NCBI RefSeq assembly: GCF_018408705.1
Contig: NZ_AP023420.1
Coordinates: forward strand, 2,294,001 to 2,358,000
Length of the DNA stretch: 64,000 nucleotides
Direction: 5' to 3'
Origin: Pusillibacter faecalis
GTDB taxonomy: Bacteria > Bacillota > Clostridia > Oscillospirales > Oscillospiraceae
A model generated the notes under the pieces. The model searched no databases and was not told the DNA's origin. It was given only the letters and a program-made list of their open reading frames with translations. The stretch's first letter is position 1; each line of letters opens with the position of its first letter. Positions 1 to 64,000 of the stretch are shown in pieces. The position numbers and the translations under genes were made by a program.

Positions 1-52
1 AGGAAGATCATTGCTACAATGCCAGAATTTCAGTGAGAGGGTGGAGCGCGAC

Positions 53-232
53 ATGTATCAAAGAGTTTCCACTGAGGAGTTCTTCAAAGTGATAGGGCCG
101 CTTAATGTAACCCTTGAGATCAGAGGAAATTATCCGTATAAGACCCTGTTTCGTTTGAAACAGGGTGGAAAGCTGGTCGGATTTGAGGAACACGAGAGAT
201 ATTACCTGAATGTGGAGGATACCAGATCATGA
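53..232 (+). CDS. Small hypothetical protein (59 aa)
   Basis: I do not recognise this protein. The reading frame is open from the window edge, but the ATG at 53 is preferred because a GGTGGAG ribosome-binding site lies six bases upstream. It has no signal peptide or membrane segment and looks like a small soluble protein. Its TGA overlaps the ATG of the next gene (ATGA), so the two are probably translationally coupled. The promoter of this operon is outside the window. Confidence 0.5.
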   Translation: MYQRVSTEEFFKVIGPLNVTLEIRGNYPYKTLFRLKQGGKLVGFEEHERYYLNVEDTRS

Positions 233-663
233 ACCAATATAGGGAACTTCTCCAGAAGCATCAACAGGAAGTCAACGTACTCCCAATCCGCTATGCGTTT
301 GGAGAGCAGCAATTTCGGGAGATGATGAATGCCTGGGGCCTTGACCCGGAGAAAGACCTCGACAAAATTTACAGGCTTGGAGATGCAGGCGGTTTCTATC
401 TGAGAACTGATGCGCGGCTTGTCTGTGATACCTTCTGCAGGCTTAAAGAAGAGCGGGAAGCCGCCATTGCAGAGGACAAGACCGGGGATGGCTTTATCTA
501 TCAGATGTTCCTCTGCGAGTTGTCCAACCACGAATACAACTATACCGAGGATGTGGAAGAAACGCTGGACGCACTTGGGTACACATGGGAGCAGATCATG
601 GCAGATAAAAGGCTCCTGCATGGACTCAAAATGGCGCAGAAGAAGATCACAGGGCAGGGATAA
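229..663 (+). CDS. Hypothetical protein (144 aa)
   Basis: Unrecognised, mostly helical and acidic soluble protein with three cysteines that do not form a clear zinc motif. It overlaps the upstream gene by four bases and ends just before a broken NADAR-family gene. The uninterrupted frame, the coupling and the codon use support a real gene. No function can be read from the sequence. Confidence 0.6.
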   Translation: MNQYRELLQKHQQEVNVLPIRYAFGEQQFREMMNAWGLDPEKDLDKIYRLGDAGGFYLRTDARLVCDTFCRLKEEREAAIAEDKTGDGFIYQMFLCELSNHEYNYTEDVEETLDALGYTWEQIMADKRLLHGLKMAQKKITGQG

Positions 664-690
664 TGGCATGTATTGTAGTTGCCATACGGT

Positions 691-1189
691 ATGGACGGAG
701 AGACCGGTACTGTAAATGTGGTCCTGCTGATTGCCAGAACCAAAGTTATCAATCACTTTGCCGGCGAATATTTCTTTCTGAGCAATTTCTATACCTGCCG
801 TGTGGCATTTTACGGCATGTGATTCCCATCAGTAGAAGCCGCTTTCCAAGCGGCAAAGTGTGCGGCCCCAACGACCGGGTGCAATTTCTGCACTTGGCGG
901 CCAACCAGGCGAAGAGGCGCGGGCGTCAGATCAAGATGCGTCCAGATTGGGAGGACCGCAAACTGACCATCATGCACAACCTGCTCGTCCATAAGTTCAA
1001 CGAAAACCTTGAACTGATCCCCAAACTGCTGGATACCGGCGGCGCGGTGCTGGTGGAGGGCAATACTTGGCATGATAATTATTGGGGATGCTGCAGCTGC
1101 CCCGGTGCGGAGGCAATCGCGGACGGAACAATCTGGGACGCCTGCTGATGCAGCTGCGCGCCGACTATACGGAGTCTATCAGGAGGTGA
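691..1189 (+). pseudogene. Broken NADAR-family (YbiA-like) gene
   Basis: Reading across frames gives the successive blocks of a NADAR protein. The N-terminal block FAGEYFFLSNFYTC is followed by FPSVEAAFQAAK, then RRGRQIKMRPDW, VEGNTW and NNLGRLLMQLR. They are interrupted by an in-frame TGA between GM and FPSVE, probably a former TGG. One frame change follows AAK and another follows the VEGNTW block. NADAR enzymes are N-glycosidases; some remove ADP-ribose from modified guanine in DNA, and others act on riboflavin intermediates. With three lesions in about 500 bases the product cannot be made intact. The longest surviving piece is the middle frame, which carries the KMRPDW and VEGNTW blocks. 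A run of sequencing errors is possible but unlikely, because the neighbouring genes are intact. Confidence 0.8.
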
Positions 1190-1195
1190 GTAAGG

Positions 1196-1393
1196 ATGCA
1201 GTACTGTATGACAATGGAGCAGACCAGGCGCATAGCCGTTTTCTTCGACTCAGACGATGATGAGGCGGCGATAGAAAAAGCCAATCAGATATTGAAGGAA
1301 ACACCATCTGAAGATTATGAATCTGGGGACAAAGAATATGATTATGCTCTTTGCAACGTGGATACCGAGAGGACCATCCTCGATTGGGATTAA
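1196..1393 (+). CDS. Small acidic hypothetical protein (65 aa)
   Basis: A strong AGGAGG lies ten bases before the ATG, and this ribosome-binding site overlaps the end of the broken NADAR gene. The protein is rich in Asp and Glu, with a run of Asp residues near position 20. It has no recognisable domain. Its acidity resembles small element-borne inhibitors, but this is only a resemblance. Confidence 0.55.
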   Translation: MQYCMTMEQTRRIAVFFDSDDDEAAIEKANQILKETPSEDYESGDKEYDYALCNVDTERTILDWD

Positions 1394-1473
1394 AGAGTAT
1401 GGACAAAGGAACGGCGAAACCAAGCTGAACATGGCTGCAGCATAATGTTTACAATGTAGAAAGGATGGATCAC

Positions 1474-2052
1474 ATGAAGCGTGGAATCAGCGTTACCCGT
1501 GATTACGACTACCATAATACCCCATGTGTTGTCATCACAAAAAAGCGTGGGAAACTGACGATCCCTGAGATTACCGATATCCTGCATTATGAAGACCAAC
1601 AGCGATGGAGTGGCCGTTATGCCCTTCTCCTCGACTGTACAGAGGTAACAATGGGAGGTAACGGTTGCCTGGATATGATGGATGAACGGCCCGGAGATGC
1701 TGTGGTGCTCTACGAACTGGAGGAGGGTGAGCCCTGTCCGGTATGTAATGCCTCATTGCCGCCGTTCCAATACTGCCCCACATGCGGCAGTGCGTGGGCG
1801 GAGAACGGAACGAATATTGAAACCCACTTAGCTGACATGCAGCAGGAGGCAAGCCGGAGCATCAAAAATCCGGACGCTTCAGAGGCATCACGCTTGGCGT
1901 GGTACTGGTCGCACATCGGCTCTATTGACCTCGCCCGGCAGTTGGGCCTCATTTCAGAAAAGCGTCGGCAGGAACTCTATGAAGAGATGCGGCCGCTCAA
2001 ACCGGCCATAACAGTTCCTGTGGATACAGAAGGGGTGAACAGGCATGAATAA
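1474..2052 (+). CDS. Zinc-ribbon hypothetical protein (192 aa)
   Basis: The central part carries two CxxC pairs (CPVC and CPTC) separated by about 15 residues, forming a zinc ribbon. The flanking N-terminal region is predicted beta-rich and the C-terminal region helical. An in-frame ATG nine bases earlier exists, but the chosen start has AAAGGA eight bases upstream. The stop overlaps the next gene by eight bases. The family is not recognised. A nucleic-acid or protein-binding role is possible from the ribbon alone. Confidence 0.6.
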   Translation: MKRGISVTRDYDYHNTPCVVITKKRGKLTIPEITDILHYEDQQRWSGRYALLLDCTEVTMGGNGCLDMMDERPGDAVVLYELEEGEPCPVCNASLPPFQYCPTCGSAWAENGTNIETHLADMQQEASRSIKNPDASEASRLAWYWSHIGSIDLARQLGLISEKRRQELYEEMRPLKPAITVPVDTEGVNRHE

Positions 2053-2386
2053 GTCCAATGAGATCATCCAGATCACCAGTTCCGTGCTGGAGCGGTATCG
2101 CAGTTCCATCCCCCGAAAGGCATTTGCCGAGGCGATGGAGCGTGTCATTGAGTTAGTGCTGGGGCCGGGAGAATGTCCGGCAACATCAGACTGTCCCGGG
2201 CTTGTTATGCTCCGGTCGCCGAATATGGAGGTAGAGCATATGGCACAGCTGATCTGCGGTGCCTGTCCGCCGTTCCCGCTTGAGTCTGGCGATTTCACAT
2301 GTGACAAGTACAATTGTAAATCGTGCTGGGAAGCCTGGCTGACAACTGGCAAACCTCCGCAAGAAGAAATGGAGGCCGTAGGGTGA
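2045..2386 (+). CDS. Cysteine-rich hypothetical protein (113 aa)
   Basis: The N-terminal half is helical. The C-terminal half has several cysteines (CPATSDC, ICGAC and CDKYNCKSC), likely binding zinc. The gene overlaps both neighbours, by eight bases upstream and four downstream (GTGA), so the three genes form one translationally coupled block. The family is not recognised. Confidence 0.6.
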   Translation: MNKSNEIIQITSSVLERYRSSIPRKAFAEAMERVIELVLGPGECPATSDCPGLVMLRSPNMEVEHMAQLICGACPPFPLESGDFTCDKYNCKSCWEAWLTTGKPPQEEMEAVG

Positions 2387-2739
2387 AGCCATTCCAGAAT
2401 ACCGCTCTGCTTCGGCCGTTGACCATCGAGGAATTACGGTTGGAGGATCCGGAGTGGGTGGATGATCACACCATTACCTTCTATATCCCCTGTTGGTTCC
2501 ATGTGGATTCCGTTTTTGCAGGCATTCATGTGGAAACGGATCAAAATGATGACTACATCAACCTCTACTGCATTTACGACACCCGGGTACAGAGCGTCCG
2601 TCTGTCCATGATCTATGTCAATAACAGCGCAAAGAATGGGGAGCAGGACTTTGAACTTGAGGTGGAGATCGATGCGACAACTTCGAAACTCCTTCTGAAT
2701 CAGGCTGTTGAATGGCTCCAGGCAGAAAAAGCGTATTGA
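2383..2739 (+). CDS. Hypothetical protein (118 aa), GTG start
   Basis: The GTG at 2383 overlaps the upstream stop and has GGAGG seven bases ahead of it. An earlier in-frame codon would overlap the upstream gene much more. The protein is predicted mainly beta in its first two thirds, ending in a helix. No motif or known family is evident. Confidence 0.55.
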   Translation: MKPFQNTALLRPLTIEELRLEDPEWVDDHTITFYIPCWFHVDSVFAGIHVETDQNDDYINLYCIYDTRVQSVRLSMIYVNNSAKNGEQDFELEVEIDATTSKLLLNQAVEWLQAEKAY

Positions 2740-2859
2740 GAACTCAGTTTTTGCCTGGACCATAGATGCAACCAGTGCTGTGCGGAGTATAGGGATATCT
2801 CCATGCTCCGCACAGCATTCAGGATATTCCGAATAACCAGATTTGGGAGAAATCAGACC

Positions 2860-3027
2860 ATGTACAACGAGAAAACAAAGAAGATGAGGTATGTGCTTAA
2901 AATCGGCCAGCTGACCACCACCTACGACAACTTTGACGATTTTGTCGAGGCTCTCCGTGAGGAGGCCGAGGACCGCGAATTCAATCGGCATATCGACCTC
3001 TACGTCAAAGTCACCAATTTATTGTAA
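2860..3027 (+). CDS. Small hypothetical protein (55 aa)
   Basis: A short gene with GGGAGA about nine bases before the ATG. A longer frame extends upstream, but its extra residues look unlike protein. The product is a charged beta-then-helix peptide of unknown role. The 120 bases before it hold no other gene. Confidence 0.45.
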   Translation: MYNEKTKKMRYVLKIGQLTTTYDNFDDFVEALREEAEDREFNRHIDLYVKVTNLL

Positions 3028-3095
3028 TGTTGGATAGGCGTTTTCTGCCATCGCAGAGATATCCGTTGACAATGAAAAAAGGAGGGAAATCTTTT

Positions 3096-3698
3096 ATGAT
3101 TCTCAGCCCCAAATGGCAACAGACCTATGAAGAAGCTCTGCAGGCCATGAAAGATACTACTTACTCCCAATATTCCCTTGCGGATGTATCTACTCACCAT
3201 CATACAGAGGAACTGTTAGAAGCCGCGCTCCGTAACAACCGGTGCAGTCTGCGCGATATTCCTGTGGAAAAACGCACACTGAGGCTTTGTCATGTTGCGC
3301 TTGAGTGTTGCCACTCGATAAATGTTCAGTATATTCCAAAGAAATATTTTGATTATAATTTTTCGTTAAAAGCGGCTAGTTACTGCCCCGCCACATTGAG
3401 TACGATTCTCTATTTCTTCCGCGATGGGCGGTGGAAGGAACCCTACACAGCAGAAGACATACGTATCATTGCAGAGGCAGCCTGTCCGGTTGGTCTTGGA
3501 CAAGTCCGTCTCAACCAATTCCGCAATAAAGAACAAGAGTTGAATGGGCGCACATTCGAACGATATTGCTCTGACGAATACGGATTTGTACATCGGGCTC
3601 ATTCACATATCATCCGGCAGGCTTTGGAACTTTACCTCCACGATGCTGAAAATAAAAAGCATTTGACAACGGAGGCCCCTCTTGCAATCGGTGGATAA
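3096..3698 (+). CDS. Hypothetical protein (200 aa)
   Basis: The start is chosen because AAAGGAGG lies about ten bases upstream. The protein is soluble, with histidine- and cysteine-containing segments (HHHTEE and HVALECCH) that do not match a motif I know. It is the last gene of the operon entering from the left. The -35 element of leader L1 lies inside its final codons, so the next transcription unit begins within this gene. Confidence 0.6.
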   Translation: MILSPKWQQTYEEALQAMKDTTYSQYSLADVSTHHHTEELLEAALRNNRCSLRDIPVEKRTLRLCHVALECCHSINVQYIPKKYFDYNFSLKAASYCPATLSTILYFFRDGRWKEPYTAEDIRIIAEAACPVGLGQVRLNQFRNKEQELNGRTFERYCSDEYGFVHRAHSHIIRQALELYLHDAENKKHLTTEAPLAIGG

Positions 3699-3895
3699 TC
3701 CGGCTATAATAAAATTATATAGTATCCGTTGTTTACCACAGGTGAACATAGTAGCCGTGTTTCAAAACTCCCAGGGATCATGTGATCTTTGGGAGTTTTT
3801 TGTTTTCGGCCATATATAGGCCGTCCATATGGATCAGGCCAATCAGGCACCAAGCGCATGGATCAAGAACAGATCCATGCGTTTGTTTTTATATA
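3682..3895 (+). promoter_or_regulatory. Leader module L1: promoter, boxed stem-loop, tandem terminators
   Basis: The promoter is TTGCAA (3682-3687), a 17 bp spacer and TATAAT (3705-3710). Box 1 AGTATCCG is at 3721-3728. A 7 bp stem-loop follows (3731-3737 with 3741-3747, loop ACA). Box 2 AGTAGCCG (3750-3757) runs into GTGTTTCA. Terminator 1 is the AACTCCCA/TGGGAGTT hairpin with a T run (about 3766-3801). Terminator 2 is CGCATGGATC/GATCCATGCG (3855-3881), followed by TTTGTTTTTAT. The first gene starts 44 bases later. This is one of seven related modules in the element. The elements are seen directly; their regulatory mechanism is inferred. Confidence 0.85.
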
Positions 3896-3938
3896 GTCCC
3901 AAGCAGAACACTGAAAAATTTATAGGAGATGTATTACA

Positions 3939-4400
3939 ATGTTGAAAATGCTGAATGCACACAACGCGATGCGAACTGTTCTTGAAAACCGTCGAATTAC
4001 GCTGGAGTTGGCGCTCCGGCAACTGGCGCAAACGGTGGGCGGCCAGGCTCCTGATCAAGAGGAAATTGCCGCATTCTTTCATGATTTCATGGATGGGTAC
4101 TGGGATGCCTTTGAAGAGGCGACTTCCCATGATTCCGATGATCTGAGAGAAATCGACAGACAGATCCTACAACTGCAGGAAGAAATCTCGCGGGCTTTGG
4201 GGCCGGAACATCAGGATGTGCTCAGCCAGTATGAATGCCTTGCAAACAGCCGTATGACCAAGGAGTTGGACCATGCTTTTTTAATTGGCTACCAGACCGC
4301 CATCAGGCTCCTTTTAATGGGTGTCCTGCCATTGCCGGCTCTTGTAGCCGATAATAGCACAGGCGAAGAAAACGGGAGGTGCAACGACAATAAAACCTGA
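3939..4400 (+). CDS. Hypothetical protein (153 aa), first gene after L1
   Basis: A mostly helical protein with an AGGAG ribosome-binding site ten bases before the ATG. There is a possible amphipathic coiled-coil stretch around residues 65-90. The family is not recognised. Its 3' end overlaps the start region of the next gene. Confidence 0.6.
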   Translation: MLKMLNAHNAMRTVLENRRITLELALRQLAQTVGGQAPDQEEIAAFFHDFMDGYWDAFEEATSHDSDDLREIDRQILQLQEEISRALGPEHQDVLSQYECLANSRMTKELDHAFLIGYQTAIRLLLMGVLPLPALVADNSTGEENGRCNDNKT

Positions 4401-4803
4401 TTGGATTATCCACTACATTCTCAGTGAGAGGCCGAGCAGCCATACGCATGGTCTCAACCGATACGGCAGTTTGGAACTGGAACTTAATTTGCCCGTAGTG
4501 CAGAAAAAAGCGGCCATGATACTCAATCTGGTGGGTATAGAGATTGCGGAAAAAGGAAAGCGATACCATTCTGGTGACCGGGAGGATGATGTGTTCACAC
4601 TTCCGTGCTATCTGTTCGAAACAAGTCCCGCAGTGCCGGATGCTTACTTTAAGCGTGTGCTGCGGGTTCTGATCTGCGATCCGGACGGGAAATATCCCTG
4701 GGAGGATGGGTGTGATCCCGGCTACGCCGCACAACTCAGCGGCGGCGAGAAACGGGAAATGGCGCGGATATACCAGCAACGGTATTGCCAGATACAGAAC
4801 TGA
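4390..4803 (+). CDS. Hypothetical protein with unclear, possibly non-canonical start
   Basis: Coding-like sequence runs from about 4390, with a conserved-looking segment HTHGLNRYGSLELELNLPV near the N terminus. No ATG, GTG or TTG occurs in this frame before the TTG at 4471, which would cut that segment off. An ATA at 4390 lies ten bases after a good GGGAGG. Either translation starts at this rare codon or the original start was lost. The HTHGL-fGxxEL-type segment recalls small immunity-like or DUF4262-like domains, but I would not assign it. Confidence 0.5.
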   Translation: MKPDWIIHYILSERPSSHTHGLNRYGSLELELNLPVVQKKAAMILNLVGIEIAEKGKRYHSGDREDDVFTLPCYLFETSPAVPDAYFKRVLRVLICDPDGKYPWEDGCDPGYAAQLSGGEKREMARIYQQRYCQIQN

Positions 4804-4900
4804 TAACGATGAGCAAACCGTATGTAATCCAACAAATATATTTGGGGCTGGGCGTGTGATAGTGCATCCCAGTCCCGAGCCTTTTATTAGGGAGGAGTCC

Positions 4901-5704
4901 ATGAATCATAACAAAGAATTTACCAGTCTACTCGCGCAGACTGCTGAAATCACCCGCGGCAGGATCCACAGGCGTGAGGTCTATCGGGATTTTATCGACT
5001 ACTGCGCATTAAACATTTCTGTTCAGACTGACCACGTACATCAGGAACGGAAGACATCCTTGGACAAACTGCTGAAGCGGTATAAGGAAGAAGAACGGAC
5101 CGCGTTTGCACACACATTTCGGGAACTCGCTCACACTGTTGTAAGGAATGTGGAAGGTGGCATCTATGAGGATCTGCTGGGCTCGACTTACTGTGAGTTC
5201 GGCGCAGACAATCGCGCACTAAAGCAGGATTTCACTCCGCAGGATGTGGCAAGGCTGCTGGCGAAAATCACAACCATCGGCAACCATTATGAACTGCCCT
5301 CTGAGGGGTTCTTTACACTAAATGACCCTAACAGCGGTAGTGGGATATTGTTGCTTGCAGCGGTGGAAGAAGCAATAAGAAATGGGCTCAATCCATCCGA
5401 GCAGCTTGTCATTCAGGCATCTGATTGTGACATTGCCTGTGCGCAAATGACCTACATCCACCTTTCGCTCTATGGGATTCCCGCTGTTGTTGTCCAAGGG
5501 GATTGCATCTCCATGAAAGAATATAGCCGCTGGTACACGCCAGTCTATCTCTGGAGAAAATGGGTATGGCGTGCTCCAATGTCCTTTGGCACCAGAAGGA
5601 ACCCAAGTGATGAACAACTCAAAATGTTGACGGAGCCGATGTATGCGCAATGCCGGAAACTGGATCAGTTTTTCAGGAAGGAGGTGAGCCAGCGTGGAGC
5701 ATGA
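4901..5704 (+). CDS. N6-adenine methylase-like protein lacking the catalytic NPPY motif
   Basis: Residues 109-113 (QDFTP) and the nucleotide-binding loop DPNSGSG at 142-148 match motifs X and I of type I (HsdM-like) DNA adenine methylases. A helix-acid segment follows at the place where the methionine moiety is bound. Motif IV (NPPY/DPPY), which does the methyl transfer, is absent: after the GDCISM segment the sequence goes straight to a short C-terminal tail. At 267 residues it is about half the size of HsdM. It may bind S-adenosylmethionine or DNA without methylating. The chosen ATG has GGGAGGAG just upstream; a longer open frame exists upstream. Its stop overlaps the next gene. Confidence 0.65.
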   Translation: MNHNKEFTSLLAQTAEITRGRIHRREVYRDFIDYCALNISVQTDHVHQERKTSLDKLLKRYKEEERTAFAHTFRELAHTVVRNVEGGIYEDLLGSTYCEFGADNRALKQDFTPQDVARLLAKITTIGNHYELPSEGFFTLNDPNSGSGILLLAAVEEAIRNGLNPSEQLVIQASDCDIACAQMTYIHLSLYGIPAVVVQGDCISMKEYSRWYTPVYLWRKWVWRAPMSFGTRRNPSDEQLKMLTEPMYAQCRKLDQFFRKEVSQRGA

Positions 5705-6173
5705 ACTTGTTTTTTGGCTGGAAGTTTCCTTTCAGAACGGGCCACCGCGCATCGAGGCTGTCCAGGCCCGGGATAAACTTGACGCGCATAGGGCGGTTGC
5801 TCAAAAGTATGGGGCGCAGTATGCAGGATCTGGCATCCTGGGGAATACACCGCAGAGCAAATTGATCTATATCGCATCACCCTATGCCGGGGACATCGCG
5901 GGGAACACACAGTTTGCTATTCAGTGCTGCCAATTTGCCATCCAACGGGGTTATACGCCAGTCGCCTCCCATCTCATCTACCCGCAGATACTTGACGATA
6001 CGATCCCAGAGCAGCGGGAACTGGGTCTCACATTAGGATATCACCTTTTGGCGGCCTGCAGCGAGATGTGGGTCTGCGGAGAGCGTATCAGCGACGGCAT
6101 GGCAAAAGAAATCCACCATGCGGAGAGGCTGGGAATTAACATCCGGTATATCCGAAAAATTGAGGAAAGTTGA
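5694..6173 (+). CDS. Nucleoside 2-deoxyribosyltransferase-like / DUF4406-like protein
   Basis: The start is GTG, with AAGGAGG nine bases upstream inside the preceding gene. After an N-terminal extension of about 55 residues, the core begins LIYIASPYAGD. It continues with a helix, PVASHLIYPQ, a GxxLGYHLLAACSEMWVCG segment and SDGMAKEI. This layout is typical of the Rossmann-like nucleoside deoxyribosyltransferase superfamily found on phages and mobile elements. Such proteins may handle nucleotide derivatives. The precise substrate is unknown and the assignment rests on motif pattern only. Confidence 0.6.
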   Translation: MEHELVFWLEVSFQNGPPRIEAVQARDKLDAHRAVAQKYGAQYAGSGILGNTPQSKLIYIASPYAGDIAGNTQFAIQCCQFAIQRGYTPVASHLIYPQILDDTIPEQRELGLTLGYHLLAACSEMWVCGERISDGMAKEIHHAERLGINIRYIRKIEES

Positions 6174-6186
6174 GGGGGAATAGGAA

Positions 6187-6990
6187 ATGAGCGAGCGATT
6201 TGCAGAACAACATGGGGCCCAAGGCGGACGCACCACCGGAGTGAATCGCTGTGCGTCTTCCGGCACAGAGCGCCAAGGTCAACTGGCTACGATCCGGGAG
6301 GTCCTGGAACTGCTCCGGAACGGCGGCGCAGACTTCACGGATCTGGAACCAATTCGGACACGGTATCGACAGCAGTTTGGCGATGAACGGTGTCAGGTCT
6401 GTCCTGTCTGCCATAATGGCTATCTGGGCGTTGTGTTCCTGCCCGTACAAGAGGGCACACTCTGTCTGCCGTATGACGCTGTTACCAGCGATATGATGGA
6501 GCAGTTTGTGCTGGATGAAGCGCATCTGCTGGACTGTGAGGAGTGCGGCCAACTCTTACAAGAACTGAACACCCAGTATGCTTCCCTCTCTACAGAACTA
6601 GAGACAATTCATGCAAAATTAAAGGGGGACACCTCGGGCAGGAAGGAAAAGAGTCATCTGGAGTCTGTTTTGGAAGAAGTAAATAAATATGTGTTTGAGG
6701 CAGGCCACTGTGTCTCCGTTCAGAGGCCAATCAACGACATAAGCAGAGAACTGGTGCAGGCGATGGCAGAGGCGTATGAGACGCCAGTTTATCTTGGGAC
6801 CTATGAGAGCGACCAACTGACTCCCTACACAGGCCAGCAGATCTGCAATTTCCAATACAACTTCTGCGTGCCTGTAGACAGCAAGGAGTTAAAATGCCGG
6901 CTCCGCTTCGGGATTCATAGCGCAATGGAATTCGAGGGTTTCTATCAGCTGCTGATATCCCTGGGCGGCCATATCTTATTTTGGCGGTAG
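6187..6990 (+). CDS. Hypothetical protein with CxxC motifs (267 aa)
   Basis: Contains CQVCPVCHNG near residue 75 and DCEECG near 118, suggesting one bound zinc ion. A predicted coiled coil follows at about residues 125-165, then a beta-rich C-terminal domain. The family is not recognised. It is in the L1 operon, 13 bases after the deoxyribosyltransferase-like gene. Confidence 0.55.
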   Translation: MSERFAEQHGAQGGRTTGVNRCASSGTERQGQLATIREVLELLRNGGADFTDLEPIRTRYRQQFGDERCQVCPVCHNGYLGVVFLPVQEGTLCLPYDAVTSDMMEQFVLDEAHLLDCEECGQLLQELNTQYASLSTELETIHAKLKGDTSGRKEKSHLESVLEEVNKYVFEAGHCVSVQRPINDISRELVQAMAEAYETPVYLGTYESDQLTPYTGQQICNFQYNFCVPVDSKELKCRLRFGIHSAMEFEGFYQLLISLGGHILFWR

Positions 6991-7232
6991 AACAAATTGG
7001 GCGGTCCACCGAACATTCGGTGGGCCGCCTATCAGCGTACCGCAAAAGAGGTGTCCGTATAACTGAGAAGCACCGGAACATGGTTTGCGGTATTGTCGGT
7101 GACGGTTGGAAACCAACACCGGATAGTACGAAAGGGCGGTGCAGAGAACCGGTGAGCAAAGCTGCTTTAATACGAACCGCTGTCATGTTCGACGCAGAGG
7201 CATTTCTTTAGACTGAAAAAAGGAGAGATACT
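6991..7232 (+). other. Intergenic region with hairpins, no supported gene
   Basis: It begins with a GGCGGTCCACCG/CGGTGGGCCGCC inverted repeat (about 7000-7030) without a T run. There is a GTTGG/CCAAC stem-loop near 7105-7120. A short open frame here has no good ribosome-binding site and a composition unlike the neighbours. The segment may be an untranslated structured part of the L1 transcript. I see no leader module in it. Confidence 0.4.
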
Positions 7233-8636
7233 GTGCAAAAATTAACGATCCTAAAAAAGGTACGAGGTGTTATGACTCGGTTCGAACCTTTGACAGAGGA
7301 ATTCATTTCAGCACAGTCTGAGGATGGATTAACCTACTCAGAATTATCTGCTGTGCTTTCCTCCTATGGACTGGATATCAGGAAGGTGGTCCATGACCCA
7401 ACAAGACAAATATTCAACACCTATTACGCAGACTACGATCAAGGCAAATATGCAGCTATTTTTCTGCAGCGTCAATACATCCAAGATACTGGGCAGGCAG
7501 AGTTACGCGCCTTGACCAAGTATGGTGGGATCTGCCCTGAACTAGCAGCTGGAGAATGGAAGAGTTTTTATTTGAAATGCGTACCGATGGTCATGCTGAT
7601 TTATGACTTTCAGCGGAGATACCGCGATATTCCTCGGGAGCAGGTGTTTTCCATCTGGCATGATATTTATAAGCGAATTGACTATGCGAATGATATGTGG
7701 CCGCCGGAGGTGTTGGAATATGTGTTTCAATACGCACCGCCCACTCCGCTGCCTCGGCCTGATGCAGACGGCCGTATCACAATCTACCGCGGCATGGGCA
7801 CACAGTCTCTGCCGCCCGAGCGGGCGATCTCTTGGAGCAGTCACCCGGGAAATGCACTCTGGTTTGCCAATCGTTCTGGGCAGGGGACCCGCATTGCAGT
7901 AGCCCATGTCAAATCAGAACAGATTATCGCCTATTTTCCTGGGTATTCAATGGAAAATGAGGTGGTTGTTCTGCCGGGTACCATATCGGACTATGGGTAT
8001 GAGGATATGATCCCTGCCGCAAAAGAGACTGTCCCTCAAATTCTGGCCCCAACACTGGCGGAGTTTCAGTATTATGGAAAGCAGGCACGGTTGCTGGGCT
8101 ACCAAGAGGAGGCATTATTCCAAGTTCATGGCCTGAAGCATATCCTGCGGGTGCTGCTGCTCTCGCTTATTTACATTCACAATGCAGGGGATCCTTTGAG
8201 CGAGGCGGACCGGCAAATCCTGATTTATTTCAGCCTACTCCATGACATCGGACGGACAACGGATGACCGGGATGATAGCCATGGGGAACAGTCTGTTGCT
8301 CTGATCCGTAAAAAGGGAATCCGCTTGCGTGGAATTCGGTTAAGTCGAAAAGAATACCGAATCGCGGAACTGGTGATCACCCACCACTGCCACGATGACA
8401 TCACTGGTGTTGCGGCGATTATGTCTGAGCCTGGACTCTCACGTAAGGAGAAAGAGCGGGTGATTCACCTATACTACATCTGCAAGGATATGGATGGTTT
8501 GGATCGTGTTCGGTTCAATGGTTTGGACTATCGTATGCTGCGCACAGCGTATGCCAAGCGGCTGCCGCTGGTCGCTGGCTGTCTGCTGGAAGAAGATATT
8601 CTGGCGGCGTTGGATATGGAGATACCAGAGTCGTAA
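7233..8636 (+). CDS. ADP-ribosyltransferase-like / HD phosphohydrolase fusion (467 aa)
   Basis: The start is GTG with AAAAAAGGAG upstream. Residues 1-170 are unrecognised. Residues 183-250 have the order of an R-S-E ADP-ribosyltransferase: IYRG (R186), ISWSS (199-203) and ENEVVVLPG with acids at 241 and 243. Residues 299-425 form an HD domain: HGLKH (299-303), LLHDIGR (H337, D338), THHCHDD (384-389) and KDMDGLDR (D419, D421). HD domains of this kind hydrolyse phosphodiesters or phosphomonoesters in a metal-dependent way. The pairing suggests modification and hydrolysis of nucleotides, or an NAD-linked defence or toxin function. The ART call is from motif spacing only; the HD call is firmer. 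It closes the L1 operon and is followed by a terminator. Confidence 0.7.
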   Translation: MQKLTILKKVRGVMTRFEPLTEEFISAQSEDGLTYSELSAVLSSYGLDIRKVVHDPTRQIFNTYYADYDQGKYAAIFLQRQYIQDTGQAELRALTKYGGICPELAAGEWKSFYLKCVPMVMLIYDFQRRYRDIPREQVFSIWHDIYKRIDYANDMWPPEVLEYVFQYAPPTPLPRPDADGRITIYRGMGTQSLPPERAISWSSHPGNALWFANRSGQGTRIAVAHVKSEQIIAYFPGYSMENEVVVLPGTISDYGYEDMIPAAKETVPQILAPTLAEFQYYGKQARLLGYQEEALFQVHGLKHILRVLLLSLIYIHNAGDPLSEADRQILIYFSLLHDIGRTTDDRDDSHGEQSVALIRKKGIRLRGIRLSRKEYRIAELVITHHCHDDITGVAAIMSEPGLSRKEKERVIHLYYICKDMDGLDRVRFNGLDYRMLRTAYAKRLPLVAGCLLEEDILAALDMEIPES

Positions 8637-8641
8637 ATAGG

Positions 8642-8681
8642 AATAGCGCGGGGGTCCGAACAGGTCCCCCGCGCTATTTTT
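8642..8681 (+). terminator. Factor-independent terminator of the L1 operon
   Basis: A 13 bp perfect stem (AATAGCGCGGGGG with CCCCCGCGCTATT) is followed by TTTTTG. It lies just after the HD-fusion stop and before the convergent dinG-like gene. The T run is on the plus strand, so it mainly ends the L1 operon. Confidence 0.9.
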
Positions 8682-8721
8682 GCGTTCATTTGGTGCAAAT
8701 ACAAATGATTGCAAACCGGCC

Positions 8722-10764
8722 TCAATCGCATACCGTATGATAAAAGGCTTCGATCTCTTGGAGATCAGTGGTGCGGCGATGGATAGGCAGCGAGTTCCAA
8801 GTAATATCGTGGTATCGCTCCGGCTGGGTGTCCCTGAGACGGCTGTCGATGATGGACACGATCCCGGTGTCGCTGAAATTACGGATCAGTCTGCCGATTC
8901 CCTGCTTGAGTTTAATAATCATTTCTGGAACCCGGACATCCATCATGGCGTCCTTGGCAATGGAGGCCTTATACTCAATAATAGGATCGGGTACCGGGAA
9001 TGGCAGGCGGAAGATGACAAGATTGGATAGACTCTTGCCCTCAATGCTGATTCCCTCCCAATAGGCCCCAGTCCCCAGAAGGACAGAATTAACATCATTT
9101 CGGAACGCCTGCAGAACACGTTCTTGGGAGGCACCGTTTTGCTGAATGAGAATTTTGTATGGAAGATTTCTGCTTTGAAGCGCTGCATAGACTTCTTCCA
9201 TATCCGTCTTGGCGGTAAACAGCACCAGAGCCTTCCCCTGAGATATATTAAGGACCTGAATAAGCCGCTCAACACCCTTCTCAATGAACGCCTCATGATC
9301 CCGCGTTGGGTGGGGCAGATCATCGCAGAAATAGATCATGGCATGCTCATCATAGGGGTAAGGAGAAGGATGGGGCTCAGACAAGATACCAGTTCGGCCC
9401 ACAGGAAATCCGGTGTTGTGCAGGAAGTAGGCGTATTGATTTTCTAATGGCCCGCCTACTGCTGAAGTCAGTGTGGCAGAGGTCAGGATGACTCGGATTT
9501 TACTGCTGAAATAGAGTTTTTTCAGAATGTCTTTGGTGTTTTTGGGGCAGAAAGACAAATCCGCGGTCTGGCCTCGGCGTTCCAGCCACAATAACTGCCT
9601 GTCAAAATCTGACGCCAGTTCTTTGAATGACTGTGTAGCGGCGTCCAACTCGTCGGCGCCAGATGAACTGTCACCTCTGCGATAATCCCTGCTGCCAAAG
9701 ACCTGGACGGAACTGGACAATTTTTGCAGTTGCCTGGAAACTGCTCGGATTAAGTCAACTGCACCATCCTCATCGCGGAAAAAGAAACGGTCGGCATATT
9801 TCATGTCACGGGCCGGCTGCGTAATCTGCATACGCATCTGCGAGTTCAAGTTGCTATAAAGGGCACGAACGGAACAGACCACATCATCCGCGTCCTCAAG
9901 GATAAATTCCCGCTCCTCGCCTCGAACTGATTTTACTGCGGAATTGATTGCGTGGATCAACTGGCGCTCCCCAAACCGCTCTGTGGTTGCGCTTCGCACC
10001 TTATCCTCCAGATTGTGGGCCTCGTCAACCACCACAAACTGAACCAGATCGCTTAGCAGGCCACCTTGGTCACGGCTCCGCTTGAATAGGTGCGCCGTCA
10101 ACAAATCCTGATTGCACAGGATAATACCGTTTGTAAATTTCAGTTCGTCACGGAGTCTGGCATATTGACACTGCGATGAGAACGGGCAACCAAGACAGGC
10201 ACGGCGGCTGTATCGTACAATATTGATTTTCTCCCAGACATTGGCTGGGATCGGGGGAGAGAAAGCGCGACGGTCTTGGCAGCCCTCAACAATCTTCTGT
10301 TTCAGCCGAGCAAACTGCTGGCCTTCCGGGGAAGCAAAATAATCGTTGGCCCGCAGTTGACAGACATAGTGTGTTTGGCCTTTGGCCAAAAGCACATCGG
10401 GTGTGACATTGAGCATAGGACTAAGCCTCTTTATGTCATCCATCAACTGTTCCTGCAGTGCGATTGTAGATGTGGCAATGATAACTGGGAGGCCTGTTTT
10501 CTTATTATATAGAAGCAAAGGAACCAGGTACGCGAATGACTTCCCAATCCCTACACCAGCTTCAACTGCGAAGTGGTAATTTCCGCGGACGGCGTCCAAA
10601 ATTGCAAACGCCATATCCTGCTGGCCTTCCCGGGCTTCCAGTCCATATTTATCTGGAGCCTCATCCCAGAAAAAAGCTGACACGAATTCACTGATTTCGT
10701 AGATAATAGAGTCCCATTTCTGCTTTTGATTCTCATTTGTACGGAAGATAGAAAGATAACTCAC
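8722..10764 (-). CDS. dinG: DinG-family iron-sulfur DNA helicase
   Basis: A superfamily 2 XPD/DinG-type 5'-3' helicase. Walker A is GVGIGKS (70-76) and the DEAH box is 247-250. Between them C134, C190, C193 and C199 are placed as in the iron-sulfur domain of DinG. The C-terminal half has GTGAYWEGISIEGKSL and a QGIGRLIR motif VI. It lacks the N-terminal exonuclease domain that Bacillus DinG carries; 680 residues is near the length of the E. coli form. The start is GTG. It is a single-gene unit with its own promoter and no leader module. It probably unwinds R-loops or blocked replication intermediates during element replication or transfer. Confidence 0.9.
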   Translation of the reverse strand: MSYLSIFRTNENQKQKWDSIIYEISEFVSAFFWDEAPDKYGLEAREGQQDMAFAILDAVRGNYHFAVEAGVGIGKSFAYLVPLLLYNKKTGLPVIIATSTIALQEQLMDDIKRLSPMLNVTPDVLLAKGQTHYVCQLRANDYFASPEGQQFARLKQKIVEGCQDRRAFSPPIPANVWEKINIVRYSRRACLGCPFSSQCQYARLRDELKFTNGIILCNQDLLTAHLFKRSRDQGGLLSDLVQFVVVDEAHNLEDKVRSATTERFGERQLIHAINSAVKSVRGEEREFILEDADDVVCSVRALYSNLNSQMRMQITQPARDMKYADRFFFRDEDGAVDLIRAVSRQLQKLSSSVQVFGSRDYRRGDSSSGADELDAATQSFKELASDFDRQLLWLERRGQTADLSFCPKNTKDILKKLYFSSKIRVILTSATLTSAVGGPLENQYAYFLHNTGFPVGRTGILSEPHPSPYPYDEHAMIYFCDDLPHPTRDHEAFIEKGVERLIQVLNISQGKALVLFTAKTDMEEVYAALQSRNLPYKILIQQNGASQERVLQAFRNDVNSVLLGTGAYWEGISIEGKSLSNLVIFRLPFPVPDPIIEYKASIAKDAMMDVRVPEMIIKLKQGIGRLIRNFSDTGIVSIIDSRLRDTQPERYHDITWNSLPIHRRTTDLQEIEAFYHTVCD

Positions 10765-11018
10765 AGGCAGGTTTCCTCTCTGCGCCCAATTGACATGAAA
10801 CTATTATAGCACAATTTGAAAAGAATGAAAGTGGCGATTCTCTTTAGGCGTTGCAGACAGAGACGGGCATCCTTGGCAAAATTCGCCATCCAATGATGTA
10901 AATATGCTTGCTGCATGGCGACATAAAAAGAGCGGGGGCCGACTGGCACCCCGCTTAGCAATTTAGGCCGATGCAATGTAAATGCAGAATTCTGGTCACA
11001 ATACCCGTATCACAAATT
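10765..11018 (-). other. Promoter of the dinG-like gene and terminator of the L2 operon
   Basis: On the minus strand a TATAAT (about 10800-10805 on the plus strand) lies about 35 bases upstream of the dinG-like GTG, with a poor -35. Further upstream, AGCGGGG (10931-10937) pairs with CCCCGCT (10949-10955), followed on the minus strand by CTTTTTAT; this terminates the minus-strand operon above. There are no boxes of the leader module and no supported gene. Confidence 0.6.
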
Positions 11019-11621
11019 TTATTGGGACCCGTCGTGAGTGTTTTGGGGCTTGTTGAATCGCGTACATCTACAGTGACCGTATGGGTCACTGGTCCTAAGC
11101 CAGTAACTATCGACTTGGACAATGCGGCCGCAATTCCGACACAAGCACTTCCACCGGACATCGTGGCTTCGAATGTGCGGATTTGTCACACGCCCGATGA
11201 CAAGGAGATACCCAAATTCCTGACCAGTCAGGTCATACTTGACTGGAGACTGAGAGCAACCGCAGGACTTTGTTTTCCCATTGCGAAGGCTGGAAGATAA
11301 AACAGAAACCGTATTACCACACTTACATTGGCAAATCCATTTTATGCGGCTGCCGGGTGCCGTTTCATCCCTGCGTAGCACTTTCAGGCGTCCAAAAGTT
11401 TGACCTGTCAGATCAATCAGGGAGGGGGAGCGCTGGTGTTTGAGACAGCCACATGACCTTGTGCCGTTAGGCCGCATGAGGCGGGTGGATGATACAGTTG
11501 TCAAATTACCACACTCACATTGGCACAGCCACGTTGGGCGTCCGGCCTTCTGATCTTCTACTCTTTTGATAACTGTCAATTTCCCGAATGTTTGGCCGGT
11601 AAGATCCTTGAATTTTCCCAT
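11019..11621 (-). CDS. Triple-repeat zinc/AP2-like DNA-binding protein (200 aa)
   Basis: Three tandem copies of one module lie at about residues 5-62, 68-122 and 128-184. Each starts DLTGQxFGxLxVxxR and continues W-x-C-x-C-x-CG to end in SCGC or a C-R-C variant. This module occurs singly or repeated in phage and mobile-element proteins and is thought to bind DNA through a small zinc fold next to AP2-type domains. No nuclease domain is attached. A role as a DNA-binding accessory or regulator is inferred. It is the last gene of the L2 operon. Confidence 0.65.
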   Translation of the reverse strand: MGKFKDLTGQTFGKLTVIKRVEDQKAGRPTWLCQCECGNLTTVSSTRLMRPNGTRSCGCLKHQRSPSLIDLTGQTFGRLKVLRRDETAPGSRIKWICQCKCGNTVSVLSSSLRNGKTKSCGCSQSPVKYDLTGQEFGYLLVIGRVTNPHIRSHDVRWKCLCRNCGRIVQVDSYWLRTSDPYGHCRCTRFNKPQNTHDGSQ

Positions 11622-11711
11622 GGTTCTACCTCTTTGTTCGTAGAATGGAATGTGGATATAGATGAGAGGCGCAGACTTGATTCGGTATCTATGCCACAGA
11701 GATCTGGCGGG

Positions 11712-12548
11712 TCATAGAGATTCTGCATGATTATCACCCTGGTTATAACTGCCGTAATAGACAGTGTCTTCCTCTGTGGAGCAATAGACGCCGATGCACA
11801 ATTCCTGCCCCAGTTCTTTTTCAGGATTGTGTTCAACGAAGCAGACTCGCTCGTTTTCACCATCTGCTTGCACGAGGTCAATGTTGATGCAAGGGTATTC
11901 GTCCTCAGAGCATATTTTGACCTGGAGTACAGTGCCATTTGGCATGATAAGAGTGTCTGCGGGGGTCTTGGCTGTTTCCGCTACCGGCTCAAACGCAACC
12001 GGGATAAAACTGGCGGCAGAACAAAGGAAAAATTGGTTTTCCAACTGTACTACGTCGCCCACGGACAGACTGCGGCTGGTCATCGGATTTGGGCGGTCAT
12101 CTCGGTTATAGAGACAATAGAACTGCTCTAAGATATAGGATGTGCGCAATTGAGGCTCCTTGGGTAGCATACCGCGGATCTCAATCTCTCCGCTGAACAC
12201 AGGCATATAATACTGTGACGGGACAGGACCGGAGAAGGGCTGCTCACAGTCATACATCTTTATAAGTAGCCCGTGCTCGTGCAGAGAAGCAAACGGTGCC
12301 TGGAAAAGCGCGATTTGAACATGCTCCACTGATTCAGAAATGTCACCAGTCTGGCCCGCGCTATATGGAAATTCAGGCGTAGAACAACCAGTTTCCTGCC
12401 GCTCAGCCAAGCAACTGCGACAGATATCGCCACCGATAAAATCACTGGATGCCTGATAATGACCAGATCCCTCAGGATGCTCCCAGGTTAGCATAGCACC
12501 ACAGATTTTGCAAAATACAATGTTTGGGCCTTTTGTGATGTTTTCCAT
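11712..12548 (-). CDS. YodL-like domain protein with N-terminal zinc knuckle (278 aa)
   Basis: CKIC and CRSC pairs in the first 50 residues suggest zinc binding. Residues about 95-190 resemble the YodL-type domain common on Firmicute mobile elements, with YxxVF...LE.FY...N.DDRPNPMTSRSLSVGDVV followed by FFLCSAASF. The last 75 residues form a beta-rich domain containing CINIDL and CFVEHNPEKELGQ. The function of YodL domains is unknown. The gene lies in the L2 operon with three other genes. Confidence 0.6.
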   Translation of the reverse strand: MENITKGPNIVFCKICGAMLTWEHPEGSGHYQASSDFIGGDICRSCLAERQETGCSTPEFPYSAGQTGDISESVEHVQIALFQAPFASLHEHGLLIKMYDCEQPFSGPVPSQYYMPVFSGEIEIRGMLPKEPQLRTSYILEQFYCLYNRDDRPNPMTSRSLSVGDVVQLENQFFLCSAASFIPVAFEPVAETAKTPADTLIMPNGTVLQVKICSEDEYPCINIDLVQADGENERVCFVEHNPEKELGQELCIGVYCSTEEDTVYYGSYNQGDNHAESL

Positions 12549-12591
12549 TATAAATCAAACCTCCAATTTTGATTGTGCGCATGTATTTTCG

Positions 12592-13128
12592 TCAGTTATC
12601 GGTGTTTTTGCAAGCATATTCGTTTTTTCGCGCACGGGCCGTATCCCAATAAGGCAGATATTTCACACCGCTCAGCGTCAAATAGAAGCAGTTGCTGGTA
12701 AGACCATCGTCGATCTCTACAATTTCCCCTATTTTGACCATGACCCCCAAAAGTTCAGATGCACCTTTTCGCTTCGCCATGGAAAAGAATGCTGAAGGAG
12801 TCAAGTTTACTGTCCCAGATAACCGCACGGCGTACTGGTACCCGTCGGGAGGCGATTTGCGTTTGAGTAGGGTGTGCAAGTACCATGTGTTTGCGTCCTT
12901 GAAATCATAAACACGAAATTCACATGGCTTTTTTAGTTTTGGACACCAATTTGGCGGGTAGATTTTGGGATCTTTTTTCTTAAACATACGGTATTTCTTT
13001 CCGGCTGTGCAATACTGCTGACCAAACTGCAGCACGATATACCCTTCCTGACGGGGTTCGCCCTTGAGATAAGTCAACCGATGCGGGCACCTTGAACAGT
13101 GGAATCTCTGAATCCCTTTTGTACCCAT
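12592..13128 (-). CDS. Cysteine-containing hypothetical protein (178 aa)
   Basis: The start is the ATG preceded by AGGCGGTG and separated from the upstream stop by one base (TAATATG), so it is translationally coupled to the gene before it. It has HCSRCPHR near the N terminus and a second pair, WCPKLKKPCEF, near residue 65; these probably bind one zinc ion. The rest is predicted alpha/beta. The family is not recognised. Confidence 0.55.
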   Translation of the reverse strand: MGTKGIQRFHCSRCPHRLTYLKGEPRQEGYIVLQFGQQYCTAGKKYRMFKKKDPKIYPPNWCPKLKKPCEFRVYDFKDANTWYLHTLLKRKSPPDGYQYAVRLSGTVNLTPSAFFSMAKRKGASELLGVMVKIGEIVEIDDGLTSNCFYLTLSGVKYLPYWDTARARKNEYACKNTDN

Positions 13129-13129
13129 A

Positions 13130-13780
13130 TTAGACACCGCCTTTATTGTCTTTCTGCTTTTCAGAAGGACCGGAGGTGCCATGATTGCATTCCGGCGTTG
13201 GAAAAGGAACTCCTACAGCGAGTTTTTTCGTGTCATAGAGGTAGATGGGCTGGATCACCCAGTCCCAATTACCCGCAGAACCAGCATTGAGCCAGGCAGA
13301 GGATCGGGAGGCTTCAAACTCGTTGCTGCTGATTTGACCGTTGCCGTTATCAAAGGCGGTCAGCACATCGTCATACTCCAAGCGGCCGTGGGTACATAAG
13401 TCCTGCAACATGGACTCAATGGCCTGCCGCTGGGTTGGATAAAGAGACGGCTGTAAGAATTCCCGGTCACTGACACATTGCAACTGATAAAAGATCAGGC
13501 AGCACTCGCCGGGGACCCAACCATTCGGCTGACGCATATAGTGTTCCAGTCTGACATGGGGATCTTTGCCGTTCAGGCATGTACCAAAGATGGAGAAACC
13601 GAGGCGGTTGGGCAGGAAGGCTTTGTTATTGCTGCTGACCGCGTAGGTGCGGTCGAGTTGTGTATAACTGGGATTTTCGAACGGACCAAAGTCAGAGAAC
13701 GTGATCAGCCCATCCAGATGATATCGTGGATGATTTGCCTCATGTGCGGAAAAAATCTGCGCCAAGTCGAGATATTTCAT
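13130..13780 (-). CDS. Hypothetical protein (216 aa), first gene after L2
   Basis: The ATG has AAAGGA eight bases upstream. A longer open frame runs back through the leader, but it crosses both terminators and is not protein-like. The product is soluble and contains a segment FDNGNGQISSNEF that only loosely resembles an EF-hand. No family is recognised. It lies about 100 bases downstream of the second L2 terminator. Confidence 0.55.
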   Translation of the reverse strand: MKYLDLAQIFSAHEANHPRYHLDGLITFSDFGPFENPSYTQLDRTYAVSSNNKAFLPNRLGFSIFGTCLNGKDPHVRLEHYMRQPNGWVPGECCLIFYQLQCVSDREFLQPSLYPTQRQAIESMLQDLCTHGRLEYDDVLTAFDNGNGQISSNEFEASRSSAWLNAGSAGNWDWVIQPIYLYDTKKLAVGVPFPTPECNHGTSGPSEKQKDNKGGV

Positions 13781-13883
13781 GGTACCAGTCCTTTCATTTT
13801 TAGATGATCTGAGGCTTTTATAATGAACGGGCCTTGCGGCCCGGAGCAAAGGGAATGCTTCCGAGCCGGAAGCAAATCTATAT

Positions 13884-14052
13884 AAAAAAGTGAGCAGGGA
13901 TAGGGATATCCCGCTCACTTTGTTGCCAGTGTTGGCAAAAAACAAAAATGCCATCGCCCCCAGGGTGATGGCATGGATGAAACACGGTGTACTTTGCCAT
14001 ATGGCACAGATACTGATATTTATAATATAACGCATTCAAGCACAAAAAGCAA
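13884..14052 (-). promoter_or_regulatory. Leader module L2 (minus strand)
   Basis: Read on the minus strand, TTGCTT (14052-14047), a 17 bp spacer and TATATT (14029-14024) form the promoter. Box 1 AGTATCTG is at 14014-14007. The stem-loop TGCC-ATAT-GGCA is at 14006-13995. Box 2 AGTACACCG (13993-13985) runs into GTGTTTCA. Terminator 1 is ATGCCATC/GATGGCAT with TTTTTGTTTTTT (13973-13938). Terminator 2 is AAGTGAGC/GCTCACTT with TTTTTTATAT (13920-13884). It has the shortest box spacing of the seven (13 bases rather than 19-21) and lies back to back with L3. Confidence 0.8.
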
Positions 14053-14087
14053 TCCTCGCTCGATATGGAGAGGTAATCGGATAAGGC

Positions 14088-14264
14088 TTGCATTTCATCT
14101 TGTGGTCAGGTATAATAATGCCATAAAGTATCCGTTGACTGTATCTACAGTCATCAGTAGTCGTGTTTCAAAGCGCCTAAAGGCAGACTTGCCTTTGGGC
14201 GCTTTTTTATATATATGGGCCTTCGGGCCACAAGGAGGGGCGCCGAGGTGCGTCCCTCTTTTCA
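14088..14264 (+). promoter_or_regulatory. Leader module L3
   Basis: TTGCAT (14088-14093), a 17 bp spacer and TATAAT (14111-14116) form the promoter. Box 1 AGTATCCG is at 14127-14134. The stem-loop is TGACTGT/ACAGTCA (14136-14153). Box 2 AGTAGTCG (14156-14163) runs into GTGTTTCA. Terminator 1 is GCGCC..AAGGC/GCCTT..GGCGC with six T (14173-14208). Terminator 2 is GAGGGGCGC/GCGTCCCTC followed by TTTTC (14235-14264). It is divergent from L2, with 35 bases between the two -35 elements. Confidence 0.85.
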
Positions 14265-14280
14265 TTTCTTGTGAGGGGGG

Positions 14281-14517
14281 GTGAATGATTTGGAAACTGA
14301 GCCGAACGCAGTGAAAGGCAAAAAGCAGTCAGATAAAACTATCTTTGTCGTGGTCGAAGACGGGCGTGTCCAAGAAGTATACGCCTGTGCATCCTTGACC
14401 GGTGTCGAGGTTGAGATTCTGGACAAGGATGATGCCAAGGTATCTGAAGATGCCGCATGGCGCTCCACGCTCCAGCGCATCGCTGAGGTAGCGGAGCAAT
14501 ACACACAAATCTATTGA
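14281..14517 (+). CDS. Small hypothetical protein (about 78 aa)
   Basis: First gene after L3. The GTG at 14281 directly follows a G-rich ribosome-binding site and is rather close to it; an in-frame TTG at 14290 is an equally good start. The middle of the protein, TIFVVVEDGRVQEVYAC, predicts a beta hairpin, and the end is helical. The family is not recognised. Confidence 0.5.
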   Translation: MNDLETEPNAVKGKKQSDKTIFVVVEDGRVQEVYACASLTGVEVEILDKDDAKVSEDAAWRSTLQRIAEVAEQYTQIY

Positions 14518-14560
14518 TGAGGGATCAGGGAAAGCCTGCACAGAACAGGAGTTCCTACAG

Positions 14561-14662
14561 ATGTTGGCTGATGCCGGCATCGAAGCCCGAACAGTCGGAG
14601 ACCATACAGAGCACAATCATTGCGGGAGTATCCGAGTAGCGGATGCTCCCGCAGTCTATTAG
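14561..14662 (+). CDS. 33-residue peptide gene
   Basis: The ATG has AGGAG nine bases upstream, and the frame encodes MLADAGIEARTVGDH and so on to a TAG just before the next gene. A perfect-looking TGCGGGAG/CTCCCGCA inverted repeat overlaps its 3' end. Composition matches the neighbouring genes better than the alternative frames. The fold and role are unknown. Confidence 0.4.
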   Translation: MLADAGIEARTVGDHTEHNHCGSIRVADAPAVY

Positions 14663-14676
14663 TAAGGAGAATGGCT

Positions 14677-15468
14677 ATGGATATCAGAGCATTGTTGAAG
14701 CAGGGCAGTTCGCTGGAAGAATTGGAGCAGTCTCTATTGGATTTGGACTCGGAATTTGACTTCAAATGCCGCCATTGCGGCAAGTGTTGTAAAAACCAAG
14801 ATACCGTTTTGTTTACTGCCCGAGATATCTACAATATCGCAAAGAAACTTGGTAAGACCACAGAGCATGTCATCCAGGAGTGCGGAGAGGTATCGATTGG
14901 ATATTCGTCCCGGATTCCGCTGGTCCATATGGTGCCAATTGGCCCGCAACGTCGTTGTCCATTGCTACGGGATGATGGACGCTGCAGTGTCCATGACTGC
15001 AAGCCTACAGCCTGCGCACTGTTTCCTGTAGGGCGTGTCGCATCCATTGAAGGTGTTTTGGACAAAAACATGGAGGTCACAAAAGATTGCGTCAAGGTTC
15101 GCTATGTGCTCAATGACTTTAATTGTGGGTCAGCAAAAAGGCATAACACAATCCGCAGTTGGTTGGCTAGGTTTCAGATACCGGAAGAGGATGATTTTTT
15201 CCTTGAATGGACAGTAGTAACCGCAAATCTAAGTGTGATGGTGAATAAAATGGAAAATCTCCATTTTCCATCGAGAACGCTTGAGATGGTGTGGAACATC
15301 ATCTTTAGCCTTCTCTATGTTAACTATGACACGGGAAAAGAGTTTATGCCCCAGTTTGAATCGGCAGCGGAACAGCTCAACGCACTGTGCAGAAAATTTT
15401 GGAGTTTGGAAGCGGAAGAAACTGAGGACAGTTCCATCGACAAACCGAAAATGCCGGATTTATTATAA
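14677..15468 (+). CDS. YkgJ-like cysteine-cluster protein (263 aa)
   Basis: Residues about 27-37 contain CRHCGKCCKN and residues around 105-115 contain HDCKPTACALFPVGR. These are the CxxCxxCC and C-x(n)-C parts of the YkgJ/Fli-B-like putative zinc or iron-sulfur cluster family. The family's biochemical role is unclear; related proteins include lysine-N-methylase-like enzymes. The start chosen has AAGGAG seven bases upstream; another ATG lies six bases earlier. The 3' 130 residues are helical and unrecognised. Confidence 0.65.
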   Translation: MDIRALLKQGSSLEELEQSLLDLDSEFDFKCRHCGKCCKNQDTVLFTARDIYNIAKKLGKTTEHVIQECGEVSIGYSSRIPLVHMVPIGPQRRCPLLRDDGRCSVHDCKPTACALFPVGRVASIEGVLDKNMEVTKDCVKVRYVLNDFNCGSAKRHNTIRSWLARFQIPEEDDFFLEWTVVTANLSVMVNKMENLHFPSRTLEMVWNIIFSLLYVNYDTGKEFMPQFESAAEQLNALCRKFWSLEAEETEDSSIDKPKMPDLL

Positions 15469-15489
15469 AATGGAAACGAGTGATCTGAT

Positions 15490-16323
15490 ATGGAGAATGA
15501 CAGCAAAACCATGTCCGCAGATAATTGGGGTCAAATCATTCGAAAAGATGCAAGAGGTTGCTTTGTGGAGATCAAAAATGACTGTTTCCATCTGGAAAAA
15601 GTCCATCTGCAATTTGTATCCTATGATACGTCACTGCCGAAAGGTAGCCGATACACCAGTAATATCAATATCTACATTGATGTGCCAGAATTTCTCGCAT
15701 TGACTCAGGAGGCTGCCTCCGGCACCCTGCATATGCGGATGCAGCAATATAAGCAGGAAAAAAAGCAGGAGCCGCTATATGAACATCTGGGCGCCACCTC
15801 GGCAAAACAGCTGGCCAAGTACGGCAAATCTCGGTCAGACGGGAAGAGCCTGTCCCGGGTCGTAAAACTGACGATCTCAAGCAAGTCCGACTACTTTCTC
15901 ACTGCGGATAGCGGACCAGGGGAGGAGAACAAAACCGGACTGATTGTCCCCAAGTTTGGGGCAAACCCTGAACAGCATGTTTCTGTGATCCTCAGTTGGC
16001 GCCAGCTCAACGAACTACTGCTGACCACGGCGGAGCACTACCGCGCCTGGCTCTCTGCCAAATACACTGCGGAGTGGGGGGCAATCCATGGGCCACGGAT
16101 CAATGAGCGAGAGAAAAAGTCGTCTGGACGGTCAAAAGCACAGGCACCGCCGCAGCCAGCACAAGACTCTGCATCGAGGAAACCACCGGAGCAGCCGGTG
16201 CCGCCGGCACAGCCACCTCAGTCGGTACAGCCAGCACGGCAAGTAGGATTTGCGAGTGTATTTGGCAGTATTTATGGCAGTGGAACTGGCAAGTCTGGCG
16301 CGGGTGACAGGCGGATGTTTTGA
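15490..16323 (+). CDS. Hypothetical protein with proline-rich tail (277 aa)
   Basis: The first 190 residues look like a compact mixed domain: KVHLQFVSYD and NINIYIDVPEFL strands early, and GLIVPKFG plus a helical LSWRQLNELLLT segment later. A low-complexity Pro/Gln/Ala linker (about residues 210-255) ends in a Gly/Ser-rich tail. This globular-domain-plus-flexible-tail layout resembles DNA-binding proteins such as SSB, but there is no sequence motif to confirm it. Confidence 0.55.
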   Translation: MENDSKTMSADNWGQIIRKDARGCFVEIKNDCFHLEKVHLQFVSYDTSLPKGSRYTSNINIYIDVPEFLALTQEAASGTLHMRMQQYKQEKKQEPLYEHLGATSAKQLAKYGKSRSDGKSLSRVVKLTISSKSDYFLTADSGPGEENKTGLIVPKFGANPEQHVSVILSWRQLNELLLTTAEHYRAWLSAKYTAEWGAIHGPRINEREKKSSGRSKAQAPPQPAQDSASRKPPEQPVPPAQPPQSVQPARQVGFASVFGSIYGSGTGKSGAGDRRMF

Positions 16324-16407
16324 TGTTATAATCATAATATCTACTCCTATGTTAAGCGACGGACAGCGATTACGCTGGAAATCAAATTGGAAGAAGGAGT
16401 CGGTATT

Positions 16408-16770
16408 ATGAAATTCTGTCCCTATTGCGGCGCTTCCCTTGTAGGAGGCGCCGCCTCTTTTTGCGCCGAGTGCGGTAAACAAATCCCAGTACATGGGGCA
16501 AAAAGCACATCCATGCCTCCGCTTCGGAAACATCGCTCTATAGGAGCAGAAAAGCGGCAGGGCTCCCACCCCGCATCGAAGCACCCACCAAAACAGAAAA
16601 AGAACCCTATGGATATCAACTATGATGGGTACTATAACGATGTCAAGCCCATTGACGCTGGGCAGCAAAGAGACCGTTTGGATCCGGAGTTGATTAAGAA
16701 GGTCATCTTATTGGTGGCAGGGGCGCTTGGAGTCATCCTGCTGGCCATTGCATTTATGGCACTGTTGTAA
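16408..16770 (+). CDS. Zinc-ribbon, single-pass membrane protein (120 aa)
   Basis: It starts MKFCPYCGASL and continues FCAECGKQI, a classic two-CxxC zinc ribbon. A basic, proline-rich linker follows, then one C-terminal hydrophobic helix (about residues 98-120). AAGGAG lies eight bases before the ATG. Proteins of this type are tail-anchored to the membrane with the ribbon in the cytoplasm; no enzymatic role is implied. Confidence 0.65.
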   Translation: MKFCPYCGASLVGGAASFCAECGKQIPVHGAKSTSMPPLRKHRSIGAEKRQGSHPASKHPPKQKKNPMDINYDGYYNDVKPIDAGQQRDRLDPELIKKVILLVAGALGVILLAIAFMALL

Positions 16771-16826
16771 AAAGGACCCCACTCTTGTGTAATAGGGCAA
16801 ACGCAAATAAAGATGGGGTGAATAAC

Positions 16827-17387
16827 ATGATGTACTTATCCAAGGGATTAGCCGTTCAGAAATCAACCGAAGAATTTCGAGTGTCCCACTGCGGAAAAGT
16901 TTTTGCTTTGGGGCCGGAGATGGCGAGACTATGGACAAATGCCCAGCAGGCACCCAAGGAGGTGCCTGCCGGGAAAGAGAACTACATCCGGAGATTGGAG
17001 CAGTCCGGCTTGGCCGCCACCACGAAGGAGCGGGGGGATCTGGCACATTACCGGCTCCTGTCCGGCTGTATTATCTGTCCGGAACTCGATTCGGATACCA
17101 AACCAGTACAGACGGGTTATGACGGTCGCATTTGGACTTGGATTGAACAGGCAGGACTGCGGCTGACCGCCAGCGAATTGATCCGGCTGGAGGAGCAGGG
17201 CACAAAGCCGGTGCCTGCGCTGCTGGGAGAACAGGGCCGCCAGGAACTCACTGAGCAAATCTATTCTTCTAAAGAGTTGATCTGGGATGGAACGCTTGAA
17301 TCAGAGATGGAATGGTCCCCGGCACGGGACGCCCTTGTGATGTCGTTGCTCCGTCTCCTGCGCATGGGCAGGCTTTTTTTGGTGTAG
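16827..17387 (+). CDS. Hypothetical protein (186 aa)
   Basis: The start is the first of two adjacent ATGs, preceded by GGGGTG. The helical C-terminal two thirds may form a winged-helix-like fold, but there is no motif I can name. The next gene's ribosome-binding site begins at its stop codon. Confidence 0.5.
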   Translation: MMYLSKGLAVQKSTEEFRVSHCGKVFALGPEMARLWTNAQQAPKEVPAGKENYIRRLEQSGLAATTKERGDLAHYRLLSGCIICPELDSDTKPVQTGYDGRIWTWIEQAGLRLTASELIRLEEQGTKPVPALLGEQGRQELTEQIYSSKELIWDGTLESEMEWSPARDALVMSLLRLLRMGRLFLV

Positions 17388-17401
17388 AGGAGGAAATGGG
17401 T

Positions 17402-17854
17402 GTGAAACAGGATGCTTGTAATATCCCACTTGCACTTCAGCACCAGATGCTGATACAGGCGGCGCTTTCTGTGCTGACACTTGTGTTGGCTGCCCTGGCG
17501 ATGCTTTTCTTTTCCATAACAGTCTCCGTACCGTTCCTGTTGTGTGCGGTTTTACTGGCATTCAGTGCCTTCCGACTTTATAACATCGGGCGACGCGGGC
17601 AGTATCTTGTGCTCGAAGGCACGGTGTTGAAGTTAGAGCGTACGCCGTTGCGTCTGCGGCCTAAGGCGATGTTGATGGAAGTCGAGGGGAAAGCTCTGCT
17701 GGTCGTACTTCGCAACCGGCATATCTCAGTGCGAGAGGGAGATGCACTAACTCTTTATATTGCAGATACCGCGCCGCTTTATGAGTGGCGTGGTATCCAT
17801 CGGCTGCATTCCTATCTGGCCGTTGTGCCAGCGATACGGGGAAAGGTGACGTAA
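17402..17854 (+). CDS. Two-helix membrane protein (150 aa)
   Basis: The GTG start is placed eight bases after AGGAGG; an ATG six bases earlier is too close to the ribosome-binding site. Two adjacent hydrophobic helices (about residues 14-52) form a hairpin, followed by a soluble beta-rich domain with strands around LVLEGTVLKLER and ALLVVLRN. The layout recalls NfeD-like or membrane-anchored OB-fold proteins. Its role is unknown. Confidence 0.55.
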   Translation: MKQDACNIPLALQHQMLIQAALSVLTLVLAALAMLFFSITVSVPFLLCAVLLAFSAFRLYNIGRRGQYLVLEGTVLKLERTPLRLRPKAMLMEVEGKALLVVLRNRHISVREGDALTLYIADTAPLYEWRGIHRLHSYLAVVPAIRGKVT

Positions 17855-17859
17855 CAGGT

Positions 17860-18702
17860 ATGATCTATCATATCTTCAACTACCGCATCCAGGGGAAGTG
17901 GTACCGGGATAGCGCCACCTATTCAGAAGCACAGTTTGAGCGGATCATGGAGGCATTGGACTGGAAACTGCCGGTCCATATGCAGATATACCACTATGGG
18001 AGTCCTGACCGAAAATACTACGATCTGACGAATGCGATAGTAGTCAAGCGGCCGGTTCTTTCGCTTGATCCAATGGCTTTAGCGGTTTCTCCACAGGAAA
18101 AACGTACTTCTGTATATGATAAGCAGCGGGAAATCAGTTGGCCGGTGGTTCACAGGCTGGGGCGTTTTCTGATTTGCCAGCCTGACGATGATTGGCCAAG
18201 GTTTTGCTATGCCGATGGAGATCGGTTCAGTCTGATTACCCCGATGGATATTACTCCGGTGTCTATCAAGGAAGCGATGGAATTTGTTCGCCAGAACCAT
18301 CGCCACTGTTCCGCCCCGCAAGGGCATAAATTCTCCATCGGCCTAGTTGCCGGCGACGGAGCGAGAATTGGCGTTGCCATTGCCAGTATTCCAAAGGCAA
18401 GAGCGCTAAACGATGGACGTACATTAGAGTTGAATCGAATATGTTGTGACCCTGTGTACCGCCACGCCGCCAGCAAACTCTGCGCAGCTACCATTCGTGT
18501 AGGGAAGGAGATGGGATACCATCGGTTTGTGACCTATACGCTGCCGCAGGAATCAGGAAGCAGTTTGCGGGCAGTCGGGTTTCTGCGGGATGGGCTCACA
18601 TCGGCCCGGCCATTGGGGTGGAATTGCCGTAACCGCCCGCGGCGAACTCCTGAAAAGTATCCCACAGGCGTGAAGATTCGATGGATTCTGGAAACAGGAT
18701 AG
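17860..18702 (+). CDS. XF1762/Mom-like GNAT-fold protein (281 aa)
   Basis: The N-terminal 130 residues are unrecognised. The C-terminal half follows the phage XF1762 family, which has a GNAT-like fold: a helix with RQNHRHCSAPQGHKFSIG, then GVAIASIPKARAL, GRTLELNRICCD and a helix. It ends with RFVTYTLPQESGSSLRAVGF. Related Mom-type proteins add an acyl group to adenine in phage DNA. Whether this copy modifies DNA, nucleotides or protein cannot be told. It closes the L3 operon. Confidence 0.65.
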   Translation: MIYHIFNYRIQGKWYRDSATYSEAQFERIMEALDWKLPVHMQIYHYGSPDRKYYDLTNAIVVKRPVLSLDPMALAVSPQEKRTSVYDKQREISWPVVHRLGRFLICQPDDDWPRFCYADGDRFSLITPMDITPVSIKEAMEFVRQNHRHCSAPQGHKFSIGLVAGDGARIGVAIASIPKARALNDGRTLELNRICCDPVYRHAASKLCAATIRVGKEMGYHRFVTYTLPQESGSSLRAVGFLRDGLTSARPLGWNCRNRPRRTPEKYPTGVKIRWILETG

Positions 18703-18723
18703 AGGAACATGCGCGGGAGAATA

Positions 18724-18875
18724 TTGACCTTTACTATTTGCCGTGATATAATCAAGTCAATAGTAACCGTGTTTTCGTTGAGAAATCAAAGTTCCCGTGT
18801 TGCACAGTGCCAGATAGCGCGATTGCGCTGTTTGGCACTTTTTTGTTTTCTACCCGTAAAACACGGGTTTGAAAT
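18724..18875 (+). promoter_or_regulatory. Leader module L4
   Basis: TTGACC (18724-18729), a 17 bp spacer and TATAAT (18747-18752) form the promoter. Box 1 AGTAACCG is at 18762-18769. A TTTTC-GTT-GAGAA stem-loop follows, then box 2 AGTTCCCG (18790-18797), running into GTGTTGCA. Terminator 1 is AGTGCCA/TGGCACT enclosing AGCGC/GCGCT, followed by six T (18806-18845). The second hairpin ACCCGT/ACGGGT (18852-18868) is followed by the weak run TTGAAATAAAA, so it is the least convincing second terminator. It controls the longest operon, about 15 kb. Confidence 0.8.
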
Positions 18876-18924
18876 AAAATCGTTTGAATGCAGGGCATGA
18901 CCTGCGGAAAGGAGAAAAAACACC

Positions 18925-19485
18925 ATGATGAAGATCTTTATTTCAGATGCCGTTGTGTCCAAAGGATATGACGGCGCACCGGCGATCCGCTTCTTCAATA
19001 GCGAGAACGGCGGCGAGTTTGCTGTTTTCCAAGTCGGAAACCGCAAATATGATAGCCGTGAGGAGAACAATCACCGGTGGGTCAACCTGAAGATCAAGGC
19101 TTTTGGTGAGATCTGTGAACGCATCAAAAAGATGAAACTCAAAGAAGGATCGGTCGTCACAATATTTGGTGACTATGACGAGGAGCGCTGGACAGACAAG
19201 GAAAGCAAGGAAAAACGCTCCAGTCCGGTTATCAATTTGGATGACATCCAGTATTCCTACAGTGGAAGCGGCCAGAAAAAAGGGCAGAACGGCGGAGCGC
19301 AGGATGGAACCGGACAAGGCACGCAGCAGGACTACCCAACTGGGCAGTCCCAGCCGTCATCCTATCCTGCAACTGGACAGTCTCAACCGCCGGCGGCCCC
19401 TCCTGCTTCGTCTGGTGCCATGCCTCAAGGCTTTACGGGCTACGAGAGTTTCAGTGGCGGGAACAATCCCTATTTCCCAGGCTGA
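18925..19485 (+). CDS. ssb: Single-stranded DNA-binding protein, atypical C terminus
   Basis: The first 110 residues form an OB fold of the SSB type (MKIFISDAVVSKGY, RKYDSREENNHRWVNLKIKAFG, LKEGSVVTIFGDYDEERWTDKE). A Gly/Gln/Pro-rich flexible linker follows. The usual acidic C-terminal tip (DDDIPF-like), which recruits host replication proteins, is replaced by GGNNPYFPG. So it probably binds ssDNA but may not dock to the host partners in the normal way. It is the first gene after L4 and is followed at once by a strong internal terminator. Confidence 0.8.
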   Translation: MMKIFISDAVVSKGYDGAPAIRFFNSENGGEFAVFQVGNRKYDSREENNHRWVNLKIKAFGEICERIKKMKLKEGSVVTIFGDYDEERWTDKESKEKRSSPVINLDDIQYSYSGSGQKKGQNGGAQDGTGQGTQQDYPTGQSQPSSYPATGQSQPPAAPPASSGAMPQGFTGYESFSGGNNPYFPG

Positions 19486-19530
19486 GTATGCAACTGGCAG
19501 AGCCAATAAAATATAACTATAAGCGTCAAA

Positions 19531-19577
19531 GAGCGCACATGAAGTCGGAACCATCCACTCCATGTGCGCTCTTTTTT
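19531..19577 (+). terminator. Strong terminator inside the L4 operon
   Basis: An 11 bp perfect stem, GAGCGCACATG (19531-19541) with CATGTGCGCTC (19561-19571), is followed by six T. It lies between ssb and the rest of the operon, and no promoter is obvious between it and the next gene 15 bases later. It should cut off most transcription unless RNA polymerase is made terminator-resistant. Confidence 0.85.
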
Positions 19578-19591
19578 GCATTTTAGGAGGG

Positions 19592-19987
19592 GTGGGGCTG
19601 AATAACCGGTTATTTCGGAAGAAAAGCGCAAAGAGCAAAGCCAAGAAACTGGAGATGGTTCTGCGCCGGCTGACCCGCGGTACAATGACTGTGGAGCAGA
19701 CACGGCAATTGCAGTCCGTTCTGGGATACAGACGGCAGTATCAGATGCAGGTATGCTCCTCTAAACAGACTTTCAGGAGTGCGGTAGCTCCATCTCAAGA
19801 CGTTGAGGAGAAAAAGATGGTTCTTACACTCTTGGATGGCAAAGAGACCACTGAAAATGCGCTGCTGGCAACACTCGTCTGTCGGCAAGTCCTAGGGAAG
19901 ATAGAGAGCACGGTATATTTCTATCTGCCAAAACAGAAGGAGGTAATGCGGGATGACCCGCGAGCAAAAGAAGCAAAAGAGAAATGA
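19592..19987 (+). CDS. Hypothetical basic protein (about 131 aa)
   Basis: The start is uncertain: GTG at 19592 directly follows AGGAGGG, while CTG at 19598 has the better spacing. The N-terminal 40 residues are very basic (RLFRKKSAKSKAKK), and the rest is helical. It overlaps the next gene by 35 bases. The family is not recognised. The basic start could bind nucleic acid or membrane. Confidence 0.45.
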   Translation: MGLNNRLFRKKSAKSKAKKLEMVLRRLTRGTMTVEQTRQLQSVLGYRRQYQMQVCSSKQTFRSAVAPSQDVEEKKMVLTLLDGKETTENALLATLVCRQVLGKIESTVYFYLPKQKEVMRDDPRAKEAKEK

Positions 19988-20696
19988 GGTGCTGACGATC
20001 ATGGGGCTGATGGCGCTGCTGGTATTTACCACCCGGCTGTGGCCGATTCTGCTGTTGATGATGATCGGCGTATTTGCCTATGCGCTATGGCTGCTGTTCC
20101 ATCTGGAAAAGCAACCCGAACCGCCATCGCCGCTGCTTTTGGGTCTGCCTGCACCAGTTTCGGAGGAAACGGTACTGGCCGACGCATTTTCGCTACTGCA
20201 GAGGCGGATCACTGAGCAGATCGTTGCCCGGTACCCTGACGCCAAATGGATTTGGGCAGCAGCAGATGCCCGGGAGCGTTTTGAAAAGGGCGGAGAACTG
20301 ATTATCCTGCTCAACCGCGCCGGAGGCTATCGAATGGCAATGGTTCTGGTAAACCACTTGCAGTTTTGCGGCCTTGACTATACGGCAGCGGAGCAAACGC
20401 CACCGCCTGTACCTGAGACAGAACTGGAATCAGAGGAGGATGATGCGCCGAAGCCACGGCAGGAAACTGTAGATTATGGACTCTTAGCATTTGAATGGGT
20501 GGACGCAAATCTGCAAAATCTGAATGCACAGTGCAATGAGGTAATTGCGCAAGGCAAAGACACCTTCCGCATTTTTGCCAGCCAACTGCCCCACGGTGAT
20601 AGTTGGCCGCTCATCTGCAAGGAATTGCTGCGCAACGGATTTGCCTCAGCTGAGCCTCTGGCGGATGGCATTCAGGTACAAATCAAAATAAAATAA
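19953..20696 (+). CDS. Membrane-anchored hypothetical protein (247 aa)
   Basis: After a basic N terminus (REQKKQKRNE), one long hydrophobic stretch at about residues 14-50 probably forms two closely spaced helices. A cytoplasmic domain follows, with WIWAAADARERFEKGGELIILLNRAGGYRMAMV and an acidic linker near residues 155-165. The fold of the cytoplasmic part is unknown. It precedes the AAA+ gene by 14 bases. Confidence 0.55.
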   Translation: MTREQKKQKRNEVLTIMGLMALLVFTTRLWPILLLMMIGVFAYALWLLFHLEKQPEPPSPLLLGLPAPVSEETVLADAFSLLQRRITEQIVARYPDAKWIWAAADARERFEKGGELIILLNRAGGYRMAMVLVNHLQFCGLDYTAAEQTPPPVPETELESEEDDAPKPRQETVDYGLLAFEWVDANLQNLNAQCNEVIAQGKDTFRIFASQLPHGDSWPLICKELLRNGFASAEPLADGIQVQIKIK

Positions 20697-20710
20697 GGAG
20701 CGTGATCTCA

Positions 20711-22573
20711 ATGAGTTCAAAACTGTTTTCCTTTTCCAGACCCTTACCCGAGCCTTTTGATAAGGTCAAGCGGAAGGTCAAGGTATCCTCCAAGTATGGA
20801 GATGGGACGGAGTCCACGCTCTGCTGCACTGTGGCTAAGGCGGTCTTGGCCTATTTCAAGTGTAAGTATGGCGTAGAACCCGGCGCCGTTGGGCTCTGCG
20901 GTTCCAAAGGCGTGGCGGAATATAAGTCTGATTCCGGCCCTGATGACTACCATTTGGCCGTCTACGAGCCTGCTTCTGGCTCCGTCCTTGCCAGTCTCTA
21001 TAACAAGGATACGGAGATGATCGAAACCTACGCTATTCGGAATAATGGTCGGGATGGCGCGGCGGTTCTCATGGCGATGCTCCCGGCCCTGATGGTGGAT
21101 GACGAGTTCAAAGAGCACCTGATGGAACTCGAAAAACAATATCAACTGGGATTCCCTGATATCAATCAGTCGACGAATGATCTGGCCATTCTCTGTGATA
21201 ACGCCTACCGGCGGGTCAGCGATAGCAGTTGCGGTGCGCATCTGCCGGTCAATATCGACGGGTCGGGGAACCTGATGCGGGTTTCCACTACTCATATTGA
21301 TGCGGGGAACTTCCGGCCGGACAGCGTGCTGGCTGGTATGTTCACAATTCTGGCCACTTCCAGCGCTCCCGTAAAATTGGAGATTAAGGAGGCCACGCCG
21401 CACAGCGATTTCATTGGCAAATATGTCTTGAATCCGGCACGCATTCTTACGCCTCATGAACAGGCGCTTGTACCTGTTTTGGAGCCTTGGTATGTGTTGC
21501 CGGAGGAGGTCATTACGATCTGTAAACACGCGAAAGCATCTACTGGGCGGTCGTTGCCCATGCGAAACTTCCTGCTGCGCGGCCCTGCTGGTACAGGAAA
21601 GACAGAGGGGGCCCGGGCAATTGCGGCCGGGCTGAACCTGCCGTATATGAAGTACACCTGCTCTGCCGGCACGGAGATATTTGACCTTGTCGGACAGGTG
21701 TTTCCTGACACAGATGGACCTTCTACTGGCGATGCTGACTTGGACCAACAGCGGGAACAGCTCAAAGAGATGGGCGGAATTACCTATGAGAATGTGAAAA
21801 AACTCATGGGGTTGCCCGATTTGGATGACATGGACTATGACCCCGCCGGCACATACCAGAAACTCTCCGGCATGGAAAAGCCCGATGCAACGTCACAGGA
21901 CTGTATGAGCCTTGTTATGGAGATGGTCACCAATAAACTGCAACAACTGTGCAAAGTGCAGCCGGAGTCATCCGACGGCAGGCAGACCTTTACCTACATC
22001 GAAACGGACTTCATCCGTGCGCTCAAGCATGGATATTTAGTAGAACTGCAGGAGCCCACCACGATTATTCAGCCTGGTGTGTTGGTTGGCCTCAACTCTC
22101 TTTTAGAGCAAAAAGGGTCCATTACCCTGCCAACCGGCGAGGTGATCCATCGTCATCCGGACGCAGTGGTTGTGGTGACTACCAATGTCAGTTACGAGGG
22201 CTGCCGCGGCGTAAACCAATCGGTTCTTGACCGCATGAATCTCACTCAGGATATCGAATTGCCGGAGCCGGAAATCATGGCGCAGCGCGCCATGAGCATT
22301 ACCGGCTGTGAAGATGATGTCCTGGTCGGACGCATGGTACAGGTGGTATGCGATATGGCCGACTATTGCCGGAAAAATGGGATCTCAGACGGCAATTGTG
22401 GTATGCGCAGTCTCATCGACTGGATCATGAGTACAGAGATTACAGGGGACCCCTATACCTCGGCGCGCTATACCATCGTGAGCAAGGCCACATCGGATGA
22501 AGAAGACCGGTCCGCACTGCTTACCACTGTGTTGGAGCCGATTTTCGCACCCAAACAAAAGAAGGCAGTTTGA
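20711..22573 (+). CDS. MoxR-like AAA+ ATPase (620 aa)
   Basis: A unique N-terminal domain of about 270 residues precedes the AAA+ core. Walker A is GPAGTGKT (291-298). A sensor-1-like strand VVVVTTN and an RMN arginine segment (SVLDRMNLTQDIELPEPE) follow near residues 490-520. MoxR-type ATPases work with VWA-domain partners to remodel or insert metal into protein complexes. The next gene encodes such a partner, which supports this. The ATG is chosen over a GTG nine bases earlier because it is ten bases from AAGGAG. Confidence 0.8.
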   Translation: MSSKLFSFSRPLPEPFDKVKRKVKVSSKYGDGTESTLCCTVAKAVLAYFKCKYGVEPGAVGLCGSKGVAEYKSDSGPDDYHLAVYEPASGSVLASLYNKDTEMIETYAIRNNGRDGAAVLMAMLPALMVDDEFKEHLMELEKQYQLGFPDINQSTNDLAILCDNAYRRVSDSSCGAHLPVNIDGSGNLMRVSTTHIDAGNFRPDSVLAGMFTILATSSAPVKLEIKEATPHSDFIGKYVLNPARILTPHEQALVPVLEPWYVLPEEVITICKHAKASTGRSLPMRNFLLRGPAGTGKTEGARAIAAGLNLPYMKYTCSAGTEIFDLVGQVFPDTDGPSTGDADLDQQREQLKEMGGITYENVKKLMGLPDLDDMDYDPAGTYQKLSGMEKPDATSQDCMSLVMEMVTNKLQQLCKVQPESSDGRQTFTYIETDFIRALKHGYLVELQEPTTIIQPGVLVGLNSLLEQKGSITLPTGEVIHRHPDAVVVVTTNVSYEGCRGVNQSVLDRMNLTQDIELPEPEIMAQRAMSITGCEDDVLVGRMVQVVCDMADYCRKNGISDGNCGMRSLIDWIMSTEITGDPYTSARYTIVSKATSDEEDRSALLTTVLEPIFAPKQKKAV

Positions 22574-22606
22574 TCGAAAGAAAAAAGGAAAGGAGGACCG
22601 CTACTC

Positions 22607-24919
22607 TTGGCAAGAGTGAGTCATAAGAAAATCAAGCAGTTGATTGCACAGAAGCAGTCGAAAATCACTGACCGCCAGTTTTTTACCTCGCGTATCCTGG
22701 CCAATCACTTCGCGGATATTGCCGCCGCACAGACACGGCGGTACGGCTATCGGCGCAGGGTAAAGTGCAGCATCATCTGGAAGCCCAAGAATCCGAGCCT
22801 GGCCTGTACGGATAATGCCCTGATCCAGATCAATGCCGGCAATCCTCAGGTGACACGGCAGAAGGGGCGGCAGGCGCGGTACGAACAAGTCTGCGGACTA
22901 TTCGCCCATGAACTTGGGCATGTACTCTATACGGACTTTCTTGCATCGCAGTCCTATCACAGTTTTCAAGAGATCGGCAGGTGGTTCCCGGAGAATCCGC
23001 CCCTGCGAAATGCTGCAGAGCGAGATGCGGAAGCGGATTTGTTAGCCTACCAGAAAGCAGATCCAAAGAATGTCGGCCTGTTGGGGAGAATATCCCATGA
23101 CATCCTGAACGTCCTGGAGGATGGCTATATCGAAAATCGGATGCTGATGGACTACCCCGGCATCTTGGGCAGCAGTCTGCGGGCGTGGCGCAAAAACAGA
23201 CTCGAAAATTTTCCTACCATTGAGGATATGATCGACCGCGAGGAGGATGGCGGGCATATCTGGATGACCATCCGAAACGCCATGTTATCCTATATGCTCT
23301 GGGGTGAACTCAAGTATGGTGGGACGCCACTTTCTGATGAGCGTATACAGGTGGTGTTCTCTCTTCTGAGCGAGTTGGATACGGCTTTGGCCAGCCGGGA
23401 CTACAAGGACAGATGCCGCACTGCCAATCTGATCCTGATCCGGTGCTGGTCCTATATCAAGGACTTCATGGAGTTCTGTAAGGACCAGGCAGAAGACACC
23501 GCGCCTGGCGGCAGTGGTTCCGGAGATTCTGATAACCTGCTGAGCAAACTCCTCTCTTCTCTCATGGGGGGCAGTGAGGAGGGATCCGGCGACACGGCCC
23601 CGGTGGATGCTGGCAGCACATCGTCCAGTCCTGGCGGAACAGCGACTGGTCAGCAGCGCGCTGCAACTGCAGCGTTAGCCGCCAGTTCCAACGACAGTGA
23701 GGAAAACGAAGGCGAGGATGCCCAAACTGGCTCTGGCGCTGGCGAAGAACCTGAGTCCGAGGAGGAAACAGAGACTTCGGCCGGCGGCGCAGCAGGGGAA
23801 ACAGACGACAGTGATCAGAGCGCGGGCGACGAGACGGCAGTACAGTTGGGCGGCGGTCCAACACCCTCACACCAGAAGGTATCAGACCAGGAAGGCGGTC
23901 GCATCCCTCTACAGGAAACCAGCGAGGTGTCCGCTCCAGAGGGCGGTACCTCAGAGCGGGATGACGACTATGAGGGTTCAGGCTATACGGGAGCAGCTGC
24001 TGATATTGAGAGGCTGCTCAACCGTATCGCCGAGGACAGCGTTACCACTGACTTAGAGCGCCAGCGTACTGAGGAACTGACGGAACTCGCTCAGAGCATC
24101 TCCTATGGGGATATCCACGATGGCGTCAATAAGACGGTACACCGCATTGCTTCTGTCAGCGATGACATGAAAGAGAAGTACCAGTCCATTGCCGGTGAAT
24201 TGCTGCACATTTCCAGGCAATTACAAAAGTCCGTCTTGCAGCAGATGCAGGACAGCCGGCGTGGGGGAAAACAGACAAGTTTGCTGATGGGACGGCGTTT
24301 GGACTCTCACGCACTGTTCCGGACAGATTCACGTGTGTTCTATAAAAATGCGCTCCCCAACGAAATGCCTGCGCTGTGCGTAGGACTGCTGTTGGACGAG
24401 TCTGGTAGCATGTCCTGGAATGATCGGGCCACCTATGCCAGATCAACAGCAATCATTCTGTACGATTTCTGTCAGGCACTGGGCATTCCCATCACCGTGT
24501 ATGGACATTCCACCTCCGACCGCGTTGATTTATACTCCTATGCGGAGTTTGAGGCCATTGATCGGGATGACCGGTACCGGATGATGGATATTTCGGCTCG
24601 GGGCAGCAACCGCGACGGAGCAGCGCTTCGCTATGTGGCGGAAAAACTAGTGCGTCGGCCAGAGGATATCAAGTTGCTGATGTTGGTGTCTGATGGACAA
24701 CCCGCAGATTATAATTACTATGGGACCGCAGCAGAGGAAGATCTGCGCGGGATCAAGCATGAGTACCAGCGCAAAGGGATTATCTTCGTTGCGGCGGCCA
24801 TTGGGGCAGACAAGGAGAACATCGAGCGCATCTACGGCGATGCTTATTTGGACATCACCGACCTCACAAAACTGCCGATCAAATTGGCCGGCATCATTAA
24901 GCAGTTTATCCGCTTTTAA
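22607..24919 (+). CDS. HELGH metalloprotein with C-terminal VWA domain (770 aa)
   Basis: The start is TTG with AGGAGG ten bases upstream. The N-terminal 300 residues contain FAHELGHVLYTDF (zinc-binding HELGH at 101-105) in a peptidase-like setting. Residues about 305-470 are a low-complexity Ser/Gly/Glu/Asp-rich linker. The C-terminal VWA domain has an intact metal-ion-dependent adhesion site DESGSMS (about 597-603) and a downstream GSNRDGAAL and SDGQPAD. It resembles CobT-type chelatase subunits and VWA partners of MoxR ATPases, with an added peptidase-like head. With the preceding ATPase it probably forms a remodelling machine whose target is unknown. Confidence 0.8.
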   Translation: MARVSHKKIKQLIAQKQSKITDRQFFTSRILANHFADIAAAQTRRYGYRRRVKCSIIWKPKNPSLACTDNALIQINAGNPQVTRQKGRQARYEQVCGLFAHELGHVLYTDFLASQSYHSFQEIGRWFPENPPLRNAAERDAEADLLAYQKADPKNVGLLGRISHDILNVLEDGYIENRMLMDYPGILGSSLRAWRKNRLENFPTIEDMIDREEDGGHIWMTIRNAMLSYMLWGELKYGGTPLSDERIQVVFSLLSELDTALASRDYKDRCRTANLILIRCWSYIKDFMEFCKDQAEDTAPGGSGSGDSDNLLSKLLSSLMGGSEEGSGDTAPVDAGSTSSSPGGTATGQQRAATAALAASSNDSEENEGEDAQTGSGAGEEPESEEETETSAGGAAGETDDSDQSAGDETAVQLGGGPTPSHQKVSDQEGGRIPLQETSEVSAPEGGTSERDDDYEGSGYTGAAADIERLLNRIAEDSVTTDLERQRTEELTELAQSISYGDIHDGVNKTVHRIASVSDDMKEKYQSIAGELLHISRQLQKSVLQQMQDSRRGGKQTSLLMGRRLDSHALFRTDSRVFYKNALPNEMPALCVGLLLDESGSMSWNDRATYARSTAIILYDFCQALGIPITVYGHSTSDRVDLYSYAEFEAIDRDDRYRMMDISARGSNRDGAALRYVAEKLVRRPEDIKLLMLVSDGQPADYNYYGTAAEEDLRGIKHEYQRKGIIFVAAAIGADKENIERIYGDAYLDITDLTKLPIKLAGIIKQFIRF

Positions 24920-24987
24920 CCACAGTAAGGAGTGGGCTGCATAACGTAGCGCTCCTTAACCTTACTTTATGCAGGAGGTGCAGTAAA

Positions 24988-25320
24988 ATGATGGCTGAAA
25001 AGGAAATGCGCAATCAATTCAGGTCTGCCATCACGGCCGCCACAGTCTGTTGCCGCATGCCGGTGAGCGATGAAACAAGCAGCATCACACAATACTTGAA
25101 GTCGCTGCTGGACACGGCACTCGACGGTGCCGGGCTCTATGCGGATGTGATGCCGCTCCCATACCAGCCGTGTAGCAAACTACCAGTTGTGATTGCGTTG
25201 GACGGAAAAAATCCGCGGCTGCTTTGGTATTACAAAGGGATGTCTACACCGGCGCTGGCAGATGAACTGTATTGGCTGTTCTGCGATCTTCCGCTGGTCA
25301 CTGGGCAAATTTCTGCGTAA
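24988..25320 (+). CDS. Hypothetical protein (110 aa)
   Basis: A GCAGGAGG ribosome-binding site precedes two adjacent ATGs. The protein is helical in its first half and has VVIALDGKNPRLLWYYKG strands in its second half. The family is not recognised. The 68-base gap before it contains a GGAG..CTCC inverted repeat. Confidence 0.5.
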   Translation: MMAEKEMRNQFRSAITAATVCCRMPVSDETSSITQYLKSLLDTALDGAGLYADVMPLPYQPCSKLPVVIALDGKNPRLLWYYKGMSTPALADELYWLFCDLPLVTGQISA

Positions 25321-25376
25321 TTTACACGGCTGAAACGGCCAATAGCAAGGAACAATCAAATCTGTTTACAACAGTT

Positions 25377-25408
25377 GCAGGGCAAGGCCTTTCCAGGCCT
25401 TGCCCTGC
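25377..25408 (+). other. Perfect 14 bp hairpin between genes of the L4 operon
   Basis: GCAGGGCAAGGCCT (25377-25390) pairs perfectly with AGGCCTTGCCCTGC (25395-25408) around a TTCC loop. No T run follows, so it is not a standard terminator. It sits 23 bases before the sigma-like gene's ATG and may be an RNA-processing or stability element. Confidence 0.6.
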
Positions 25409-25431
25409 CCATTTAAGGAAGGAGCGTCAAC

Positions 25432-25968
25432 ATGGATGCCATTACTAGAAATAACATCTTTATAGAGAATATGGAACTGATCAACCGGACAATGCACCGT
25501 CATCGGCTGTTGCTGTTTGCACTGCATCTGGACCGCGACGATGTCTATCAGGAACTGGCTATTGCCGCACTGCGGGCCATCGAATCTTTCGACCCCAGTC
25601 GGTCCAATTCTATCAAAGTCCATATCTGGGCAAAACTGCAGTACGCTATTTTGGACATTAAGGAGAGGCACAAGCCGCATGGCTTAGCTGCGTTTGACCG
25701 TTTTGGCACCAGTGTCTGGTCGCTGGAACTGGCAGAGGAATATGGATTCTCTTTAGTAGAGGCATCTTTCGAGGAGCAGCAGGATAGTGAACTGCACCTG
25801 CGGCAGGCGCTGTCCCGGCTAGAGCCTCAAGAGCGGCAAGCCATCGTTCTCTATCTGGACGGCAAAAGACCGGTGAGAAGGGCTGAGAAATGCAGTTTTC
25901 AGACGGCGCTGGACAAACTGCGGGACTACTATCTTGCTGTGCAGTATGCACCACAAGCCAATCAGTGA
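25432..25968 (+). CDS. Small sigma-70-like / RNA polymerase-associated protein (178 aa)
   Basis: Residues about 35-85 resemble region 2 of sigma-70 factors: DRDDVYQELAIAALRAIESFDPS and the following IWAKLQYAILDIKERHK. Residues about 120-165 resemble region 4: LSRLEPQERQAIVLYLDG followed by a helix-turn-helix-like segment. It is shorter than housekeeping factors, like phage or ECF-type regulators. The seven leader promoters look sigma-A-like, so this protein may act on another promoter class or on elongation. That last idea is speculative. Confidence 0.6.
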   Translation: MDAITRNNIFIENMELINRTMHRHRLLLFALHLDRDDVYQELAIAALRAIESFDPSRSNSIKVHIWAKLQYAILDIKERHKPHGLAAFDRFGTSVWSLELAEEYGFSLVEASFEEQQDSELHLRQALSRLEPQERQAIVLYLDGKRPVRRAEKCSFQTALDKLRDYYLAVQYAPQANQ

Positions 25969-25983
25969 TGAGGGTATAGAAAG

Positions 25984-26691
25984 ATGAGTTATTACACAAC
26001 AGGTTCGGGCTCTATCATGTTGCGGATTCCTTCCGATACCGCACGGCGACAGTTATACGATGATTTGCTGGGCAGATATGACCGGCTCTGCAGCGAGGAA
26101 ATGAGCCAATGTGGTGAGCAGATGGCAAAAAGTGTCCAAGGAGAATATCAAAGGCGAAAATGCCAAATGAAACGCTACGATGATCCGCTTTGGTGGCTGA
26201 CAACCGTGTTGAACGATGTCGGCTTTGTCGAACTTGAGCGTGGCATGGAGACGGACGATTTCTTCATCGAAATGACCTATAGCGGTAACTATGACGAGCG
26301 TACGGTTATGGATGTGTTGGACATGCTTGTGCCCTATACGCAAGAAGGCTGCATTTCCTATATCGGTGAAGACAATACTTACTGGCGACACCAATTTGTT
26401 GATGGAGTGTGGGTTAAACTGCGTGGGCAGATTTGTTATGAGACACCCGAACAATGCCGCTGCCAGACCTTCCCGCAAACACACGCTAACCTAGAGCGGT
26501 TGATTTCTGAAATCAGGCGTCATGCGATCTATGATAACAGGCCTTATGAGAAGAAAGCTCGTGTGTTGTTGGAAGCGTATGATCAAATGGATCCTGACGG
26601 CGTATTGCTGGCTCTGACAGGCCGCAGGCTTTATGAGCATGAGGCTGCCGCAGGTCTCTGGAAGGAGGACAAACAGGAGGATAAACCGTGA
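25984..26691 (+). CDS. Hypothetical protein (235 aa)
   Basis: A mixed alpha/beta soluble protein with VGFVELERGMETDDFFIEMTY in the middle and CRCQTFPQTH later. The family is not recognised. It starts 16 bases after the sigma-like gene and overlaps the next gene by four bases. Confidence 0.5.
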   Translation: MSYYTTGSGSIMLRIPSDTARRQLYDDLLGRYDRLCSEEMSQCGEQMAKSVQGEYQRRKCQMKRYDDPLWWLTTVLNDVGFVELERGMETDDFFIEMTYSGNYDERTVMDVLDMLVPYTQEGCISYIGEDNTYWRHQFVDGVWVKLRGQICYETPEQCRCQTFPQTHANLERLISEIRRHAIYDNRPYEKKARVLLEAYDQMDPDGVLLALTGRRLYEHEAAAGLWKEDKQEDKP

Positions 26692-27062
26692 GGAGGTGTG
26701 TCAATGATCCCGCCTGGGCTGTTTCCACAGCCCAGGCGACCGGTATGTGCGAGGCCTGTCTCGGCTGCACAGCCCAGGCGCAAAAAGAGGAGAAAGACCG
26801 GTGGAATCTTGGCTTTTTCTGTATGGGAAATGGGATCACTGTCTGCAACCGGGTGGGGGTAGGCAGTGAGTGGCCTATGGTGGCGCATATCCGGTATAAC
26901 CGTGAGGTAAACCTCTACTGTTGGGTCCCGGATACTGAGTTAGAGAGAATTCGGCACATGGCCGCCACAACGGAGCATATCGACAACGGCGAGTTGTATA
27001 GCCCGGAGACTACGCCGCCGCCTATTGAACCGCAGGAGGTAGTTGTCATCAAAAATTATTAA
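26688..27062 (+). CDS. Hypothetical protein (up to 124 aa)
   Basis: The coupled start GTGA gives 124 residues. The first 45 are cysteine-rich and overlie a perfect CCTGGGCTGT/ACAGCCCAGG hairpin (26710-26733), so a later start such as the ATG at 26823 is possible. The core is MGNGITVCNRVGVG, then MVAHIRYNREVNLYCW. This resembles small domains seen on other Firmicute elements (GNGI...VAHI), of unknown function. Confidence 0.5.
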   Translation: MRRCVNDPAWAVSTAQATGMCEACLGCTAQAQKEEKDRWNLGFFCMGNGITVCNRVGVGSEWPMVAHIRYNREVNLYCWVPDTELERIRHMAATTEHIDNGELYSPETTPPPIEPQEVVVIKNY

Positions 27063-27080
27063 ATTAAGGAGGTTGCTCAA

Positions 27081-28325
27081 ATGAAGAGCGAAACAAATCC
27101 TAAGACTGTGATGCTGAAGGATTACATCATTGATATGGATAGCGTATCAGCGAAAGTCACCATTGACTATGAGGTTGTGCTCGAAAACAACACTGATTTC
27201 ATCGTCAAGCGGCGAACACTGAAGACCGACCGTGAACTGGTGGTTTTGGTCAGCAAAGGCATCTTCTACATCAAAGATTGCAAAACCGATCATGTTGACC
27301 CGCTCACAGAGACCAACCTGTCTTCCTTCCTGCGGGACCTGAAGGAGAGGTGTATCACACTCCATCAGGTGCATTGGCTCCACACGGTATTCCGTGAGTC
27401 TGTAGACTTCATTATGAATGTGATCACCGATGAGAAACTGATGGATATGTGTCGCCACAATGTGCTGGTGAGTACACATTACCCGCACTGGTATGTGCCG
27501 TTTTGGGAGCAGAACAGCAAGCTTTTCATGCGCCTATATAACATGTTCCCCAATATGTCTGACCGGAAAAAATATCAGCCAAGCATTCCGGTCATTTTCT
27601 GGATCGAGCGGCATCACGGCGCGAACGAGGCGATGTACTTCGCTGAGAAATTGGTTCAGTCCGGCATTACAGAACTGAATTTTTCCAGTCACTACACCAA
27701 CTACTATGATAACAACGCGATATCATCCAAGGAGATAGTATCATTTAAGACAATCATGGAATCTCCCTACAACATTAACCTGCGCCGGTTTATCGACTAT
27801 ATCCTATTTGATCTATATGCCCAGGGCTACTCCTCAGTGGAACGCACGTTTTTCAAAGAGTATATGGATTATCTGCAGATGCAGCAGGGCTTTTACGGGA
27901 AAGTCAAGGAGAAATACCCGGCGCATTTCAAAACAGAGCACGATATTATGGCCCTGAAAGTCAATCAGGCGAAACTGATCGCTACATGCGAAAACTTTTC
28001 TGAACAAAGCGAGGCGATCAAGGATCTGGCCTACACTGGGAGCAAATACAGTATTGTGATTCCCACTAAACCTGAGGAACTGGCAGAAGAAGGTATCAAT
28101 CTAAGTCACTGTGTCGGACAGTATATCGAACGTGTGGCCAATGGTGAGTGCCATATCCTGTTCCTGCGGTACCGCGATATTCCGGAAGAGTCGCTAGTCA
28201 CTCTGCAATTAAGCGGCAAGCAAATTTGCCAGGCTCAAGGTATGAACCGGCGTCCGCTCACCACTCAGGAATACCGTTTTCTCAAACAGTGGGGGCGGGA
28301 AAAGGAAATTGAGATTGCTGTATGA
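27081..28325 (+). CDS. PcfJ-like protein (414 aa)
   Basis: The C-terminal 90 residues carry the PcfJ-family signature: EGINLSHCVGQYIERV, then ILFLRY, a strand ending TLQLSGKQICQAQGMNRRP, and a final helix. PcfJ was named from the conjugative plasmid pCF10 region and is common on Firmicute conjugative elements and phages; its biochemical role is not established. The N-terminal 300 residues are specific to this copy. TTAAGGAGG precedes the ATG. It pairs with the AAA+ gene 33 bases downstream. Confidence 0.75.
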   Translation: MKSETNPKTVMLKDYIIDMDSVSAKVTIDYEVVLENNTDFIVKRRTLKTDRELVVLVSKGIFYIKDCKTDHVDPLTETNLSSFLRDLKERCITLHQVHWLHTVFRESVDFIMNVITDEKLMDMCRHNVLVSTHYPHWYVPFWEQNSKLFMRLYNMFPNMSDRKKYQPSIPVIFWIERHHGANEAMYFAEKLVQSGITELNFSSHYTNYYDNNAISSKEIVSFKTIMESPYNINLRRFIDYILFDLYAQGYSSVERTFFKEYMDYLQMQQGFYGKVKEKYPAHFKTEHDIMALKVNQAKLIATCENFSEQSEAIKDLAYTGSKYSIVIPTKPEELAEEGINLSHCVGQYIERVANGECHILFLRYRDIPEESLVTLQLSGKQICQAQGMNRRPLTTQEYRFLKQWGREKEIEIAV

Positions 28326-28358
28326 GCAGCAAATAAACTTTGAATACGAAAGCGAGAA

Positions 28359-29447
28359 ATGGTTATGAAAGCAATCAGCATCGGCTCTCGGTATGAGATT
28401 TACGATGACACACTCAAGGCCTATGACGGCCTCCCGGCCCAGACCTATACGGTCTGTTTTAGCCAAATGACGGGCTTTTTCCTGAAGGTGCGTCCGGACC
28501 TTGTGGTCAAGGAACCGGTCTATGGCGTTCACCCGGAAAAAGCGGAGAAAGTGCTCCGGTCCTTCAAGGTATTCCAACGGAACCTGGGCGTGATCCTGAG
28601 CGGCGATAAGGGCATCGGCAAATCACTCTTCGCACGCCTCCTGTCTGCCAAAGCTGTGGAGGCGGGATACCCAGTTATCATTGTCGATCAGGCTTTCCCG
28701 GGCATTGCGTCTTACATTGAGTCCATTGAACAGGAGGTTGTATTCCTGTTTGACGAGTTTGACAAAACCTTTGGTAGCAATCATGATTCCGATCCACAAT
28801 CCACATTTCTGAGCCTGTTTGACGGCACATCGCAGGGGAAAAAACTCTTTATTATCACCTGCAACAGCCTGCATGGGCTCAATGACTATATGGTGAACCG
28901 GCCGGGCCGCTTCCATTATCACTTCCGCTTCGGCTATCCTACGGGGGAAGAGATCCGGCAGTATCTTACGGATAAACTAGACGGTCAATACCAGAACGAG
29001 ATTGAGAAGGTAATTCGTTTCTCCAACAAAGTTTCCCTGAACTATGACTGCCTGCGATCCATTGCATTTGAACTTCGCTCCGGTGAGTCGTTTGAAGCCG
29101 CCATTCAGGACTTGAATATCATCAACACCCATGACGAGCAGTATAATCTCACGCTTTACCTCAAGGATGGAGGCATTGTGTCTGCAGAAAATCAGCGCCT
29201 TGACCTGTTCAGCAGGGATACTAAGTGTGTCTATATGCGAGATATGAAAGGGCGCTATGCGGTTGAAGTTGAATTTGATATTTCGGAGAGTATTTACGAC
29301 CCCAGCCGTAATTCCACTGTATTGCCGGGAGAAGCCATCATCGTACATGATGATCCCGAAGATAACGCTGAAAAACAGGATTATGTCCCGGATTACATGA
29401 CAATTACCCGTGCGGTGGGGCGCAATATTCACTATCTGACGGCTTGA
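28359..29447 (+). CDS. AAA+ ATPase (362 aa)
   Basis: Walker A is GDKGIGKS (82-89) and Walker B is VVFLFDEFDK (about 128-137). A sensor-1 strand LFIITCNS, NRPGRFHYH and a C-terminal lid follow. The last 100 residues are a beta-rich appendage. The layout is that of a single-domain AAA+ remodeller related to DnaC- or FtsH-core-type ATPases. Because it directly follows the PcfJ-like gene, the two may act together; this is inferred from position only. An alternative ATG lies six bases in. Confidence 0.75.
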   Translation: MVMKAISIGSRYEIYDDTLKAYDGLPAQTYTVCFSQMTGFFLKVRPDLVVKEPVYGVHPEKAEKVLRSFKVFQRNLGVILSGDKGIGKSLFARLLSAKAVEAGYPVIIVDQAFPGIASYIESIEQEVVFLFDEFDKTFGSNHDSDPQSTFLSLFDGTSQGKKLFIITCNSLHGLNDYMVNRPGRFHYHFRFGYPTGEEIRQYLTDKLDGQYQNEIEKVIRFSNKVSLNYDCLRSIAFELRSGESFEAAIQDLNIINTHDEQYNLTLYLKDGGIVSAENQRLDLFSRDTKCVYMRDMKGRYAVEVEFDISESIYDPSRNSTVLPGEAIIVHDDPEDNAEKQDYVPDYMTITRAVGRNIHYLTA

Positions 29448-29544
29448 TATAGCCGCATGGAGAGAGGAGCAGGGGATTCCCTGCTCCCTTTCCCTATTCA
29501 AAATGAATAGTCTGCAATAAAAAGTCGACAGGAGGCACAAGAAA

Positions 29545-30165
29545 GTGAAGCAGGAAAAACCGATGTGCTGGTGCTGCGTGTGGCGGGATATTACTGGACC
29601 CGACAACGATCCGACGCTGGGGTGCGGACATACTTCCGCACAAATCCGACGCAGATTTGAAGGCTCATCAACAGCCGAGTACTGCAAGGAGTATCTGGAG
29701 GATGACCCTGAATTGAAACTCAAGATTGACCGCATTACCAGAGAGACACTGATGAAGAACATCCACCAGTTGGTTGTGACCGATGGACACTATGCCGCGG
29801 CGGAGGCCATTGTGGACTACTTCAACCCGGAACGGTACGATACTCCGCAGGAGATCAGCTGCGATGACTTTTATTTCATTGCCCAGGTGAACTGGGGCGG
29901 AAATGAGGGGATCTATCTCGACTGCTATGCTGTTGGGCGTATCCGCCCGGATGGGCCGCAGAAGGACTGGCATCTTGGCACCTACAAGACGCTGGAGACT
30001 TCTTTAACAGCTATGCAGACCTTGGGTGCCCTGGGCGGTGCGCTGACCTACTATGCGCGGGAATACATCTGGAAGAATAATGCGCTGTTTCTCAGTGAGC
30101 AGGAACTGCGCGCCAGGAAACTCAAAGAAACACAAAGAGCCATTCAGAAGGAGGACCAAAAATGA
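29545..30165 (+). CDS. Hypothetical protein with N-terminal cysteines (206 aa)
   Basis: The start is GTG with AGGAGG nine bases upstream. CWCC near the N terminus and CGH near residue 27 could bind zinc. A helical middle region precedes a beta-sheet core (FYFIAQVNWGGNEGIYLDCYAV) with a C-terminal helix. The family is not recognised. The 97 bases before it contain a GGAGCAGGG/CCCTGCTCC hairpin at 29466-29487, followed by a pyrimidine-rich stretch. It overlaps the next gene by four bases. Confidence 0.5.
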   Translation: MKQEKPMCWCCVWRDITGPDNDPTLGCGHTSAQIRRRFEGSSTAEYCKEYLEDDPELKLKIDRITRETLMKNIHQLVVTDGHYAAAEAIVDYFNPERYDTPQEISCDDFYFIAQVNWGGNEGIYLDCYAVGRIRPDGPQKDWHLGTYKTLETSLTAMQTLGALGGALTYYAREYIWKNNALFLSEQELRARKLKETQRAIQKEDQK

Positions 30166-30599
30166 GTTATAGTACATGGCATAACTACGGATACGGGATT
30201 CGTGTGGACGATATCAAGGAGCAGAGCGTAGAGCGGCTGCAGGCGCTGCTGAAACTGGCGCCGGAACTGGATCAGAAGATTCGTGCCTGGTTATCGGAGT
30301 TAGATATTGCAGAACCAGACTGGGATGACTATATGGATTTTGACCAGGTCTACTATCTGGGCCTTGCCACGATTTTACAGCAGGTCATTGAGGAGGCGGA
30401 AGGCCTACGTCTGACTGCCTGTGATGATTCCAGTGGTGCGACTTATCTCATCTATCAGCCCTGCTACCCCTGGGAAATCACAGATAGAGAACGAGATCTG
30501 ACCGAGGAAAGCCTGGTCCAGATGTTCAGCCGTTATGTCAACGTTTTGTCCGATGAACCGATTGAGGTCGGTTCGCAAGATGTGAAAAACGGCGGTTGA
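30162..30599 (+). CDS. Hypothetical acidic protein (145 aa)
   Basis: Coupled to the upstream gene (ATGA). The protein is acidic and helical in the first half, followed by GATYLIYQPCYPWEITDRE and a helix. This YxxYxPxYPW...E pattern recurs in small element-encoded proteins that I cannot name. Its acidity and size are consistent with a binding or inhibitor protein, but no function is shown. Confidence 0.5.
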   Translation: MSYSTWHNYGYGIRVDDIKEQSVERLQALLKLAPELDQKIRAWLSELDIAEPDWDDYMDFDQVYYLGLATILQQVIEEAEGLRLTACDDSSGATYLIYQPCYPWEITDRERDLTEESLVQMFSRYVNVLSDEPIEVGSQDVKNGG

Positions 30600-30643
30600 T
30601 ATAGGCCGCTGTAACAGGGAATCAAGGAGAATGGAGCGATATT

Positions 30644-30886
30644 ATGCGCAATAAAAAGAATGACGCAAATGGGTTTTATCTCTGTATTTCGGATCTGGTG
30701 GTCGACGGTGTGCTGATGTGTACTGCCGGGAAAAGATACAGAATCCAGGATGCCGAGTCTGGTCCTGGGGAAGCACCGGCAGAAGTGGCAGGATACTGCG
30801 ACATCTTTGGATGTGAAAATAGCGGAGTGTGTATGGCAACATGGCTGGATGTCGGAGAACACTTCCGGACAGATGATGAACGGTAA
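30644..30886 (+). CDS. Small hypothetical protein (80 aa)
   Basis: Preceded by AAGGAG about 14 bases upstream. It is a small beta-rich protein with FYLCISDLVVDGVLMCTAGKRY early. The family is not recognised. Another frame starting near its end probably encodes the next small gene. Confidence 0.45.
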   Translation: MRNKKNDANGFYLCISDLVVDGVLMCTAGKRYRIQDAESGPGEAPAEVAGYCDIFGCENSGVCMATWLDVGEHFRTDDER

Positions 30887-31100
30887 GACCGGAACTCGCG
30901 GTGGTCGGGATATTCTCGCGCAGGAAGAACTGTTTGTCTCTGATGAGATAGAGTATCCGGCCCCTAAAGGTTTAGCCAAGACTGTACAACAGGAAAAAGC
31001 AAGCAGCTGCTGCGATGCAGACACAGAGCGGGTATCTGCGCTGCGTCTCTACTGTAAAAAAGGAGGAAATCATGACATTCAAAGAACGGTTCCAGGCTAG
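30873..31100 (+). CDS. Small hypothetical protein (75 aa)
   Basis: Starts at a double ATG inside the 3' end of the preceding gene and overlaps the next start by 29 bases. Codon use of NGKTGTRGGRDILAQEELFV is like that of the neighbours. The ribosome-binding site is weak (GGAG 15 bases away), so coupling to the upstream gene would be needed. The family is not recognised. Confidence 0.4.
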   Translation: MMNGKTGTRGGRDILAQEELFVSDEIEYPAPKGLAKTVQQEKASSCCDADTERVSALRLYCKKGGNHDIQRTVPG

Positions 31101-31839
31101 AGAGTGTTCCTTCAACATGATCGAAGATTGGATTGAACTCTGGCATACGTGGGACATCAAGATGGCGCTTCCAGCCTTCTTAGGCCTATCAGAGGAAGAA
31201 TACGGCGTTCTGCTGGTCGAAGGCTATGATGCGTTGGCCCGTCGGCTGAATACAGATGCGGAAACCCACTATATGGCAGTCCATTTGGAATGGGAAGACC
31301 TGGAGAATCAATTAAATGAACTGATTCGGTCACTGTTGTCCGCCGCATATACGGTTCATATGAAACGAAGCGATTTTTATTACTGGGATATAGTCCTTCA
31401 CAAAAACGGTGAGATCAGCGAGAAAGACAGCGAATATATCTGTGAACGCCTTGATTTGAGGGACATTAGCACAGACCATTTTCTGTATAGTGACAGCATT
31501 GACCAGAACCAGGCCTGCGGCCTGCTGGAAAAGTTGTTTGGCCGTGAGATCGTGTCCAGCCATGCGGATGACGAGGGAGTTTGGTTTTTCCATAAGCCGC
31601 TCTACGCCTCAAGCCGGAGCTGGGTTGCCCAGCACGTCGGCCGCTTTGAACAGCGGTTAAACATGGAGATTGGGAACAGGCACTATCCGGCAACAACTGC
31701 GGAAACCGCTGCACACCAGTTATATGGATTTGTGACGGCACTGAAAGAACTGGGTATGGTAAGAGAGCATGAATATCCCATAACGCTCGACCATTTTACC
31801 AAGCGTCCCAATAGCCAACCGGATCAGGCAAATAGTTAA
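31072..31839 (+). CDS. Hypothetical protein (255 aa)
   Basis: AAGGAGG lies five bases before the chosen ATG. An N-terminal helical segment (IEDWIELWHTWDIKMALPAFLGLSEEEYGVLL) is typical of small element proteins that carry a helix-turn-helix-like module, and it may be followed by a fused second domain. The remaining 170 residues are mixed alpha/beta and unrecognised. A GGGCGCAAGG/CCTTTGCGCCC hairpin without a T run follows the stop. Confidence 0.5.
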   Translation: MTFKERFQARECSFNMIEDWIELWHTWDIKMALPAFLGLSEEEYGVLLVEGYDALARRLNTDAETHYMAVHLEWEDLENQLNELIRSLLSAAYTVHMKRSDFYYWDIVLHKNGEISEKDSEYICERLDLRDISTDHFLYSDSIDQNQACGLLEKLFGREIVSSHADDEGVWFFHKPLYASSRSWVAQHVGRFEQRLNMEIGNRHYPATTAETAAHQLYGFVTALKELGMVREHEYPITLDHFTKRPNSQPDQANS

Positions 31840-31908
31840 ATGAATCGGGCGCAAGGGGGCTTCCTTTGCGCCCAATCCGTCTAAGAACAAGATAAGGAGA
31901 GATCAGTT

Positions 31909-32736
31909 GTGAAATGTAGATTTTGTGATGGGCAGGTATTTGTGGGCCATCAGGTCTGCCATCTGGATATTCTAGTGGATGATTCCGGTGCATTTCTTGA
32001 TAATATGCCCGGCGGTGCCGAGGCATCCATCTATGAAAGCAACACACCTTTTGGACCATTTCAGTGCTGCGGCTGCGGCGCTGTCTACGATGAGCTGAAA
32101 GATGGACAAAAGGAAACGTCCGGTCCCATCGAAGGATGGAAATGGCCTGGAGATAGCCCGGAAGACGCAGATATAAAGGGGCTCATCGTTCTGACGATGA
32201 TCCGGGAGCGGCCCTGTGAAAACGAGATCTGGGCCGATAACCTGTTTGTCCTCGTTGAAAAAGAGGCATTCCAGGAAAGCAACTCCCAATTTGTCTCCAC
32301 TGAAACATTTGTGATGCAGACCCTGCGCAGTCGGGTCCAAACCTGGCTGGCGACCCCGGATGGATGGCGGAGCAACTGCTGTGCATCCAGAGATTATAAC
32401 TGGGGGGATCTGATCAATGACCTGCCTTCTGAGCATATCCAGGTATTTTTCACTCGGGATGAAGCCAAAGACTATGACATTTTGGACTCCGTCAGTGTGC
32501 GCGTAGCCCAGGATGAATTGCTGGCTCCTGATAATGTGCCGGCGTCTCTTGTGCTGGTATATAGAGACGGCCACACCGACATTTTGGGGGTTGTTGTGGA
32601 TTTTCAGGACGGGAGCATCTCCTCCAACAACTTTTTCAAGGAAACGGAAGTTGTGGAGGGCTATATCCAAATGGCAGATGGTAGCAGGTTAAACTGCGAT
32701 CCAGAAAACGATTTTCGGTCTATTGCGGAAGTGTGA
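31909..32736 (+). CDS. Zinc-ribbon hypothetical protein (275 aa)
   Basis: The start is GTG with AAGGAG upstream. CRFC at residues 3-6 and CCGC near 56 form a split zinc ribbon. A beta-rich body follows, with a C-terminal segment (VLVYRDGHTDILGVVVDFQDGS). The family is not recognised. It overlaps the start of the broken methyltransferase piece by four bases. Confidence 0.5.
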   Translation: MKCRFCDGQVFVGHQVCHLDILVDDSGAFLDNMPGGAEASIYESNTPFGPFQCCGCGAVYDELKDGQKETSGPIEGWKWPGDSPEDADIKGLIVLTMIRERPCENEIWADNLFVLVEKEAFQESNSQFVSTETFVMQTLRSRVQTWLATPDGWRSNCCASRDYNWGDLINDLPSEHIQVFFTRDEAKDYDILDSVSVRVAQDELLAPDNVPASLVLVYRDGHTDILGVVVDFQDGSISSNNFFKETEVVEGYIQMADGSRLNCDPENDFRSIAEV

Positions 32737-33193
32737 GGATGCAGTACGGCTATGATCCGAGGCTATTTGACATCTCTCGGATCCCAACCTGGGATGGGTT
32801 TGTTCAGGCGTGGAAAATATCATTATTAAAGCCCAGCACAACTGCGTGTCCGACCGTAGGACCTACGGCGGCCGTTTCATCCCCATCGTCCATGAATATG
32901 TTCTGCTGCTGCGGAAAGAAACGCCGCTAGTCATCCCATTTTTGATGACCTACCGTGTGAATAGCGATATTCGGGATATGCCCGGCGCCACATGGCGGGA
33001 TATCATTGCCGACATACTGGAAGATTGCAATGGCCGCGCACCGCTGGAAGAGATTTACCGGCGTGTGGAAGGACATAAGCGGGCGCAGAGCCAGCAGTGG
33101 TGGAAGGAAAAGGTGCGGCAGACCCTGCAGATCAATCCCCGAACCTTCGAAAAGGCAGATCGTGGCATATGGTGTTTAGTTAAACACGCATGA
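32733..33193 (+). pseudogene. C-terminal remnant of a DNA adenine methyltransferase, frameshifted
   Basis: The first frame gives YDPRLFDISRIPTWDGFV. After about 32,810 a second frame gives ENIIIKAQHNC, then RTYGGRFIPIVHEYVLLLRK, DIRDMPGATWRDI and HKRAQSQQWWKEKVRQTL. Together these are the expected consecutive C-terminal blocks of an element-borne DNA methyltransferase that ends in a small helix-turn-helix-like domain. The S-adenosylmethionine and NPPY motifs that should lie upstream are absent. At the junction, adding one G to GCGTGGAAAATATC would restore the frame. The downstream piece could still be made as a 127-residue protein from its own ATG. Confidence 0.65.
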
Positions 33194-33235
33194 ACCGGCA
33201 GAAATACAACAACGAAGAGTGGAGGTTTTATATCA

Positions 33236-34048
33236 ATGGAGTATTTTGAATTGCGAAATAAACTCTTTTTCCCTGTGAGGCGGAAACTGATCAACGACTA
33301 TCAAATGGGGACGCTAGACTTCGAAAGATGCGAACAGTTAGTGAACGATCTCATTCTAAAAATTGGACAGTATATGGACACTGGGGTGCCGCAAGACGAG
33401 AGTATGGCGATTGTATTTGCGGAATTTCAAGACACGATTCAGGAACTGCGGCCACTGACAAAGGGATATGAAATCACTTGTGATACAAACGAGCAATTTC
33501 ACATACCCCACGCACTCTATGTCTGTGTGTTTAGAGATTTGGTAGGGACAGAATTTGCAGATGAAAGTTATGCTACAAAATTGGCTGAACGTGACGGGGT
33601 CAAACTCATATTCGGGATGCCACAAGTGCCGGATGGGCTTTACTTGGATACCGAACAGAACCGTGAGATCATCCAGAAATACTTAGCACACAAGACGCCT
33701 ACAACAGGGCGATCAGACTCTATTGATGAAGCGGCAGGGAGAAGGTGCACAATAAAAAGCAAGGAAGAACTCCTCATTGAGGAAGCAAATGCACTGGATT
33801 CTCTCTTCATGAGCATGAAAATCGAAGATATCAGTATTGAAATAAGGGATAATCAACTTGTTGCCTTTGATTCTGACGGGAACAAGTGGGTGGAAAATGA
33901 AATCTTCGACTTTGCGCTGAACGAGTGCCTTACTTTTGGCGCTGATGGGCATCTAATTGACGGCTATTGTATCAATGAAGAACTCTTGGATCAAATCCTA
34001 CACTATGCGGCTCAAAGAGATGTCAAAATCGAGAGGATACCCTTGTAA
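33236..34048 (+). CDS. Hypothetical protein (270 aa)
   Basis: GTGGAGG lies about ten bases before the ATG. A helical N-terminal half is joined by a charged linker (residues about 150-185) to a smaller C-terminal alpha/beta domain beginning IEDISIEIRDNQLVAFDSDG. The family is not recognised. Base composition is more A+T-rich than its neighbours. Confidence 0.5.
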   Translation: MEYFELRNKLFFPVRRKLINDYQMGTLDFERCEQLVNDLILKIGQYMDTGVPQDESMAIVFAEFQDTIQELRPLTKGYEITCDTNEQFHIPHALYVCVFRDLVGTEFADESYATKLAERDGVKLIFGMPQVPDGLYLDTEQNREIIQKYLAHKTPTTGRSDSIDEAAGRRCTIKSKEELLIEEANALDSLFMSMKIEDISIEIRDNQLVAFDSDGNKWVENEIFDFALNECLTFGADGHLIDGYCINEELLDQILHYAAQRDVKIERIPL

Positions 34049-34117
34049 TTGTGGCAGATATGAAGATGAGAAAATGAAACTAAGTCACAGAAGGCCGATA
34101 TCATTAGGAGGCTTCGG

Positions 34118-34390
34118 ATGAAAAGAGAACTGTCGATTAAAGACGAACTGCGTGCAATCCAGTCCGGAGAACTTACATGCAGCCCGGAGAAACTGGCTGC
34201 ATGTGCCGCATACTGCCGGAAACGGCTTGATATGCTGCGCAGGTCACTGGAAAGTCAGTCGGTTCCAGCGGCTTACATTGAGCAGGTGCAAGCCAATATC
34301 CATAGTTTTTCTGATTTTCTTGGTTGGGCGGAGGCGCAAAAGCCGGACACGGGTATTTCAGCCTATAGTGCTGAGCCGAAGAAGTCTTAA
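34118..34390 (+). CDS. Small helical protein (90 aa)
   Basis: TTAGGAGG precedes the ATG. The protein is almost entirely helical, with a likely coiled-coil pair (residues about 25-75). It is the last gene of the L4 operon; the promoter of L5 starts 37 bases after its stop. No terminator separates the two. Confidence 0.5.
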   Translation: MKRELSIKDELRAIQSGELTCSPEKLAACAAYCRKRLDMLRRSLESQSVPAAYIEQVQANIHSFSDFLGWAEAQKPDTGISAYSAEPKKS

Positions 34391-34426
34391 CAGGGTAGTG
34401 TATGCGCAGGCGTGGTTATAAGCGTG

Positions 34427-34606
34427 TTGACGAAAAGGTCTGAGAATGATATAATTCAACTATACAGTATCAGAGCCATGCCGAAGGCGTGCATAGTTTA
34501 CAGTGTTCCAAAGTGCCATTTGCAGAAATGCAGATGGCACTTTTTTTGTTTTTTGGCCATTTCATTATCGGCATAGACAGCGTTCCCAAAAGGGAACGCT
34601 GTTTTT
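34427..34606 (+). promoter_or_regulatory. Leader module L5
   Basis: TTGACG (34427-34432), a 17 bp spacer and TATAAT (34450-34455) form the promoter. Box 1 AGTATCAG is at 34466-34473. The stem-loop is CATGCC-GAA-GGCGTG. Box 2 AGTTTACAG (34495-34503) runs into GTGTTCCA. Terminator 1 is AGTGCCAT/ATGGCACT with TTTTTTT (34512-34547). Terminator 2 is ACAGCGTTCCC/GGGAACGCTGT with TTTTT (34577-34606), an 11 bp stem with a four-base loop. The recombination and partition operon follows 46 bases later. Confidence 0.85.
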
Positions 34607-34651
34607 GCATATCAGGAAGTTCCGGCTACAAAAAGAAAGGAGAACAAAACC

Positions 34652-35794
34652 ATGGTGAAATCTTGTTGTGACAGCTATCACACCCAGTTCAGCGCATTCC
34701 CGGACATGCTCAGTTACCACGAGAAGATCCGAACTGACAGCCGCTGGGAGCGCACCGAGGTCAAAAATCTGGAGGTGGCGGCGCTGGATAAGGCATCGCC
34801 CCTGTTCAACGACACGACCAGTTTCGATTCCTCTGTCTCCCGTGATGCAATCGAGGACACGGCAGAGAATCTGAAATTGGCCATCAAAGTCAAGGACAAA
34901 TTCTTCCCGCTGCGCGATACCGCTTATAAGAGCCTGCTGGACCGGGCGAAAGTCGGCGGTTCTGCACTACCCAAACTCCCGCGTGAAAAACTTGCGGAGT
35001 TGATCAATTCCTGCCTGGCGCTCCATAAGGACAGCGCCCTGTTGCTCGTCCGCGATGAGAAGGTCTCGGCCGCTCATTCCGGAGATACCCGTGACTACTC
35101 CGTGTTGGAGATCGATCAGTTACTGGACGGCTTACAGAGCAAGATGGACGAGCGGTTCCCGGGCAACCAGTTTTCCGGCGGTTATGTAGATCATTCCATT
35201 ACAAGCGCCTCATGGACACTGCCTGACCAAAAGACAGAGTTGCTGGATACCTACACAAAATTGTTGGCGGCAGAGGGGAAGACCGCTATGGCCGCCAAGT
35301 TGATGCCTGGTATCCGCTTTTCTACATCGGACACCGGGGTGGCCTCGGCAAAGGTTTCGGCGTTGCTGGTGGGGTTACAGTACCCCATCCATATTGGCGG
35401 TATGATTTCCGTGGAACACCGCCGGCAGTCCAAGGTCCCTGACTTCGTGGAGAGCCTTGATATGCTGTTCGCTCAGTTTGGGGACTCGGTTGCCAGATTG
35501 AGCGGCCTGCTGTCTATCCACCTAGATCACCCGGTCAATGCCATGACGGCCATCTGCAAACGCCTAGCGCTGCCGAAAAAGGCGGCGATGGAGGCCATCG
35601 ACATGTTCGAGATGGCGATTGGGGAAGACAGCGCCACTGCCCATGATGTGTTTGTAGCCATGCAGGAAATCCCCTTTATCCTCAAGACCCAGGGGACGCC
35701 GGAGAGCAAACTGTTGGCCCTGCAGGAAAATATGGCCCGGGCACTCACGCTCAAATGGCGTGACTATGACTATGCCCGGGAGGTGAAGTGGTAA
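34652..35794 (+). CDS. Hypothetical protein (380 aa), first gene after L5
   Basis: AAAGGAG lies upstream of the ATG. The protein is soluble and high in Ala, Leu, Lys and Asp, with the segment KVKDKFFPLRDTAYKSLLDRAKVGG and later LLVGLQYPIHIGGMISVEHR. Its layout loosely resembles phage and plasmid DUF932-type proteins, but the match is not convincing. It sits directly before an exonuclease gene (TAATG overlap), suggesting a role in DNA recombination or replication. Confidence 0.55.
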   Translation: MVKSCCDSYHTQFSAFPDMLSYHEKIRTDSRWERTEVKNLEVAALDKASPLFNDTTSFDSSVSRDAIEDTAENLKLAIKVKDKFFPLRDTAYKSLLDRAKVGGSALPKLPREKLAELINSCLALHKDSALLLVRDEKVSAAHSGDTRDYSVLEIDQLLDGLQSKMDERFPGNQFSGGYVDHSITSASWTLPDQKTELLDTYTKLLAAEGKTAMAAKLMPGIRFSTSDTGVASAKVSALLVGLQYPIHIGGMISVEHRRQSKVPDFVESLDMLFAQFGDSVARLSGLLSIHLDHPVNAMTAICKRLALPKKAAMEAIDMFEMAIGEDSATAHDVFVAMQEIPFILKTQGTPESKLLALQENMARALTLKWRDYDYAREVKW

Positions 35795-36831
35795 TGGCTG
35801 CACCTAATATTCTGTGCGACTGCACAGGTATGTCGAGAACGCGATGGCTGGAATGCAGGGCGCACGGTCCTAAGGGAGATATTGAGTATACCGTTGGCGG
35901 CAGCGATGTTGCCGTTATCTTCGGTTTGTCGCCGTGGACGACACCCCTGGAACTTTGGATGATCAAAAAGGGGCGCATGAAGCCGAAGCCGCCCCCGAAC
36001 CCCGACCAACTGGCTATGGGACATATGTTGGAGCCGATTGCAGCGTACTTTTACGCCAGGAGGACGGGTAATGTCGTCACGGATGACAACTATCTCTATC
36101 AGCATGCTTATCTGAAATACGCTCTCGCCAATATTGACCGGCGCTACACGCGGAAGAATGACGGCGAAGGCGGTGTTTTGGAGTGCAAATCCCTGACATA
36201 TCACAAGGCAGAAGACTGGGCTGACGGAGCTATCCCAATCTACTACGAAATTCAGCTTCGCTACTATCTTGCGGTATTGGATGAAAAGCACGGGGCTTTC
36301 GCGGCGCTTTGGGGCAACAACCCGGAGCACGACTTGGCCATGCCCCACATCGAGCGGGAACAGGGCAAAGAGGATATCATTTTTGAGAAGTTGGACCGGT
36401 GGATCTGGAGTTTGCGTCATGATCAGCCTCCGACTATGGAGGATGTGAAGCCGAAGCTGGCTATGGAGGCCCTGGCGCGAATTTACGGTGCCAGTCAAAA
36501 AGGACTGCCCACAATTGAATTTCCGCAAAAATTTGAATCACGTCTGCGGAAAATCGCGAGTCTTCAAGCGGAAAATGTGGAGTTAAAAAGTGCAATCAAG
36601 AAAAATGAGGAGGCTATAAAAGCACACAGCGTGCGAGTTGCAGAACTGATGAAGAATCATGAGCATGGGATCCTTACCACAACCACGGATAAGCTGTTAG
36701 TGGATTTTGTGACCGAGGTAACCAAGCGCGTGAGCTCGGACTATCTCAAAAAAGAACATCCGGACATCTATCAAGAGGCGCTGAAAGCATCAAAGAGCCG
36801 CAAGGTCAAGGTGACCATCCAGCCTGTATGA
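35794..36831 (+). CDS. YqaJ-type alkaline exonuclease (345 aa)
   Basis: It belongs to the PD-(D/E)XK phage exonuclease family. IFGLSPWTTPLELWMIKKG is followed by MLEPIA (E80), ANIDRRY (D115), LECKSL (E130 and K132) and YYEIQLRYYLAV (Q154), the expected catalytic order. Such exonucleases resect double-stranded ends to give 3' single strands for an annealing protein. The C-terminal 120 residues are a predicted coiled-coil extension. An annealing-like protein lies two genes further on. It is translationally coupled to the preceding gene, with GGGAGG as the ribosome-binding site. Confidence 0.85.
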   Translation: MAAPNILCDCTGMSRTRWLECRAHGPKGDIEYTVGGSDVAVIFGLSPWTTPLELWMIKKGRMKPKPPPNPDQLAMGHMLEPIAAYFYARRTGNVVTDDNYLYQHAYLKYALANIDRRYTRKNDGEGGVLECKSLTYHKAEDWADGAIPIYYEIQLRYYLAVLDEKHGAFAALWGNNPEHDLAMPHIEREQGKEDIIFEKLDRWIWSLRHDQPPTMEDVKPKLAMEALARIYGASQKGLPTIEFPQKFESRLRKIASLQAENVELKSAIKKNEEAIKAHSVRVAELMKNHEHGILTTTTDKLLVDFVTEVTKRVSSDYLKKEHPDIYQEALKASKSRKVKVTIQPV

Positions 36832-36991
36832 CGATGGGCGGCGCAGGGTGTGCTTATGTGTAGAGCAGCCCTGCGCTTATACAAAAAACGGGCAAGGCCG
36901 TCTTTACGGAGCAAAATATGTCTTTTGGATCGGGGTATTCTGTGAGAGGATTTCAAGATACTCCGATTCCGCTATAAGGAGGAATCAATTC

Positions 36992-39172
36992 ATGAAATGC
37001 AGTTTCAGCCGCCTGCTCTACCCGAAGACAGTGGAGGAGGCGCGGGACGGCAGTTATATGATCGCACTGTTCAGGCCCCATGAAAAGGTACTGGACGCAC
37101 AAGGAAACAGACTTTCCAGCATCAAGGTGGTGGGGCACTACCTGCCTACCGTTTCTAGTGTAAAGGTCGATATGGCTGGACATTGGAAGAAAGATGCCAG
37201 ATACGGACTTCAGTTTGAGATGGAGTCTTATGAGGAACTGGTTGAATCCAGTAAGGCCGGGATTGTGTCCTACCTCTCGTCGGGGATGATACCTGGCATC
37301 GGGAAAAAATTGGCCGAAAGAATCTACGATACTTTCGGGGAGCAGTCCCTGGAGGTATTAGACCGTGATCCTACACGGATCGAGGAGGTATCCGGCATCA
37401 GTCAAAAGAAAAGAGACCAGTTCTGTGACGCCTATATGGAAACCCGCAGCGCCCGCAAATTGATCAATATGCTTGCCCCCTTTGATATCAGCGCGATGCA
37501 GGCCATCCATCTGAGGAGGCAACTGGGTCTCGATGCGCAGACATTACTGGCTCAGTTTCCATACATGGTATTTGAGCGTGATCTGATTGATTTTGAAACA
37601 GCAGACAGGCTGGCGCAGGCCAACGGGATCCCGATGGATGCGCCGGAACGGCTGGATGCCGGCTTGCTCTGTACGCTGAAACAAGCAGAATCCAGCGGGC
37701 ATCTGTCCATGCACAAGGAACGCCTTGTGCAGAGGGCGGTCAATTTACTCCGCGCACCGGCAGTGACGTGGAAGGCTGTTGCCCAGCGGGCATTTGAAAT
37801 GCTCAAAGACAATCGGCTTGCGATTTACCGCGACCATGTCTATCGCCCTATCATAGCACAGGCTGAGAACGATGTGGCTGTACAGGTCTGCGAGATGCTG
37901 CACCGGGACAAATTGCCCTATATGGGCGACCTGGATGACGAGATTGATGCCCAGCAGAAAGAGATGGGGTTCACCTTCGCTCAGGAGCAGAGGAACGCCA
38001 TCAAGACTTCGCTGACATCGCCGATTTGCATCATTTCCGGAGGTCCGGGTACGGGGAAGACCTCCATCCAGCGGGCAATTCTCAATATCTATCACGCGGC
38101 ATTTCCCAATGCCGCTGTTGTCTGCTGTGCACCGACCGGGCGTGCGGCGCGGCGTATGGAACAGAGCACTGGCTTTGCAGCATCTACGGTACATAAGGCG
38201 CTGAACCTACAGGCGGGTGAAATCCACGAACTGAGAGAGCCTGAAACCCTGAAGGCAGATCTGGTCCTTGTCGACGAAGTCAGCATGATGGATATGATAA
38301 CCACATGGCACCTATTTGCCGCACTGCCACCCGGCTGCCGCTTGATTCTGGTGGGAGATGCAGATCAACTTCCCTCCGTCGGGCCGGGTGCCGTACTCCA
38401 CGAACTGCTGGGCTGCGGGAAGCTACCTTCGGTCATCCTGGACAAGGTGTTTCGCCAGAGTGAGGGCAGCATCGTAGCGGAGAATGCACAGCGTATCCGG
38501 CACGGCAATGAGCGATTGGACTTAGGGGACGATTTTCAGTTCTGGGCCTCGGCAGATGTGTCACAGTCAGCACAATGGCTGGAGCGTCTCTACATGAATG
38601 AGATCGCTCGGCACGGCGTGGACAATGTGGCGCTTTTGACCCCGTTCCGTAAAAAGTCCGAAACTGGCGTTCAGAGTATGAACGCGGCCCTGCACGATAT
38701 TGCCAACCCACCCTCACCGGAAAAGGCGGAACTGGAAATCGGGCAGAGGACCTTTCGCGTGGGTGACAAAGTGATGCAGATGAAAAACCGGGATTTTGCC
38801 AGTAATGGTGATATCGGATATATCCGAACCATCGTCCGGGATGCAGACGGTTTTTTGGTAGAAGTGGATTTTGGGGATGACCGTATTGTGGCCTATGAGG
38901 ATTTGGAGTCTCTCCGCCAACTGGAACTGGCTTATGCCACCACCATCCACAAATCTCAGGGCGCAGAATATTCCTCCGTGCTTATCAGTGTCCAGAACAT
39001 ACACGGGAGAATGCTGAATCGTGCGTTGTTCTACACGGCGGAAACCCGCGCCAAGATCCGCGTTATCGTTGTGGGAGACTGGGAGGCTGTTGTGCGTGCA
39101 ATCAATACGACGGATACTGACCGCAGAAATACGGCACTGGCTGAACGGATCAACGAATTGATAAAAGAATAG
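36992..39172 (+). CDS. recD2: RecD2-like superfamily 1 helicase (726 aa)
   Basis: The start with AAGGAGG upstream is preferred to an earlier open stretch. An N-terminal OB-like domain (1-80) is followed by tandem helix-hairpin-helix segments (about 95-145), as in RecD2. Walker A is GGPGTGKT (350-357). Downstream are VDEVSMMD, LVGDADQLPSVGPG, and motifs V and VI including ATTIHKSQGAEYSSVLI. RecD2 enzymes move 5' to 3' on DNA and act without RecBC. Here it probably supports element replication or recombination together with the nearby exonuclease. Confidence 0.9.
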   Translation: MKCSFSRLLYPKTVEEARDGSYMIALFRPHEKVLDAQGNRLSSIKVVGHYLPTVSSVKVDMAGHWKKDARYGLQFEMESYEELVESSKAGIVSYLSSGMIPGIGKKLAERIYDTFGEQSLEVLDRDPTRIEEVSGISQKKRDQFCDAYMETRSARKLINMLAPFDISAMQAIHLRRQLGLDAQTLLAQFPYMVFERDLIDFETADRLAQANGIPMDAPERLDAGLLCTLKQAESSGHLSMHKERLVQRAVNLLRAPAVTWKAVAQRAFEMLKDNRLAIYRDHVYRPIIAQAENDVAVQVCEMLHRDKLPYMGDLDDEIDAQQKEMGFTFAQEQRNAIKTSLTSPICIISGGPGTGKTSIQRAILNIYHAAFPNAAVVCCAPTGRAARRMEQSTGFAASTVHKALNLQAGEIHELREPETLKADLVLVDEVSMMDMITTWHLFAALPPGCRLILVGDADQLPSVGPGAVLHELLGCGKLPSVILDKVFRQSEGSIVAENAQRIRHGNERLDLGDDFQFWASADVSQSAQWLERLYMNEIARHGVDNVALLTPFRKKSETGVQSMNAALHDIANPPSPEKAELEIGQRTFRVGDKVMQMKNRDFASNGDIGYIRTIVRDADGFLVEVDFGDDRIVAYEDLESLRQLELAYATTIHKSQGAEYSSVLISVQNIHGRMLNRALFYTAETRAKIRVIVVGDWEAVVRAINTTDTDRRNTALAERINELIKE

Positions 39173-39188
39173 AGGGAGGACCAGACAG

Positions 39189-39659
39189 ATGGCCACAGTC
39201 CTGGAAAATTACTATGCGCTCCGAGGCGAACTGGAGCAGCGCATGGCACAGGCACCCATTAACGCAGTCGACCTGTGGTATTACGGCGAAATTGTGTACC
39301 GGGTCGGCGTGTTGGAGACATGTCAGATGTACCTGCGCAGTGCGCCTGTTTCGATGAATACCCCCGAACTGCTGGGGCATTACCAGATGATGGACGCCTA
39401 TGTGCAGAGTCTTGCGTTGGAACGTCGCTATGGGCCGGACCGCGGTCCGGATACACAGAAAGAGCGGGAAGCCGCTCAGAGTAACCTGGGACGTGTGATC
39501 CAAGACTACCGTAAGCGATTTTCAGCGTTTTCGCCTACGGCTGCCATGGCATACAAGAAAGAAATTAACCGGGTTATTACAACACTGCTGCCGGCATGGC
39601 TGCAGTTTCGGAACACATTCGTACCGATTAAAAAGGCTAAGGAGGGTAATGCATCATGA
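39189..39659 (+). CDS. Helical hypothetical protein (156 aa)
   Basis: Almost entirely helical, with the segment YRKRFSAFSPTAAMAYKKEINRVITTLLPAW near its end. It overlaps the start of the next gene by four bases and follows the helicase by 16 bases. The family is not recognised. Its position between a helicase and an annealing-like protein suggests an accessory recombination role. Confidence 0.5.
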   Translation: MATVLENYYALRGELEQRMAQAPINAVDLWYYGEIVYRVGVLETCQMYLRSAPVSMNTPELLGHYQMMDAYVQSLALERRYGPDRGPDTQKEREAAQSNLGRVIQDYRKRFSAFSPTAAMAYKKEINRVITTLLPAWLQFRNTFVPIKKAKEGNAS

Positions 39660-40390
39660 AAGACGAGAAACAGGCAGCACTGGCAGCCATTCAGCAGATC
39701 AATGCGGTGGATGGTTTTGATCCCTCGCCGTTGGCAGTGGAATACGCCGACCTCAATACCCATGAAAAGCGCCTTCGCCTGCCGGTTATGGGACAACTCG
39801 CGTGGTTCTGGCTCAAGCATCCGGAAGGCCGTGTCGCTGTCACGGTGACTCCAGCCAAGGAGTGCTTCATAGCCACAGCACGGATTTATGCCAATTATAC
39901 CAATCCATCAGATCAGTATTTGGCGGAGGCCACAGCGTCACGAGGTTATTTGCCGGACAAGCCGACGGTTTCCCCGCGGGAATGGGCACAGACAGCAGCA
40001 ATCGGCCGGGCGTTGCAGTACGCTGGCTTTGGACTCCAGTTCGCTGCGGCCGGCGACGCCTTTGATATGCCAGCAGTGGATGAACTGAGCGGCATCGTCT
40101 GGAGCGGGGAAGAATCTCCGCAGGATTTGCCAGAGCCTGGAGGGGCCTCCGCGAATATGCATATGACAATGCCGATGCCCACACCAGCCGCCCAGCCGCC
40201 GGTAGATCCATTGGAGAAAGCAATGAGTACACCCTGTCCTATCAGCAAATACAGCGGCAAGACGCTTGGGGATGTACTGAGGGAGGATCCAAAAGCCCTC
40301 GTGTGGGTAGCGAATAAATTTCAGGGCGATCCTGAGATCTCTGCGGCCGCAAAACTCATTTGCGAACAGTCCATGGAGGAGAGCGCCTGA
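39656..40390 (+). CDS. Possible ssDNA-annealing protein (244 aa)
   Basis: Residues 1-130 contain ECFIATARIYANY, EATASRG and REWAQTAAIGRALQYAGFG. This resembles the SAIGRALA-type segment of ERF/Sak/Rad52-like annealing proteins. A Pro/Met-rich linker follows, then a C-terminal domain with ISKYSGKTLGDVLREDPKALVWVANKF. That matches the small GKYxGKTL..V...DP.YL.W domain found attached to phage exonucleases and primases. Pairing with the YqaJ-type exonuclease makes an annealing role likely, but the core match is weak. Confidence 0.55.
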   Translation: MKDEKQAALAAIQQINAVDGFDPSPLAVEYADLNTHEKRLRLPVMGQLAWFWLKHPEGRVAVTVTPAKECFIATARIYANYTNPSDQYLAEATASRGYLPDKPTVSPREWAQTAAIGRALQYAGFGLQFAAAGDAFDMPAVDELSGIVWSGEESPQDLPEPGGASANMHMTMPMPTPAAQPPVDPLEKAMSTPCPISKYSGKTLGDVLREDPKALVWVANKFQGDPEISAAAKLICEQSMEESA

Positions 40391-40442
40391 ATAAACATGG
40401 GGGACGGTCGCCACCAGACCGTCCCCCGGAGAGGAGCTTTCC

Positions 40443-41537
40443 ATGGAACTTCGCTATCAAATGACGGATATTCTGCCGCTGCTCCCAATCCCACAGCCTC
40501 CAAATGGAAAGAGTGCCTACAATATCCCGTGCCCATTATGCGACCGTGCAGGTTCAAGGGAGAAGCATCTGAACATCAATCTCAAGCGGAATGTGTATCG
40601 GTGTCCCAAGTGCGGACAATTCCAGGGTGGTGTCTTCGATCTCTATGCCTACTACATGGGCATCCCGCGGGAGAAGGTCTTGGAGGACCTTACAGCGAGA
40701 CTGCAGAGAGACATCAGCTATCCCGCAGGGAAAGCGGCTACCAGAAAGAAACTGCAGCCTCCGCCGATGAAGCCCCAGGCAAGCCTTGCGCCGCTGGAGG
40801 AACGGGACCGGGTCTATCGTGCTTTGCTCAACCGGCTCACCCTGGCGCCGGACCACCGTGAAAATCTCCTCAGCCGCGGTTTGACCGACGAAGCCATTGA
40901 ACGGCTGGGCTATAAGTCTACGCCTGTTGTGGGGTTCCATGCACTGGCCCAGTCCTTGCTGGACGAGGGATATACGCTGTTTGGCGTCCCTGGATTTTAT
41001 CGGGACAAGGATGGGCGATGGACAATGGCTGTGTGGCGTAGGGGGATTCTGATTCCGGGAACCTACTTTGGGAAGATACAAGGTTTTCAAATTCGCCTTG
41101 ATCATAAAATGAAAAAGGGCGGTAAGTTCCTGACCTTTTCCAGTAGGGACGAGCTGGACGGAGCCATGGGTGAGAACTGGTGCCATATGGTCGGGCCGGT
41201 TCGAGAGAGGATTCTTCTGATTGAAGGATATATGAAAGCGGACATCGTCAACCACTTTACAGGCCAAACGATGTTGGCTATTCCAGGGGTGACCTCGTTG
41301 CAACATTTGGAGTCAGCCCTCAGGGATCTGATTCCCATGGGAGTCCGTCATATCATGACCTGCTTCGATATGGACTATCTGAAAAACTGGCATGTGGAAA
41401 GTGCCTATCAGAACCTTGTTGAACTGTTGGCCAAGCAGAATGTCACATTTGGAACCTATTTGTGGGTTCCGGATTACAACGGATTGGATGATTACATCTG
41501 GGAGTTTTGCATGAATAAGGGCAATCCTCCAAAGTAA
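40443..41537 (+). CDS. CHC2 zinc-finger / Toprim-like DNA primase (364 aa)
   Basis: The N-terminal zinc finger has C30 and C33 (CPLC) and C54 and C57 (YRCPKCG), with a QGGVFDLYAYYMG segment as in CHC2 primases. The C-terminal third has a Toprim-like fold: ILLIEGYMKADIV, then a central LAIPGVTSLQ, and IMTCFDMDY with acidic residues. At 364 residues it is a compact primase without a helicase-binding domain. It probably primes element replication or the transferred strand. A GGGGGACGGTC/GACCGTCCCCC hairpin lies just before the gene. Confidence 0.8.
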   Translation: MELRYQMTDILPLLPIPQPPNGKSAYNIPCPLCDRAGSREKHLNINLKRNVYRCPKCGQFQGGVFDLYAYYMGIPREKVLEDLTARLQRDISYPAGKAATRKKLQPPPMKPQASLAPLEERDRVYRALLNRLTLAPDHRENLLSRGLTDEAIERLGYKSTPVVGFHALAQSLLDEGYTLFGVPGFYRDKDGRWTMAVWRRGILIPGTYFGKIQGFQIRLDHKMKKGGKFLTFSSRDELDGAMGENWCHMVGPVRERILLIEGYMKADIVNHFTGQTMLAIPGVTSLQHLESALRDLIPMGVRHIMTCFDMDYLKNWHVESAYQNLVELLAKQNVTFGTYLWVPDYNGLDDYIWEFCMNKGNPPK

Positions 41538-41546
41538 CAGAAGTGG

Positions 41547-41581
41547 ACAGCGGGACATGCGCAGCATGTCCCGCTGTTTTT
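41547..41581 (+). terminator. Canonical terminator inside the L5 operon
   Basis: A 14 bp perfect stem, ACAGCGGGACATGC (41547-41560) with GCATGTCCCGCTGT (41564-41577), with a GCA loop and TTTTT. It separates the primase from the partition genes. Confidence 0.9.
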
Positions 41582-41640
41582 ACGCATTTTGTTGTAAAAA
41601 CGCATTTTCATTTGTGTAATAACATATCAGAAAGACTAAG
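41582..41640 (+). promoter_or_regulatory. Partition-gene upstream region with short direct repeats
   Basis: Two copies of ACGCATTTT occur about 18 bases apart, in an A+T-rich stretch just before the ParM-like gene. ParMRC systems have their centromere (parC) as direct repeats in the parM promoter, bound by ParR. Two repeats is fewer than usual. A poor promoter (TTGTTG or TTGTAA with a TAATAA-like -10) may overlap. The centromere function is inferred. Confidence 0.4.
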
Positions 41641-41652
41641 GAGTGATTTCTC

Positions 41653-42597
41653 ATGCTATTTCCAGTTGATCATGGCAACTCGTCTATCAAAACCGTCAAT
41701 TTCGTGTTTTCCTCCGGACTGGCCGATTATCCGATCCGTCCACCCGTTGATACGGACATTCTGGAATATGGCGGCAAGTATTGGACGCTGTCCGGCAAAC
41801 GCATCTCTTATATGCGGGACAAGACGAAAGATGACCGATATTTTATCCTGACCCTTTTTGCCATTGCGAAGGAACTGCAGAAGAGCGATACTATGAGCCC
41901 AATGGTGGAAACGGATCTGGCCGTAGGATTGCCCCCGGAGCATTATGCGCTGCGGCAGCGGTTTGCAGAGTATTTTAAGCGCGGCACAGTGAACTTTGTC
42001 TTTAACGGAACACCGGTCTGCCTCGTGATCCGGCATGTGCTGGTCTATCCTCAGGCTTATGCAGCGGTCGTACCGCAGGCAGCCCGCCTGAAGGAGATCC
42101 CGCGCACTTTCATTATTGATATTGGAGGCTTTACCACAGACGTTATGTTGCTTCGCAATTCTGTACCTGACATGCAGTTCTGCCGCAGTTTGGAGATGGG
42201 AGTGATTCATATGTCCAACGATATTATCGGCAGGGTGAATGCTATGTATGATATGAAGATTGAGGATGACCACATCGTGGATATCATCCAAGGGCGGTCC
42301 ACGACCCTATCCGCTGAGGTGCAGGAGGTTGTATTTGCCACGGTACGCAGTTATGCCAATGGAATTCTGGATAAACTGCGTGAACTGCAGGTAGACCTAC
42401 GAGCCAATCCGGCCATTTTTATCGGAGGCGGGTCCATTCTATTCCAAAACTTCATTGAGGAGTCCTCCCAAGTGGCTCAGGCGGATTTTGTGCTGGATTC
42501 TAAAGCCAATGCCATTGGCTATGGAATGCTGGCTACGGCGCAGTTGCGGCGGATGACACAGCAGAATCACGGAGGGGAGTTCTTTGCGGAGGGATGA
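41653..42597 (+). CDS. parM: ParM/Alp-type actin-like partition ATPase (314 aa)
   Basis: It has the actin-fold phosphate loops VDHGNSSIK (5-13) and DIGGFTTDV (156-164), and the adenosine motif IFIGGGSILF near residue 255. ParM-like proteins form filaments that push plasmid copies apart. AAGGAG precedes the ATG. The next gene overlaps by 14 bases and encodes a likely ParR. A partition pair on an integrating element suggests a replicating extrachromosomal stage. Confidence 0.85.
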   Translation: MLFPVDHGNSSIKTVNFVFSSGLADYPIRPPVDTDILEYGGKYWTLSGKRISYMRDKTKDDRYFILTLFAIAKELQKSDTMSPMVETDLAVGLPPEHYALRQRFAEYFKRGTVNFVFNGTPVCLVIRHVLVYPQAYAAVVPQAARLKEIPRTFIIDIGGFTTDVMLLRNSVPDMQFCRSLEMGVIHMSNDIIGRVNAMYDMKIEDDHIVDIIQGRSTTLSAEVQEVVFATVRSYANGILDKLRELQVDLRANPAIFIGGGSILFQNFIEESSQVAQADFVLDSKANAIGYGMLATAQLRRMTQQNHGGEFFAEG

Positions 42598-42955
42598 TAA
42601 GTTCCGATTTTCTCTCGGATGGAGCCGGGATACTGCGGAAAAGATTGCAGTCGGAGATTTACTGGAAAGATTGAAGAACCGCAAAAGTGATCTGGTCGTC
42701 CAAGCTGTCTGGGAGTACATTGGGAATCACCCCGAGGTAATGACGGAAGATGCAAAAATCGTGATTTCAGTTCATTCAACGCCCACAGATGAACAGACAT
42801 TTGCAAAAATCCAAAGTATGATAGACGCCTCGTTGGAAAAACTGAAAACTACCTTAAAACTCCAACTTGAACAGGGCCAGCCGGAAGATGCCAGCGGGCC
42901 AAGCGAGAAAGATCTGGATGATATGCTCAAAAATCTGGATATATTCAATCTGTGA
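42584..42955 (+). CDS. ParR-like adaptor (123 aa)
   Basis: The start is TTG, overlapping parM, with GGAGGGGAG upstream. The N-terminal 45 residues (FRFSLGW, then a helix ending QAVWEYIGNH) fit a ribbon-helix-helix DNA-binding fold as in ParR. The C-terminal part is an acidic coil ending DMLKNLDIFNL, like the short tail that docks to ParM filaments. The assignment rests on gene order and fold pattern. Confidence 0.65.
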   Translation: MRRDDKFRFSLGWSRDTAEKIAVGDLLERLKNRKSDLVVQAVWEYIGNHPEVMTEDAKIVISVHSTPTDEQTFAKIQSMIDASLEKLKTTLKLQLEQGQPEDASGPSEKDLDDMLKNLDIFNL

Positions 42956-42957
42956 GA

Positions 42958-42999
42958 ACAGTCCCCACTCCATACCTTGAATGGGGTGGGGACTGTTTT
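42958..42999 (+). terminator. Terminator of the L5 operon
   Basis: An 11 bp stem, ACAGTCCCCAC (42958-42968) with GTGGGGACTGT (42986-42996), and a TTTT run directly after the ParR-like stop codon. Confidence 0.9.
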
Positions 43000-43051
43000 G
43001 AGGCCGGTACCATTGGGGCGGCATGGGTAAGATAAAAAGGGGAAGTGCAAT

Positions 43052-43104
43052 AAAAAGACACGCCCCCTCAGGAATGCACCGTTCCTGAGGGGGCGTGTCT
43101 TTTT
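43052..43104. terminator. Bidirectional terminator, 23 bp perfect inverted repeat
   Basis: The arms at 43052-43074 and 43082-43104 pair perfectly around a seven-base loop, with A5 at one end and T5 at the other. It works as a terminator on both strands: a backup for the L5 operon and the end of the minus-strand L6 operon. Confidence 0.95.
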
Positions 43105-43207
43105 GTTTATAGGGGAAGTTGTGAACTTCGGATGCTGTCCCCTCTCGGCAAAGCAGGCAAAACAACTAGCCAAGACGGTATATGTACAGTTGAGACAGTC
43201 TAAATGC

Positions 43208-44044
43208 CTAGAACCCGTTCCAGATTTGGTGACCGCAGTATTCAAAGGTTTGTGCGTCATCACAATCAGCGGGAGTGAGGTCGATGATCCGCTTGCGGGA
43301 GCGGGAGAGGAAGACCCGGTTTTTGATTTTGCTCATTGGCTGCCATTTGGCCAGCATATTGTCAAAATTGACTACTGAGGCATAGTCCGCCGGGAAGTTG
43401 TTTTTTATGTGATGAAAGAAATAGTTGCGGTGGAAAGGGCAGATCAGGCAGGCGCTGGCCTTGCTGTCCAGGCCCCACTCATCCAGATTATAGGCGTAGC
43501 AGTCCTTTCGTTCCCAACCCATCTCGATAAGCGGAAATCGGTTTTGAAACATAGCGTGTCGGCTGGGAAAGGAACGATGAGCCTCTTCACTGGAAAAGCC
43601 AATGTGGAGTTCATGGGTGCCGATATCCTCTGGGCGAAGCCGCTGATAGGGCCGGTAGCCCAGAAGTTCATATCGGACAAACTTTTGGATCATCAAAACC
43701 TTGTAGTCCACGGTGCAGGAGCGGCGGGCGATCCGTCCTGCTTTTCCCTGCTCGTCTAATGTCCAGAACGGCATGGCTGAAACCCTCTGCCGCCCGAACC
43801 GCTGCATATAGTCCTGATACAGATTACTCTGGAGAATGTAAAAAGGAATGTTGCAATCAACGCAGGCGCGTTCAATAAAACGCACTTGATCCGCTACCCA
43901 GGCAGGCTCACAGCCAAGATCACAATAGATGATGGCATCATAGCGGGGTACCTGCGGGTGTACGACCTTACTTCTGGTCTGGTCGCAGGAGATCAGGGCC
44001 AGGGCGGTACTCTGCATCCCCGCACCACAGCTTAGAATGTTCAA
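43208..44044 (-). CDS. PP-loop (PAPS reductase-like) protein (278 aa)
   Basis: The start is TTG, eight bases after AGAAGGAGG. The N terminus NILSCGAGMQST is a PP-loop ATP pyrophosphatase motif. Downstream are DLGCEPAWV, RRSCTVDYK and CLICPFHRN with paired cysteines. Phage- and element-borne proteins of this type are named phosphoadenosine phosphosulfate reductase-like, but most are not sulfur-assimilation enzymes. Relatives act in DNA phosphorothioation (DndC) or nucleotide modification. No dnd partners are present here. It is the last gene of the L6 operon. Confidence 0.75.
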   Translation of the reverse strand: MNILSCGAGMQSTALALISCDQTRSKVVHPQVPRYDAIIYCDLGCEPAWVADQVRFIERACVDCNIPFYILQSNLYQDYMQRFGRQRVSAMPFWTLDEQGKAGRIARRSCTVDYKVLMIQKFVRYELLGYRPYQRLRPEDIGTHELHIGFSSEEAHRSFPSRHAMFQNRFPLIEMGWERKDCYAYNLDEWGLDSKASACLICPFHRNYFFHHIKNNFPADYASVVNFDNMLAKWQPMSKIKNRVFLSRSRKRIIDLTPADCDDAQTFEYCGHQIWNGF

Positions 44045-44071
44045 ACGGAATACCTCCTTCTAAAAGGAAAT

Positions 44072-44103
44072 GCGGGGAACCGCCCGTTTAGGTGGTTCCC
44101 CGC
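44072..44103 (-). other. Hairpin between genes of the L6 operon
   Basis: GCGGGGAACC (44072-44081) pairs with GGTTCCCCGC (44094-44103). On the minus strand it is followed by ATTTCCTTTT, a weak T run, directly before the ribosome-binding site of the PP-loop gene. It may lower transcription or stabilise the upstream RNA. Confidence 0.6.
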
Positions 44104-44172
44104 TGAGTGTTATTGGAGCAGAAGCCTATTGATTTGGGTCAGGCGCACCACATCAAAATTGATCATGACGCC

Positions 44173-44676
44173 TCATGTGATATCCTGCCCCTGTGTTTTA
44201 GACAGATGGTAGGAGTAACAGATATAACCGCCATCCCCATACCCGGAATTGGATACAACGCCATGTGGAATAACACCGGCATAGTGGTCTGTATGTAAGG
44301 TCTGGTTGCAACAGCTGTTGTACCACGCTTCCAGTGCATCTTCGCTGGGTATCTGGCCTGCATCAGCACCGGCACGGTAGAACGGCTTGTCGAACACACC
44401 GGCTTGGCCGCTGTCTACGCCAACCTTGAAGAGTTCCTCCCGTGCAATTAACTGGTTTTTGGGTGGGCAATGCTGATGGAACGCGGCCAGATAGGCTACT
44501 GCCGCATCGTGCTTCCCTTCATGGAAAAAGCCAATCTCTGCCTCCCAAATCCCCGGCTGGGCATTGGGAACGATGCCCATGCACCAGGTACCGGGCGCGT
44601 AACAGGGATCGGAAATAATCAATTTAGGCTGTGTCACCTCGAAAGTGCCGAGTTTGAATTTTTGTAATGTCCGCAT
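44173..44676 (-). CDS. DUF4241-like protein (167 aa)
   Basis: The segment LIISDPCYAPGTWCMG lies near the start. VDSGQAGVFDKPFYR, GVVSNSGYGDGGYICYSYH and a final strand follow. These match the VDSGQ.G.FD and SSGYGDG.Y blocks of the DUF4241 family, found on phages and in bacterial immunity-like loci. The function is unknown. The ATG is preceded by GAGCGAGG. Confidence 0.65.
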   Translation of the reverse strand: MRTLQKFKLGTFEVTQPKLIISDPCYAPGTWCMGIVPNAQPGIWEAEIGFFHEGKHDAAVAYLAAFHQHCPPKNQLIAREELFKVGVDSGQAGVFDKPFYRAGADAGQIPSEDALEAWYNSCCNQTLHTDHYAGVIPHGVVSNSGYGDGGYICYSYHLSKTQGQDIT

Positions 44677-44721
44677 TATTTAGACCTCGCTCTTGCTAAT
44701 TTTATTGTTGCCTCTTTAGGG

Positions 44722-45801
44722 TCAACGGGTACTGCTGCCAGTGGCGTGAATGGCCGGAATATCCGCGGTATCTCCAACATGCGGCGGCTTGCTCTGGATT
44801 GCAGCCAGCAACTTGGAAAGTAGTTCGGGCAGTTTCATACTGTTGCGGCTGCCTTTATGGTAGCGGTAACTCCATTGACCACTCTGTGGGGAATATCGAA
44901 TACTGTGTAGCGTATTGATAATCCAGCCCTGTGTTTTTAGAGGAACTGAAATCCCATGCTCCCGAAAAAGCTGCATGATCAGAGACTTGCCGTTGATATC
45001 TTGATTTACAACTTCTTTTCCGGCTAAAATGTTTTGCTCCGCCTCTCGGATGGCGGAGGTATAGCGGTCTTGTAACTCTTGTTCACGCTGACGCGCCTGG
45101 GCTTCCAGTTCTGCCTCTCGCAGTTTGGCTTGCCGTTGGCGCTCTGCCCAAATGGGAGCGTTGTGTGCCTCAGCCTCTTCGCGCCGCCCCAAGAGGTTGG
45201 CAAAGCCAAGATCGGCCCAGCGATCTGGAGCCGCCATACTCTGGTTGAAGACCCGTTCAATCTCAGCCCGGATACCGTGTTCCAGCGTGGACAGCCACTT
45301 CAGGACTTCCGCCAGCCGGCTCCGCTGGTCGATGCCCACCATAAAGCCGTCGCAGGGGATAAAGATCGTCGGCCATGAATCACGCTTATTTTCCAAGGTG
45401 TAAAGCTCGATGCCGTTTTCATTGTAAAAACGGTAGTAGTAGTGCCTTTTACCCATCAAGTCCTTGGAAAAAACACGGTTTTCATCCCTCTCCTTTGGCG
45501 GGAATATATCCTTTTTCTTCTCGTTCGGGCGGGTGTAGCGGGGAGAGAGGCCGGTACGGCCCAAACTGTTTGTAATCTGTTTTTCGATTGATTCCAGACC
45601 GCCGTGCCGTTCCATAAAGCCTGATAGGTCCTGTGACTGCTGCAAATTACAAAGGCACAAACCTGTCCTGCCTTCATAGATAGCTCCCTTATATTGGAAC
45701 AGATCCAAGCCAAACTCGTTTTGAAACGACTTGGCTTCCTGTATCGGGGAAAAGGCACCATCCCGGAAGATGTAACAGACGGCAGAGTGTTTTTCATTCA
45801 T
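44722..45801 (-). CDS. Hypothetical protein with coiled coil (359 aa)
   Basis: The N-terminal 190 residues include repeated aromatic segments (YYYRFYNENGIELYTLENK and FIPCDGFMVGID). A long charged coiled coil runs at about residues 218-262 (AERQRQAKLREAELEAQARQ). A compact C-terminal domain carries the segment SIRYSPQSGQWSYRYHKGSRNS. The family is not recognised. It may be a structural or scaffold protein. Confidence 0.5.
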   Translation of the reverse strand: MNEKHSAVCYIFRDGAFSPIQEAKSFQNEFGLDLFQYKGAIYEGRTGLCLCNLQQSQDLSGFMERHGGLESIEKQITNSLGRTGLSPRYTRPNEKKKDIFPPKERDENRVFSKDLMGKRHYYYRFYNENGIELYTLENKRDSWPTIFIPCDGFMVGIDQRSRLAEVLKWLSTLEHGIRAEIERVFNQSMAAPDRWADLGFANLLGRREEAEAHNAPIWAERQRQAKLREAELEAQARQREQELQDRYTSAIREAEQNILAGKEVVNQDINGKSLIMQLFREHGISVPLKTQGWIINTLHSIRYSPQSGQWSYRYHKGSRNSMKLPELLSKLLAAIQSKPPHVGDTADIPAIHATGSSTR

Positions 45802-45862
45802 ATTTGAATCACCTTATCGTATGTCACTTTTACTGCAATCATATTTGTCATTTGTCGCTCCT

Positions 45863-46816
45863 TCAATTTTGATTTGTGTCTTTCACCATCATCTCGCGGG
45901 CTGCAATATAGCAGATGATGCTATAAATTTTTTTGGTAATGCTGTCCTCTGCCCTGCCTTTGACGAGCTGGGTGTCGATGAACATCGGAGAAATCGTACA
46001 CCGGGTCTCGATGAAGTATTTTTCGGAATTTTTCAGTGGGAACTTGCCTAGCCTCATGTAGACCTCTCCGCTTGTGTTCTGTCCATGTGGTGTGATATTG
46101 CTGTTTCTGAGGCAGCCTACATAGTGTTCCTGGCTGTACACACAGCCATATTCGTCCACGTCCGAAGCCTGATAGCCCCCCACCTCGCTCATCATATCTG
46201 CGGCCAGTTCCTCTGCAGACCGACTTGTGATAAAATACCGCTCCGGGAATGGGAGCGCCTGAATCCCCCAGAACTGATGGATGCTCCTGTTGAACATCCG
46301 CTCCAGTAAGGATTTCAGTTCGTCTTTCAGCGTATCATATGTAAGGTCCCAAAGTTGGATGGAAGACGGAACGCCAACTCCTTTTTCGAGGTAGTTCAAA
46401 TAGTGAACCGTTGACCGACTGGATGTTTCCTCCTCAGAGCCAGAGAAATCAGGGAATCCAGTCTTGCTCTCTATTAGCTGTACCTCCACGTCTGGGTAAG
46501 CGCCATTGGTGATAAAGAGCTGGAATGCTGGGCTTGTGCGGAAACCATCATGATTTCTCGGCCCCCTGCCAAGAGACTCTATCATCTCTTTTGGAAGGTC
46601 AATCCCATCGTAGGCATTCCGGGTCTTCTCAACCGCAGCTTCATCCTGTGGTGTGGTTTCCTCCTTGATGACTGCCTGAACTGCCTTGAACATCCGGTTT
46701 ATCTTGCAGTCCTTGCAGTCTTCCAGGAACGGCATAGCCCCTCTCATGCAAAAGGCACAGAAGGTTTGCTTAGCTTCGGCCATTTTCTCATAATAGGCGG
46801 TACTGATTGTCTTCAT
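45863..46816 (-). CDS. Hypothetical protein with N-terminal zinc cysteines (317 aa)
   Basis: The start is chosen because AAAAAAGGAG precedes that ATG. CAFC and CKDC (residues about 17-36) suggest zinc binding. The large remaining domain is mixed alpha/beta (WDLTYDTLKDELKSLLERM and ITSRSAEELAADMMSEVGGY). The family is not recognised. Confidence 0.5.
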   Translation of the reverse strand: MKTISTAYYEKMAEAKQTFCAFCMRGAMPFLEDCKDCKINRMFKAVQAVIKEETTPQDEAAVEKTRNAYDGIDLPKEMIESLGRGPRNHDGFRTSPAFQLFITNGAYPDVEVQLIESKTGFPDFSGSEEETSSRSTVHYLNYLEKGVGVPSSIQLWDLTYDTLKDELKSLLERMFNRSIHQFWGIQALPFPERYFITSRSAEELAADMMSEVGGYQASDVDEYGCVYSQEHYVGCLRNSNITPHGQNTSGEVYMRLGKFPLKNSEKYFIETRCTISPMFIDTQLVKGRAEDSITKKIYSIICYIAAREMMVKDTNQN

Positions 46817-46874
46817 ATACAATCTCCTTTTTTGAGCCGGAACTGGATGCTCCAATCCCGGCTTGTGTAGCGGA

Positions 46875-46982
46875 TTACCGGATGACCTCGTAGAGCATCA
46901 TGGTATCCAGATTGAACATGGACATGATCCGGGTGACTGTAGGCCTATGACAGCGGTCGCAAATCTGATTTTCAAACACCAT
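46875..46982 (-). CDS. 35-residue CxxC peptide gene
   Basis: The ATG overlaps the end of the upstream gene and has GGAGG eight bases ahead. The peptide begins MVFENQICDRCHRPT and has a SMFNLD segment. This looks like the first half of a small zinc-ribbon family (CDxCGxPT...SxFNTD...C..C) whose second CxxC is missing here. It may be a truncated copy. Confidence 0.5.
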   Translation of the reverse strand: MVFENQICDRCHRPTVTRIMSMFNLDTMMLYEVIR

Positions 46983-47526
46983 CCTTAGCCCCTCCCTCAC
47001 AGTCCAGAGTTCGCCCTGAGATGGCAGTCTCATCATGGCCGCCGTCGTACCGCTCCGGGGTGTTAATTTGCTCGGCGAAGGTGAAATACTTCTCCATCTG
47101 CCGGTCGAGCAGTCTGTCGATCTGTTGCCGGAATTCTGCGTTTACCTTCTTTTCTGCACTGAGGTAGTCGACGAACTCCTTGAATTCACCAAATGCCTCC
47201 AGATAGCCGGCAAGGAAAGCCGCATCTTGAGCCTGGGCCTGGATCCCTGCCTGGGAAGCGGCCCGCCGCAGGTCTGAGACTAGGGCAGCGGACTCTGGCC
47301 GGCGCTCCAGCGCCCCCCAAATCCGGTCAGAGTAGTCATGGCCCCTCCGGAATTGGGGCCTCATTCCACCAAACTGCAAAGCATAGATACTGGCGGCATA
47401 CAGATAGGCGTGTTCAGGATCTCGCCTATCATCGGTGTCGTAGACTTGAATGTTGAGCGGCTCCAAAAGGGTGGAGTAGACCTCGTTGACCAGTCCGCCA
47501 TCCATCTCGATAATTAAAGTAGCCAC
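46972..47526 (-). CDS. Hypothetical protein (184 aa)
   Basis: The start is GTG with GAGGAGG upstream. The protein is mostly helical, with a Gln/Ala-rich stretch (AGIQAQAQDAAF) and an acidic end. The family is not recognised. Its last codons contain the ribosome-binding site and start of the small CxxC peptide gene. Confidence 0.5.
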   Translation of the reverse strand: MATLIIEMDGGLVNEVYSTLLEPLNIQVYDTDDRRDPEHAYLYAASIYALQFGGMRPQFRRGHDYSDRIWGALERRPESAALVSDLRRAASQAGIQAQAQDAAFLAGYLEAFGEFKEFVDYLSAEKKVNAEFRQQIDRLLDRQMEKYFTFAEQINTPERYDGGHDETAISGRTLDCEGGAKDGV

Positions 47527-47547
47527 GTTTGTTCCTCCTCGATTGAC

Positions 47548-47736
47548 TTAAATAGTTTTTTTCAGGATGATAACCCCCATTACCTGTTCCAGGCCTTGTT
47601 CATTGAGCCAGGCATCCAGAGCAGTTTGGGCCTCTTGACGTAGAGCCTCTGTCCTCTCCGCAAGTTGATCCTCAACTTGTTCTCGGTTTGGAACCTCTTC
47701 GCTGACGAAAGCGACGCCAATCCAATTGGTATTCAT
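47548..47736 (-). CDS. Small helical protein (62 aa)
   Basis: One long charged helix (VEDQLAERTEALRQEAQTALDAWL) sits between two short strands. The ATG overlaps the stop of a 20-codon frame upstream (ATGA), which suggests translational coupling. The family is not recognised. Confidence 0.5.
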   Translation of the reverse strand: MNTNWIGVAFVSEEVPNREQVEDQLAERTEALRQEAQTALDAWLNEQGLEQVMGVIILKKTI

Positions 47737-47795
47737 TCCGGATCACCGTGTTTCGATGCTCTCTGCCGTGTCGGGATTCTTTCGAGTGATTGCAT
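47733..47795 (-). CDS. 20-residue leader peptide candidate downstream of L6
   Basis: A frame MQSLERIPTRQRASKHGDPE starts at an ATG ten bases after AAGGAG and ends in TGA overlapping the next gene's ATG. A second short frame (20 codons) starts even closer to the same ribosome-binding site. Either may be a leader peptide coupling translation to the downstream gene. Both are too short to judge from composition. Confidence 0.35.
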   Translation of the reverse strand: MQSLERIPTRQRASKHGDPE

Positions 47796-47850
47796 GACTT
47801 TTCATCTCCTTTTTGATTTTTGCGGTGTTCCGCTGCAGGGATATCTATAT

Positions 47851-48062
47851 AAAAAAACGTGTGGAACCCAGAATAGTCCACACGCTTTTGCCCAGGATGG
47901 GCGAGATCTGTTTAAGAGGGGCATTCGTTTGTCCAGAAAACAAAAAAGCGCCCAAAGGTCAGAAAGACCTCTGGACGCTATGCAACACGGAAACTAAGAC
48001 TGCCTTAGGCTGCCGCAGATACTATGTGAGCATATTATAGCGTTTCCTTTGAGAAAAAACAA
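47851..48062 (-). promoter_or_regulatory. Leader module L6 (minus strand)
   Basis: On the minus strand TTGTTT (48062-48057), a 17 bp spacer and TATAAT (48039-48034) form the promoter. Box 1 AGTATCTG is at 48023-48016. A 20-base interval with only a short GCC-TAA-GGC stem follows. Box 2 AGTTTCCG (47995-47988) runs into GTGTTGCA. Terminator 1 is GCGTCCAGAGGTC/GACCTTTGGGCGC with TTTTTT (47978-47942). Terminator 2 is CGTGTGG/CCACACG with TTTTTTTATAT (47884-47851). This copy has the weakest central stem. Confidence 0.8.
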
Positions 48063-48085
48063 GCATTAAAAATCACCACCCGCCG

Positions 48086-48208
48086 GTGGCAGCTGATGTT
48101 CTGAAACATATCGGGTTCACGATTCCCAAGCCGTGGAGCAGGAAGAAAGGCCATGTGGCATTTTACGTTGGTGACTCAGTTCGAAAATCCCTTGCAAACA
48201 ATCCGTAG
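48086..48208 (+). pseudogene. Short coding-like fragment between L6 and L7
   Basis: A 40-codon frame (VAADVLKHIGFTIPKPWSRKK and onward, ending SLANNP) has normal protein-like composition. It has no convincing ribosome-binding site, and its 3' end overlaps the -35 of L7. It may be the end of a gene whose beginning was replaced by the inverted L6 leader. I do not recognise the family. Confidence 0.3.
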
Positions 48209-48400
48209 GTGCGGTATAATACTGACATAAAGTATCCGAAATCGCCCTGGCGATTACAGTATTCTGTGTTTCAAAGCGTCTGAAGGCATGTTGCCTTTGG
48301 ACGCTTTTTACGTTTTGCCAAAAAAAGATATGTCTGCGCAGCCTAGTTACAGTACCAATGCGTGAAATTGCGTCTGAGGAACATCTTCAGGCGCTTTTTT
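48192..48400 (+). promoter_or_regulatory. Leader module L7
   Basis: TTGCAA (48192-48197), a 17 bp spacer and TATAAT (48215-48220) form the promoter. Box 1 AGTATCCG is at 48231-48238. The stem-loop is AATCGC-CCTG-GCGATT (48240-48255). Box 2 AGTATTCTG (48258-48266) runs into GTGTTTCA. Terminator 1 is GCGTC..AAGGCA/TGCCTT..GACGC with TTTTT (48276-48309). Terminator 2 is GCGTCTGA/TCAGGCGC with TTTTTT (48370-48400). The left arms of the two terminators both begin GCGTCTGA, so they could compete for pairing. Confidence 0.85.
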
Positions 48401-48503
48401 CTTTGTCTGCCGCCATGCAGTATGTGGCGGCGACCATATTTCTCTCAGGTACCGCAGGCATCTACTGCGTGAATACCACAAATCAAGAAAAAGGAGGGAG
48501 TCA

Positions 48504-48617
48504 ATGATCACAACAGGACAAGCGTACAGACACGGTGCGCCGGTGCATGACTGCCCGGTACCGCACACAAAAATGGCCGCCGTATCAGCGGTGGCACAGA
48601 GAAAGGAGAGAACATAG
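48504..48617 (+). CDS. 37-residue peptide gene after L7
   Basis: A strong AAAGGAGG lies seven bases before the ATG. The peptide begins MITTGQAYRHGAPVHDCP and ends in TAG two bases before the next ATG. It is unrecognised. It is the first translated frame of the L7 operon and may serve as a leader peptide or a small partner protein. Confidence 0.45.
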   Translation: MITTGQAYRHGAPVHDCPVPHTKMAAVSAVAQRKERT

Positions 48618-48619
48618 TT

Positions 48620-50776
48620 ATGAGCAGTCATGACAAGGAACAAAGCCACTGCGACGCCTATGAGAAGATCCTCGACTTAGATCTTTTTAATGCACTTCTG
48701 GCCCTTGTGGTCAAGATGTCCGACAACAAGGACGCTATGCTGGAGTACTCGCGTTTTATCAGTCAGAAGTCCCTATGGGCTTCCAGGTGCAACGACCCGG
48801 GGGCCTATTTTGCCCAGCATGAACTTCGCTATATCGGCGAGATTACGGAGCGATTCGAGGAACGCATCGGCTCCAGACCAGAAATATTCCGTGCGCTGGC
48901 GCTGGCTCTTGGATTTGCCCTGCCATTTCTCACAGACTCCATGTTTGTTGGGACTCAGCGAGAAGACTTCATACGTAGGCTGGATAAAGAGGCTGGGAAC
49001 GACCTGTATCTGCAGGGAGCCCGCTACCTCCTGACCACCGACCCGATGGAGCGTAAGCAGTTACGGTCCCAACTGGCTGGCGATACGTATCAACGGACGG
49101 AGGATGCTATGTTTGTCCTCTCCCTATTTGACCCTCAGGAAGATGAGTTTCCTGCAATGCGCCCCCAGATCGCTCGGTTGTGGGGCGTTGATCGGACCAT
49201 ACCGCTGCTCGGCAATGGCCGTATGCTGGACTGGCTTCTATGCAACTATAAGCCGGTCATCGCCGAGTGCAGGAAGAAAGACAATGCAGTCCTGCGGGCG
49301 TTGCTGAAGTTGCCCGGCCAGTTCTGCAAGGAGGGCTCCGCTCTGTACAAGACGTTGATCGACTCAGGATATAGTACGCTGGAGATCAGGTATGCCAACT
49401 CCTGGATGATTTGGCCCTGCCAAAATCCAGTTGGGCTTAATCCCAACGGCATTCCTGCTGAGAAGGCGGCTGCCCAATTTTGTATCGCTGCACTCAATCA
49501 GGACGAGGAGCTGCCGGACGAGGCTTTCACCCACATGGAGAGACTCTACTCCATGTATCGTAAATTTCACATCCGTTACGAAGGGCATGAGGGGATATGG
49601 CCTGCTGTCTCCACACAGGTCAATCCGACCAACCCTAAAACAGTATTGTGGATGATCCAGAAAGCCAATTTACAGTTCTCTTATCGGTTCGATGTATTTG
49701 ATCCGCAATGGGATATCTTGGCAGAACAGTTGGAGCCACTGGATTACCGGAATCTCTTCATTGAACAGGTCGACCGTCTGGAGGCGCCCGACAAAAAGGA
49801 GATCCGTCGGTATATGGAGCGTTATCAGGAACTGACGGGCTTGGACTATATGGAGGCGTTTCAACAAGAGAATGGCTGGTATAACAAGAATTTCGCGTTG
49901 CTTGTGGATGCTGACACCATTGATTTATGGTCCTTTTTTCAGTCACACCTCAATTATGAGTCGGAGCCGAAAGAAAAACAGGCGTTGTGCTATGTGCAGG
50001 AATATACCGCAGGTTCTCGGACCAGGAAGGCGTTTGACTTTAATAAGAAGTTATTAGAAACATACGATGTGACTGAGTATCCAGACCTGTTCGAGAGTCA
50101 TTCGGGCTTCCACCGCGATTATATGAAATCTATCCGCTATTACTATAGCGATCTCGGCAAACTGGATTTTAAGCGGGACTTTCTGTCTTCGGACGAACAG
50201 CGTCAACTTTTTGAGTGGATCGATACCTCACAATTCTGTCTTGAACCACAAAGTTATTATAACTTTGTGGAAGCGGCACTATGGAATGACTGTGTCCGTG
50301 CGCTCTATGATAAAGAGACGCTCCGGGAAGTTCTGAAAGCCCTGATCGCAACACGTTACAATATTCATAGTGTGAACAGTTTGAAACAGGATTTGTATAC
50401 GCAGGAAGAGCTGGATGCAGAGAAAGAGCAGCAACAGGCAGAGTGGGAGCGGATCAGACAGGAGCGCCGGGCTAACTCGCTTGCCACAAAAAAGGAGAGA
50501 TTGGATGCCAAGTTTGATGGGAGTGTTCAATCGCTGAAGGATTTTTTGGATAGCTATTACAGTGTAGAGGATCGCAGAGATGCCTTGAGCCTGATTGATG
50601 AGCCCCTGCATCTTGCCGCCTCCCAATTTAGTTATCCCATAACATCAGAGCAGGCCGGTGTGTTGCTCTATTTATGCGGAAGAGCTATTGATACGGATGC
50701 CATCCCACGAAAAACGCTGTACTCTCTTATAGAAATTGTTATCAAGGAGGAGCGTGCAAATGCTACAAACTGTTAA
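48620..50776 (+). CDS. Large orphan protein A (718 aa)
   Basis: A large soluble, mainly helical protein with no motif I recognise: no Walker, nuclease or membrane signature. Many aromatic residues and segments such as NSWMIWPCQNPVGLNPNGIP and SRTRKAFDFNKK suggest a compact multi-domain fold. A charged coil (about residues 590-640) lies near the end. Its stop overlaps the next large gene by 17 bases, so the two proteins are probably made together and may form a complex. The position next to xis-int is where cargo often sits in such elements. Confidence 0.6.
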   Translation: MSSHDKEQSHCDAYEKILDLDLFNALLALVVKMSDNKDAMLEYSRFISQKSLWASRCNDPGAYFAQHELRYIGEITERFEERIGSRPEIFRALALALGFALPFLTDSMFVGTQREDFIRRLDKEAGNDLYLQGARYLLTTDPMERKQLRSQLAGDTYQRTEDAMFVLSLFDPQEDEFPAMRPQIARLWGVDRTIPLLGNGRMLDWLLCNYKPVIAECRKKDNAVLRALLKLPGQFCKEGSALYKTLIDSGYSTLEIRYANSWMIWPCQNPVGLNPNGIPAEKAAAQFCIAALNQDEELPDEAFTHMERLYSMYRKFHIRYEGHEGIWPAVSTQVNPTNPKTVLWMIQKANLQFSYRFDVFDPQWDILAEQLEPLDYRNLFIEQVDRLEAPDKKEIRRYMERYQELTGLDYMEAFQQENGWYNKNFALLVDADTIDLWSFFQSHLNYESEPKEKQALCYVQEYTAGSRTRKAFDFNKKLLETYDVTEYPDLFESHSGFHRDYMKSIRYYYSDLGKLDFKRDFLSSDEQRQLFEWIDTSQFCLEPQSYYNFVEAALWNDCVRALYDKETLREVLKALIATRYNIHSVNSLKQDLYTQEELDAEKEQQQAEWERIRQERRANSLATKKERLDAKFDGSVQSLKDFLDSYYSVEDRRDALSLIDEPLHLAASQFSYPITSEQAGVLLYLCGRAIDTDAIPRKTLYSLIEIVIKEERANATNC

Positions 50777-53210
50777 CCGTATTAAAGCGCTGGAGCGCAT
50801 GAGTACCTGTGGCTTGAGCAAAAAGCATACACATCAGTATAGTGTTCCCACACTGCTCACAACCTGCGAACGGATTGAAGAGCAAGGTTTAACAGGACTA
50901 CTTTCCTCTGTTTTGCCCGAACGTATCCAGCAAGAACTGATCTGCAACGAACAATTTGCAGGCTACTACAAGAAACTGGTGGATTGTAAAGTGCCCCACC
51001 ATTTCATCAATGACTGGCTGGAGTCTGCGGATCGTTTCGGGGAATCTCTGATGGGGCGTTATACCGTTGAACAGATGGTTCAAATGTACGGCTCCGGGGT
51101 CAACGGCTCCTGCTGTCAATACGAGTGTCTGAAGTATTTCGAACACGACTTAGCGGATGAAGCATTGTGGCCCGCATTGGTAGATAACCTGAACGCTTTC
51201 TATGCGCAGAACGCCGTGACTTTATCCGATTTGAAACCGCAGGAGCGGGAGATGCTGAAGCTCCCTTATTTTGCCTCTTTCATCGATGTTTCCGGACGTA
51301 CCATTTCAACCAGCCTCTCTGTGCTTTCCTCCAATGAGACGATGCGGGCGGTCCTGGATTTCCTGTTCCGTGAACAAGTGGAGCATTCTTTCACAGAGGA
51401 TGAGTTGACTTCGCTCTCCCATCTGGAGGCTAAGGATCTTGAACTTGTGCGCCAGACATACTCCAATCTGGGTTCTGACCCTGGATGGATGGAGCGGTTT
51501 CTGGACTGGTGGCTCTCTAACCACGGTCTGCGCCATGATCTGCAGTGGTTCGCTCAACGGCGCGAGCCACTTACAGACGAGGAAAAGCATCAGGTGCTGG
51601 ATACCTGGGTCGGATACTTGAACGCCCTGTATTCCGGGAGTTTGGAGGTGCCTTTTGCATCCATCAGACCCATTCAGTACGATGTACTGATCTACGCCAT
51701 CGCCCACAAGAAGAAACGGTTTCTCCACATGGTTTCGGAGCATTTTGAGGACTTCTGCAAACTAGGTCGGGAATCCTTCCTGCTGGAAGAGAGTTTCTAC
51801 ACCCGCTGCAATTTGAATGCGCTGAACGGCAAGGATTTCCTCGCGTGCGCTGGCGAGGCCGGACAGAGGAACAACCTTGATCTGCTGGAACAGAGGGAGT
51901 ATACTTTTCAGGAACTCAAATTGCTGTGCTATGCCAAGCCGGTCTACATCCAGTTCTATGGGATGCTGGCGGATATCGGCGTGGATCGGAAACTCGTTGT
52001 TATGCGGGAACTGCTCAAGGGAGATCTGTTGAACATGCAGATTGCTGAGGAGGACCTGTGTGGCCTGGCCGCGCTTCTGTCCCAGAAACCGCTGAGTGTG
52101 TGGCGACAGAAAGAGTTGGGCCATATTGCCGGCCTGTCCGCCACTGACGCTGTGCGCGTCCTGCTGGTCTATGACAAGATCAAGTTATTGATCCCTGAAC
52201 TACTCACCTGGGAAGATGCACTCTTTGCCAGCCGGAACGCAGATCGGATGCGAGGCTATCAGAGCTGGACTCAGATGCGCAACGATCTCATTTATGTGGA
52301 TCAAGACTGGGTTGCATTGGCGAAAGAATTGGAACTTGACGAGAAATTCCTTCAAGACAATGAGCAACACATCGTCCGCTTCATTATGGGGGAGGGGGCG
52401 GAGATGACCCGGCTCTATTATGAGTACACTGAGAATAAGGAGGCATTCCGCCGTATCATCCTGGCAGAACTGATGGGCGAATTTAAAACACTCAAATACT
52501 ATCCCAATGACCTGAATAGGGAAATCAGTTTCCCAACCACAAAACAGCAGCAGTTGCTTTGGCAGACGAACACCGCTATGGAGACCTACGGCATTCTGGT
52601 GGAGGAAGTGGATGATTACTACTCTACCCTGCGTCTGGGGAGGTTGCCATACTCCACATGCTTATCTTATGTGGATGGTCAATACCGGGAATGCCTGCTC
52701 TCCAGTTTTGACTCAAATAAGAAAATCCTACTAGCCAAGAAGAATGGTAAGGTCATAGGGCGGGCTGTGATCCGGCTGACCAAGGGCCGGGATTATCTGC
52801 GAGATGATGTCGATGCTCCGACCTTGGAGTTCGCCGATCTGACTAAACCACCCGAGAAACGATATGAGGATGAGCGGCCTGCAGACCAGCTGACCCTGTT
52901 CTTGGAGCGTCCCTACTTCAAGAATGCGAATTACTCGGAAACCGCTGTTATCAAACAGATGTTTATCTCTCTGGTACGGAAGAAGGCGATGCAGATGCTG
53001 GCTACCCCAGTCTTGGCGATTTGCTATGAAGAGCAGTGCGCTGCATCTGACTTTGTGCGGATGAGGTACGCCCTCTACATTTCCAAGTCCAAAGGCGGCG
53101 CCCAGTATCTGGACTCGTTGGACGGACAAGTGAAAGTCTCACGGGAGGGTTCCTTTAAGGCGTTCCCGTTCCTTGTGCTGCCAAGCAACGAGATGGCGGC
53201 TATATCCTGA
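50760..53210 (+). CDS. Large orphan protein B (816 aa)
   Basis: The start has AAGGAGG nine bases upstream, inside gene A. It is mainly helical for the first 600 residues. The C-terminal 200 include LSSFDSNKKILLAKKNGKVIGRAVIRLTKG, followed by a helix-rich segment; this strand-turn-strand pattern slightly resembles the C-terminal domain of PcfJ-like or GNAT proteins. I cannot name the family. It is the last gene of the L7 operon and ends before a strong terminator. Confidence 0.6.
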   Translation: MLQTVNRIKALERMSTCGLSKKHTHQYSVPTLLTTCERIEEQGLTGLLSSVLPERIQQELICNEQFAGYYKKLVDCKVPHHFINDWLESADRFGESLMGRYTVEQMVQMYGSGVNGSCCQYECLKYFEHDLADEALWPALVDNLNAFYAQNAVTLSDLKPQEREMLKLPYFASFIDVSGRTISTSLSVLSSNETMRAVLDFLFREQVEHSFTEDELTSLSHLEAKDLELVRQTYSNLGSDPGWMERFLDWWLSNHGLRHDLQWFAQRREPLTDEEKHQVLDTWVGYLNALYSGSLEVPFASIRPIQYDVLIYAIAHKKKRFLHMVSEHFEDFCKLGRESFLLEESFYTRCNLNALNGKDFLACAGEAGQRNNLDLLEQREYTFQELKLLCYAKPVYIQFYGMLADIGVDRKLVVMRELLKGDLLNMQIAEEDLCGLAALLSQKPLSVWRQKELGHIAGLSATDAVRVLLVYDKIKLLIPELLTWEDALFASRNADRMRGYQSWTQMRNDLIYVDQDWVALAKELELDEKFLQDNEQHIVRFIMGEGAEMTRLYYEYTENKEAFRRIILAELMGEFKTLKYYPNDLNREISFPTTKQQQLLWQTNTAMETYGILVEEVDDYYSTLRLGRLPYSTCLSYVDGQYRECLLSSFDSNKKILLAKKNGKVIGRAVIRLTKGRDYLRDDVDAPTLEFADLTKPPEKRYEDERPADQLTLFLERPYFKNANYSETAVIKQMFISLVRKKAMQMLATPVLAICYEEQCAASDFVRMRYALYISKSKGGAQYLDSLDGQVKVSREGSFKAFPFLVLPSNEMAAIS

Positions 53211-53237
53211 TTAGTACAGTATCTCAATCAACCAGAA

Positions 53238-53283
53238 AACGGGGGATGTGAAGCGAATACGCTCCAGATCCCCCGTTTTTTCT
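53238..53283 (+). terminator. Terminator of the L7 operon
   Basis: A 10 bp perfect stem, AACGGGGGAT (53238-53247) with ATCCCCCGTT (53268-53277), extends outward with A/T pairs and is followed by TTTTTTC. Confidence 0.9.
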
Positions 53284-53920
53284 TGGGCAGAAGCGATGAT
53301 ATAAAAATGATGCTTCAAGTTTCGAACAGAATGTCGGAGTCAACTTTACTGACATCGGCATTATAGTGATTGTTTCTAAAGAGGATTAAGCAGGTGCGGG
53401 GGCCTTCTGTACCGGCTTCCTTTCTGTTTCGGTGTTTACTGAAATCGTGCCCGCGCACATTCTGGAGAAATATAGGAGTCGCCACCACACCTTGAAATAG
53501 GTTGGTGGCGGCTTTTTCTATGGCAAATTTCTTTCTCTGAAACGGGGAATGAGGAGAAGACACCAAGATCTTCAGGGAAGGCATCCTGCTGCACCTTGAC
53601 AAATAGGCGGTATGCGCCTCATATGCGGCAACGGGTACATTGCGAATATGGAGAGCCGTACAAGCAGACTGGGCCGTGATCCCAAATTTGGAAAGGAGGC
53701 AGGGGGGAGCCGGATGTTGTGTGCAGACAAGCTGTGGCGGCTTGGAGGCCATGACCCATATTCGTTGATCATGATACACCACTTCGGCTGTGATCCGAGC
53801 GGTAACCAATCCGCCGCAGGTTACGGGAAGTGCCAATAGCTCGGGGAGTAAGTCTCGCGGAGCGGCTTAGCCAGCCGCCGCCCGTTGCTTTTTGGATTCA
53901 GACAGAAAGGGAGATGAAAC
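53284..53920. other. Non-coding region upstream of xis
   Basis: Open frames on both strands here lack ribosome-binding sites and protein-like composition. A GCCACCA/TGGTGGC hairpin with GGCTTTTTC (about 53490-53517) looks like another terminator, and a GC-rich inverted repeat lies near 53860-53890. In Tn916-type elements the corresponding stretch carries integrase binding and regulatory sites. I see no copy of the leader module. Confidence 0.4.
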
Positions 53921-54121
53921 ATGGAAAAACAAGAGGTTCCCATTTGGGAAAAGGCAAATTTGACGATAGATGAAGCGGCTGCCTACTTCGGGATCGGAAC
54001 CAACAAATTGCGGGAGATAACCAGCAACCCAGATTGCGAGTTTGTGATTCGGGTCGGGGCTAAGCGGTTGATCAAACGAAAAAAATTCGAGAGATACTTG
54101 GAAGACGTGGATACAGTGTAA
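53921..54121 (+). CDS. xis: Tn916-type excisionase (66 aa)
   Basis: A small MerR-like winged-helix protein. WEKANLTIDEAAAYFGIG is followed by a recognition helix and RVGAKRLIKRKKFERYL, as in the Tn916 excisionase. It bends DNA at the element ends and directs the integrase to excise. AAAGGGAG precedes the ATG. It lies 140 bases before the integrase, separated by a strong hairpin. Confidence 0.85.
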   Translation: MEKQEVPIWEKANLTIDEAAAYFGIGTNKLREITSNPDCEFVIRVGAKRLIKRKKFERYLEDVDTV

Positions 54122-54135
54122 CCAATTTTGGATGG

Positions 54136-54170
54136 AAGCCGGGATGCAGCGGATGCTGTATCCCGGCTTT
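54136..54170 (+). terminator. Hairpin between xis and int
   Basis: AAGCCGGGAT (54136-54145) pairs with ATCCCGGCTT (54160-54169), with an inner CAGC/GCTG. It is followed by TTGCAAC, so the T run is short. It may limit read-through from xis into int. Confidence 0.6.
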
Positions 54171-54261
54171 GCAACAGGGAAATTACAGAAAACTTATTGA
54201 AAACATGGGATGTTCATATTATTATATATGTGTGTGGGCATTCTCTTGGAAGGAGGATATT

Positions 54262-55533
54262 GTGTCCGACAAAAGACGCGATTCCAAAGGGCGTCTCCTG
54301 AAACAAGGGGAACGACAACGAGAGGATGGCAAATACGAGTATAGGTACTATGATGAAAAAGGAGGTAGGCACAGCGTATATAGTTGGAGACTGGTCGACA
54401 CAGATAGGATCCCGCCTGGGAAACGAGACGCTGAATCACTGCGTTCAATGGAAAAGCGAATCCGAAGAGATCTGGAAGATGGAATCAAAACACACGAAGC
54501 AGACCGGACGACGCTGAATTACCATTATGATAGATATATTGCGCAGAAGATTGAGATCAAGGAGTCTACCAGAGAAAACTATAAATACATGTATGATAAG
54601 TATGTACGGGAAGAAATCGGACAGATGAAGTTGTCGAATATCAAATATAGTGATATCAAGAAGTTTTATTTGTCCTTGATTCACGACAAGGGATTCAAAC
54701 CAAACAGTATGGAAGTCATACACACAATTCTTCATCCGGTTTTTTCTACAGCAGTTCGAGACGGCATCATTCGGTTGAATCCGACCGATGGCGTAATGAA
54801 CGAAATCAAAAGGACCCATAACTGGGAGAAGCCGAAAAGAAAAGCCTTGACAGAAGCGCAACAATCTGCTTTTATTAGTTATGTTTCTTCATCGCCGACT
54901 TACAGGCATTGGCTGTCGGTATTTACAGTGTTGCTGGGGACAGGCTGCAGGATCGGCGAAGTGGTGGGGCTGCGCTGGCAGGATTGTGACTTTTCGCAGG
55001 GAATTATATCCATTAACCACAATCTTGTGTACCGCAAACGGGAAAGCACCGGAAAAGTTGGATTTCATGTGAACACACCGAAAACGAGAGCGGGAATCAG
55101 GATAATCCCGATGCTCGCAGAAGTAAAGCACGCGCTCCTGCAGGAACGGTTGCGCCAGATGGAAGAGGGCTTCAATGATTGTGTCATTGACGGCTATTCG
55201 GGCTTTATTTTCTCGACACGCTATGGAGATGTACTTAACCCACATTGTGTTAACCGAGCGATTGAGCGTATCTGCAGGGATTATAATGCCGAGGAAAAGC
55301 AAAAGGCCAAAATGGAAAAACGGTGTCCAGAGCTGCTGCCACATTTTTCTTGCCACAATTTAAGACACACTTTCTGCACCAGATTCTGTGAAAATGAACG
55401 TGACCTGAAAGTTATACAGGAGATTATGGGACATGCAGATATCACGACGACGATGAATGTTTATAATGAGGCAACCAAGGAAAAGAAAGTAGCAAGTTTT
55501 GCGAATCTGGAGGGCAAAATCCGAATCAGTTGA
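54262..55533 (+). CDS. int: Tn916-type tyrosine integrase (423 aa)
   Basis: The start is GTG with AAGGAGG five bases upstream. An N-terminal DNA-arm-binding domain is followed by a SAM-like core-binding domain. The catalytic domain contains TGCRIGE (Arg), HNLRHTF (His-x-x-Arg), GHADI (His) and the nucleophile in MNVYNEAT (Tyr). It cuts and rejoins DNA at the element ends. It lies at the right-hand element boundary, reading toward the chromosome, and ends about 90 bases before the metG-derived frame. Confidence 0.95.
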   Translation: MSDKRRDSKGRLLKQGERQREDGKYEYRYYDEKGGRHSVYSWRLVDTDRIPPGKRDAESLRSMEKRIRRDLEDGIKTHEADRTTLNYHYDRYIAQKIEIKESTRENYKYMYDKYVREEIGQMKLSNIKYSDIKKFYLSLIHDKGFKPNSMEVIHTILHPVFSTAVRDGIIRLNPTDGVMNEIKRTHNWEKPKRKALTEAQQSAFISYVSSSPTYRHWLSVFTVLLGTGCRIGEVVGLRWQDCDFSQGIISINHNLVYRKRESTGKVGFHVNTPKTRAGIRIIPMLAEVKHALLQERLRQMEEGFNDCVIDGYSGFIFSTRYGDVLNPHCVNRAIERICRDYNAEEKQKAKMEKRCPELLPHFSCHNLRHTFCTRFCENERDLKVIQEIMGHADITTTMNVYNEATKEKKVASFANLEGKIRIS

Positions 55534-55660
55534 TTTACCCCCATTTTTACCCCCATTGGTGATGAAACGGTAGAAACTTATACCAAGTTATAAATCCAAA
55601 AGTTCGAGAGGACACCTCAAAATGCGGAATACAGAAACTTATAACACTTTGCAGAAGCCG
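55534..55660. other. Probable right attachment region
   Basis: After int there are two TTTACCCCCAT-like repeats (55534-55557), then AGAAACTTATA twice (55572-55582 and 55633-55643). The second copy lies within the first codons of the metG-derived frame. The crossover point should lie in or near it, because downstream sequence is clearly chromosomal. The partner site at the left end is not in the window, so the exact core cannot be fixed. Confidence 0.45.
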
Positions 55661-56134
55661 GAAATTCTATTCCCCACCATGAAACCGCTGGATCTGCCGA
55701 AGACGGAAAAGCAAGAGGAGAGAGCACCCACCACAACTCCGAGTGCCACGGAGACGATGGACTTCTCCCAGGTGGAGATTGAGCCGCTGTTCGCGGATAT
55801 GGTGGACTTTGAGACCTTCAGCCGCTCTGACTTCCGGGCAGTCAAGGTCAAGGCGTGCGAGGCCGTGCCCAAGAGCAAGAAGCTCCTGAAGTTCACCTTG
55901 GATGACGGCTCTGGCACAGACCGGGTGATTTTAAGCGGCATCCACGATACCTATGAGCCGGAAGAGCTGCTGGGCAAGACGCTCATTGCCATCACCAACC
56001 TGCCGCCGCGCAGGATGATGGGGATTGATTCCTGCGGCATGATTATCTCCGCTGTCCACCATGAGAGTGGGGAGGAAAGGCTGCACTGCCTGATGGTGGA
56101 CGACCGTATCCCAGCTGGCGCCAAGCTTTATTGA
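55622..56134 (+). CDS. metG: Detached C-terminal tRNA-binding domain of methionyl-tRNA synthetase
   Basis: Residues about 12-20 (QKPEILFPT) match the segment that joins the catalytic part of MetRS to its tail. Residues about 55-170 are the EMAP/Trbp111-like OB-fold tRNA-binding domain (DFRAVKVKACEAVPKSKKLLKF, LPPRRMMGIDSCGMI, DDRIPAGAKLY). The catalytic and anticodon domains are absent upstream, where the integrase lies instead. The start codon and the GAGAGG ribosome-binding site lie at or beyond the junction. The frame is intact, so it may be made as a separate domain. A native stand-alone tRNA-binding protein is less likely because of the linker segment. Confidence 0.65.
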   Translation: MRNTETYNTLQKPEILFPTMKPLDLPKTEKQEERAPTTTPSATETMDFSQVEIEPLFADMVDFETFSRSDFRAVKVKACEAVPKSKKLLKFTLDDGSGTDRVILSGIHDTYEPEELLGKTLIAITNLPPRRMMGIDSCGMIISAVHHESGEERLHCLMVDDRIPAGAKLY

Positions 56135-56212
56135 GCATTCGAGCCTTGGGATAGGCTCATAACGCCTGCGGCCTCTTCGCCCAACGGAATTTTCCTGAAA
56201 AGGAGCGCGCCT

Positions 56213-56971
56213 ATGGAGACCATTACCAGCCGGACCAATCCCCTGTGCACCCACCTGAGGAAGCTGGCGTCCTCTGGGAGCTACCGGAGAGAACGGAGGG
56301 AATTCCTCTGCGACAGTCCAAAGCTGCTGGAGGAGGCTCTTGCCTATGGCAGTAGATTGCAGACTGTGGTATGTACGGAGCAGGCGGCGCTGCCGTTTGT
56401 CCCCGCTGGCGTCCGGCTGGTGGCCGTGCCGGGAGATGTGATGAAATCCATCTCCCCAGCCCAGACGCCCCAGGGTGTGCTCTGCGTGTGCAAAATGCCG
56501 GAAAGCGCCCTGCCGGAGCGTCTCACGGGCAGGCGCTATGTGGTCCTGGACGGCGTCCAAGACCCCGGCAACGTGGGGACGATCCTCCGCACCGCCGATG
56601 CCTTTGGCGCGGACGGGGTGTTTTTGGTAAACGGCTGCGCAGACCTTTATAACCCTAAGACAGTTCGAGCCACGATGGGAGCGATTTTTCGCTGCCCGGC
56701 CTGGTCCTGCGGCCTGGAGGAGGTTTTGGAGCTGCTGGCGGGGATTCCATTGTACGGCGCCGCGCTGCGATCTGACACGACGGACGTGCGCACGGTGGAT
56801 TACAGCCGCTGTGCCTTAGCAGTGGGCAGTGAGGGGAGGGGACTCTCCCAGGCGCTGCTGGCGGCCTGCACGAAGACACTTCTGATTCCGATGCAGCCAC
56901 ACTGCGAGTCCCTGAATGCGGCGGTAGCCGCCGCAGTGCTGCTATGGGAGGCGGCAAGAGAGACGATATAA
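56213..56971 (+). CDS. TrmH/SpoU-family RNA 2'-O-methyltransferase (252 aa)
   Basis: The N-terminal RNA-binding domain begins ITSRTNPLCTHLRKLAS. The SPOUT catalytic domain has motif 1 LDGVQDPGNVGTILRTADAFG, motif 2 ALAVGSEGRGLS and motif 3 LLIPMQPHCESLNAAVAAAVLLWE. It methylates 2'-OH groups of rRNA or tRNA using S-adenosylmethionine. The exact target is not evident. It precedes dprA by 13 bases in a typical chromosomal cluster. Confidence 0.9.
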   Translation: METITSRTNPLCTHLRKLASSGSYRRERREFLCDSPKLLEEALAYGSRLQTVVCTEQAALPFVPAGVRLVAVPGDVMKSISPAQTPQGVLCVCKMPESALPERLTGRRYVVLDGVQDPGNVGTILRTADAFGADGVFLVNGCADLYNPKTVRATMGAIFRCPAWSCGLEEVLELLAGIPLYGAALRSDTTDVRTVDYSRCALAVGSEGRGLSQALLAACTKTLLIPMQPHCESLNAAVAAAVLLWEAARETI

Positions 56972-56984
56972 AGGAGGCGGCGCC

Positions 56985-58169
56985 ATGTCGGCATTGAAAT
57001 ACTGGCTGTGGCTGGCGGAGCTGCGGGGGCTGAACAATCAGACCCGGCTGGCTCTGCTGCGCCATTTTGGAACCCCGGAGGACGTGTTTTACGCCGACAC
57101 CGGGGAACTTTTGCTGACTGAGGGCATCACCCGTGAACAGGCCTTGGCGCTGGAAAACCGTGATCTCTCCGCCGCAGACGCGATCCTGGCGGACTGCCAG
57201 AGGCTGAACCAGCGCATTTTAACCATTCAGGATGCGGAGTATCCTGGGCGCTTGAAAAATATTTATGACCCGCCATGTCTGCTATATATCCGAGGCCATC
57301 TGCCCAGCTTTGATGAGGAGGCGGCAGTGGCCGTGGTAGGCACCCGGGGCTGCACACCTTATGGCGTTGCCTGCGCGGAACGGCTGGGCTACGGGCTGGC
57401 CTCTGCCGGCGCGGTGGTGGTCAGCGGACTTGCACGTGGCATCGATGCGGCGGCCAGCCGGGGCGCGCTCCTGGCTGGCGGCATTGCCGTAGGTGTTGCG
57501 GGCTGTGGTCTGGATGTCTATTATCCCGCGGAGAACCGGGGGCTCTATGAGGACATTGCGGCGGCGGGCGTGCTGCTGTCGGAATACCCGCCGGGAGCGA
57601 GGCCGGACGGGCGCCATTTCCCTGTCCGCAATCGGATTCTCTCCGGCCTCTCCGTCGCCACGCTGGTGGTGGAAGCCCCAGAGCGCAGCGGCGCCCTCAT
57701 TACAGCTGGCACCGCTTTGGAGCAGGGGCGGGATGTGTTTGCAGTGCCCGGCCCTATCGACGCGCCCGCTAGCGCAGGCTGCAACCGCTTGATTCAGGAG
57801 GGCGCTGGACTGGTGACGGAGGCCTGGGATTTGCTGAGGGAATACGCGGAGCGGTTCCCGGCAAAGCTTCACCGGGAGGAGGCGCGGGAGATTCCTCGGA
57901 CCTTGGGCTATCAGGCCCGGCAGAAAAAGGAGGAGCCCCGGTTGGTGCCGCCGTCTGCGAGCGCAGCGGAGCTGGGCCTGACAGATGACCAGATCGTTCT
58001 GCTACGCCTGCTGGATGCGGAGGAGCCGGCCCTGGTGGACGACTTGATTGAGCAGAGCGGAATTCCCACGCGGCGGGTGCTCTCCGCCCTGACAGTGCTG
58101 GAGGTGGACGATTTGATCCGGCAGCACAGCGGAAAACGCTATACCCGCATCGTGAGTTTGAAGGAATAA
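56985..58169 (+). CDS. dprA: DNA-processing protein DprA (394 aa)
   Basis: It has an N-terminal SAM/HhH-like region and a Rossmann domain with VVGTRGCTPYG, VVSGLARGIDAAASRGAL, LLSEYPPG, FPVRNRILSGLS and ALITAGTALEQGRDVFAVPG. A C-terminal winged helix follows. DprA loads RecA onto incoming single-stranded DNA. GGAGG precedes the ATG. Confidence 0.95.
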   Translation: MSALKYWLWLAELRGLNNQTRLALLRHFGTPEDVFYADTGELLLTEGITREQALALENRDLSAADAILADCQRLNQRILTIQDAEYPGRLKNIYDPPCLLYIRGHLPSFDEEAAVAVVGTRGCTPYGVACAERLGYGLASAGAVVVSGLARGIDAAASRGALLAGGIAVGVAGCGLDVYYPAENRGLYEDIAAAGVLLSEYPPGARPDGRHFPVRNRILSGLSVATLVVEAPERSGALITAGTALEQGRDVFAVPGPIDAPASAGCNRLIQEGAGLVTEAWDLLREYAERFPAKLHREEAREIPRTLGYQARQKKEEPRLVPPSASAAELGLTDDQIVLLRLLDAEEPALVDDLIEQSGIPTRRVLSALTVLEVDDLIRQHSGKRYTRIVSLKE

Positions 58170-58203
58170 ATGCGCGCCCTGGTGGGGCGAGCTGGAGGTA
58201 AAT

Positions 58204-60573
58204 ATGGCAAAACAGAGTTTGGTCATTGTGGAGTCGCCCGCAAAGGCCAAAACCATTGGAAAATATCTGGGCAAGGACTTTGAGGTGAAGGCCTGCATGG
58301 GCCACCTGCGGGACCTGCCCAAGAGCAAAACCGGCGTGGATGTGGAAAACGATTTCGAGCCGGTCTATAAGCCCATCAAGGGCAAAGAGGACATCATCAG
58401 CGATCTGAAAAAGTCCGCAAAGGCAGCGGACACTGTGTACCTTGCCACCGACCCGGATCGGGAGGGCGAGGCGATCTCCTGGCACCTTAAGCAGCTGCTG
58501 GACCTGCCGGACGAAAAAACAAAGCGGGTTACGTTCAACGAGATTACGAAGAACGTGGTGCAGGAGAGCATCCGACAGCCCCGGGACATTGACCAGAACT
58601 TGGTGGACGCCCAGCAGGCCCGCCGGATTCTGGACCGGCTGGTGGGCTATGAACTCAGCCCGCTTTTGTGGAAGAAGATCCGCCGGGGCCTCTCCGCCGG
58701 GCGGGTGCAGTCGGTGGCCACCAGGATGGTGGATGACCGGGACCGGGAGATCGAGGAGTTTCAGCCGGAGGAGTACTGGACACTGGACGCGAATCTCCTG
58801 GGGGCAGACGTGAAAAAAACACCTTTTGCCGCTCGTTACCACGGGAAAAACGGCAAAAAGGCGGAGCTGAAGAATGAGGAGGCGGTGAACGCCGTTGTGC
58901 GGGAGACGGAGGGCGAGCCCTTCGTGGTCCAGACGGTGAAGCGCACGGACAAGCAGCGCAGCCCCTCCCCGCCATTCACCACCTCCACGCTCCAGCAGGA
59001 GGCATCCCGCAAGCTCTCCATGACCCCCCGGCGGACGATGGCAATTGCCCAACAGCTCTACGAGGGCGTGGATATCGAGGGCGAGGGTACCGTGGGTCTC
59101 ATTACCTATATGCGTACCGACTCCCTGCGCCTGAGCGAGGAGGCTCTCTCCGCCGCAAAGGAGTTCATCGTGGGCCGCTACGGCCCCGCGTATGCCGAGA
59201 CCCACCGCTATAAGACAAAGGCCGGGGCTCAGGACGGCCACGAGGCTATCCGCCCCAGCAACGTGAACCTGACGCCGGAGCAGGTGAAAAAGGACCTTAC
59301 CGGCGAGCAGTACCGGCTCTACCGCTTGGTTTGGAGCCGGTTTGTGGCCTGCCAGATGTCCAACGCCGTGTACGACAGCGTATCTGTGGAGATTACCGCC
59401 GGCGGTCACGCGTTCCGTGCCACCTCCTCCAGCCTGAAGTTCTCCGGCTACACCGCCGTGTACGAGGAGGGCAAGGACGAGGAGAAGGAGGAAAGGGAAT
59501 CCCCGCTGCCCGCTCTGCGGGAGGGAGAGACCTTGGCGCTGCGGGATTTCTCCAAGGACCAGCACTTCACCCAGCCCCCCGCTCACTATACAGATGCCTC
59601 CCTGATCCGGGCCATGGAGGAGCAGGGCATTGGCCGTCCCTCCACTTACGCGCCCACAGTGTCCACTATTCTGGACCGGGAATACGTCATCAAGGATGGC
59701 AAATACCTGCGCATCACCAACCTGGGTCGTGTGGTGACGGCGCTGATGAAGGATAAATTTAGCGACATCGCGGACATGAAGTTCACCGCCAACATGGAGG
59801 AGAAGCTGGACTCCGTAGAGGAAGGGAAGACCCCCTGGAAGGGAGTTCTGCGGGACTTCTACGGGGACTTTGAGAGCCACCTGAGGCAGGCGGAGCAGGA
59901 CTTGACCCGTATCAAGGTGCCCGACGAGGTCAGCGAGGAGATCTGCCCGGAGTGCGGGCGGAATCTGGTGGTGAAATCCGGCCGGTTCGGTCGCTTTCTG
60001 GCCTGCCCGGGTTACCCGGAGTGCAGCTTCACCATGCCGCTGGTGGTGGCCATGCCGGGCCGCTGCCCCAAGTGCGGCGGGCGCATCATGAAGCGCACCG
60101 GCAACAGCAAGAAGACCGGAAAGCAGTATACCTACTACTGCTGCGAGCATGTGAACAGCCGGGACGAGGCCAACAAGTGCGACTTCATGACCTGGGATGT
60201 GCCGGTGAAGGACGACTGCCCGGTGTGCGGCCACACGATGTTCAAAAAGGCCGGCAAAGGCTTTAAGAAGCCCTTCTGCATCAACCCGGTGTGTCCCAAT
60301 TTCCTGCCGGAGGACAAGCGCGGTTATCCGAAGAAGCCCGCGGCAGAGTCCGCCGCTGAGACGGCGGAGACAAACGAAACGGCGGAGGGGACCGACGAGC
60401 AGGCTGAAAAAACTGCCGTCAAGAAAGCCGCCGCGAAAAAGCCTGCGGCCAAGAAAAATGCGGCGAAAGCGGCATCTAAATCTACGTCCAAAGCCGCCGC
60501 GAAGACCGCGTCCAAGACCACAGCGAAAAAGAAGACCACCGTCAAGACGAAGAAATCCGCAGAGGAGGATTAA
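58204..60573 (+). CDS. topA: DNA topoisomerase I (789 aa)
   Basis: A type IA topoisomerase. The Toprim domain has VIVESPAKAKTIGKYLG and DPDREGEAISWHL. The catalytic tyrosine is Y302 in LITYMRTDSL. Two to three C-terminal zinc-ribbon domains follow (CPECGRNL, CPKCGG, CPVCGHTMF). The last 70 residues are a Lys/Ala-rich tail common in high-G+C Clostridia. It relaxes negative supercoils. It follows dprA by 34 bases, the usual order. Confidence 0.97.
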   Translation: MAKQSLVIVESPAKAKTIGKYLGKDFEVKACMGHLRDLPKSKTGVDVENDFEPVYKPIKGKEDIISDLKKSAKAADTVYLATDPDREGEAISWHLKQLLDLPDEKTKRVTFNEITKNVVQESIRQPRDIDQNLVDAQQARRILDRLVGYELSPLLWKKIRRGLSAGRVQSVATRMVDDRDREIEEFQPEEYWTLDANLLGADVKKTPFAARYHGKNGKKAELKNEEAVNAVVRETEGEPFVVQTVKRTDKQRSPSPPFTTSTLQQEASRKLSMTPRRTMAIAQQLYEGVDIEGEGTVGLITYMRTDSLRLSEEALSAAKEFIVGRYGPAYAETHRYKTKAGAQDGHEAIRPSNVNLTPEQVKKDLTGEQYRLYRLVWSRFVACQMSNAVYDSVSVEITAGGHAFRATSSSLKFSGYTAVYEEGKDEEKEERESPLPALREGETLALRDFSKDQHFTQPPAHYTDASLIRAMEEQGIGRPSTYAPTVSTILDREYVIKDGKYLRITNLGRVVTALMKDKFSDIADMKFTANMEEKLDSVEEGKTPWKGVLRDFYGDFESHLRQAEQDLTRIKVPDEVSEEICPECGRNLVVKSGRFGRFLACPGYPECSFTMPLVVAMPGRCPKCGGRIMKRTGNSKKTGKQYTYYCCEHVNSRDEANKCDFMTWDVPVKDDCPVCGHTMFKKAGKGFKKPFCINPVCPNFLPEDKRGYPKKPAAESAAETAETNETAEGTDEQAEKTAVKKAAAKKPAAKKNAAKAASKSTSKAAAKTASKTTAKKKTTVKTKKSAEED

Positions 60574-60818
60574 GCGAGTCTGCGGGTCAGGGACAGGGCG
60601 GCCAGGAACATGGCCTCCAGCTCGGTGCTTTGCTGGCTGCTGAGGGCATCCTGGTAGCTCTCCAGAAGGGGCTGGAGGTTCTCCGGCAGGGTGTGATGGA
60701 GCTGGCGGTCCAGCTGGTCGGTATTCAGCTTTTTGATGCGGTAACTGTCCGTATGGAGCTGGGTGCGAAACTCTGTTTCAAGGGTGTAGTTATAAAGAAG
60801 CTGCATCAATTCTGTCAT
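60570..60818 (-). CDS. Small DUF6809-like protein (82 aa)
   Basis: A helical protein beginning MTELMQLLYNYTLETEF, with LLESYQDALSSQQSTELEAMFLAALSLTRRL at its end. This Y..........LLE.Y..A.......E..F..G..L..RL pattern is common in small Firmicute proteins of unknown function. Its stop overlaps the topA stop by four bases from the opposite strand. It is divergent from the repressor gene and shares its operator region. Confidence 0.65.
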   Translation of the reverse strand: MTELMQLLYNYTLETEFRTQLHTDSYRIKKLNTDQLDRQLHHTLPENLQPLLESYQDALSSQQSTELEAMFLAALSLTRRLA

Positions 60819-60835
60819 AAGAAATCACCTCAAAA

Positions 60836-60879
60836 ACGCATTTAAGTTGCGTTTATTATAATACGCAACTTAAATGCGT
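60836..60879. promoter_or_regulatory. Divergent operator: two 17 bp inverted half-sites around -10 elements
   Basis: ACGCATTTAAGTTGCGT (60836-60852) and its exact reverse complement (60863-60879) flank TTATTATAAT. Each half is itself nearly palindromic (ACGCA...TGCGT), as expected for a dimeric XRE repressor. The ten-base centre contains a TATAAT on each strand, so repressor bound to both sites would cover both -10 elements. Confidence 0.85.
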
Positions 60880-60893
60880 GTCAAGAGGAGCCT

Positions 60894-61115
60894 ATGAAAA
60901 TTTTTGCCGTACGATTAAAAGAATTGCGAAATGAAAAAAAGAAAACGCAAAAGGAAATGGCGGACTTTTTGGGGCTTAAACTGCGGGCGTATCAGTATTA
61001 TGAAGGAGCAACGCATTATCCAGAAGTTCCAAATTTATTGAAGCTGGCGGACTTTTTCGAGGTCTCTACGGATTATCTGTTGGGCCGCTCGAATGAACGG
61101 GAGATGAAGCCATGA
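60894..61115 (+). CDS. XRE-family helix-turn-helix repressor (73 aa)
   Basis: The HTH is RLKELRNEKKKTQKEMADFLG with the recognition helix RAYQYYEGATHYP, followed by the dimerisation helix and DYLLGRS. GAGGAG precedes the ATG. It probably represses its own gene and the divergent small gene through the adjacent inverted repeat. A toxin-antitoxin relation is possible but not shown. Confidence 0.85.
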   Translation: MKIFAVRLKELRNEKKKTQKEMADFLGLKLRAYQYYEGATHYPEVPNLLKLADFFEVSTDYLLGRSNEREMKP

Positions 61116-61128
61116 TGATGGCTGGCAT

Positions 61129-61179
61129 ATCCACCCCCCATTTTCTTTTCGTCTTGCCGAAAAGAAAACGGGGGTGGAT
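61129..61179 (+). other. Long hairpin upstream of trmFO
   Basis: ATCCACCCCC (61129-61138) pairs with GGGGGTGGAT (61170-61179), and TTTTCTTTTCG pairs with CGAAAAGAAAA inside. The run after it is TTCCCC, so it is not a clear terminator. It may separate the repressor from trmFO or act as an RNA structure in the trmFO leader. Confidence 0.6.
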
Positions 61180-61248
61180 TTCCCCGACAACATCGGCACC
61201 CCGTTCCCTGGAATGGTTTTCAAAAACAAAAAAGATAAGGATTCACCT

Positions 61249-62559
61249 ATGAACATAGTTACCGTCATCGGCGCGGGTCTGGCCGGAAGCGAATGCGCCT
61301 GGCAGCTGGCCCAGCGGGGCATCCCCGTTATCCTGCGGGAGATGAAGCCGGAAAAAAAGACCCCCGCCCACACAACGGAATACTTCGCGGAGCTGTGCTG
61401 CTCCAACTCCCTGCGCTCCAACCAGCTGGAAAACGCCGTGGGCCTTTTGAAGGAGGAGCTGCGCCGTCTGGGGAGTCTGATTCTCTCCTGTGCCGATGAG
61501 ACGGCGGTGGAGGCGGGCGGCGCCCTGGCGGTGGACCGACACGGCTTCGCCGCCCTGGTGACGGACCGGGTGAAGTGGCATCCCGGAATCACCCTGGTCC
61601 CCGGTGAGGTTACGGAGATTCCGGAGGGGGAGGTGGTGATCGCCTCTGGTCCCTTAACTTCGGATGCTCTGGCGGAACGGCTTCAGGCGCTTCTGGGGGA
61701 GAACTGCGACCTCCATTTTTATGACGCCGCGGCGCCGCTGGTGTCCGCTGAGAGCGTGGATATGGAGCGGGCGTGGTTCGGCTCCCGCTATGATAAGGGC
61801 ACGGCGGACTATATCAACTGTCCTCTGGATGAGGCGGAGTATGACGCCTTCTGGCAGGCGCTTACCACCGCACAGGAGGCAGAGGTCCACGGCTTTGAGG
61901 ACGGCAAGGTTTTTGAGGGCTGCATGCCGGTGGAGGTCATGGCCCGCCGGGGGCATGACACGCTGTGCTACGGCCCGCTGAAACCACGGGGCCTGAAGGA
62001 CCCCAGGACCGGCCGGGAGCCCTACGCCGTGGTGCAGCTGCGCAAGGACAACGCCCAGGGAAGCGTCTATAACCTGGTGGGCTTCCAGACCCATCTGCGC
62101 TTCCCAGAGCAAAAGAGGGTGTTTTCCATGATCCCGGCCCTACACGACGCGGAATTCCTCCGCTACGGGGTAATGCACCGCAACACTTTCCTGGACTCTC
62201 CCCGGCTGCTGGACCGCTATTACCGCCTGCGCAGCGAGCCGCGCATCTCCTTTGCCGGGCAGATGACCGGTGTGGAGGGGTATGTGGAATCCGCCGCCAG
62301 CGGCTTTCTGGTAGGCGTGGAAACTGCCCGCAGGCTGCTGGGTCGTCCGCCGGTCAATTTCCCTCAGGAGACCGCCGTGGGGGCCCTGGGGCTGTATGTT
62401 TCCAACCAAGCTGTCACGCACTTTCAGCCCATGAATATCAACTTCGGGATTATGCCGCCCCTGGGCTATCGGGTGAAGGGAAAGCGGAATAAGAACGCGG
62501 AGCTGTCTGAGCGGTCCTTGACTATCATCGAGAAATTGAAAGAGGAGGTCCTTCCATGA
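61249..62559 (+). CDS. trmFO: tRNA uridine-54 C5-methyltransferase TrmFO (436 aa)
   Basis: The N-terminal FAD-binding motif is VIGAGLAGSECAWQLA. The conserved blocks AELCCSNSLRS, GCMPVEVMARRG, YGPLKPRGL and GQMTGVEGYVESAASG are present. It uses FAD and methylene-tetrahydrofolate to make ribothymidine at position 54 of tRNA. The start is the ATG after AAGGATTCACCT. An upstream open stretch has no protein-like sequence. Confidence 0.95.
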   Translation: MNIVTVIGAGLAGSECAWQLAQRGIPVILREMKPEKKTPAHTTEYFAELCCSNSLRSNQLENAVGLLKEELRRLGSLILSCADETAVEAGGALAVDRHGFAALVTDRVKWHPGITLVPGEVTEIPEGEVVIASGPLTSDALAERLQALLGENCDLHFYDAAAPLVSAESVDMERAWFGSRYDKGTADYINCPLDEAEYDAFWQALTTAQEAEVHGFEDGKVFEGCMPVEVMARRGHDTLCYGPLKPRGLKDPRTGREPYAVVQLRKDNAQGSVYNLVGFQTHLRFPEQKRVFSMIPALHDAEFLRYGVMHRNTFLDSPRLLDRYYRLRSEPRISFAGQMTGVEGYVESAASGFLVGVETARRLLGRPPVNFPQETAVGALGLYVSNQAVTHFQPMNINFGIMPPLGYRVKGKRNKNAELSERSLTIIEKLKEEVLP

Positions 62560-63590
62560 AGATCATTGTGGACGCTATGGGCGGCGATCACGCGCCCCAG
62601 GCTATCGTACAGGGCGCACTGGAGGCCCACAAGACCCACAGCGTGGAGATTCTATTGGTGGGCCGGGCAGCGGAGGTGCTGCGGGCTGTGGAGGCCTGCG
62701 GCGAGCGAACACTGCCGGCCGGCGTGGAGATCCGGGACGCCGCAGAGGTGGTGGAGATTATGGATAACCCCGCTACTGCCTTCAAGGTGAAAAAGGACTC
62801 CTCCCTCACGGTGGGAATGAACCTGCTGAAAGAAGGGGCGGGAGACGCGTTTGTTTCCGCTGGCTCCACTGGTGCGCTGTTGGCGGGCGCTACGCTGTTG
62901 GTGAAGCGGATTCACGGCATTCGGCGGGCCGCCATGGGTCCGGTAATCCCCACCGCAGGCGGAAGGATGCTTTTGTGTGATTGTGGCGCCAATGCCGAGT
63001 GCACGCCGGAGTACCTGCTGCAGTTTGCATATCTTGGCAGTTACTACGCTCAGCGGGTTCTGCGGATGGAGCGGCCTCGGGTAGCCCTGCTGAATATCGG
63101 CTCGGAGGAGGCCAAGGGCGACACGCTGCGCCACGAGGCCTATGAGCTGCTGCGGTCTGCCGGCGAGGCAGGACGCATCCACTTCATCGGCAATCTGGAG
63201 GCGGGAGACGCCATGATGGGCGGCGCCGATGTGCTGGTGGCAGACGGCTTTACCGGCAATGTGATGCTCAAGAGTCTGGAGGGAACCGCCAAGTTTTTGC
63301 TGGGGGAGCTGAAAAAGACGATGCTCTCCAGCACGAAGAACAAGATGGCGGCGGCGATGCTCAAGGGGGACCTGGCCAATATGAAGCGTCTGCTGGACCC
63401 CAGCGAGATCGGAGGGACGGCGTTCCTCGGCATCTCCAAGCCAGTGATCAAGGCGCATGGCTCTTCCAACGCGCGGGCGATTTCCAATGCAATTTTGCGG
63501 GCCAAGGAGTATGTGGAAAGCGGCCTGATCGCGGATATTGAGCGGGACATTGACTTGATGAAAGTGGAGCGGAAACAAGAAAAAATGTGA
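62556..63590 (+). CDS. plsX: Phosphate acyltransferase PlsX (344 aa)
   Basis: It starts MKIIVDAMGGDHAP, the PlsX signature. GSTGALLAG, PVIPTAGGRMLLCDCGANAECTPEYL and ADGFTGNVMLKSLEG follow. It converts acyl-ACP to acyl-phosphate for membrane lipid synthesis. It overlaps trmFO by four bases. Next come acpP and rnc, the usual lipid-cluster order. Confidence 0.97.
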   Translation: MKIIVDAMGGDHAPQAIVQGALEAHKTHSVEILLVGRAAEVLRAVEACGERTLPAGVEIRDAAEVVEIMDNPATAFKVKKDSSLTVGMNLLKEGAGDAFVSAGSTGALLAGATLLVKRIHGIRRAAMGPVIPTAGGRMLLCDCGANAECTPEYLLQFAYLGSYYAQRVLRMERPRVALLNIGSEEAKGDTLRHEAYELLRSAGEAGRIHFIGNLEAGDAMMGGADVLVADGFTGNVMLKSLEGTAKFLLGELKKTMLSSTKNKMAAAMLKGDLANMKRLLDPSEIGGTAFLGISKPVIKAHGSSNARAISNAILRAKEYVESGLIADIERDIDLMKVERKQEKM

Positions 63591-63597
63591 TTGCCTC

Positions 63598-63627
63598 TTG
63601 ACAGTGATAGGACACTTGCCGTATGAT
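63598..63627 (+). promoter_or_regulatory. acpP promoter
   Basis: TTGACA (63598-63603), an 18 bp spacer and TATGAT (63622-63627), just after the plsX stop. It allows acpP to be transcribed above the level of the upstream lipid genes. Confidence 0.7.
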
Positions 63628-63670
63628 GCCAATGATAGAAGCCCCATAATTCCGGGAGGAGTGAAAGGTA

Positions 63671-63919
63671 ATGTCAGTAGAAGAGATTTTTCAAACAATG
63701 AGTGAGCTGGTGGCAGAGCAGTTTGCCATGGAACCCGCTGAGGTGACTATGGACACCTCCTTTGAGGAGGACCTGGGCGCCGATTCTGTGGACCTGGTGG
63801 ATTTGGTCATGGCCATGGAGGAGGAGTTTGAGGTGGGTGAAATTCAGGAAGAGGATCTGAAAACTCTGAAGACCGTGGGTGATGCGGTGAATTATATCGC
63901 CTCAAAAGTGAAATCATAA
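63671..63919 (+). CDS. acpP: Acyl carrier protein (82 aa)
   Basis: A small acidic four-helix protein with the phosphopantetheine attachment site in DLGADSVDLV (Ser39). It carries acyl chains during fatty-acid synthesis. GGGAGGAG precedes the ATG. Its own promoter lies between plsX and this gene. Confidence 0.97.
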   Translation: MSVEEIFQTMSELVAEQFAMEPAEVTMDTSFEEDLGADSVDLVDLVMAMEEEFEVGEIQEEDLKTLKTVGDAVNYIASKVKS

Positions 63920-63953
63920 AAGGAAGTGCCCCGCGTCCATGCGGGGCTTCCTT
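63920..63953 (+). terminator. Hairpin between acpP and rnc
   Basis: AAGGAAG..CCCCGC (63920-63934) pairs with GCGGGG CTTCCTT (63941-63953). The T run after it is short (TTG), so it probably attenuates rather than stops transcription into rnc. Confidence 0.7.
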
Positions 63954-63969
63954 GTAGAAAGGATCTCCC

Positions 63970-64000
63970 ATGCAGGAACTGGAGAAAAAACTGAATTATA
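63970..64000 (+). CDS. rnc: Start of ribonuclease III gene (partial)
   Basis: The ATG has AGAAAGGA upstream, and the window ends after ten codons (MQELEKKLNY). The beginning and its place after acpP fit RNase III, which processes rRNA. The call rests mainly on gene order. Confidence 0.6.
   Translation, partial: MQELEKKLNY

Follow-up and report, generated by a model that had tools for sequence, protein, structure and literature searches.

Only a handful of processive antitermination systems that act through RNA are known, and in those for which a source is cited here the signal occurs once or twice per element. In the N/nut system of lambda, a short RNA site made of a hairpin and a linear box (boxB and boxA) serves several operons of one element, and boxB is recognised by the sequence of its stem and loop. 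The put RNA of HK022 acts without an element-encoded protein, via the β′ zinc-binding domain. Published accounts describe put as about 70 nt in length, with two stem-loops and two copies per phage (PMC9378689); conAn of pLS20 as one system of ConAn1 protein and conAn2 RNA that starts a single conjugation operon of >30 kb (PMC8955417); and canT of Tn916 as mapped to a fragment of 452 bp in which several stem-loops are predicted (PMC11658703). LoaP is a NusG paralog associated with a UNCG hairpin in the leader followed by an intrinsic terminator (PMC12691694), and the ANTAR and LicT/RAT systems use protein-bound leader RNA ahead of a terminator (PMC3369936).

Here we analyse a window of 64,000 nt from Pusillibacter faecalis contig NZ_AP023420.1 (2,294,001–2,358,000; coordinates below are window positions), in which one compact RNA family apparently heads nearly every operon of a mobile element, as it does in a group of related elements of gut bacteria. 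Judged from sequence, the chances appear evenly balanced that this leader is a put/nut-like antitermination signal, which would act element-wide on nascent RNA and make polymerase from these promoters resistant to terminators.

The leader resembles HK022 put in its place on nascent RNA by the transcript start, its stem with fixed unpaired bases and the terminators behind it, and a similar effect on polymerase would be expected. However, where put places two stem-loops within ~70 nt beside its promoter, each of 22 leaders compared carries one 4–8 bp hairpin of free sequence ahead of the terminator, set among three AGUNNC-like boxes, and the genome holds 12 copies. As with lambda nut, a site of hairpin plus linear box stands on multiple operons of one element, but conserved stem-loop sequence of the boxB kind is lacking: across relatives the leader stem and loop vary freely, while the flanking boxes are fixed. 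The pLS20 system shares the Gram-positive mobile element, an RNA part at the operon start and internal terminators (PMC8955417), whereas the leader described here is found on nearly every operon. Tn916 shares terminators and a probable cis-acting RNA (PMC11658703), and a Tn916-type tyrosine integrase (54169–55533, plus strand) lies nearby, at the right end of our element; in contrast to canT, the signal occupies only ~45 nt ahead of the first terminator, T1.

LoaP leaders likewise place a hairpin before an intrinsic terminator (PMC12691694), but no single UNCG type accounts for the loops of the 22 leaders. The single PF02357 match at E≤0.001 in this assembly, which is 97.65% complete, is the housekeeping NusG in secE-nusG-rplK; because the genome has only this one NusG and no paralog was found, LoaP is unlikely to be the factor. 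The leader also resembles ANTAR and LicT/RAT targets in preceding a terminator. Their mode of action needs a competing antiterminator stem, and in 19 leaders we found no alternative fold that frees the terminator at reasonable cost (penalty of 15.5–24.5 kcal/mol, no consistent partner).

Leader copies and architecture

All seven leaders listed in the preliminary description were recovered in the window at the positions and on the strands given there, although seven proved too few: a covariance model built from 19 leaders located 12 copies in the 3.4-Mb genome, 11 of them within one ~70-kb element and one at 564.7 kb. The pattern AGTANCNGN{10,28}AGTWN{2,5}GTGTTNCA matched nine times in the genome, seven of these matches being the leaders first listed, and the same pattern read backwards gave none. 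By strand and order, 54 of 54 window genes that we took as real (our own choice, integrase included) fall behind a same-strand leader with no opposing gene between, in agreement with the proposed element-wide use.

Leader 1 (3682–3895, plus) has the promoter TTGCAA-17-TATAAT, box 1 at 3721, the hairpin, box 2 at 3750 and box 3 at 3758, followed by T1 (3764–3799) and a second terminator, T2 (3849–3887); it scores 81.7 bits with R1. Leader 2 (13884–14052, minus; box 1 at 14014, a short 4-bp hairpin, box 2 at 13993, T1 at 13974–13948) is the weakest copy at 26.9 bits, and its match at 13944–14024 scored least in the genome search (E 0.05). Leader 3 (14088–14264, plus) has boxes 1 and 2 at 14127 and 14156, T1 at 14170–14205 and T2 at 14232–14261; leader 4, that of the ssb operon (18724–18875, plus), has them at 18762 and 18790 with T1 at 18804–18841. 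In leader 5 (34427–34606, plus) the boxes lie at 34466 and 34495 and T1 at 34510–34543; the first gene of its operon encodes a 380-aa protein (34652–35794, plus) that is conserved together with the leader in closer relatives, an orthologous leader preceding the same gene in related elements. Leaders 6 (47851–48062, minus; boxes at 48023 and 47995, T1 47981–47945, T2 47889–47853) and 7 (48192–48400, plus; boxes at 48231 and 48258, T1 48273–48307, T2 48370–48394) complete the set. The earlier statement that two terminators precede every first gene stands in part: a strict scan placed a second T-run hairpin in four of the seven leaders (at 3849, 14232, 48370 and 47889) and two more were recognised by eye (leader 2, from 14052 minus, and leader 5, from 34427), but none is present in the ssb leader (18724).

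The promoter layout first described is shared by all seven leaders, with TTG exactly 17 bp ahead of the −10 hexamer (TATAAT in six, TATATT in one) and a gap of 9 or 10 to box 1. Across 45 non-redundant leaders the promoters come close to the sigma-A consensus and include an extended −10, and box 1 starts 8–10 nt past the −10; transcription would start a few nucleotides ahead of box 1. No conserved operator was found in these 45: leaving aside the −35 hexamer and extended −10, no upstream or spacer column holds more than 0.52 bits. Box 1 approximates AGTWTCNG across relatives. GTGTTTCA comprises the end of box 2 and a third box, approximately WGUUNC, which we add to the description; it has the form AGTTTC or AGTTAC in some relatives, resembling box 1. 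In 37 of 37 leaders, box 1 keeps its AGT and C and box 2 its G without change. Boxes 1 and 2 are 21 to 33 nt apart (27–29 in 42 of 56 leaders), and boxes 2 and 3 abut T1, whose stem sequence varies between leaders while the boxes stay fixed.

Covariation and distribution

Covariation supports the suggestion that each transcript carries a signal at the RNA level close to its 5′ end. In an alignment not fitted to structure, both sides changed in all six pairs of stem 1, and the covariation score was 0.47 against 0.18 in shuffles, with none of 500 shuffles reaching 0.47; at least as many two-sided changes arose in 33 of the 500. Structures slid by −1 to −3 retain scores of 0.22–0.25, and 69.9% of stem cells pair (58% in the wider leader set). 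For the whole structure the score was 0.65 against 0.23, in an alignment that was fitted to the structure. Dozens of natural leader variants are available, in which compensating changes already point to functional bases. Comparison with Rfam returned no fitting family: there were no matches at gathering score in the window and none at E≤0.5 across 17 leader loci, and the best match for a single leader (E 0.12) lay far under the gathering score of that family.

The leader was detected in nine of 400 genomes of the family (this one included) and in seven of 384 genomes of the order, spread over four families, in scans whose filters lose weak matches. Two observations count against the mechanism proposed below: one genome (G385) has pieces of the 380-aa gene at 48–67% identity but no leader match, and some genomes keep leaders at one or two copies without a visible factor.

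Internal terminators and proposed mechanism

The leader 4 operon opens with an SSB-like gene (18925–19485, plus; PF00436), and directly 3′ of it lies T3 (19528–19577, plus), a strong predicted terminator (−29.1 kcal/mol, z −7.9) that is missing from the strict scan because its stem is interrupted. T3 follows ssb in all ten elements examined, with 20–32 nt between its T-run and the next start codon in the nine that have a start found, and the remainder of the 170-nt post-ssb stretch contains no match to a sigma-70-like promoter. Genes for a MoxR-type AAA ATPase and a VWA protein lie downstream of T3 within this operon (20702–24919, plus). T3 provides what we consider the best new indication that antitermination extends past the leader, although it could simply set the ratio of ssb to moxR.

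Within the leader 5 operon, a terminator-like hairpin separates primase-like and ParM-like genes (41543–41581, plus). Among five such junctions compared, the hairpin reaches −21 kcal/mol or better in three (this element, An184 and G689) and −17.5 in a viral contig, and Flintibacter has no terminator-like hairpin; a 24-pair bidirectional terminator (43052–43104) ends the operon. Predicted terminators within leader-led operons recur across the elements compared, all terminator strengths being predictions. The strict scan lists 14 strong terminators in the window, 11 inside leaders and three outside, to which T3 is added; with so few outside leaders, the need for long-range processivity would be modest.

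Near-consensus promoters without an operator, together with the lack of a cheap fold that frees the terminator, make control at the terminators likely, and the operons would be nearly silent unless polymerase is modified or the RNA changed. A mechanism is proposed where the promoter, with box 1 close behind it as seen in the sequence, delivers the covariation-supported hairpin and its three boxes on nascent RNA, and the boxes are recognised, most probably by an RNA-binding factor that the element encodes and that attaches to elongating polymerase. Polymerase thus loaded would pass T1 and T2 and then T3, unloaded polymerase (including read-through from upstream) would halt at the terminators, and presence or absence of the factor would switch the operons together. 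If this is true, the leader would represent in Firmicutes what N/nut is in lambda or put in HK022, and would serve as a predictor of co-switched operons in uncharacterised elements and as a compact read-through device of ~45 nt with fixed boxes and a free stem.

Alternative mechanisms and a candidate factor

The leader RNA could instead bind polymerase itself, as HK022 put does, the terminators serving to insulate the operons against transcription started elsewhere. We regard such RNA-only processive antitermination as possible, at clearly lower probability than the factor-dependent mechanism. It would fit the position near the 5′ end, the hairpin with fixed unpaired bases, the spread over four families and the failure to find a universal protein partner in 25 records; putL also lies just downstream of its own promoter and needs no protein (PMC9378689). 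However, with near-consensus promoters and no operators, the operons would in that case always be on, and a single short hairpin of variable sequence contrasts with the two long stem-loops of putRNA.

Local, non-processive attenuation, in which a protein or ligand on the boxes alters only T1 (and T2) of each leader, is more doubtful still. T1 directly adjoins boxes 2 and 3, and the concentration of strong terminators inside leaders also suits it, but fixed boxes next to varying T1 stems, with no shared competing fold in 19 leaders, argue against it, and T3 within the operon would still block. Quite improbable is a sigma-dependent promoter-proximal pause with loading of the Q or AlpA type, in which box 1 (NAGTAT) would be a −10-like pause element where a factor joins paused polymerase: the motif fits NANNAT, the −10-like form on putL (PMC9378689), and lies 8–10 nt behind the −10, but the 45 leaders have no conserved spacer or upstream DNA element for a DNA-binding loader, and the covarying hairpin and boxes 2 and 3 would be left unexplained. 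Least probable of all is that the direct repeats serve a repressor as its DNA operator. In favour of this, box 1 overlaps the start region and two to three such repeats are present, but the variable spacing of boxes 1 and 2 gives no constant helical phase and the intervening sequence covaries as an RNA stem.

For factor-dependent antitermination, the candidate trans-acting factor is a 277-aa protein (15490–16323, plus) whose predicted structure has the overall single-stranded nucleic-acid-binding fold of the whirly/PUR kind. It occurs in five of the nine leader-bearing family genomes. A search of 370 family genomes placed it in four, each of them with the leader, and it is present in 13 of 25 records searched; these are not all independent, since coordinates coincide within the pairs G405/G294 and G406/G216, each of which presumably represents a single genome. 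Among these 25, none of the four relatives that share replication genes without the leader has it; nor was it found in leader-bearing G307, G182, G327, G358, G584, G404 and G403 or the viral fragment G400, some of which are incomplete. In its full form, the proposal is that this protein binds the three single-stranded, hairpin-presented AGUNNC boxes at nascent 5′ ends, stays with polymerase past the terminators of the leader and past T3, and acts as master switch of about ten operons in a new processive antitermination system; we consider this rather unlikely. No bacterial system linking whirly proteins to antitermination was among the literature matches listed. The protein has an acidic, aromatic C-terminal end, which would also fit a replication protein.

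Distribution of the leaders

Scanning the 3.4-Mb genome with a strict sequence pattern gave nine matches, compared with none for a backwards control, and all seven leaders of the preliminary description proved real. Their number was nevertheless set too low, as a covariance model built from 19 leaders (R1) detects 12 copies, 11 within 2272.5-2342.3 kb and one at 564.7 kb. Relatives of the gene behind the latter, 28-31% identical, occur in five further stretches of the element group, so this locus is probably a remnant. When R1 was run over 21 stretches of the element and its relatives, 36 matches had an E-value of at most 1: 12 in P. faecalis, eight in Pseudoflavonifractor An184, four in Flintibacter muris, two in a viral-collection contig, and 3, 2, 2, 1 and 1 in five uncultured Oscillospiraceae contigs. 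The remaining match (window 14172-14205, minus strand, E 0.2) is the hairpin of the first leader terminator, T1, read backwards and was rejected as a leader. A family scan with R1 found matches at E ≤ 1e-4 in 9 of 400 genomes, P. faecalis included, and an order scan with a second model, R2 (37 leaders), in 7 of 384 genomes spanning four families; P. faecalis and genome G182 appear in both scans, whose stricter filters lose weak matches. One leader match was also found in an unverified, unannotated phage-collection record from human faeces (L116). A partial relative in genome G307 (L107:12887 to L108:8517) carries two leaders and encodes an IMS-type DNA polymerase, a Fic-family homolog and a Tn916-type integrase; the ssb-moxR-vwa core is absent from this stretch.

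The layout, thought at the outset to match no described system exactly, fits no Rfam family, and no description of it was found in the accessible text of reports on conAn (PMC8955417), canT (PMC11658703), LoaP (PMC12691694), putRNA (PMC9378689), ANTAR (PMC3369936) and human-microbiome structured RNAs (PMC8040213). Because the last of these gives 3161 candidate RNAs in its supplements, the leader may have been predicted there anonymously. The leaders are a real RNA family, undescribed within reach of the searches made.

Boxes, hairpin and promoter

Box 1 (AGTnnC) has the same A, G, T and C in all 37 leaders aligned, and the G of box 2 is likewise invariant; the A and T of box 2 each occur in 36. 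The columns after box 2 read (T/G/A)G-TT-N-CA (G 31, T 33, T 30, C 33 and A 33 of 37), and because relatives have AGTTTC, AGTTAC or AGTGAC there, we take them as a putative third copy of the box.

A hairpin lies between the boxes in each of the 22 leaders first collected, within the best 5% of shuffles in 18. Of 57 distinct leaders in a larger set, 56 were placed, some of them faultily. The folding energy is -3 kcal/mol or lower in 50, and 43 of these also rank in the best 5% of shuffles. Stem sequences vary from copy to copy with compensating changes. In a MAFFT alignment fitted to no structure, the covariation score was 0.47 versus 0.18 (sd 0.04) in shuffles, a value reached by none of 500, and slid structures scored 0.06-0.25; both-sided changes occur in all six stem pairs, a count that 33 of the 500 shuffles reach. 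Alignments fitted to the models, which are biased towards the structure, gave 0.65 versus 0.23 and 0.61 versus 0.22. The stem register differs by one base among leaders, and in the widest set the stem aligns less well (58% of cells paired).

Promoters were examined in 54 leaders, 45 of them non-redundant. The spacing from the -10 is fixed for the T, T and G of the -35 element, which occur in 45, 44 and 44 of the 45, and the extended -10 G is present in 40; the -10 itself matches at least five of six positions in all 54 when the best of four distances is taken. Since no upstream or spacer column outside these elements exceeds 0.52 bits in the 45 leaders, no conserved operator, whether repressor or activator site, is seen, and control would more likely be exerted at the terminators. 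Box 1 starts 8-10 nt downstream of the -10 in all 54 leaders; assuming a start site 7 nt after the -10, it would lie near +2 to +5.

Terminators and read-through

In the aligned copies, T1 comes after box 3, and its hairpin is the best-conserved structure (98.7% of cells paired). The proposal of two terminators per leader holds in part: a strict scan recovered a second T-run hairpin in four of the seven window leaders. ATATA or ATATAGA often comes after the T-run of this second hairpin (window 3887 and 47853; L010, 16681; L056, 14224). Barring the 3' arm of T1 costs 15.5-24.5 kcal/mol in 19 leaders and frees no shared alternative fold, and a refolding switch was therefore rejected.

A same-strand leader stands ahead of all 54 window genes that we took as real, judged by strand and order. 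Within the ssb operon, a further predicted terminator, T3 (19528-19577, plus strand; -29.1 kcal/mol, z -7.9), comes directly after ssb. A strong hairpin with 6-7 T is found there in all ten elements in which ssb could be followed (P. faecalis, An184, Flintibacter, L040, L042, G216, G583, L036, G481 and G035), its T-run starting 58-86 nt past the ssb stop codon; a start codon was found 20-32 nt beyond the T-run in nine. In these ten elements, the remainder of the 170-nt stretch examined has no sigma-70-like match beyond the hairpin, so that moxR, vwa and further genes would depend on read-through unless they have an unseen promoter. Of the sequence evidence, this apparent need speaks most strongly for antitermination past the leader. 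At the primase-like/ParM-like junction, a hairpin of -21 kcal/mol or better precedes a T-run in P. faecalis, An184 and G689; that of the viral contig is weaker, and none was found in Flintibacter. Most probably, the leader is an antitermination signal like HK022 put RNA and lambda nut, used element-wide; both mechanism and factor we infer.

The element and other leader-like sequences

The window, bases 2294001-2358000 of contig 1, takes in the right-hand portion of an integrated element, whose end is at a Tn916-type integrase (54169-55533, plus strand) and which continues leftward past the window with more leaders. Among the genes recognised through Pfam are SSB, a MoxR-type ATPase, a CobT-like VWA protein, PcfJ, a YqaJ nuclease, a RecD2-like helicase, a DUF3854 protein and a ParM-like actin; no phage structural or conjugation genes were seen among the subset of ORFs scanned. 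For one protein of the element, a 100% identical match comes from Clostridiales bacterium CCNA10; for another, a Dysosmobacter welbionis record matches at 99% identity. The protein encoded at 17785-18702, upstream of the ssb leader, belongs to the XF1762 family and weakly resembles the Mom family. ABC-transporter and regulator cargo lies within the element's left part (L010:4408-12411), and genes resembling it lie near Tn916-type regulatory genes in G307, G182 and An184.

In elements whose homologs of the 380-aa gene (34652-35794, plus strand) are 33-35% identical, a different single leader stands at that place (L103/L121:9890, L104/L124:8434 and, on the minus strand, L102/L125:14727), consisting of TGTAYTTATTAGA, a CTCC..GGAG-type hairpin, TAAG.. 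and then a terminator; it may represent a second specificity class. Leaders with a sigma-A-like promoter, terminators and AGTTT-type repeats flanking hairpins are present in two phage-collection records of human faecal origin (L117 from 2831, L115 from 4); neither R1 nor R2 matches them. In relatives without the leader, operator-like GAAGTT repeat arrays lie beside a promoter-like site (L124:6691, minus strand; L125:16939).
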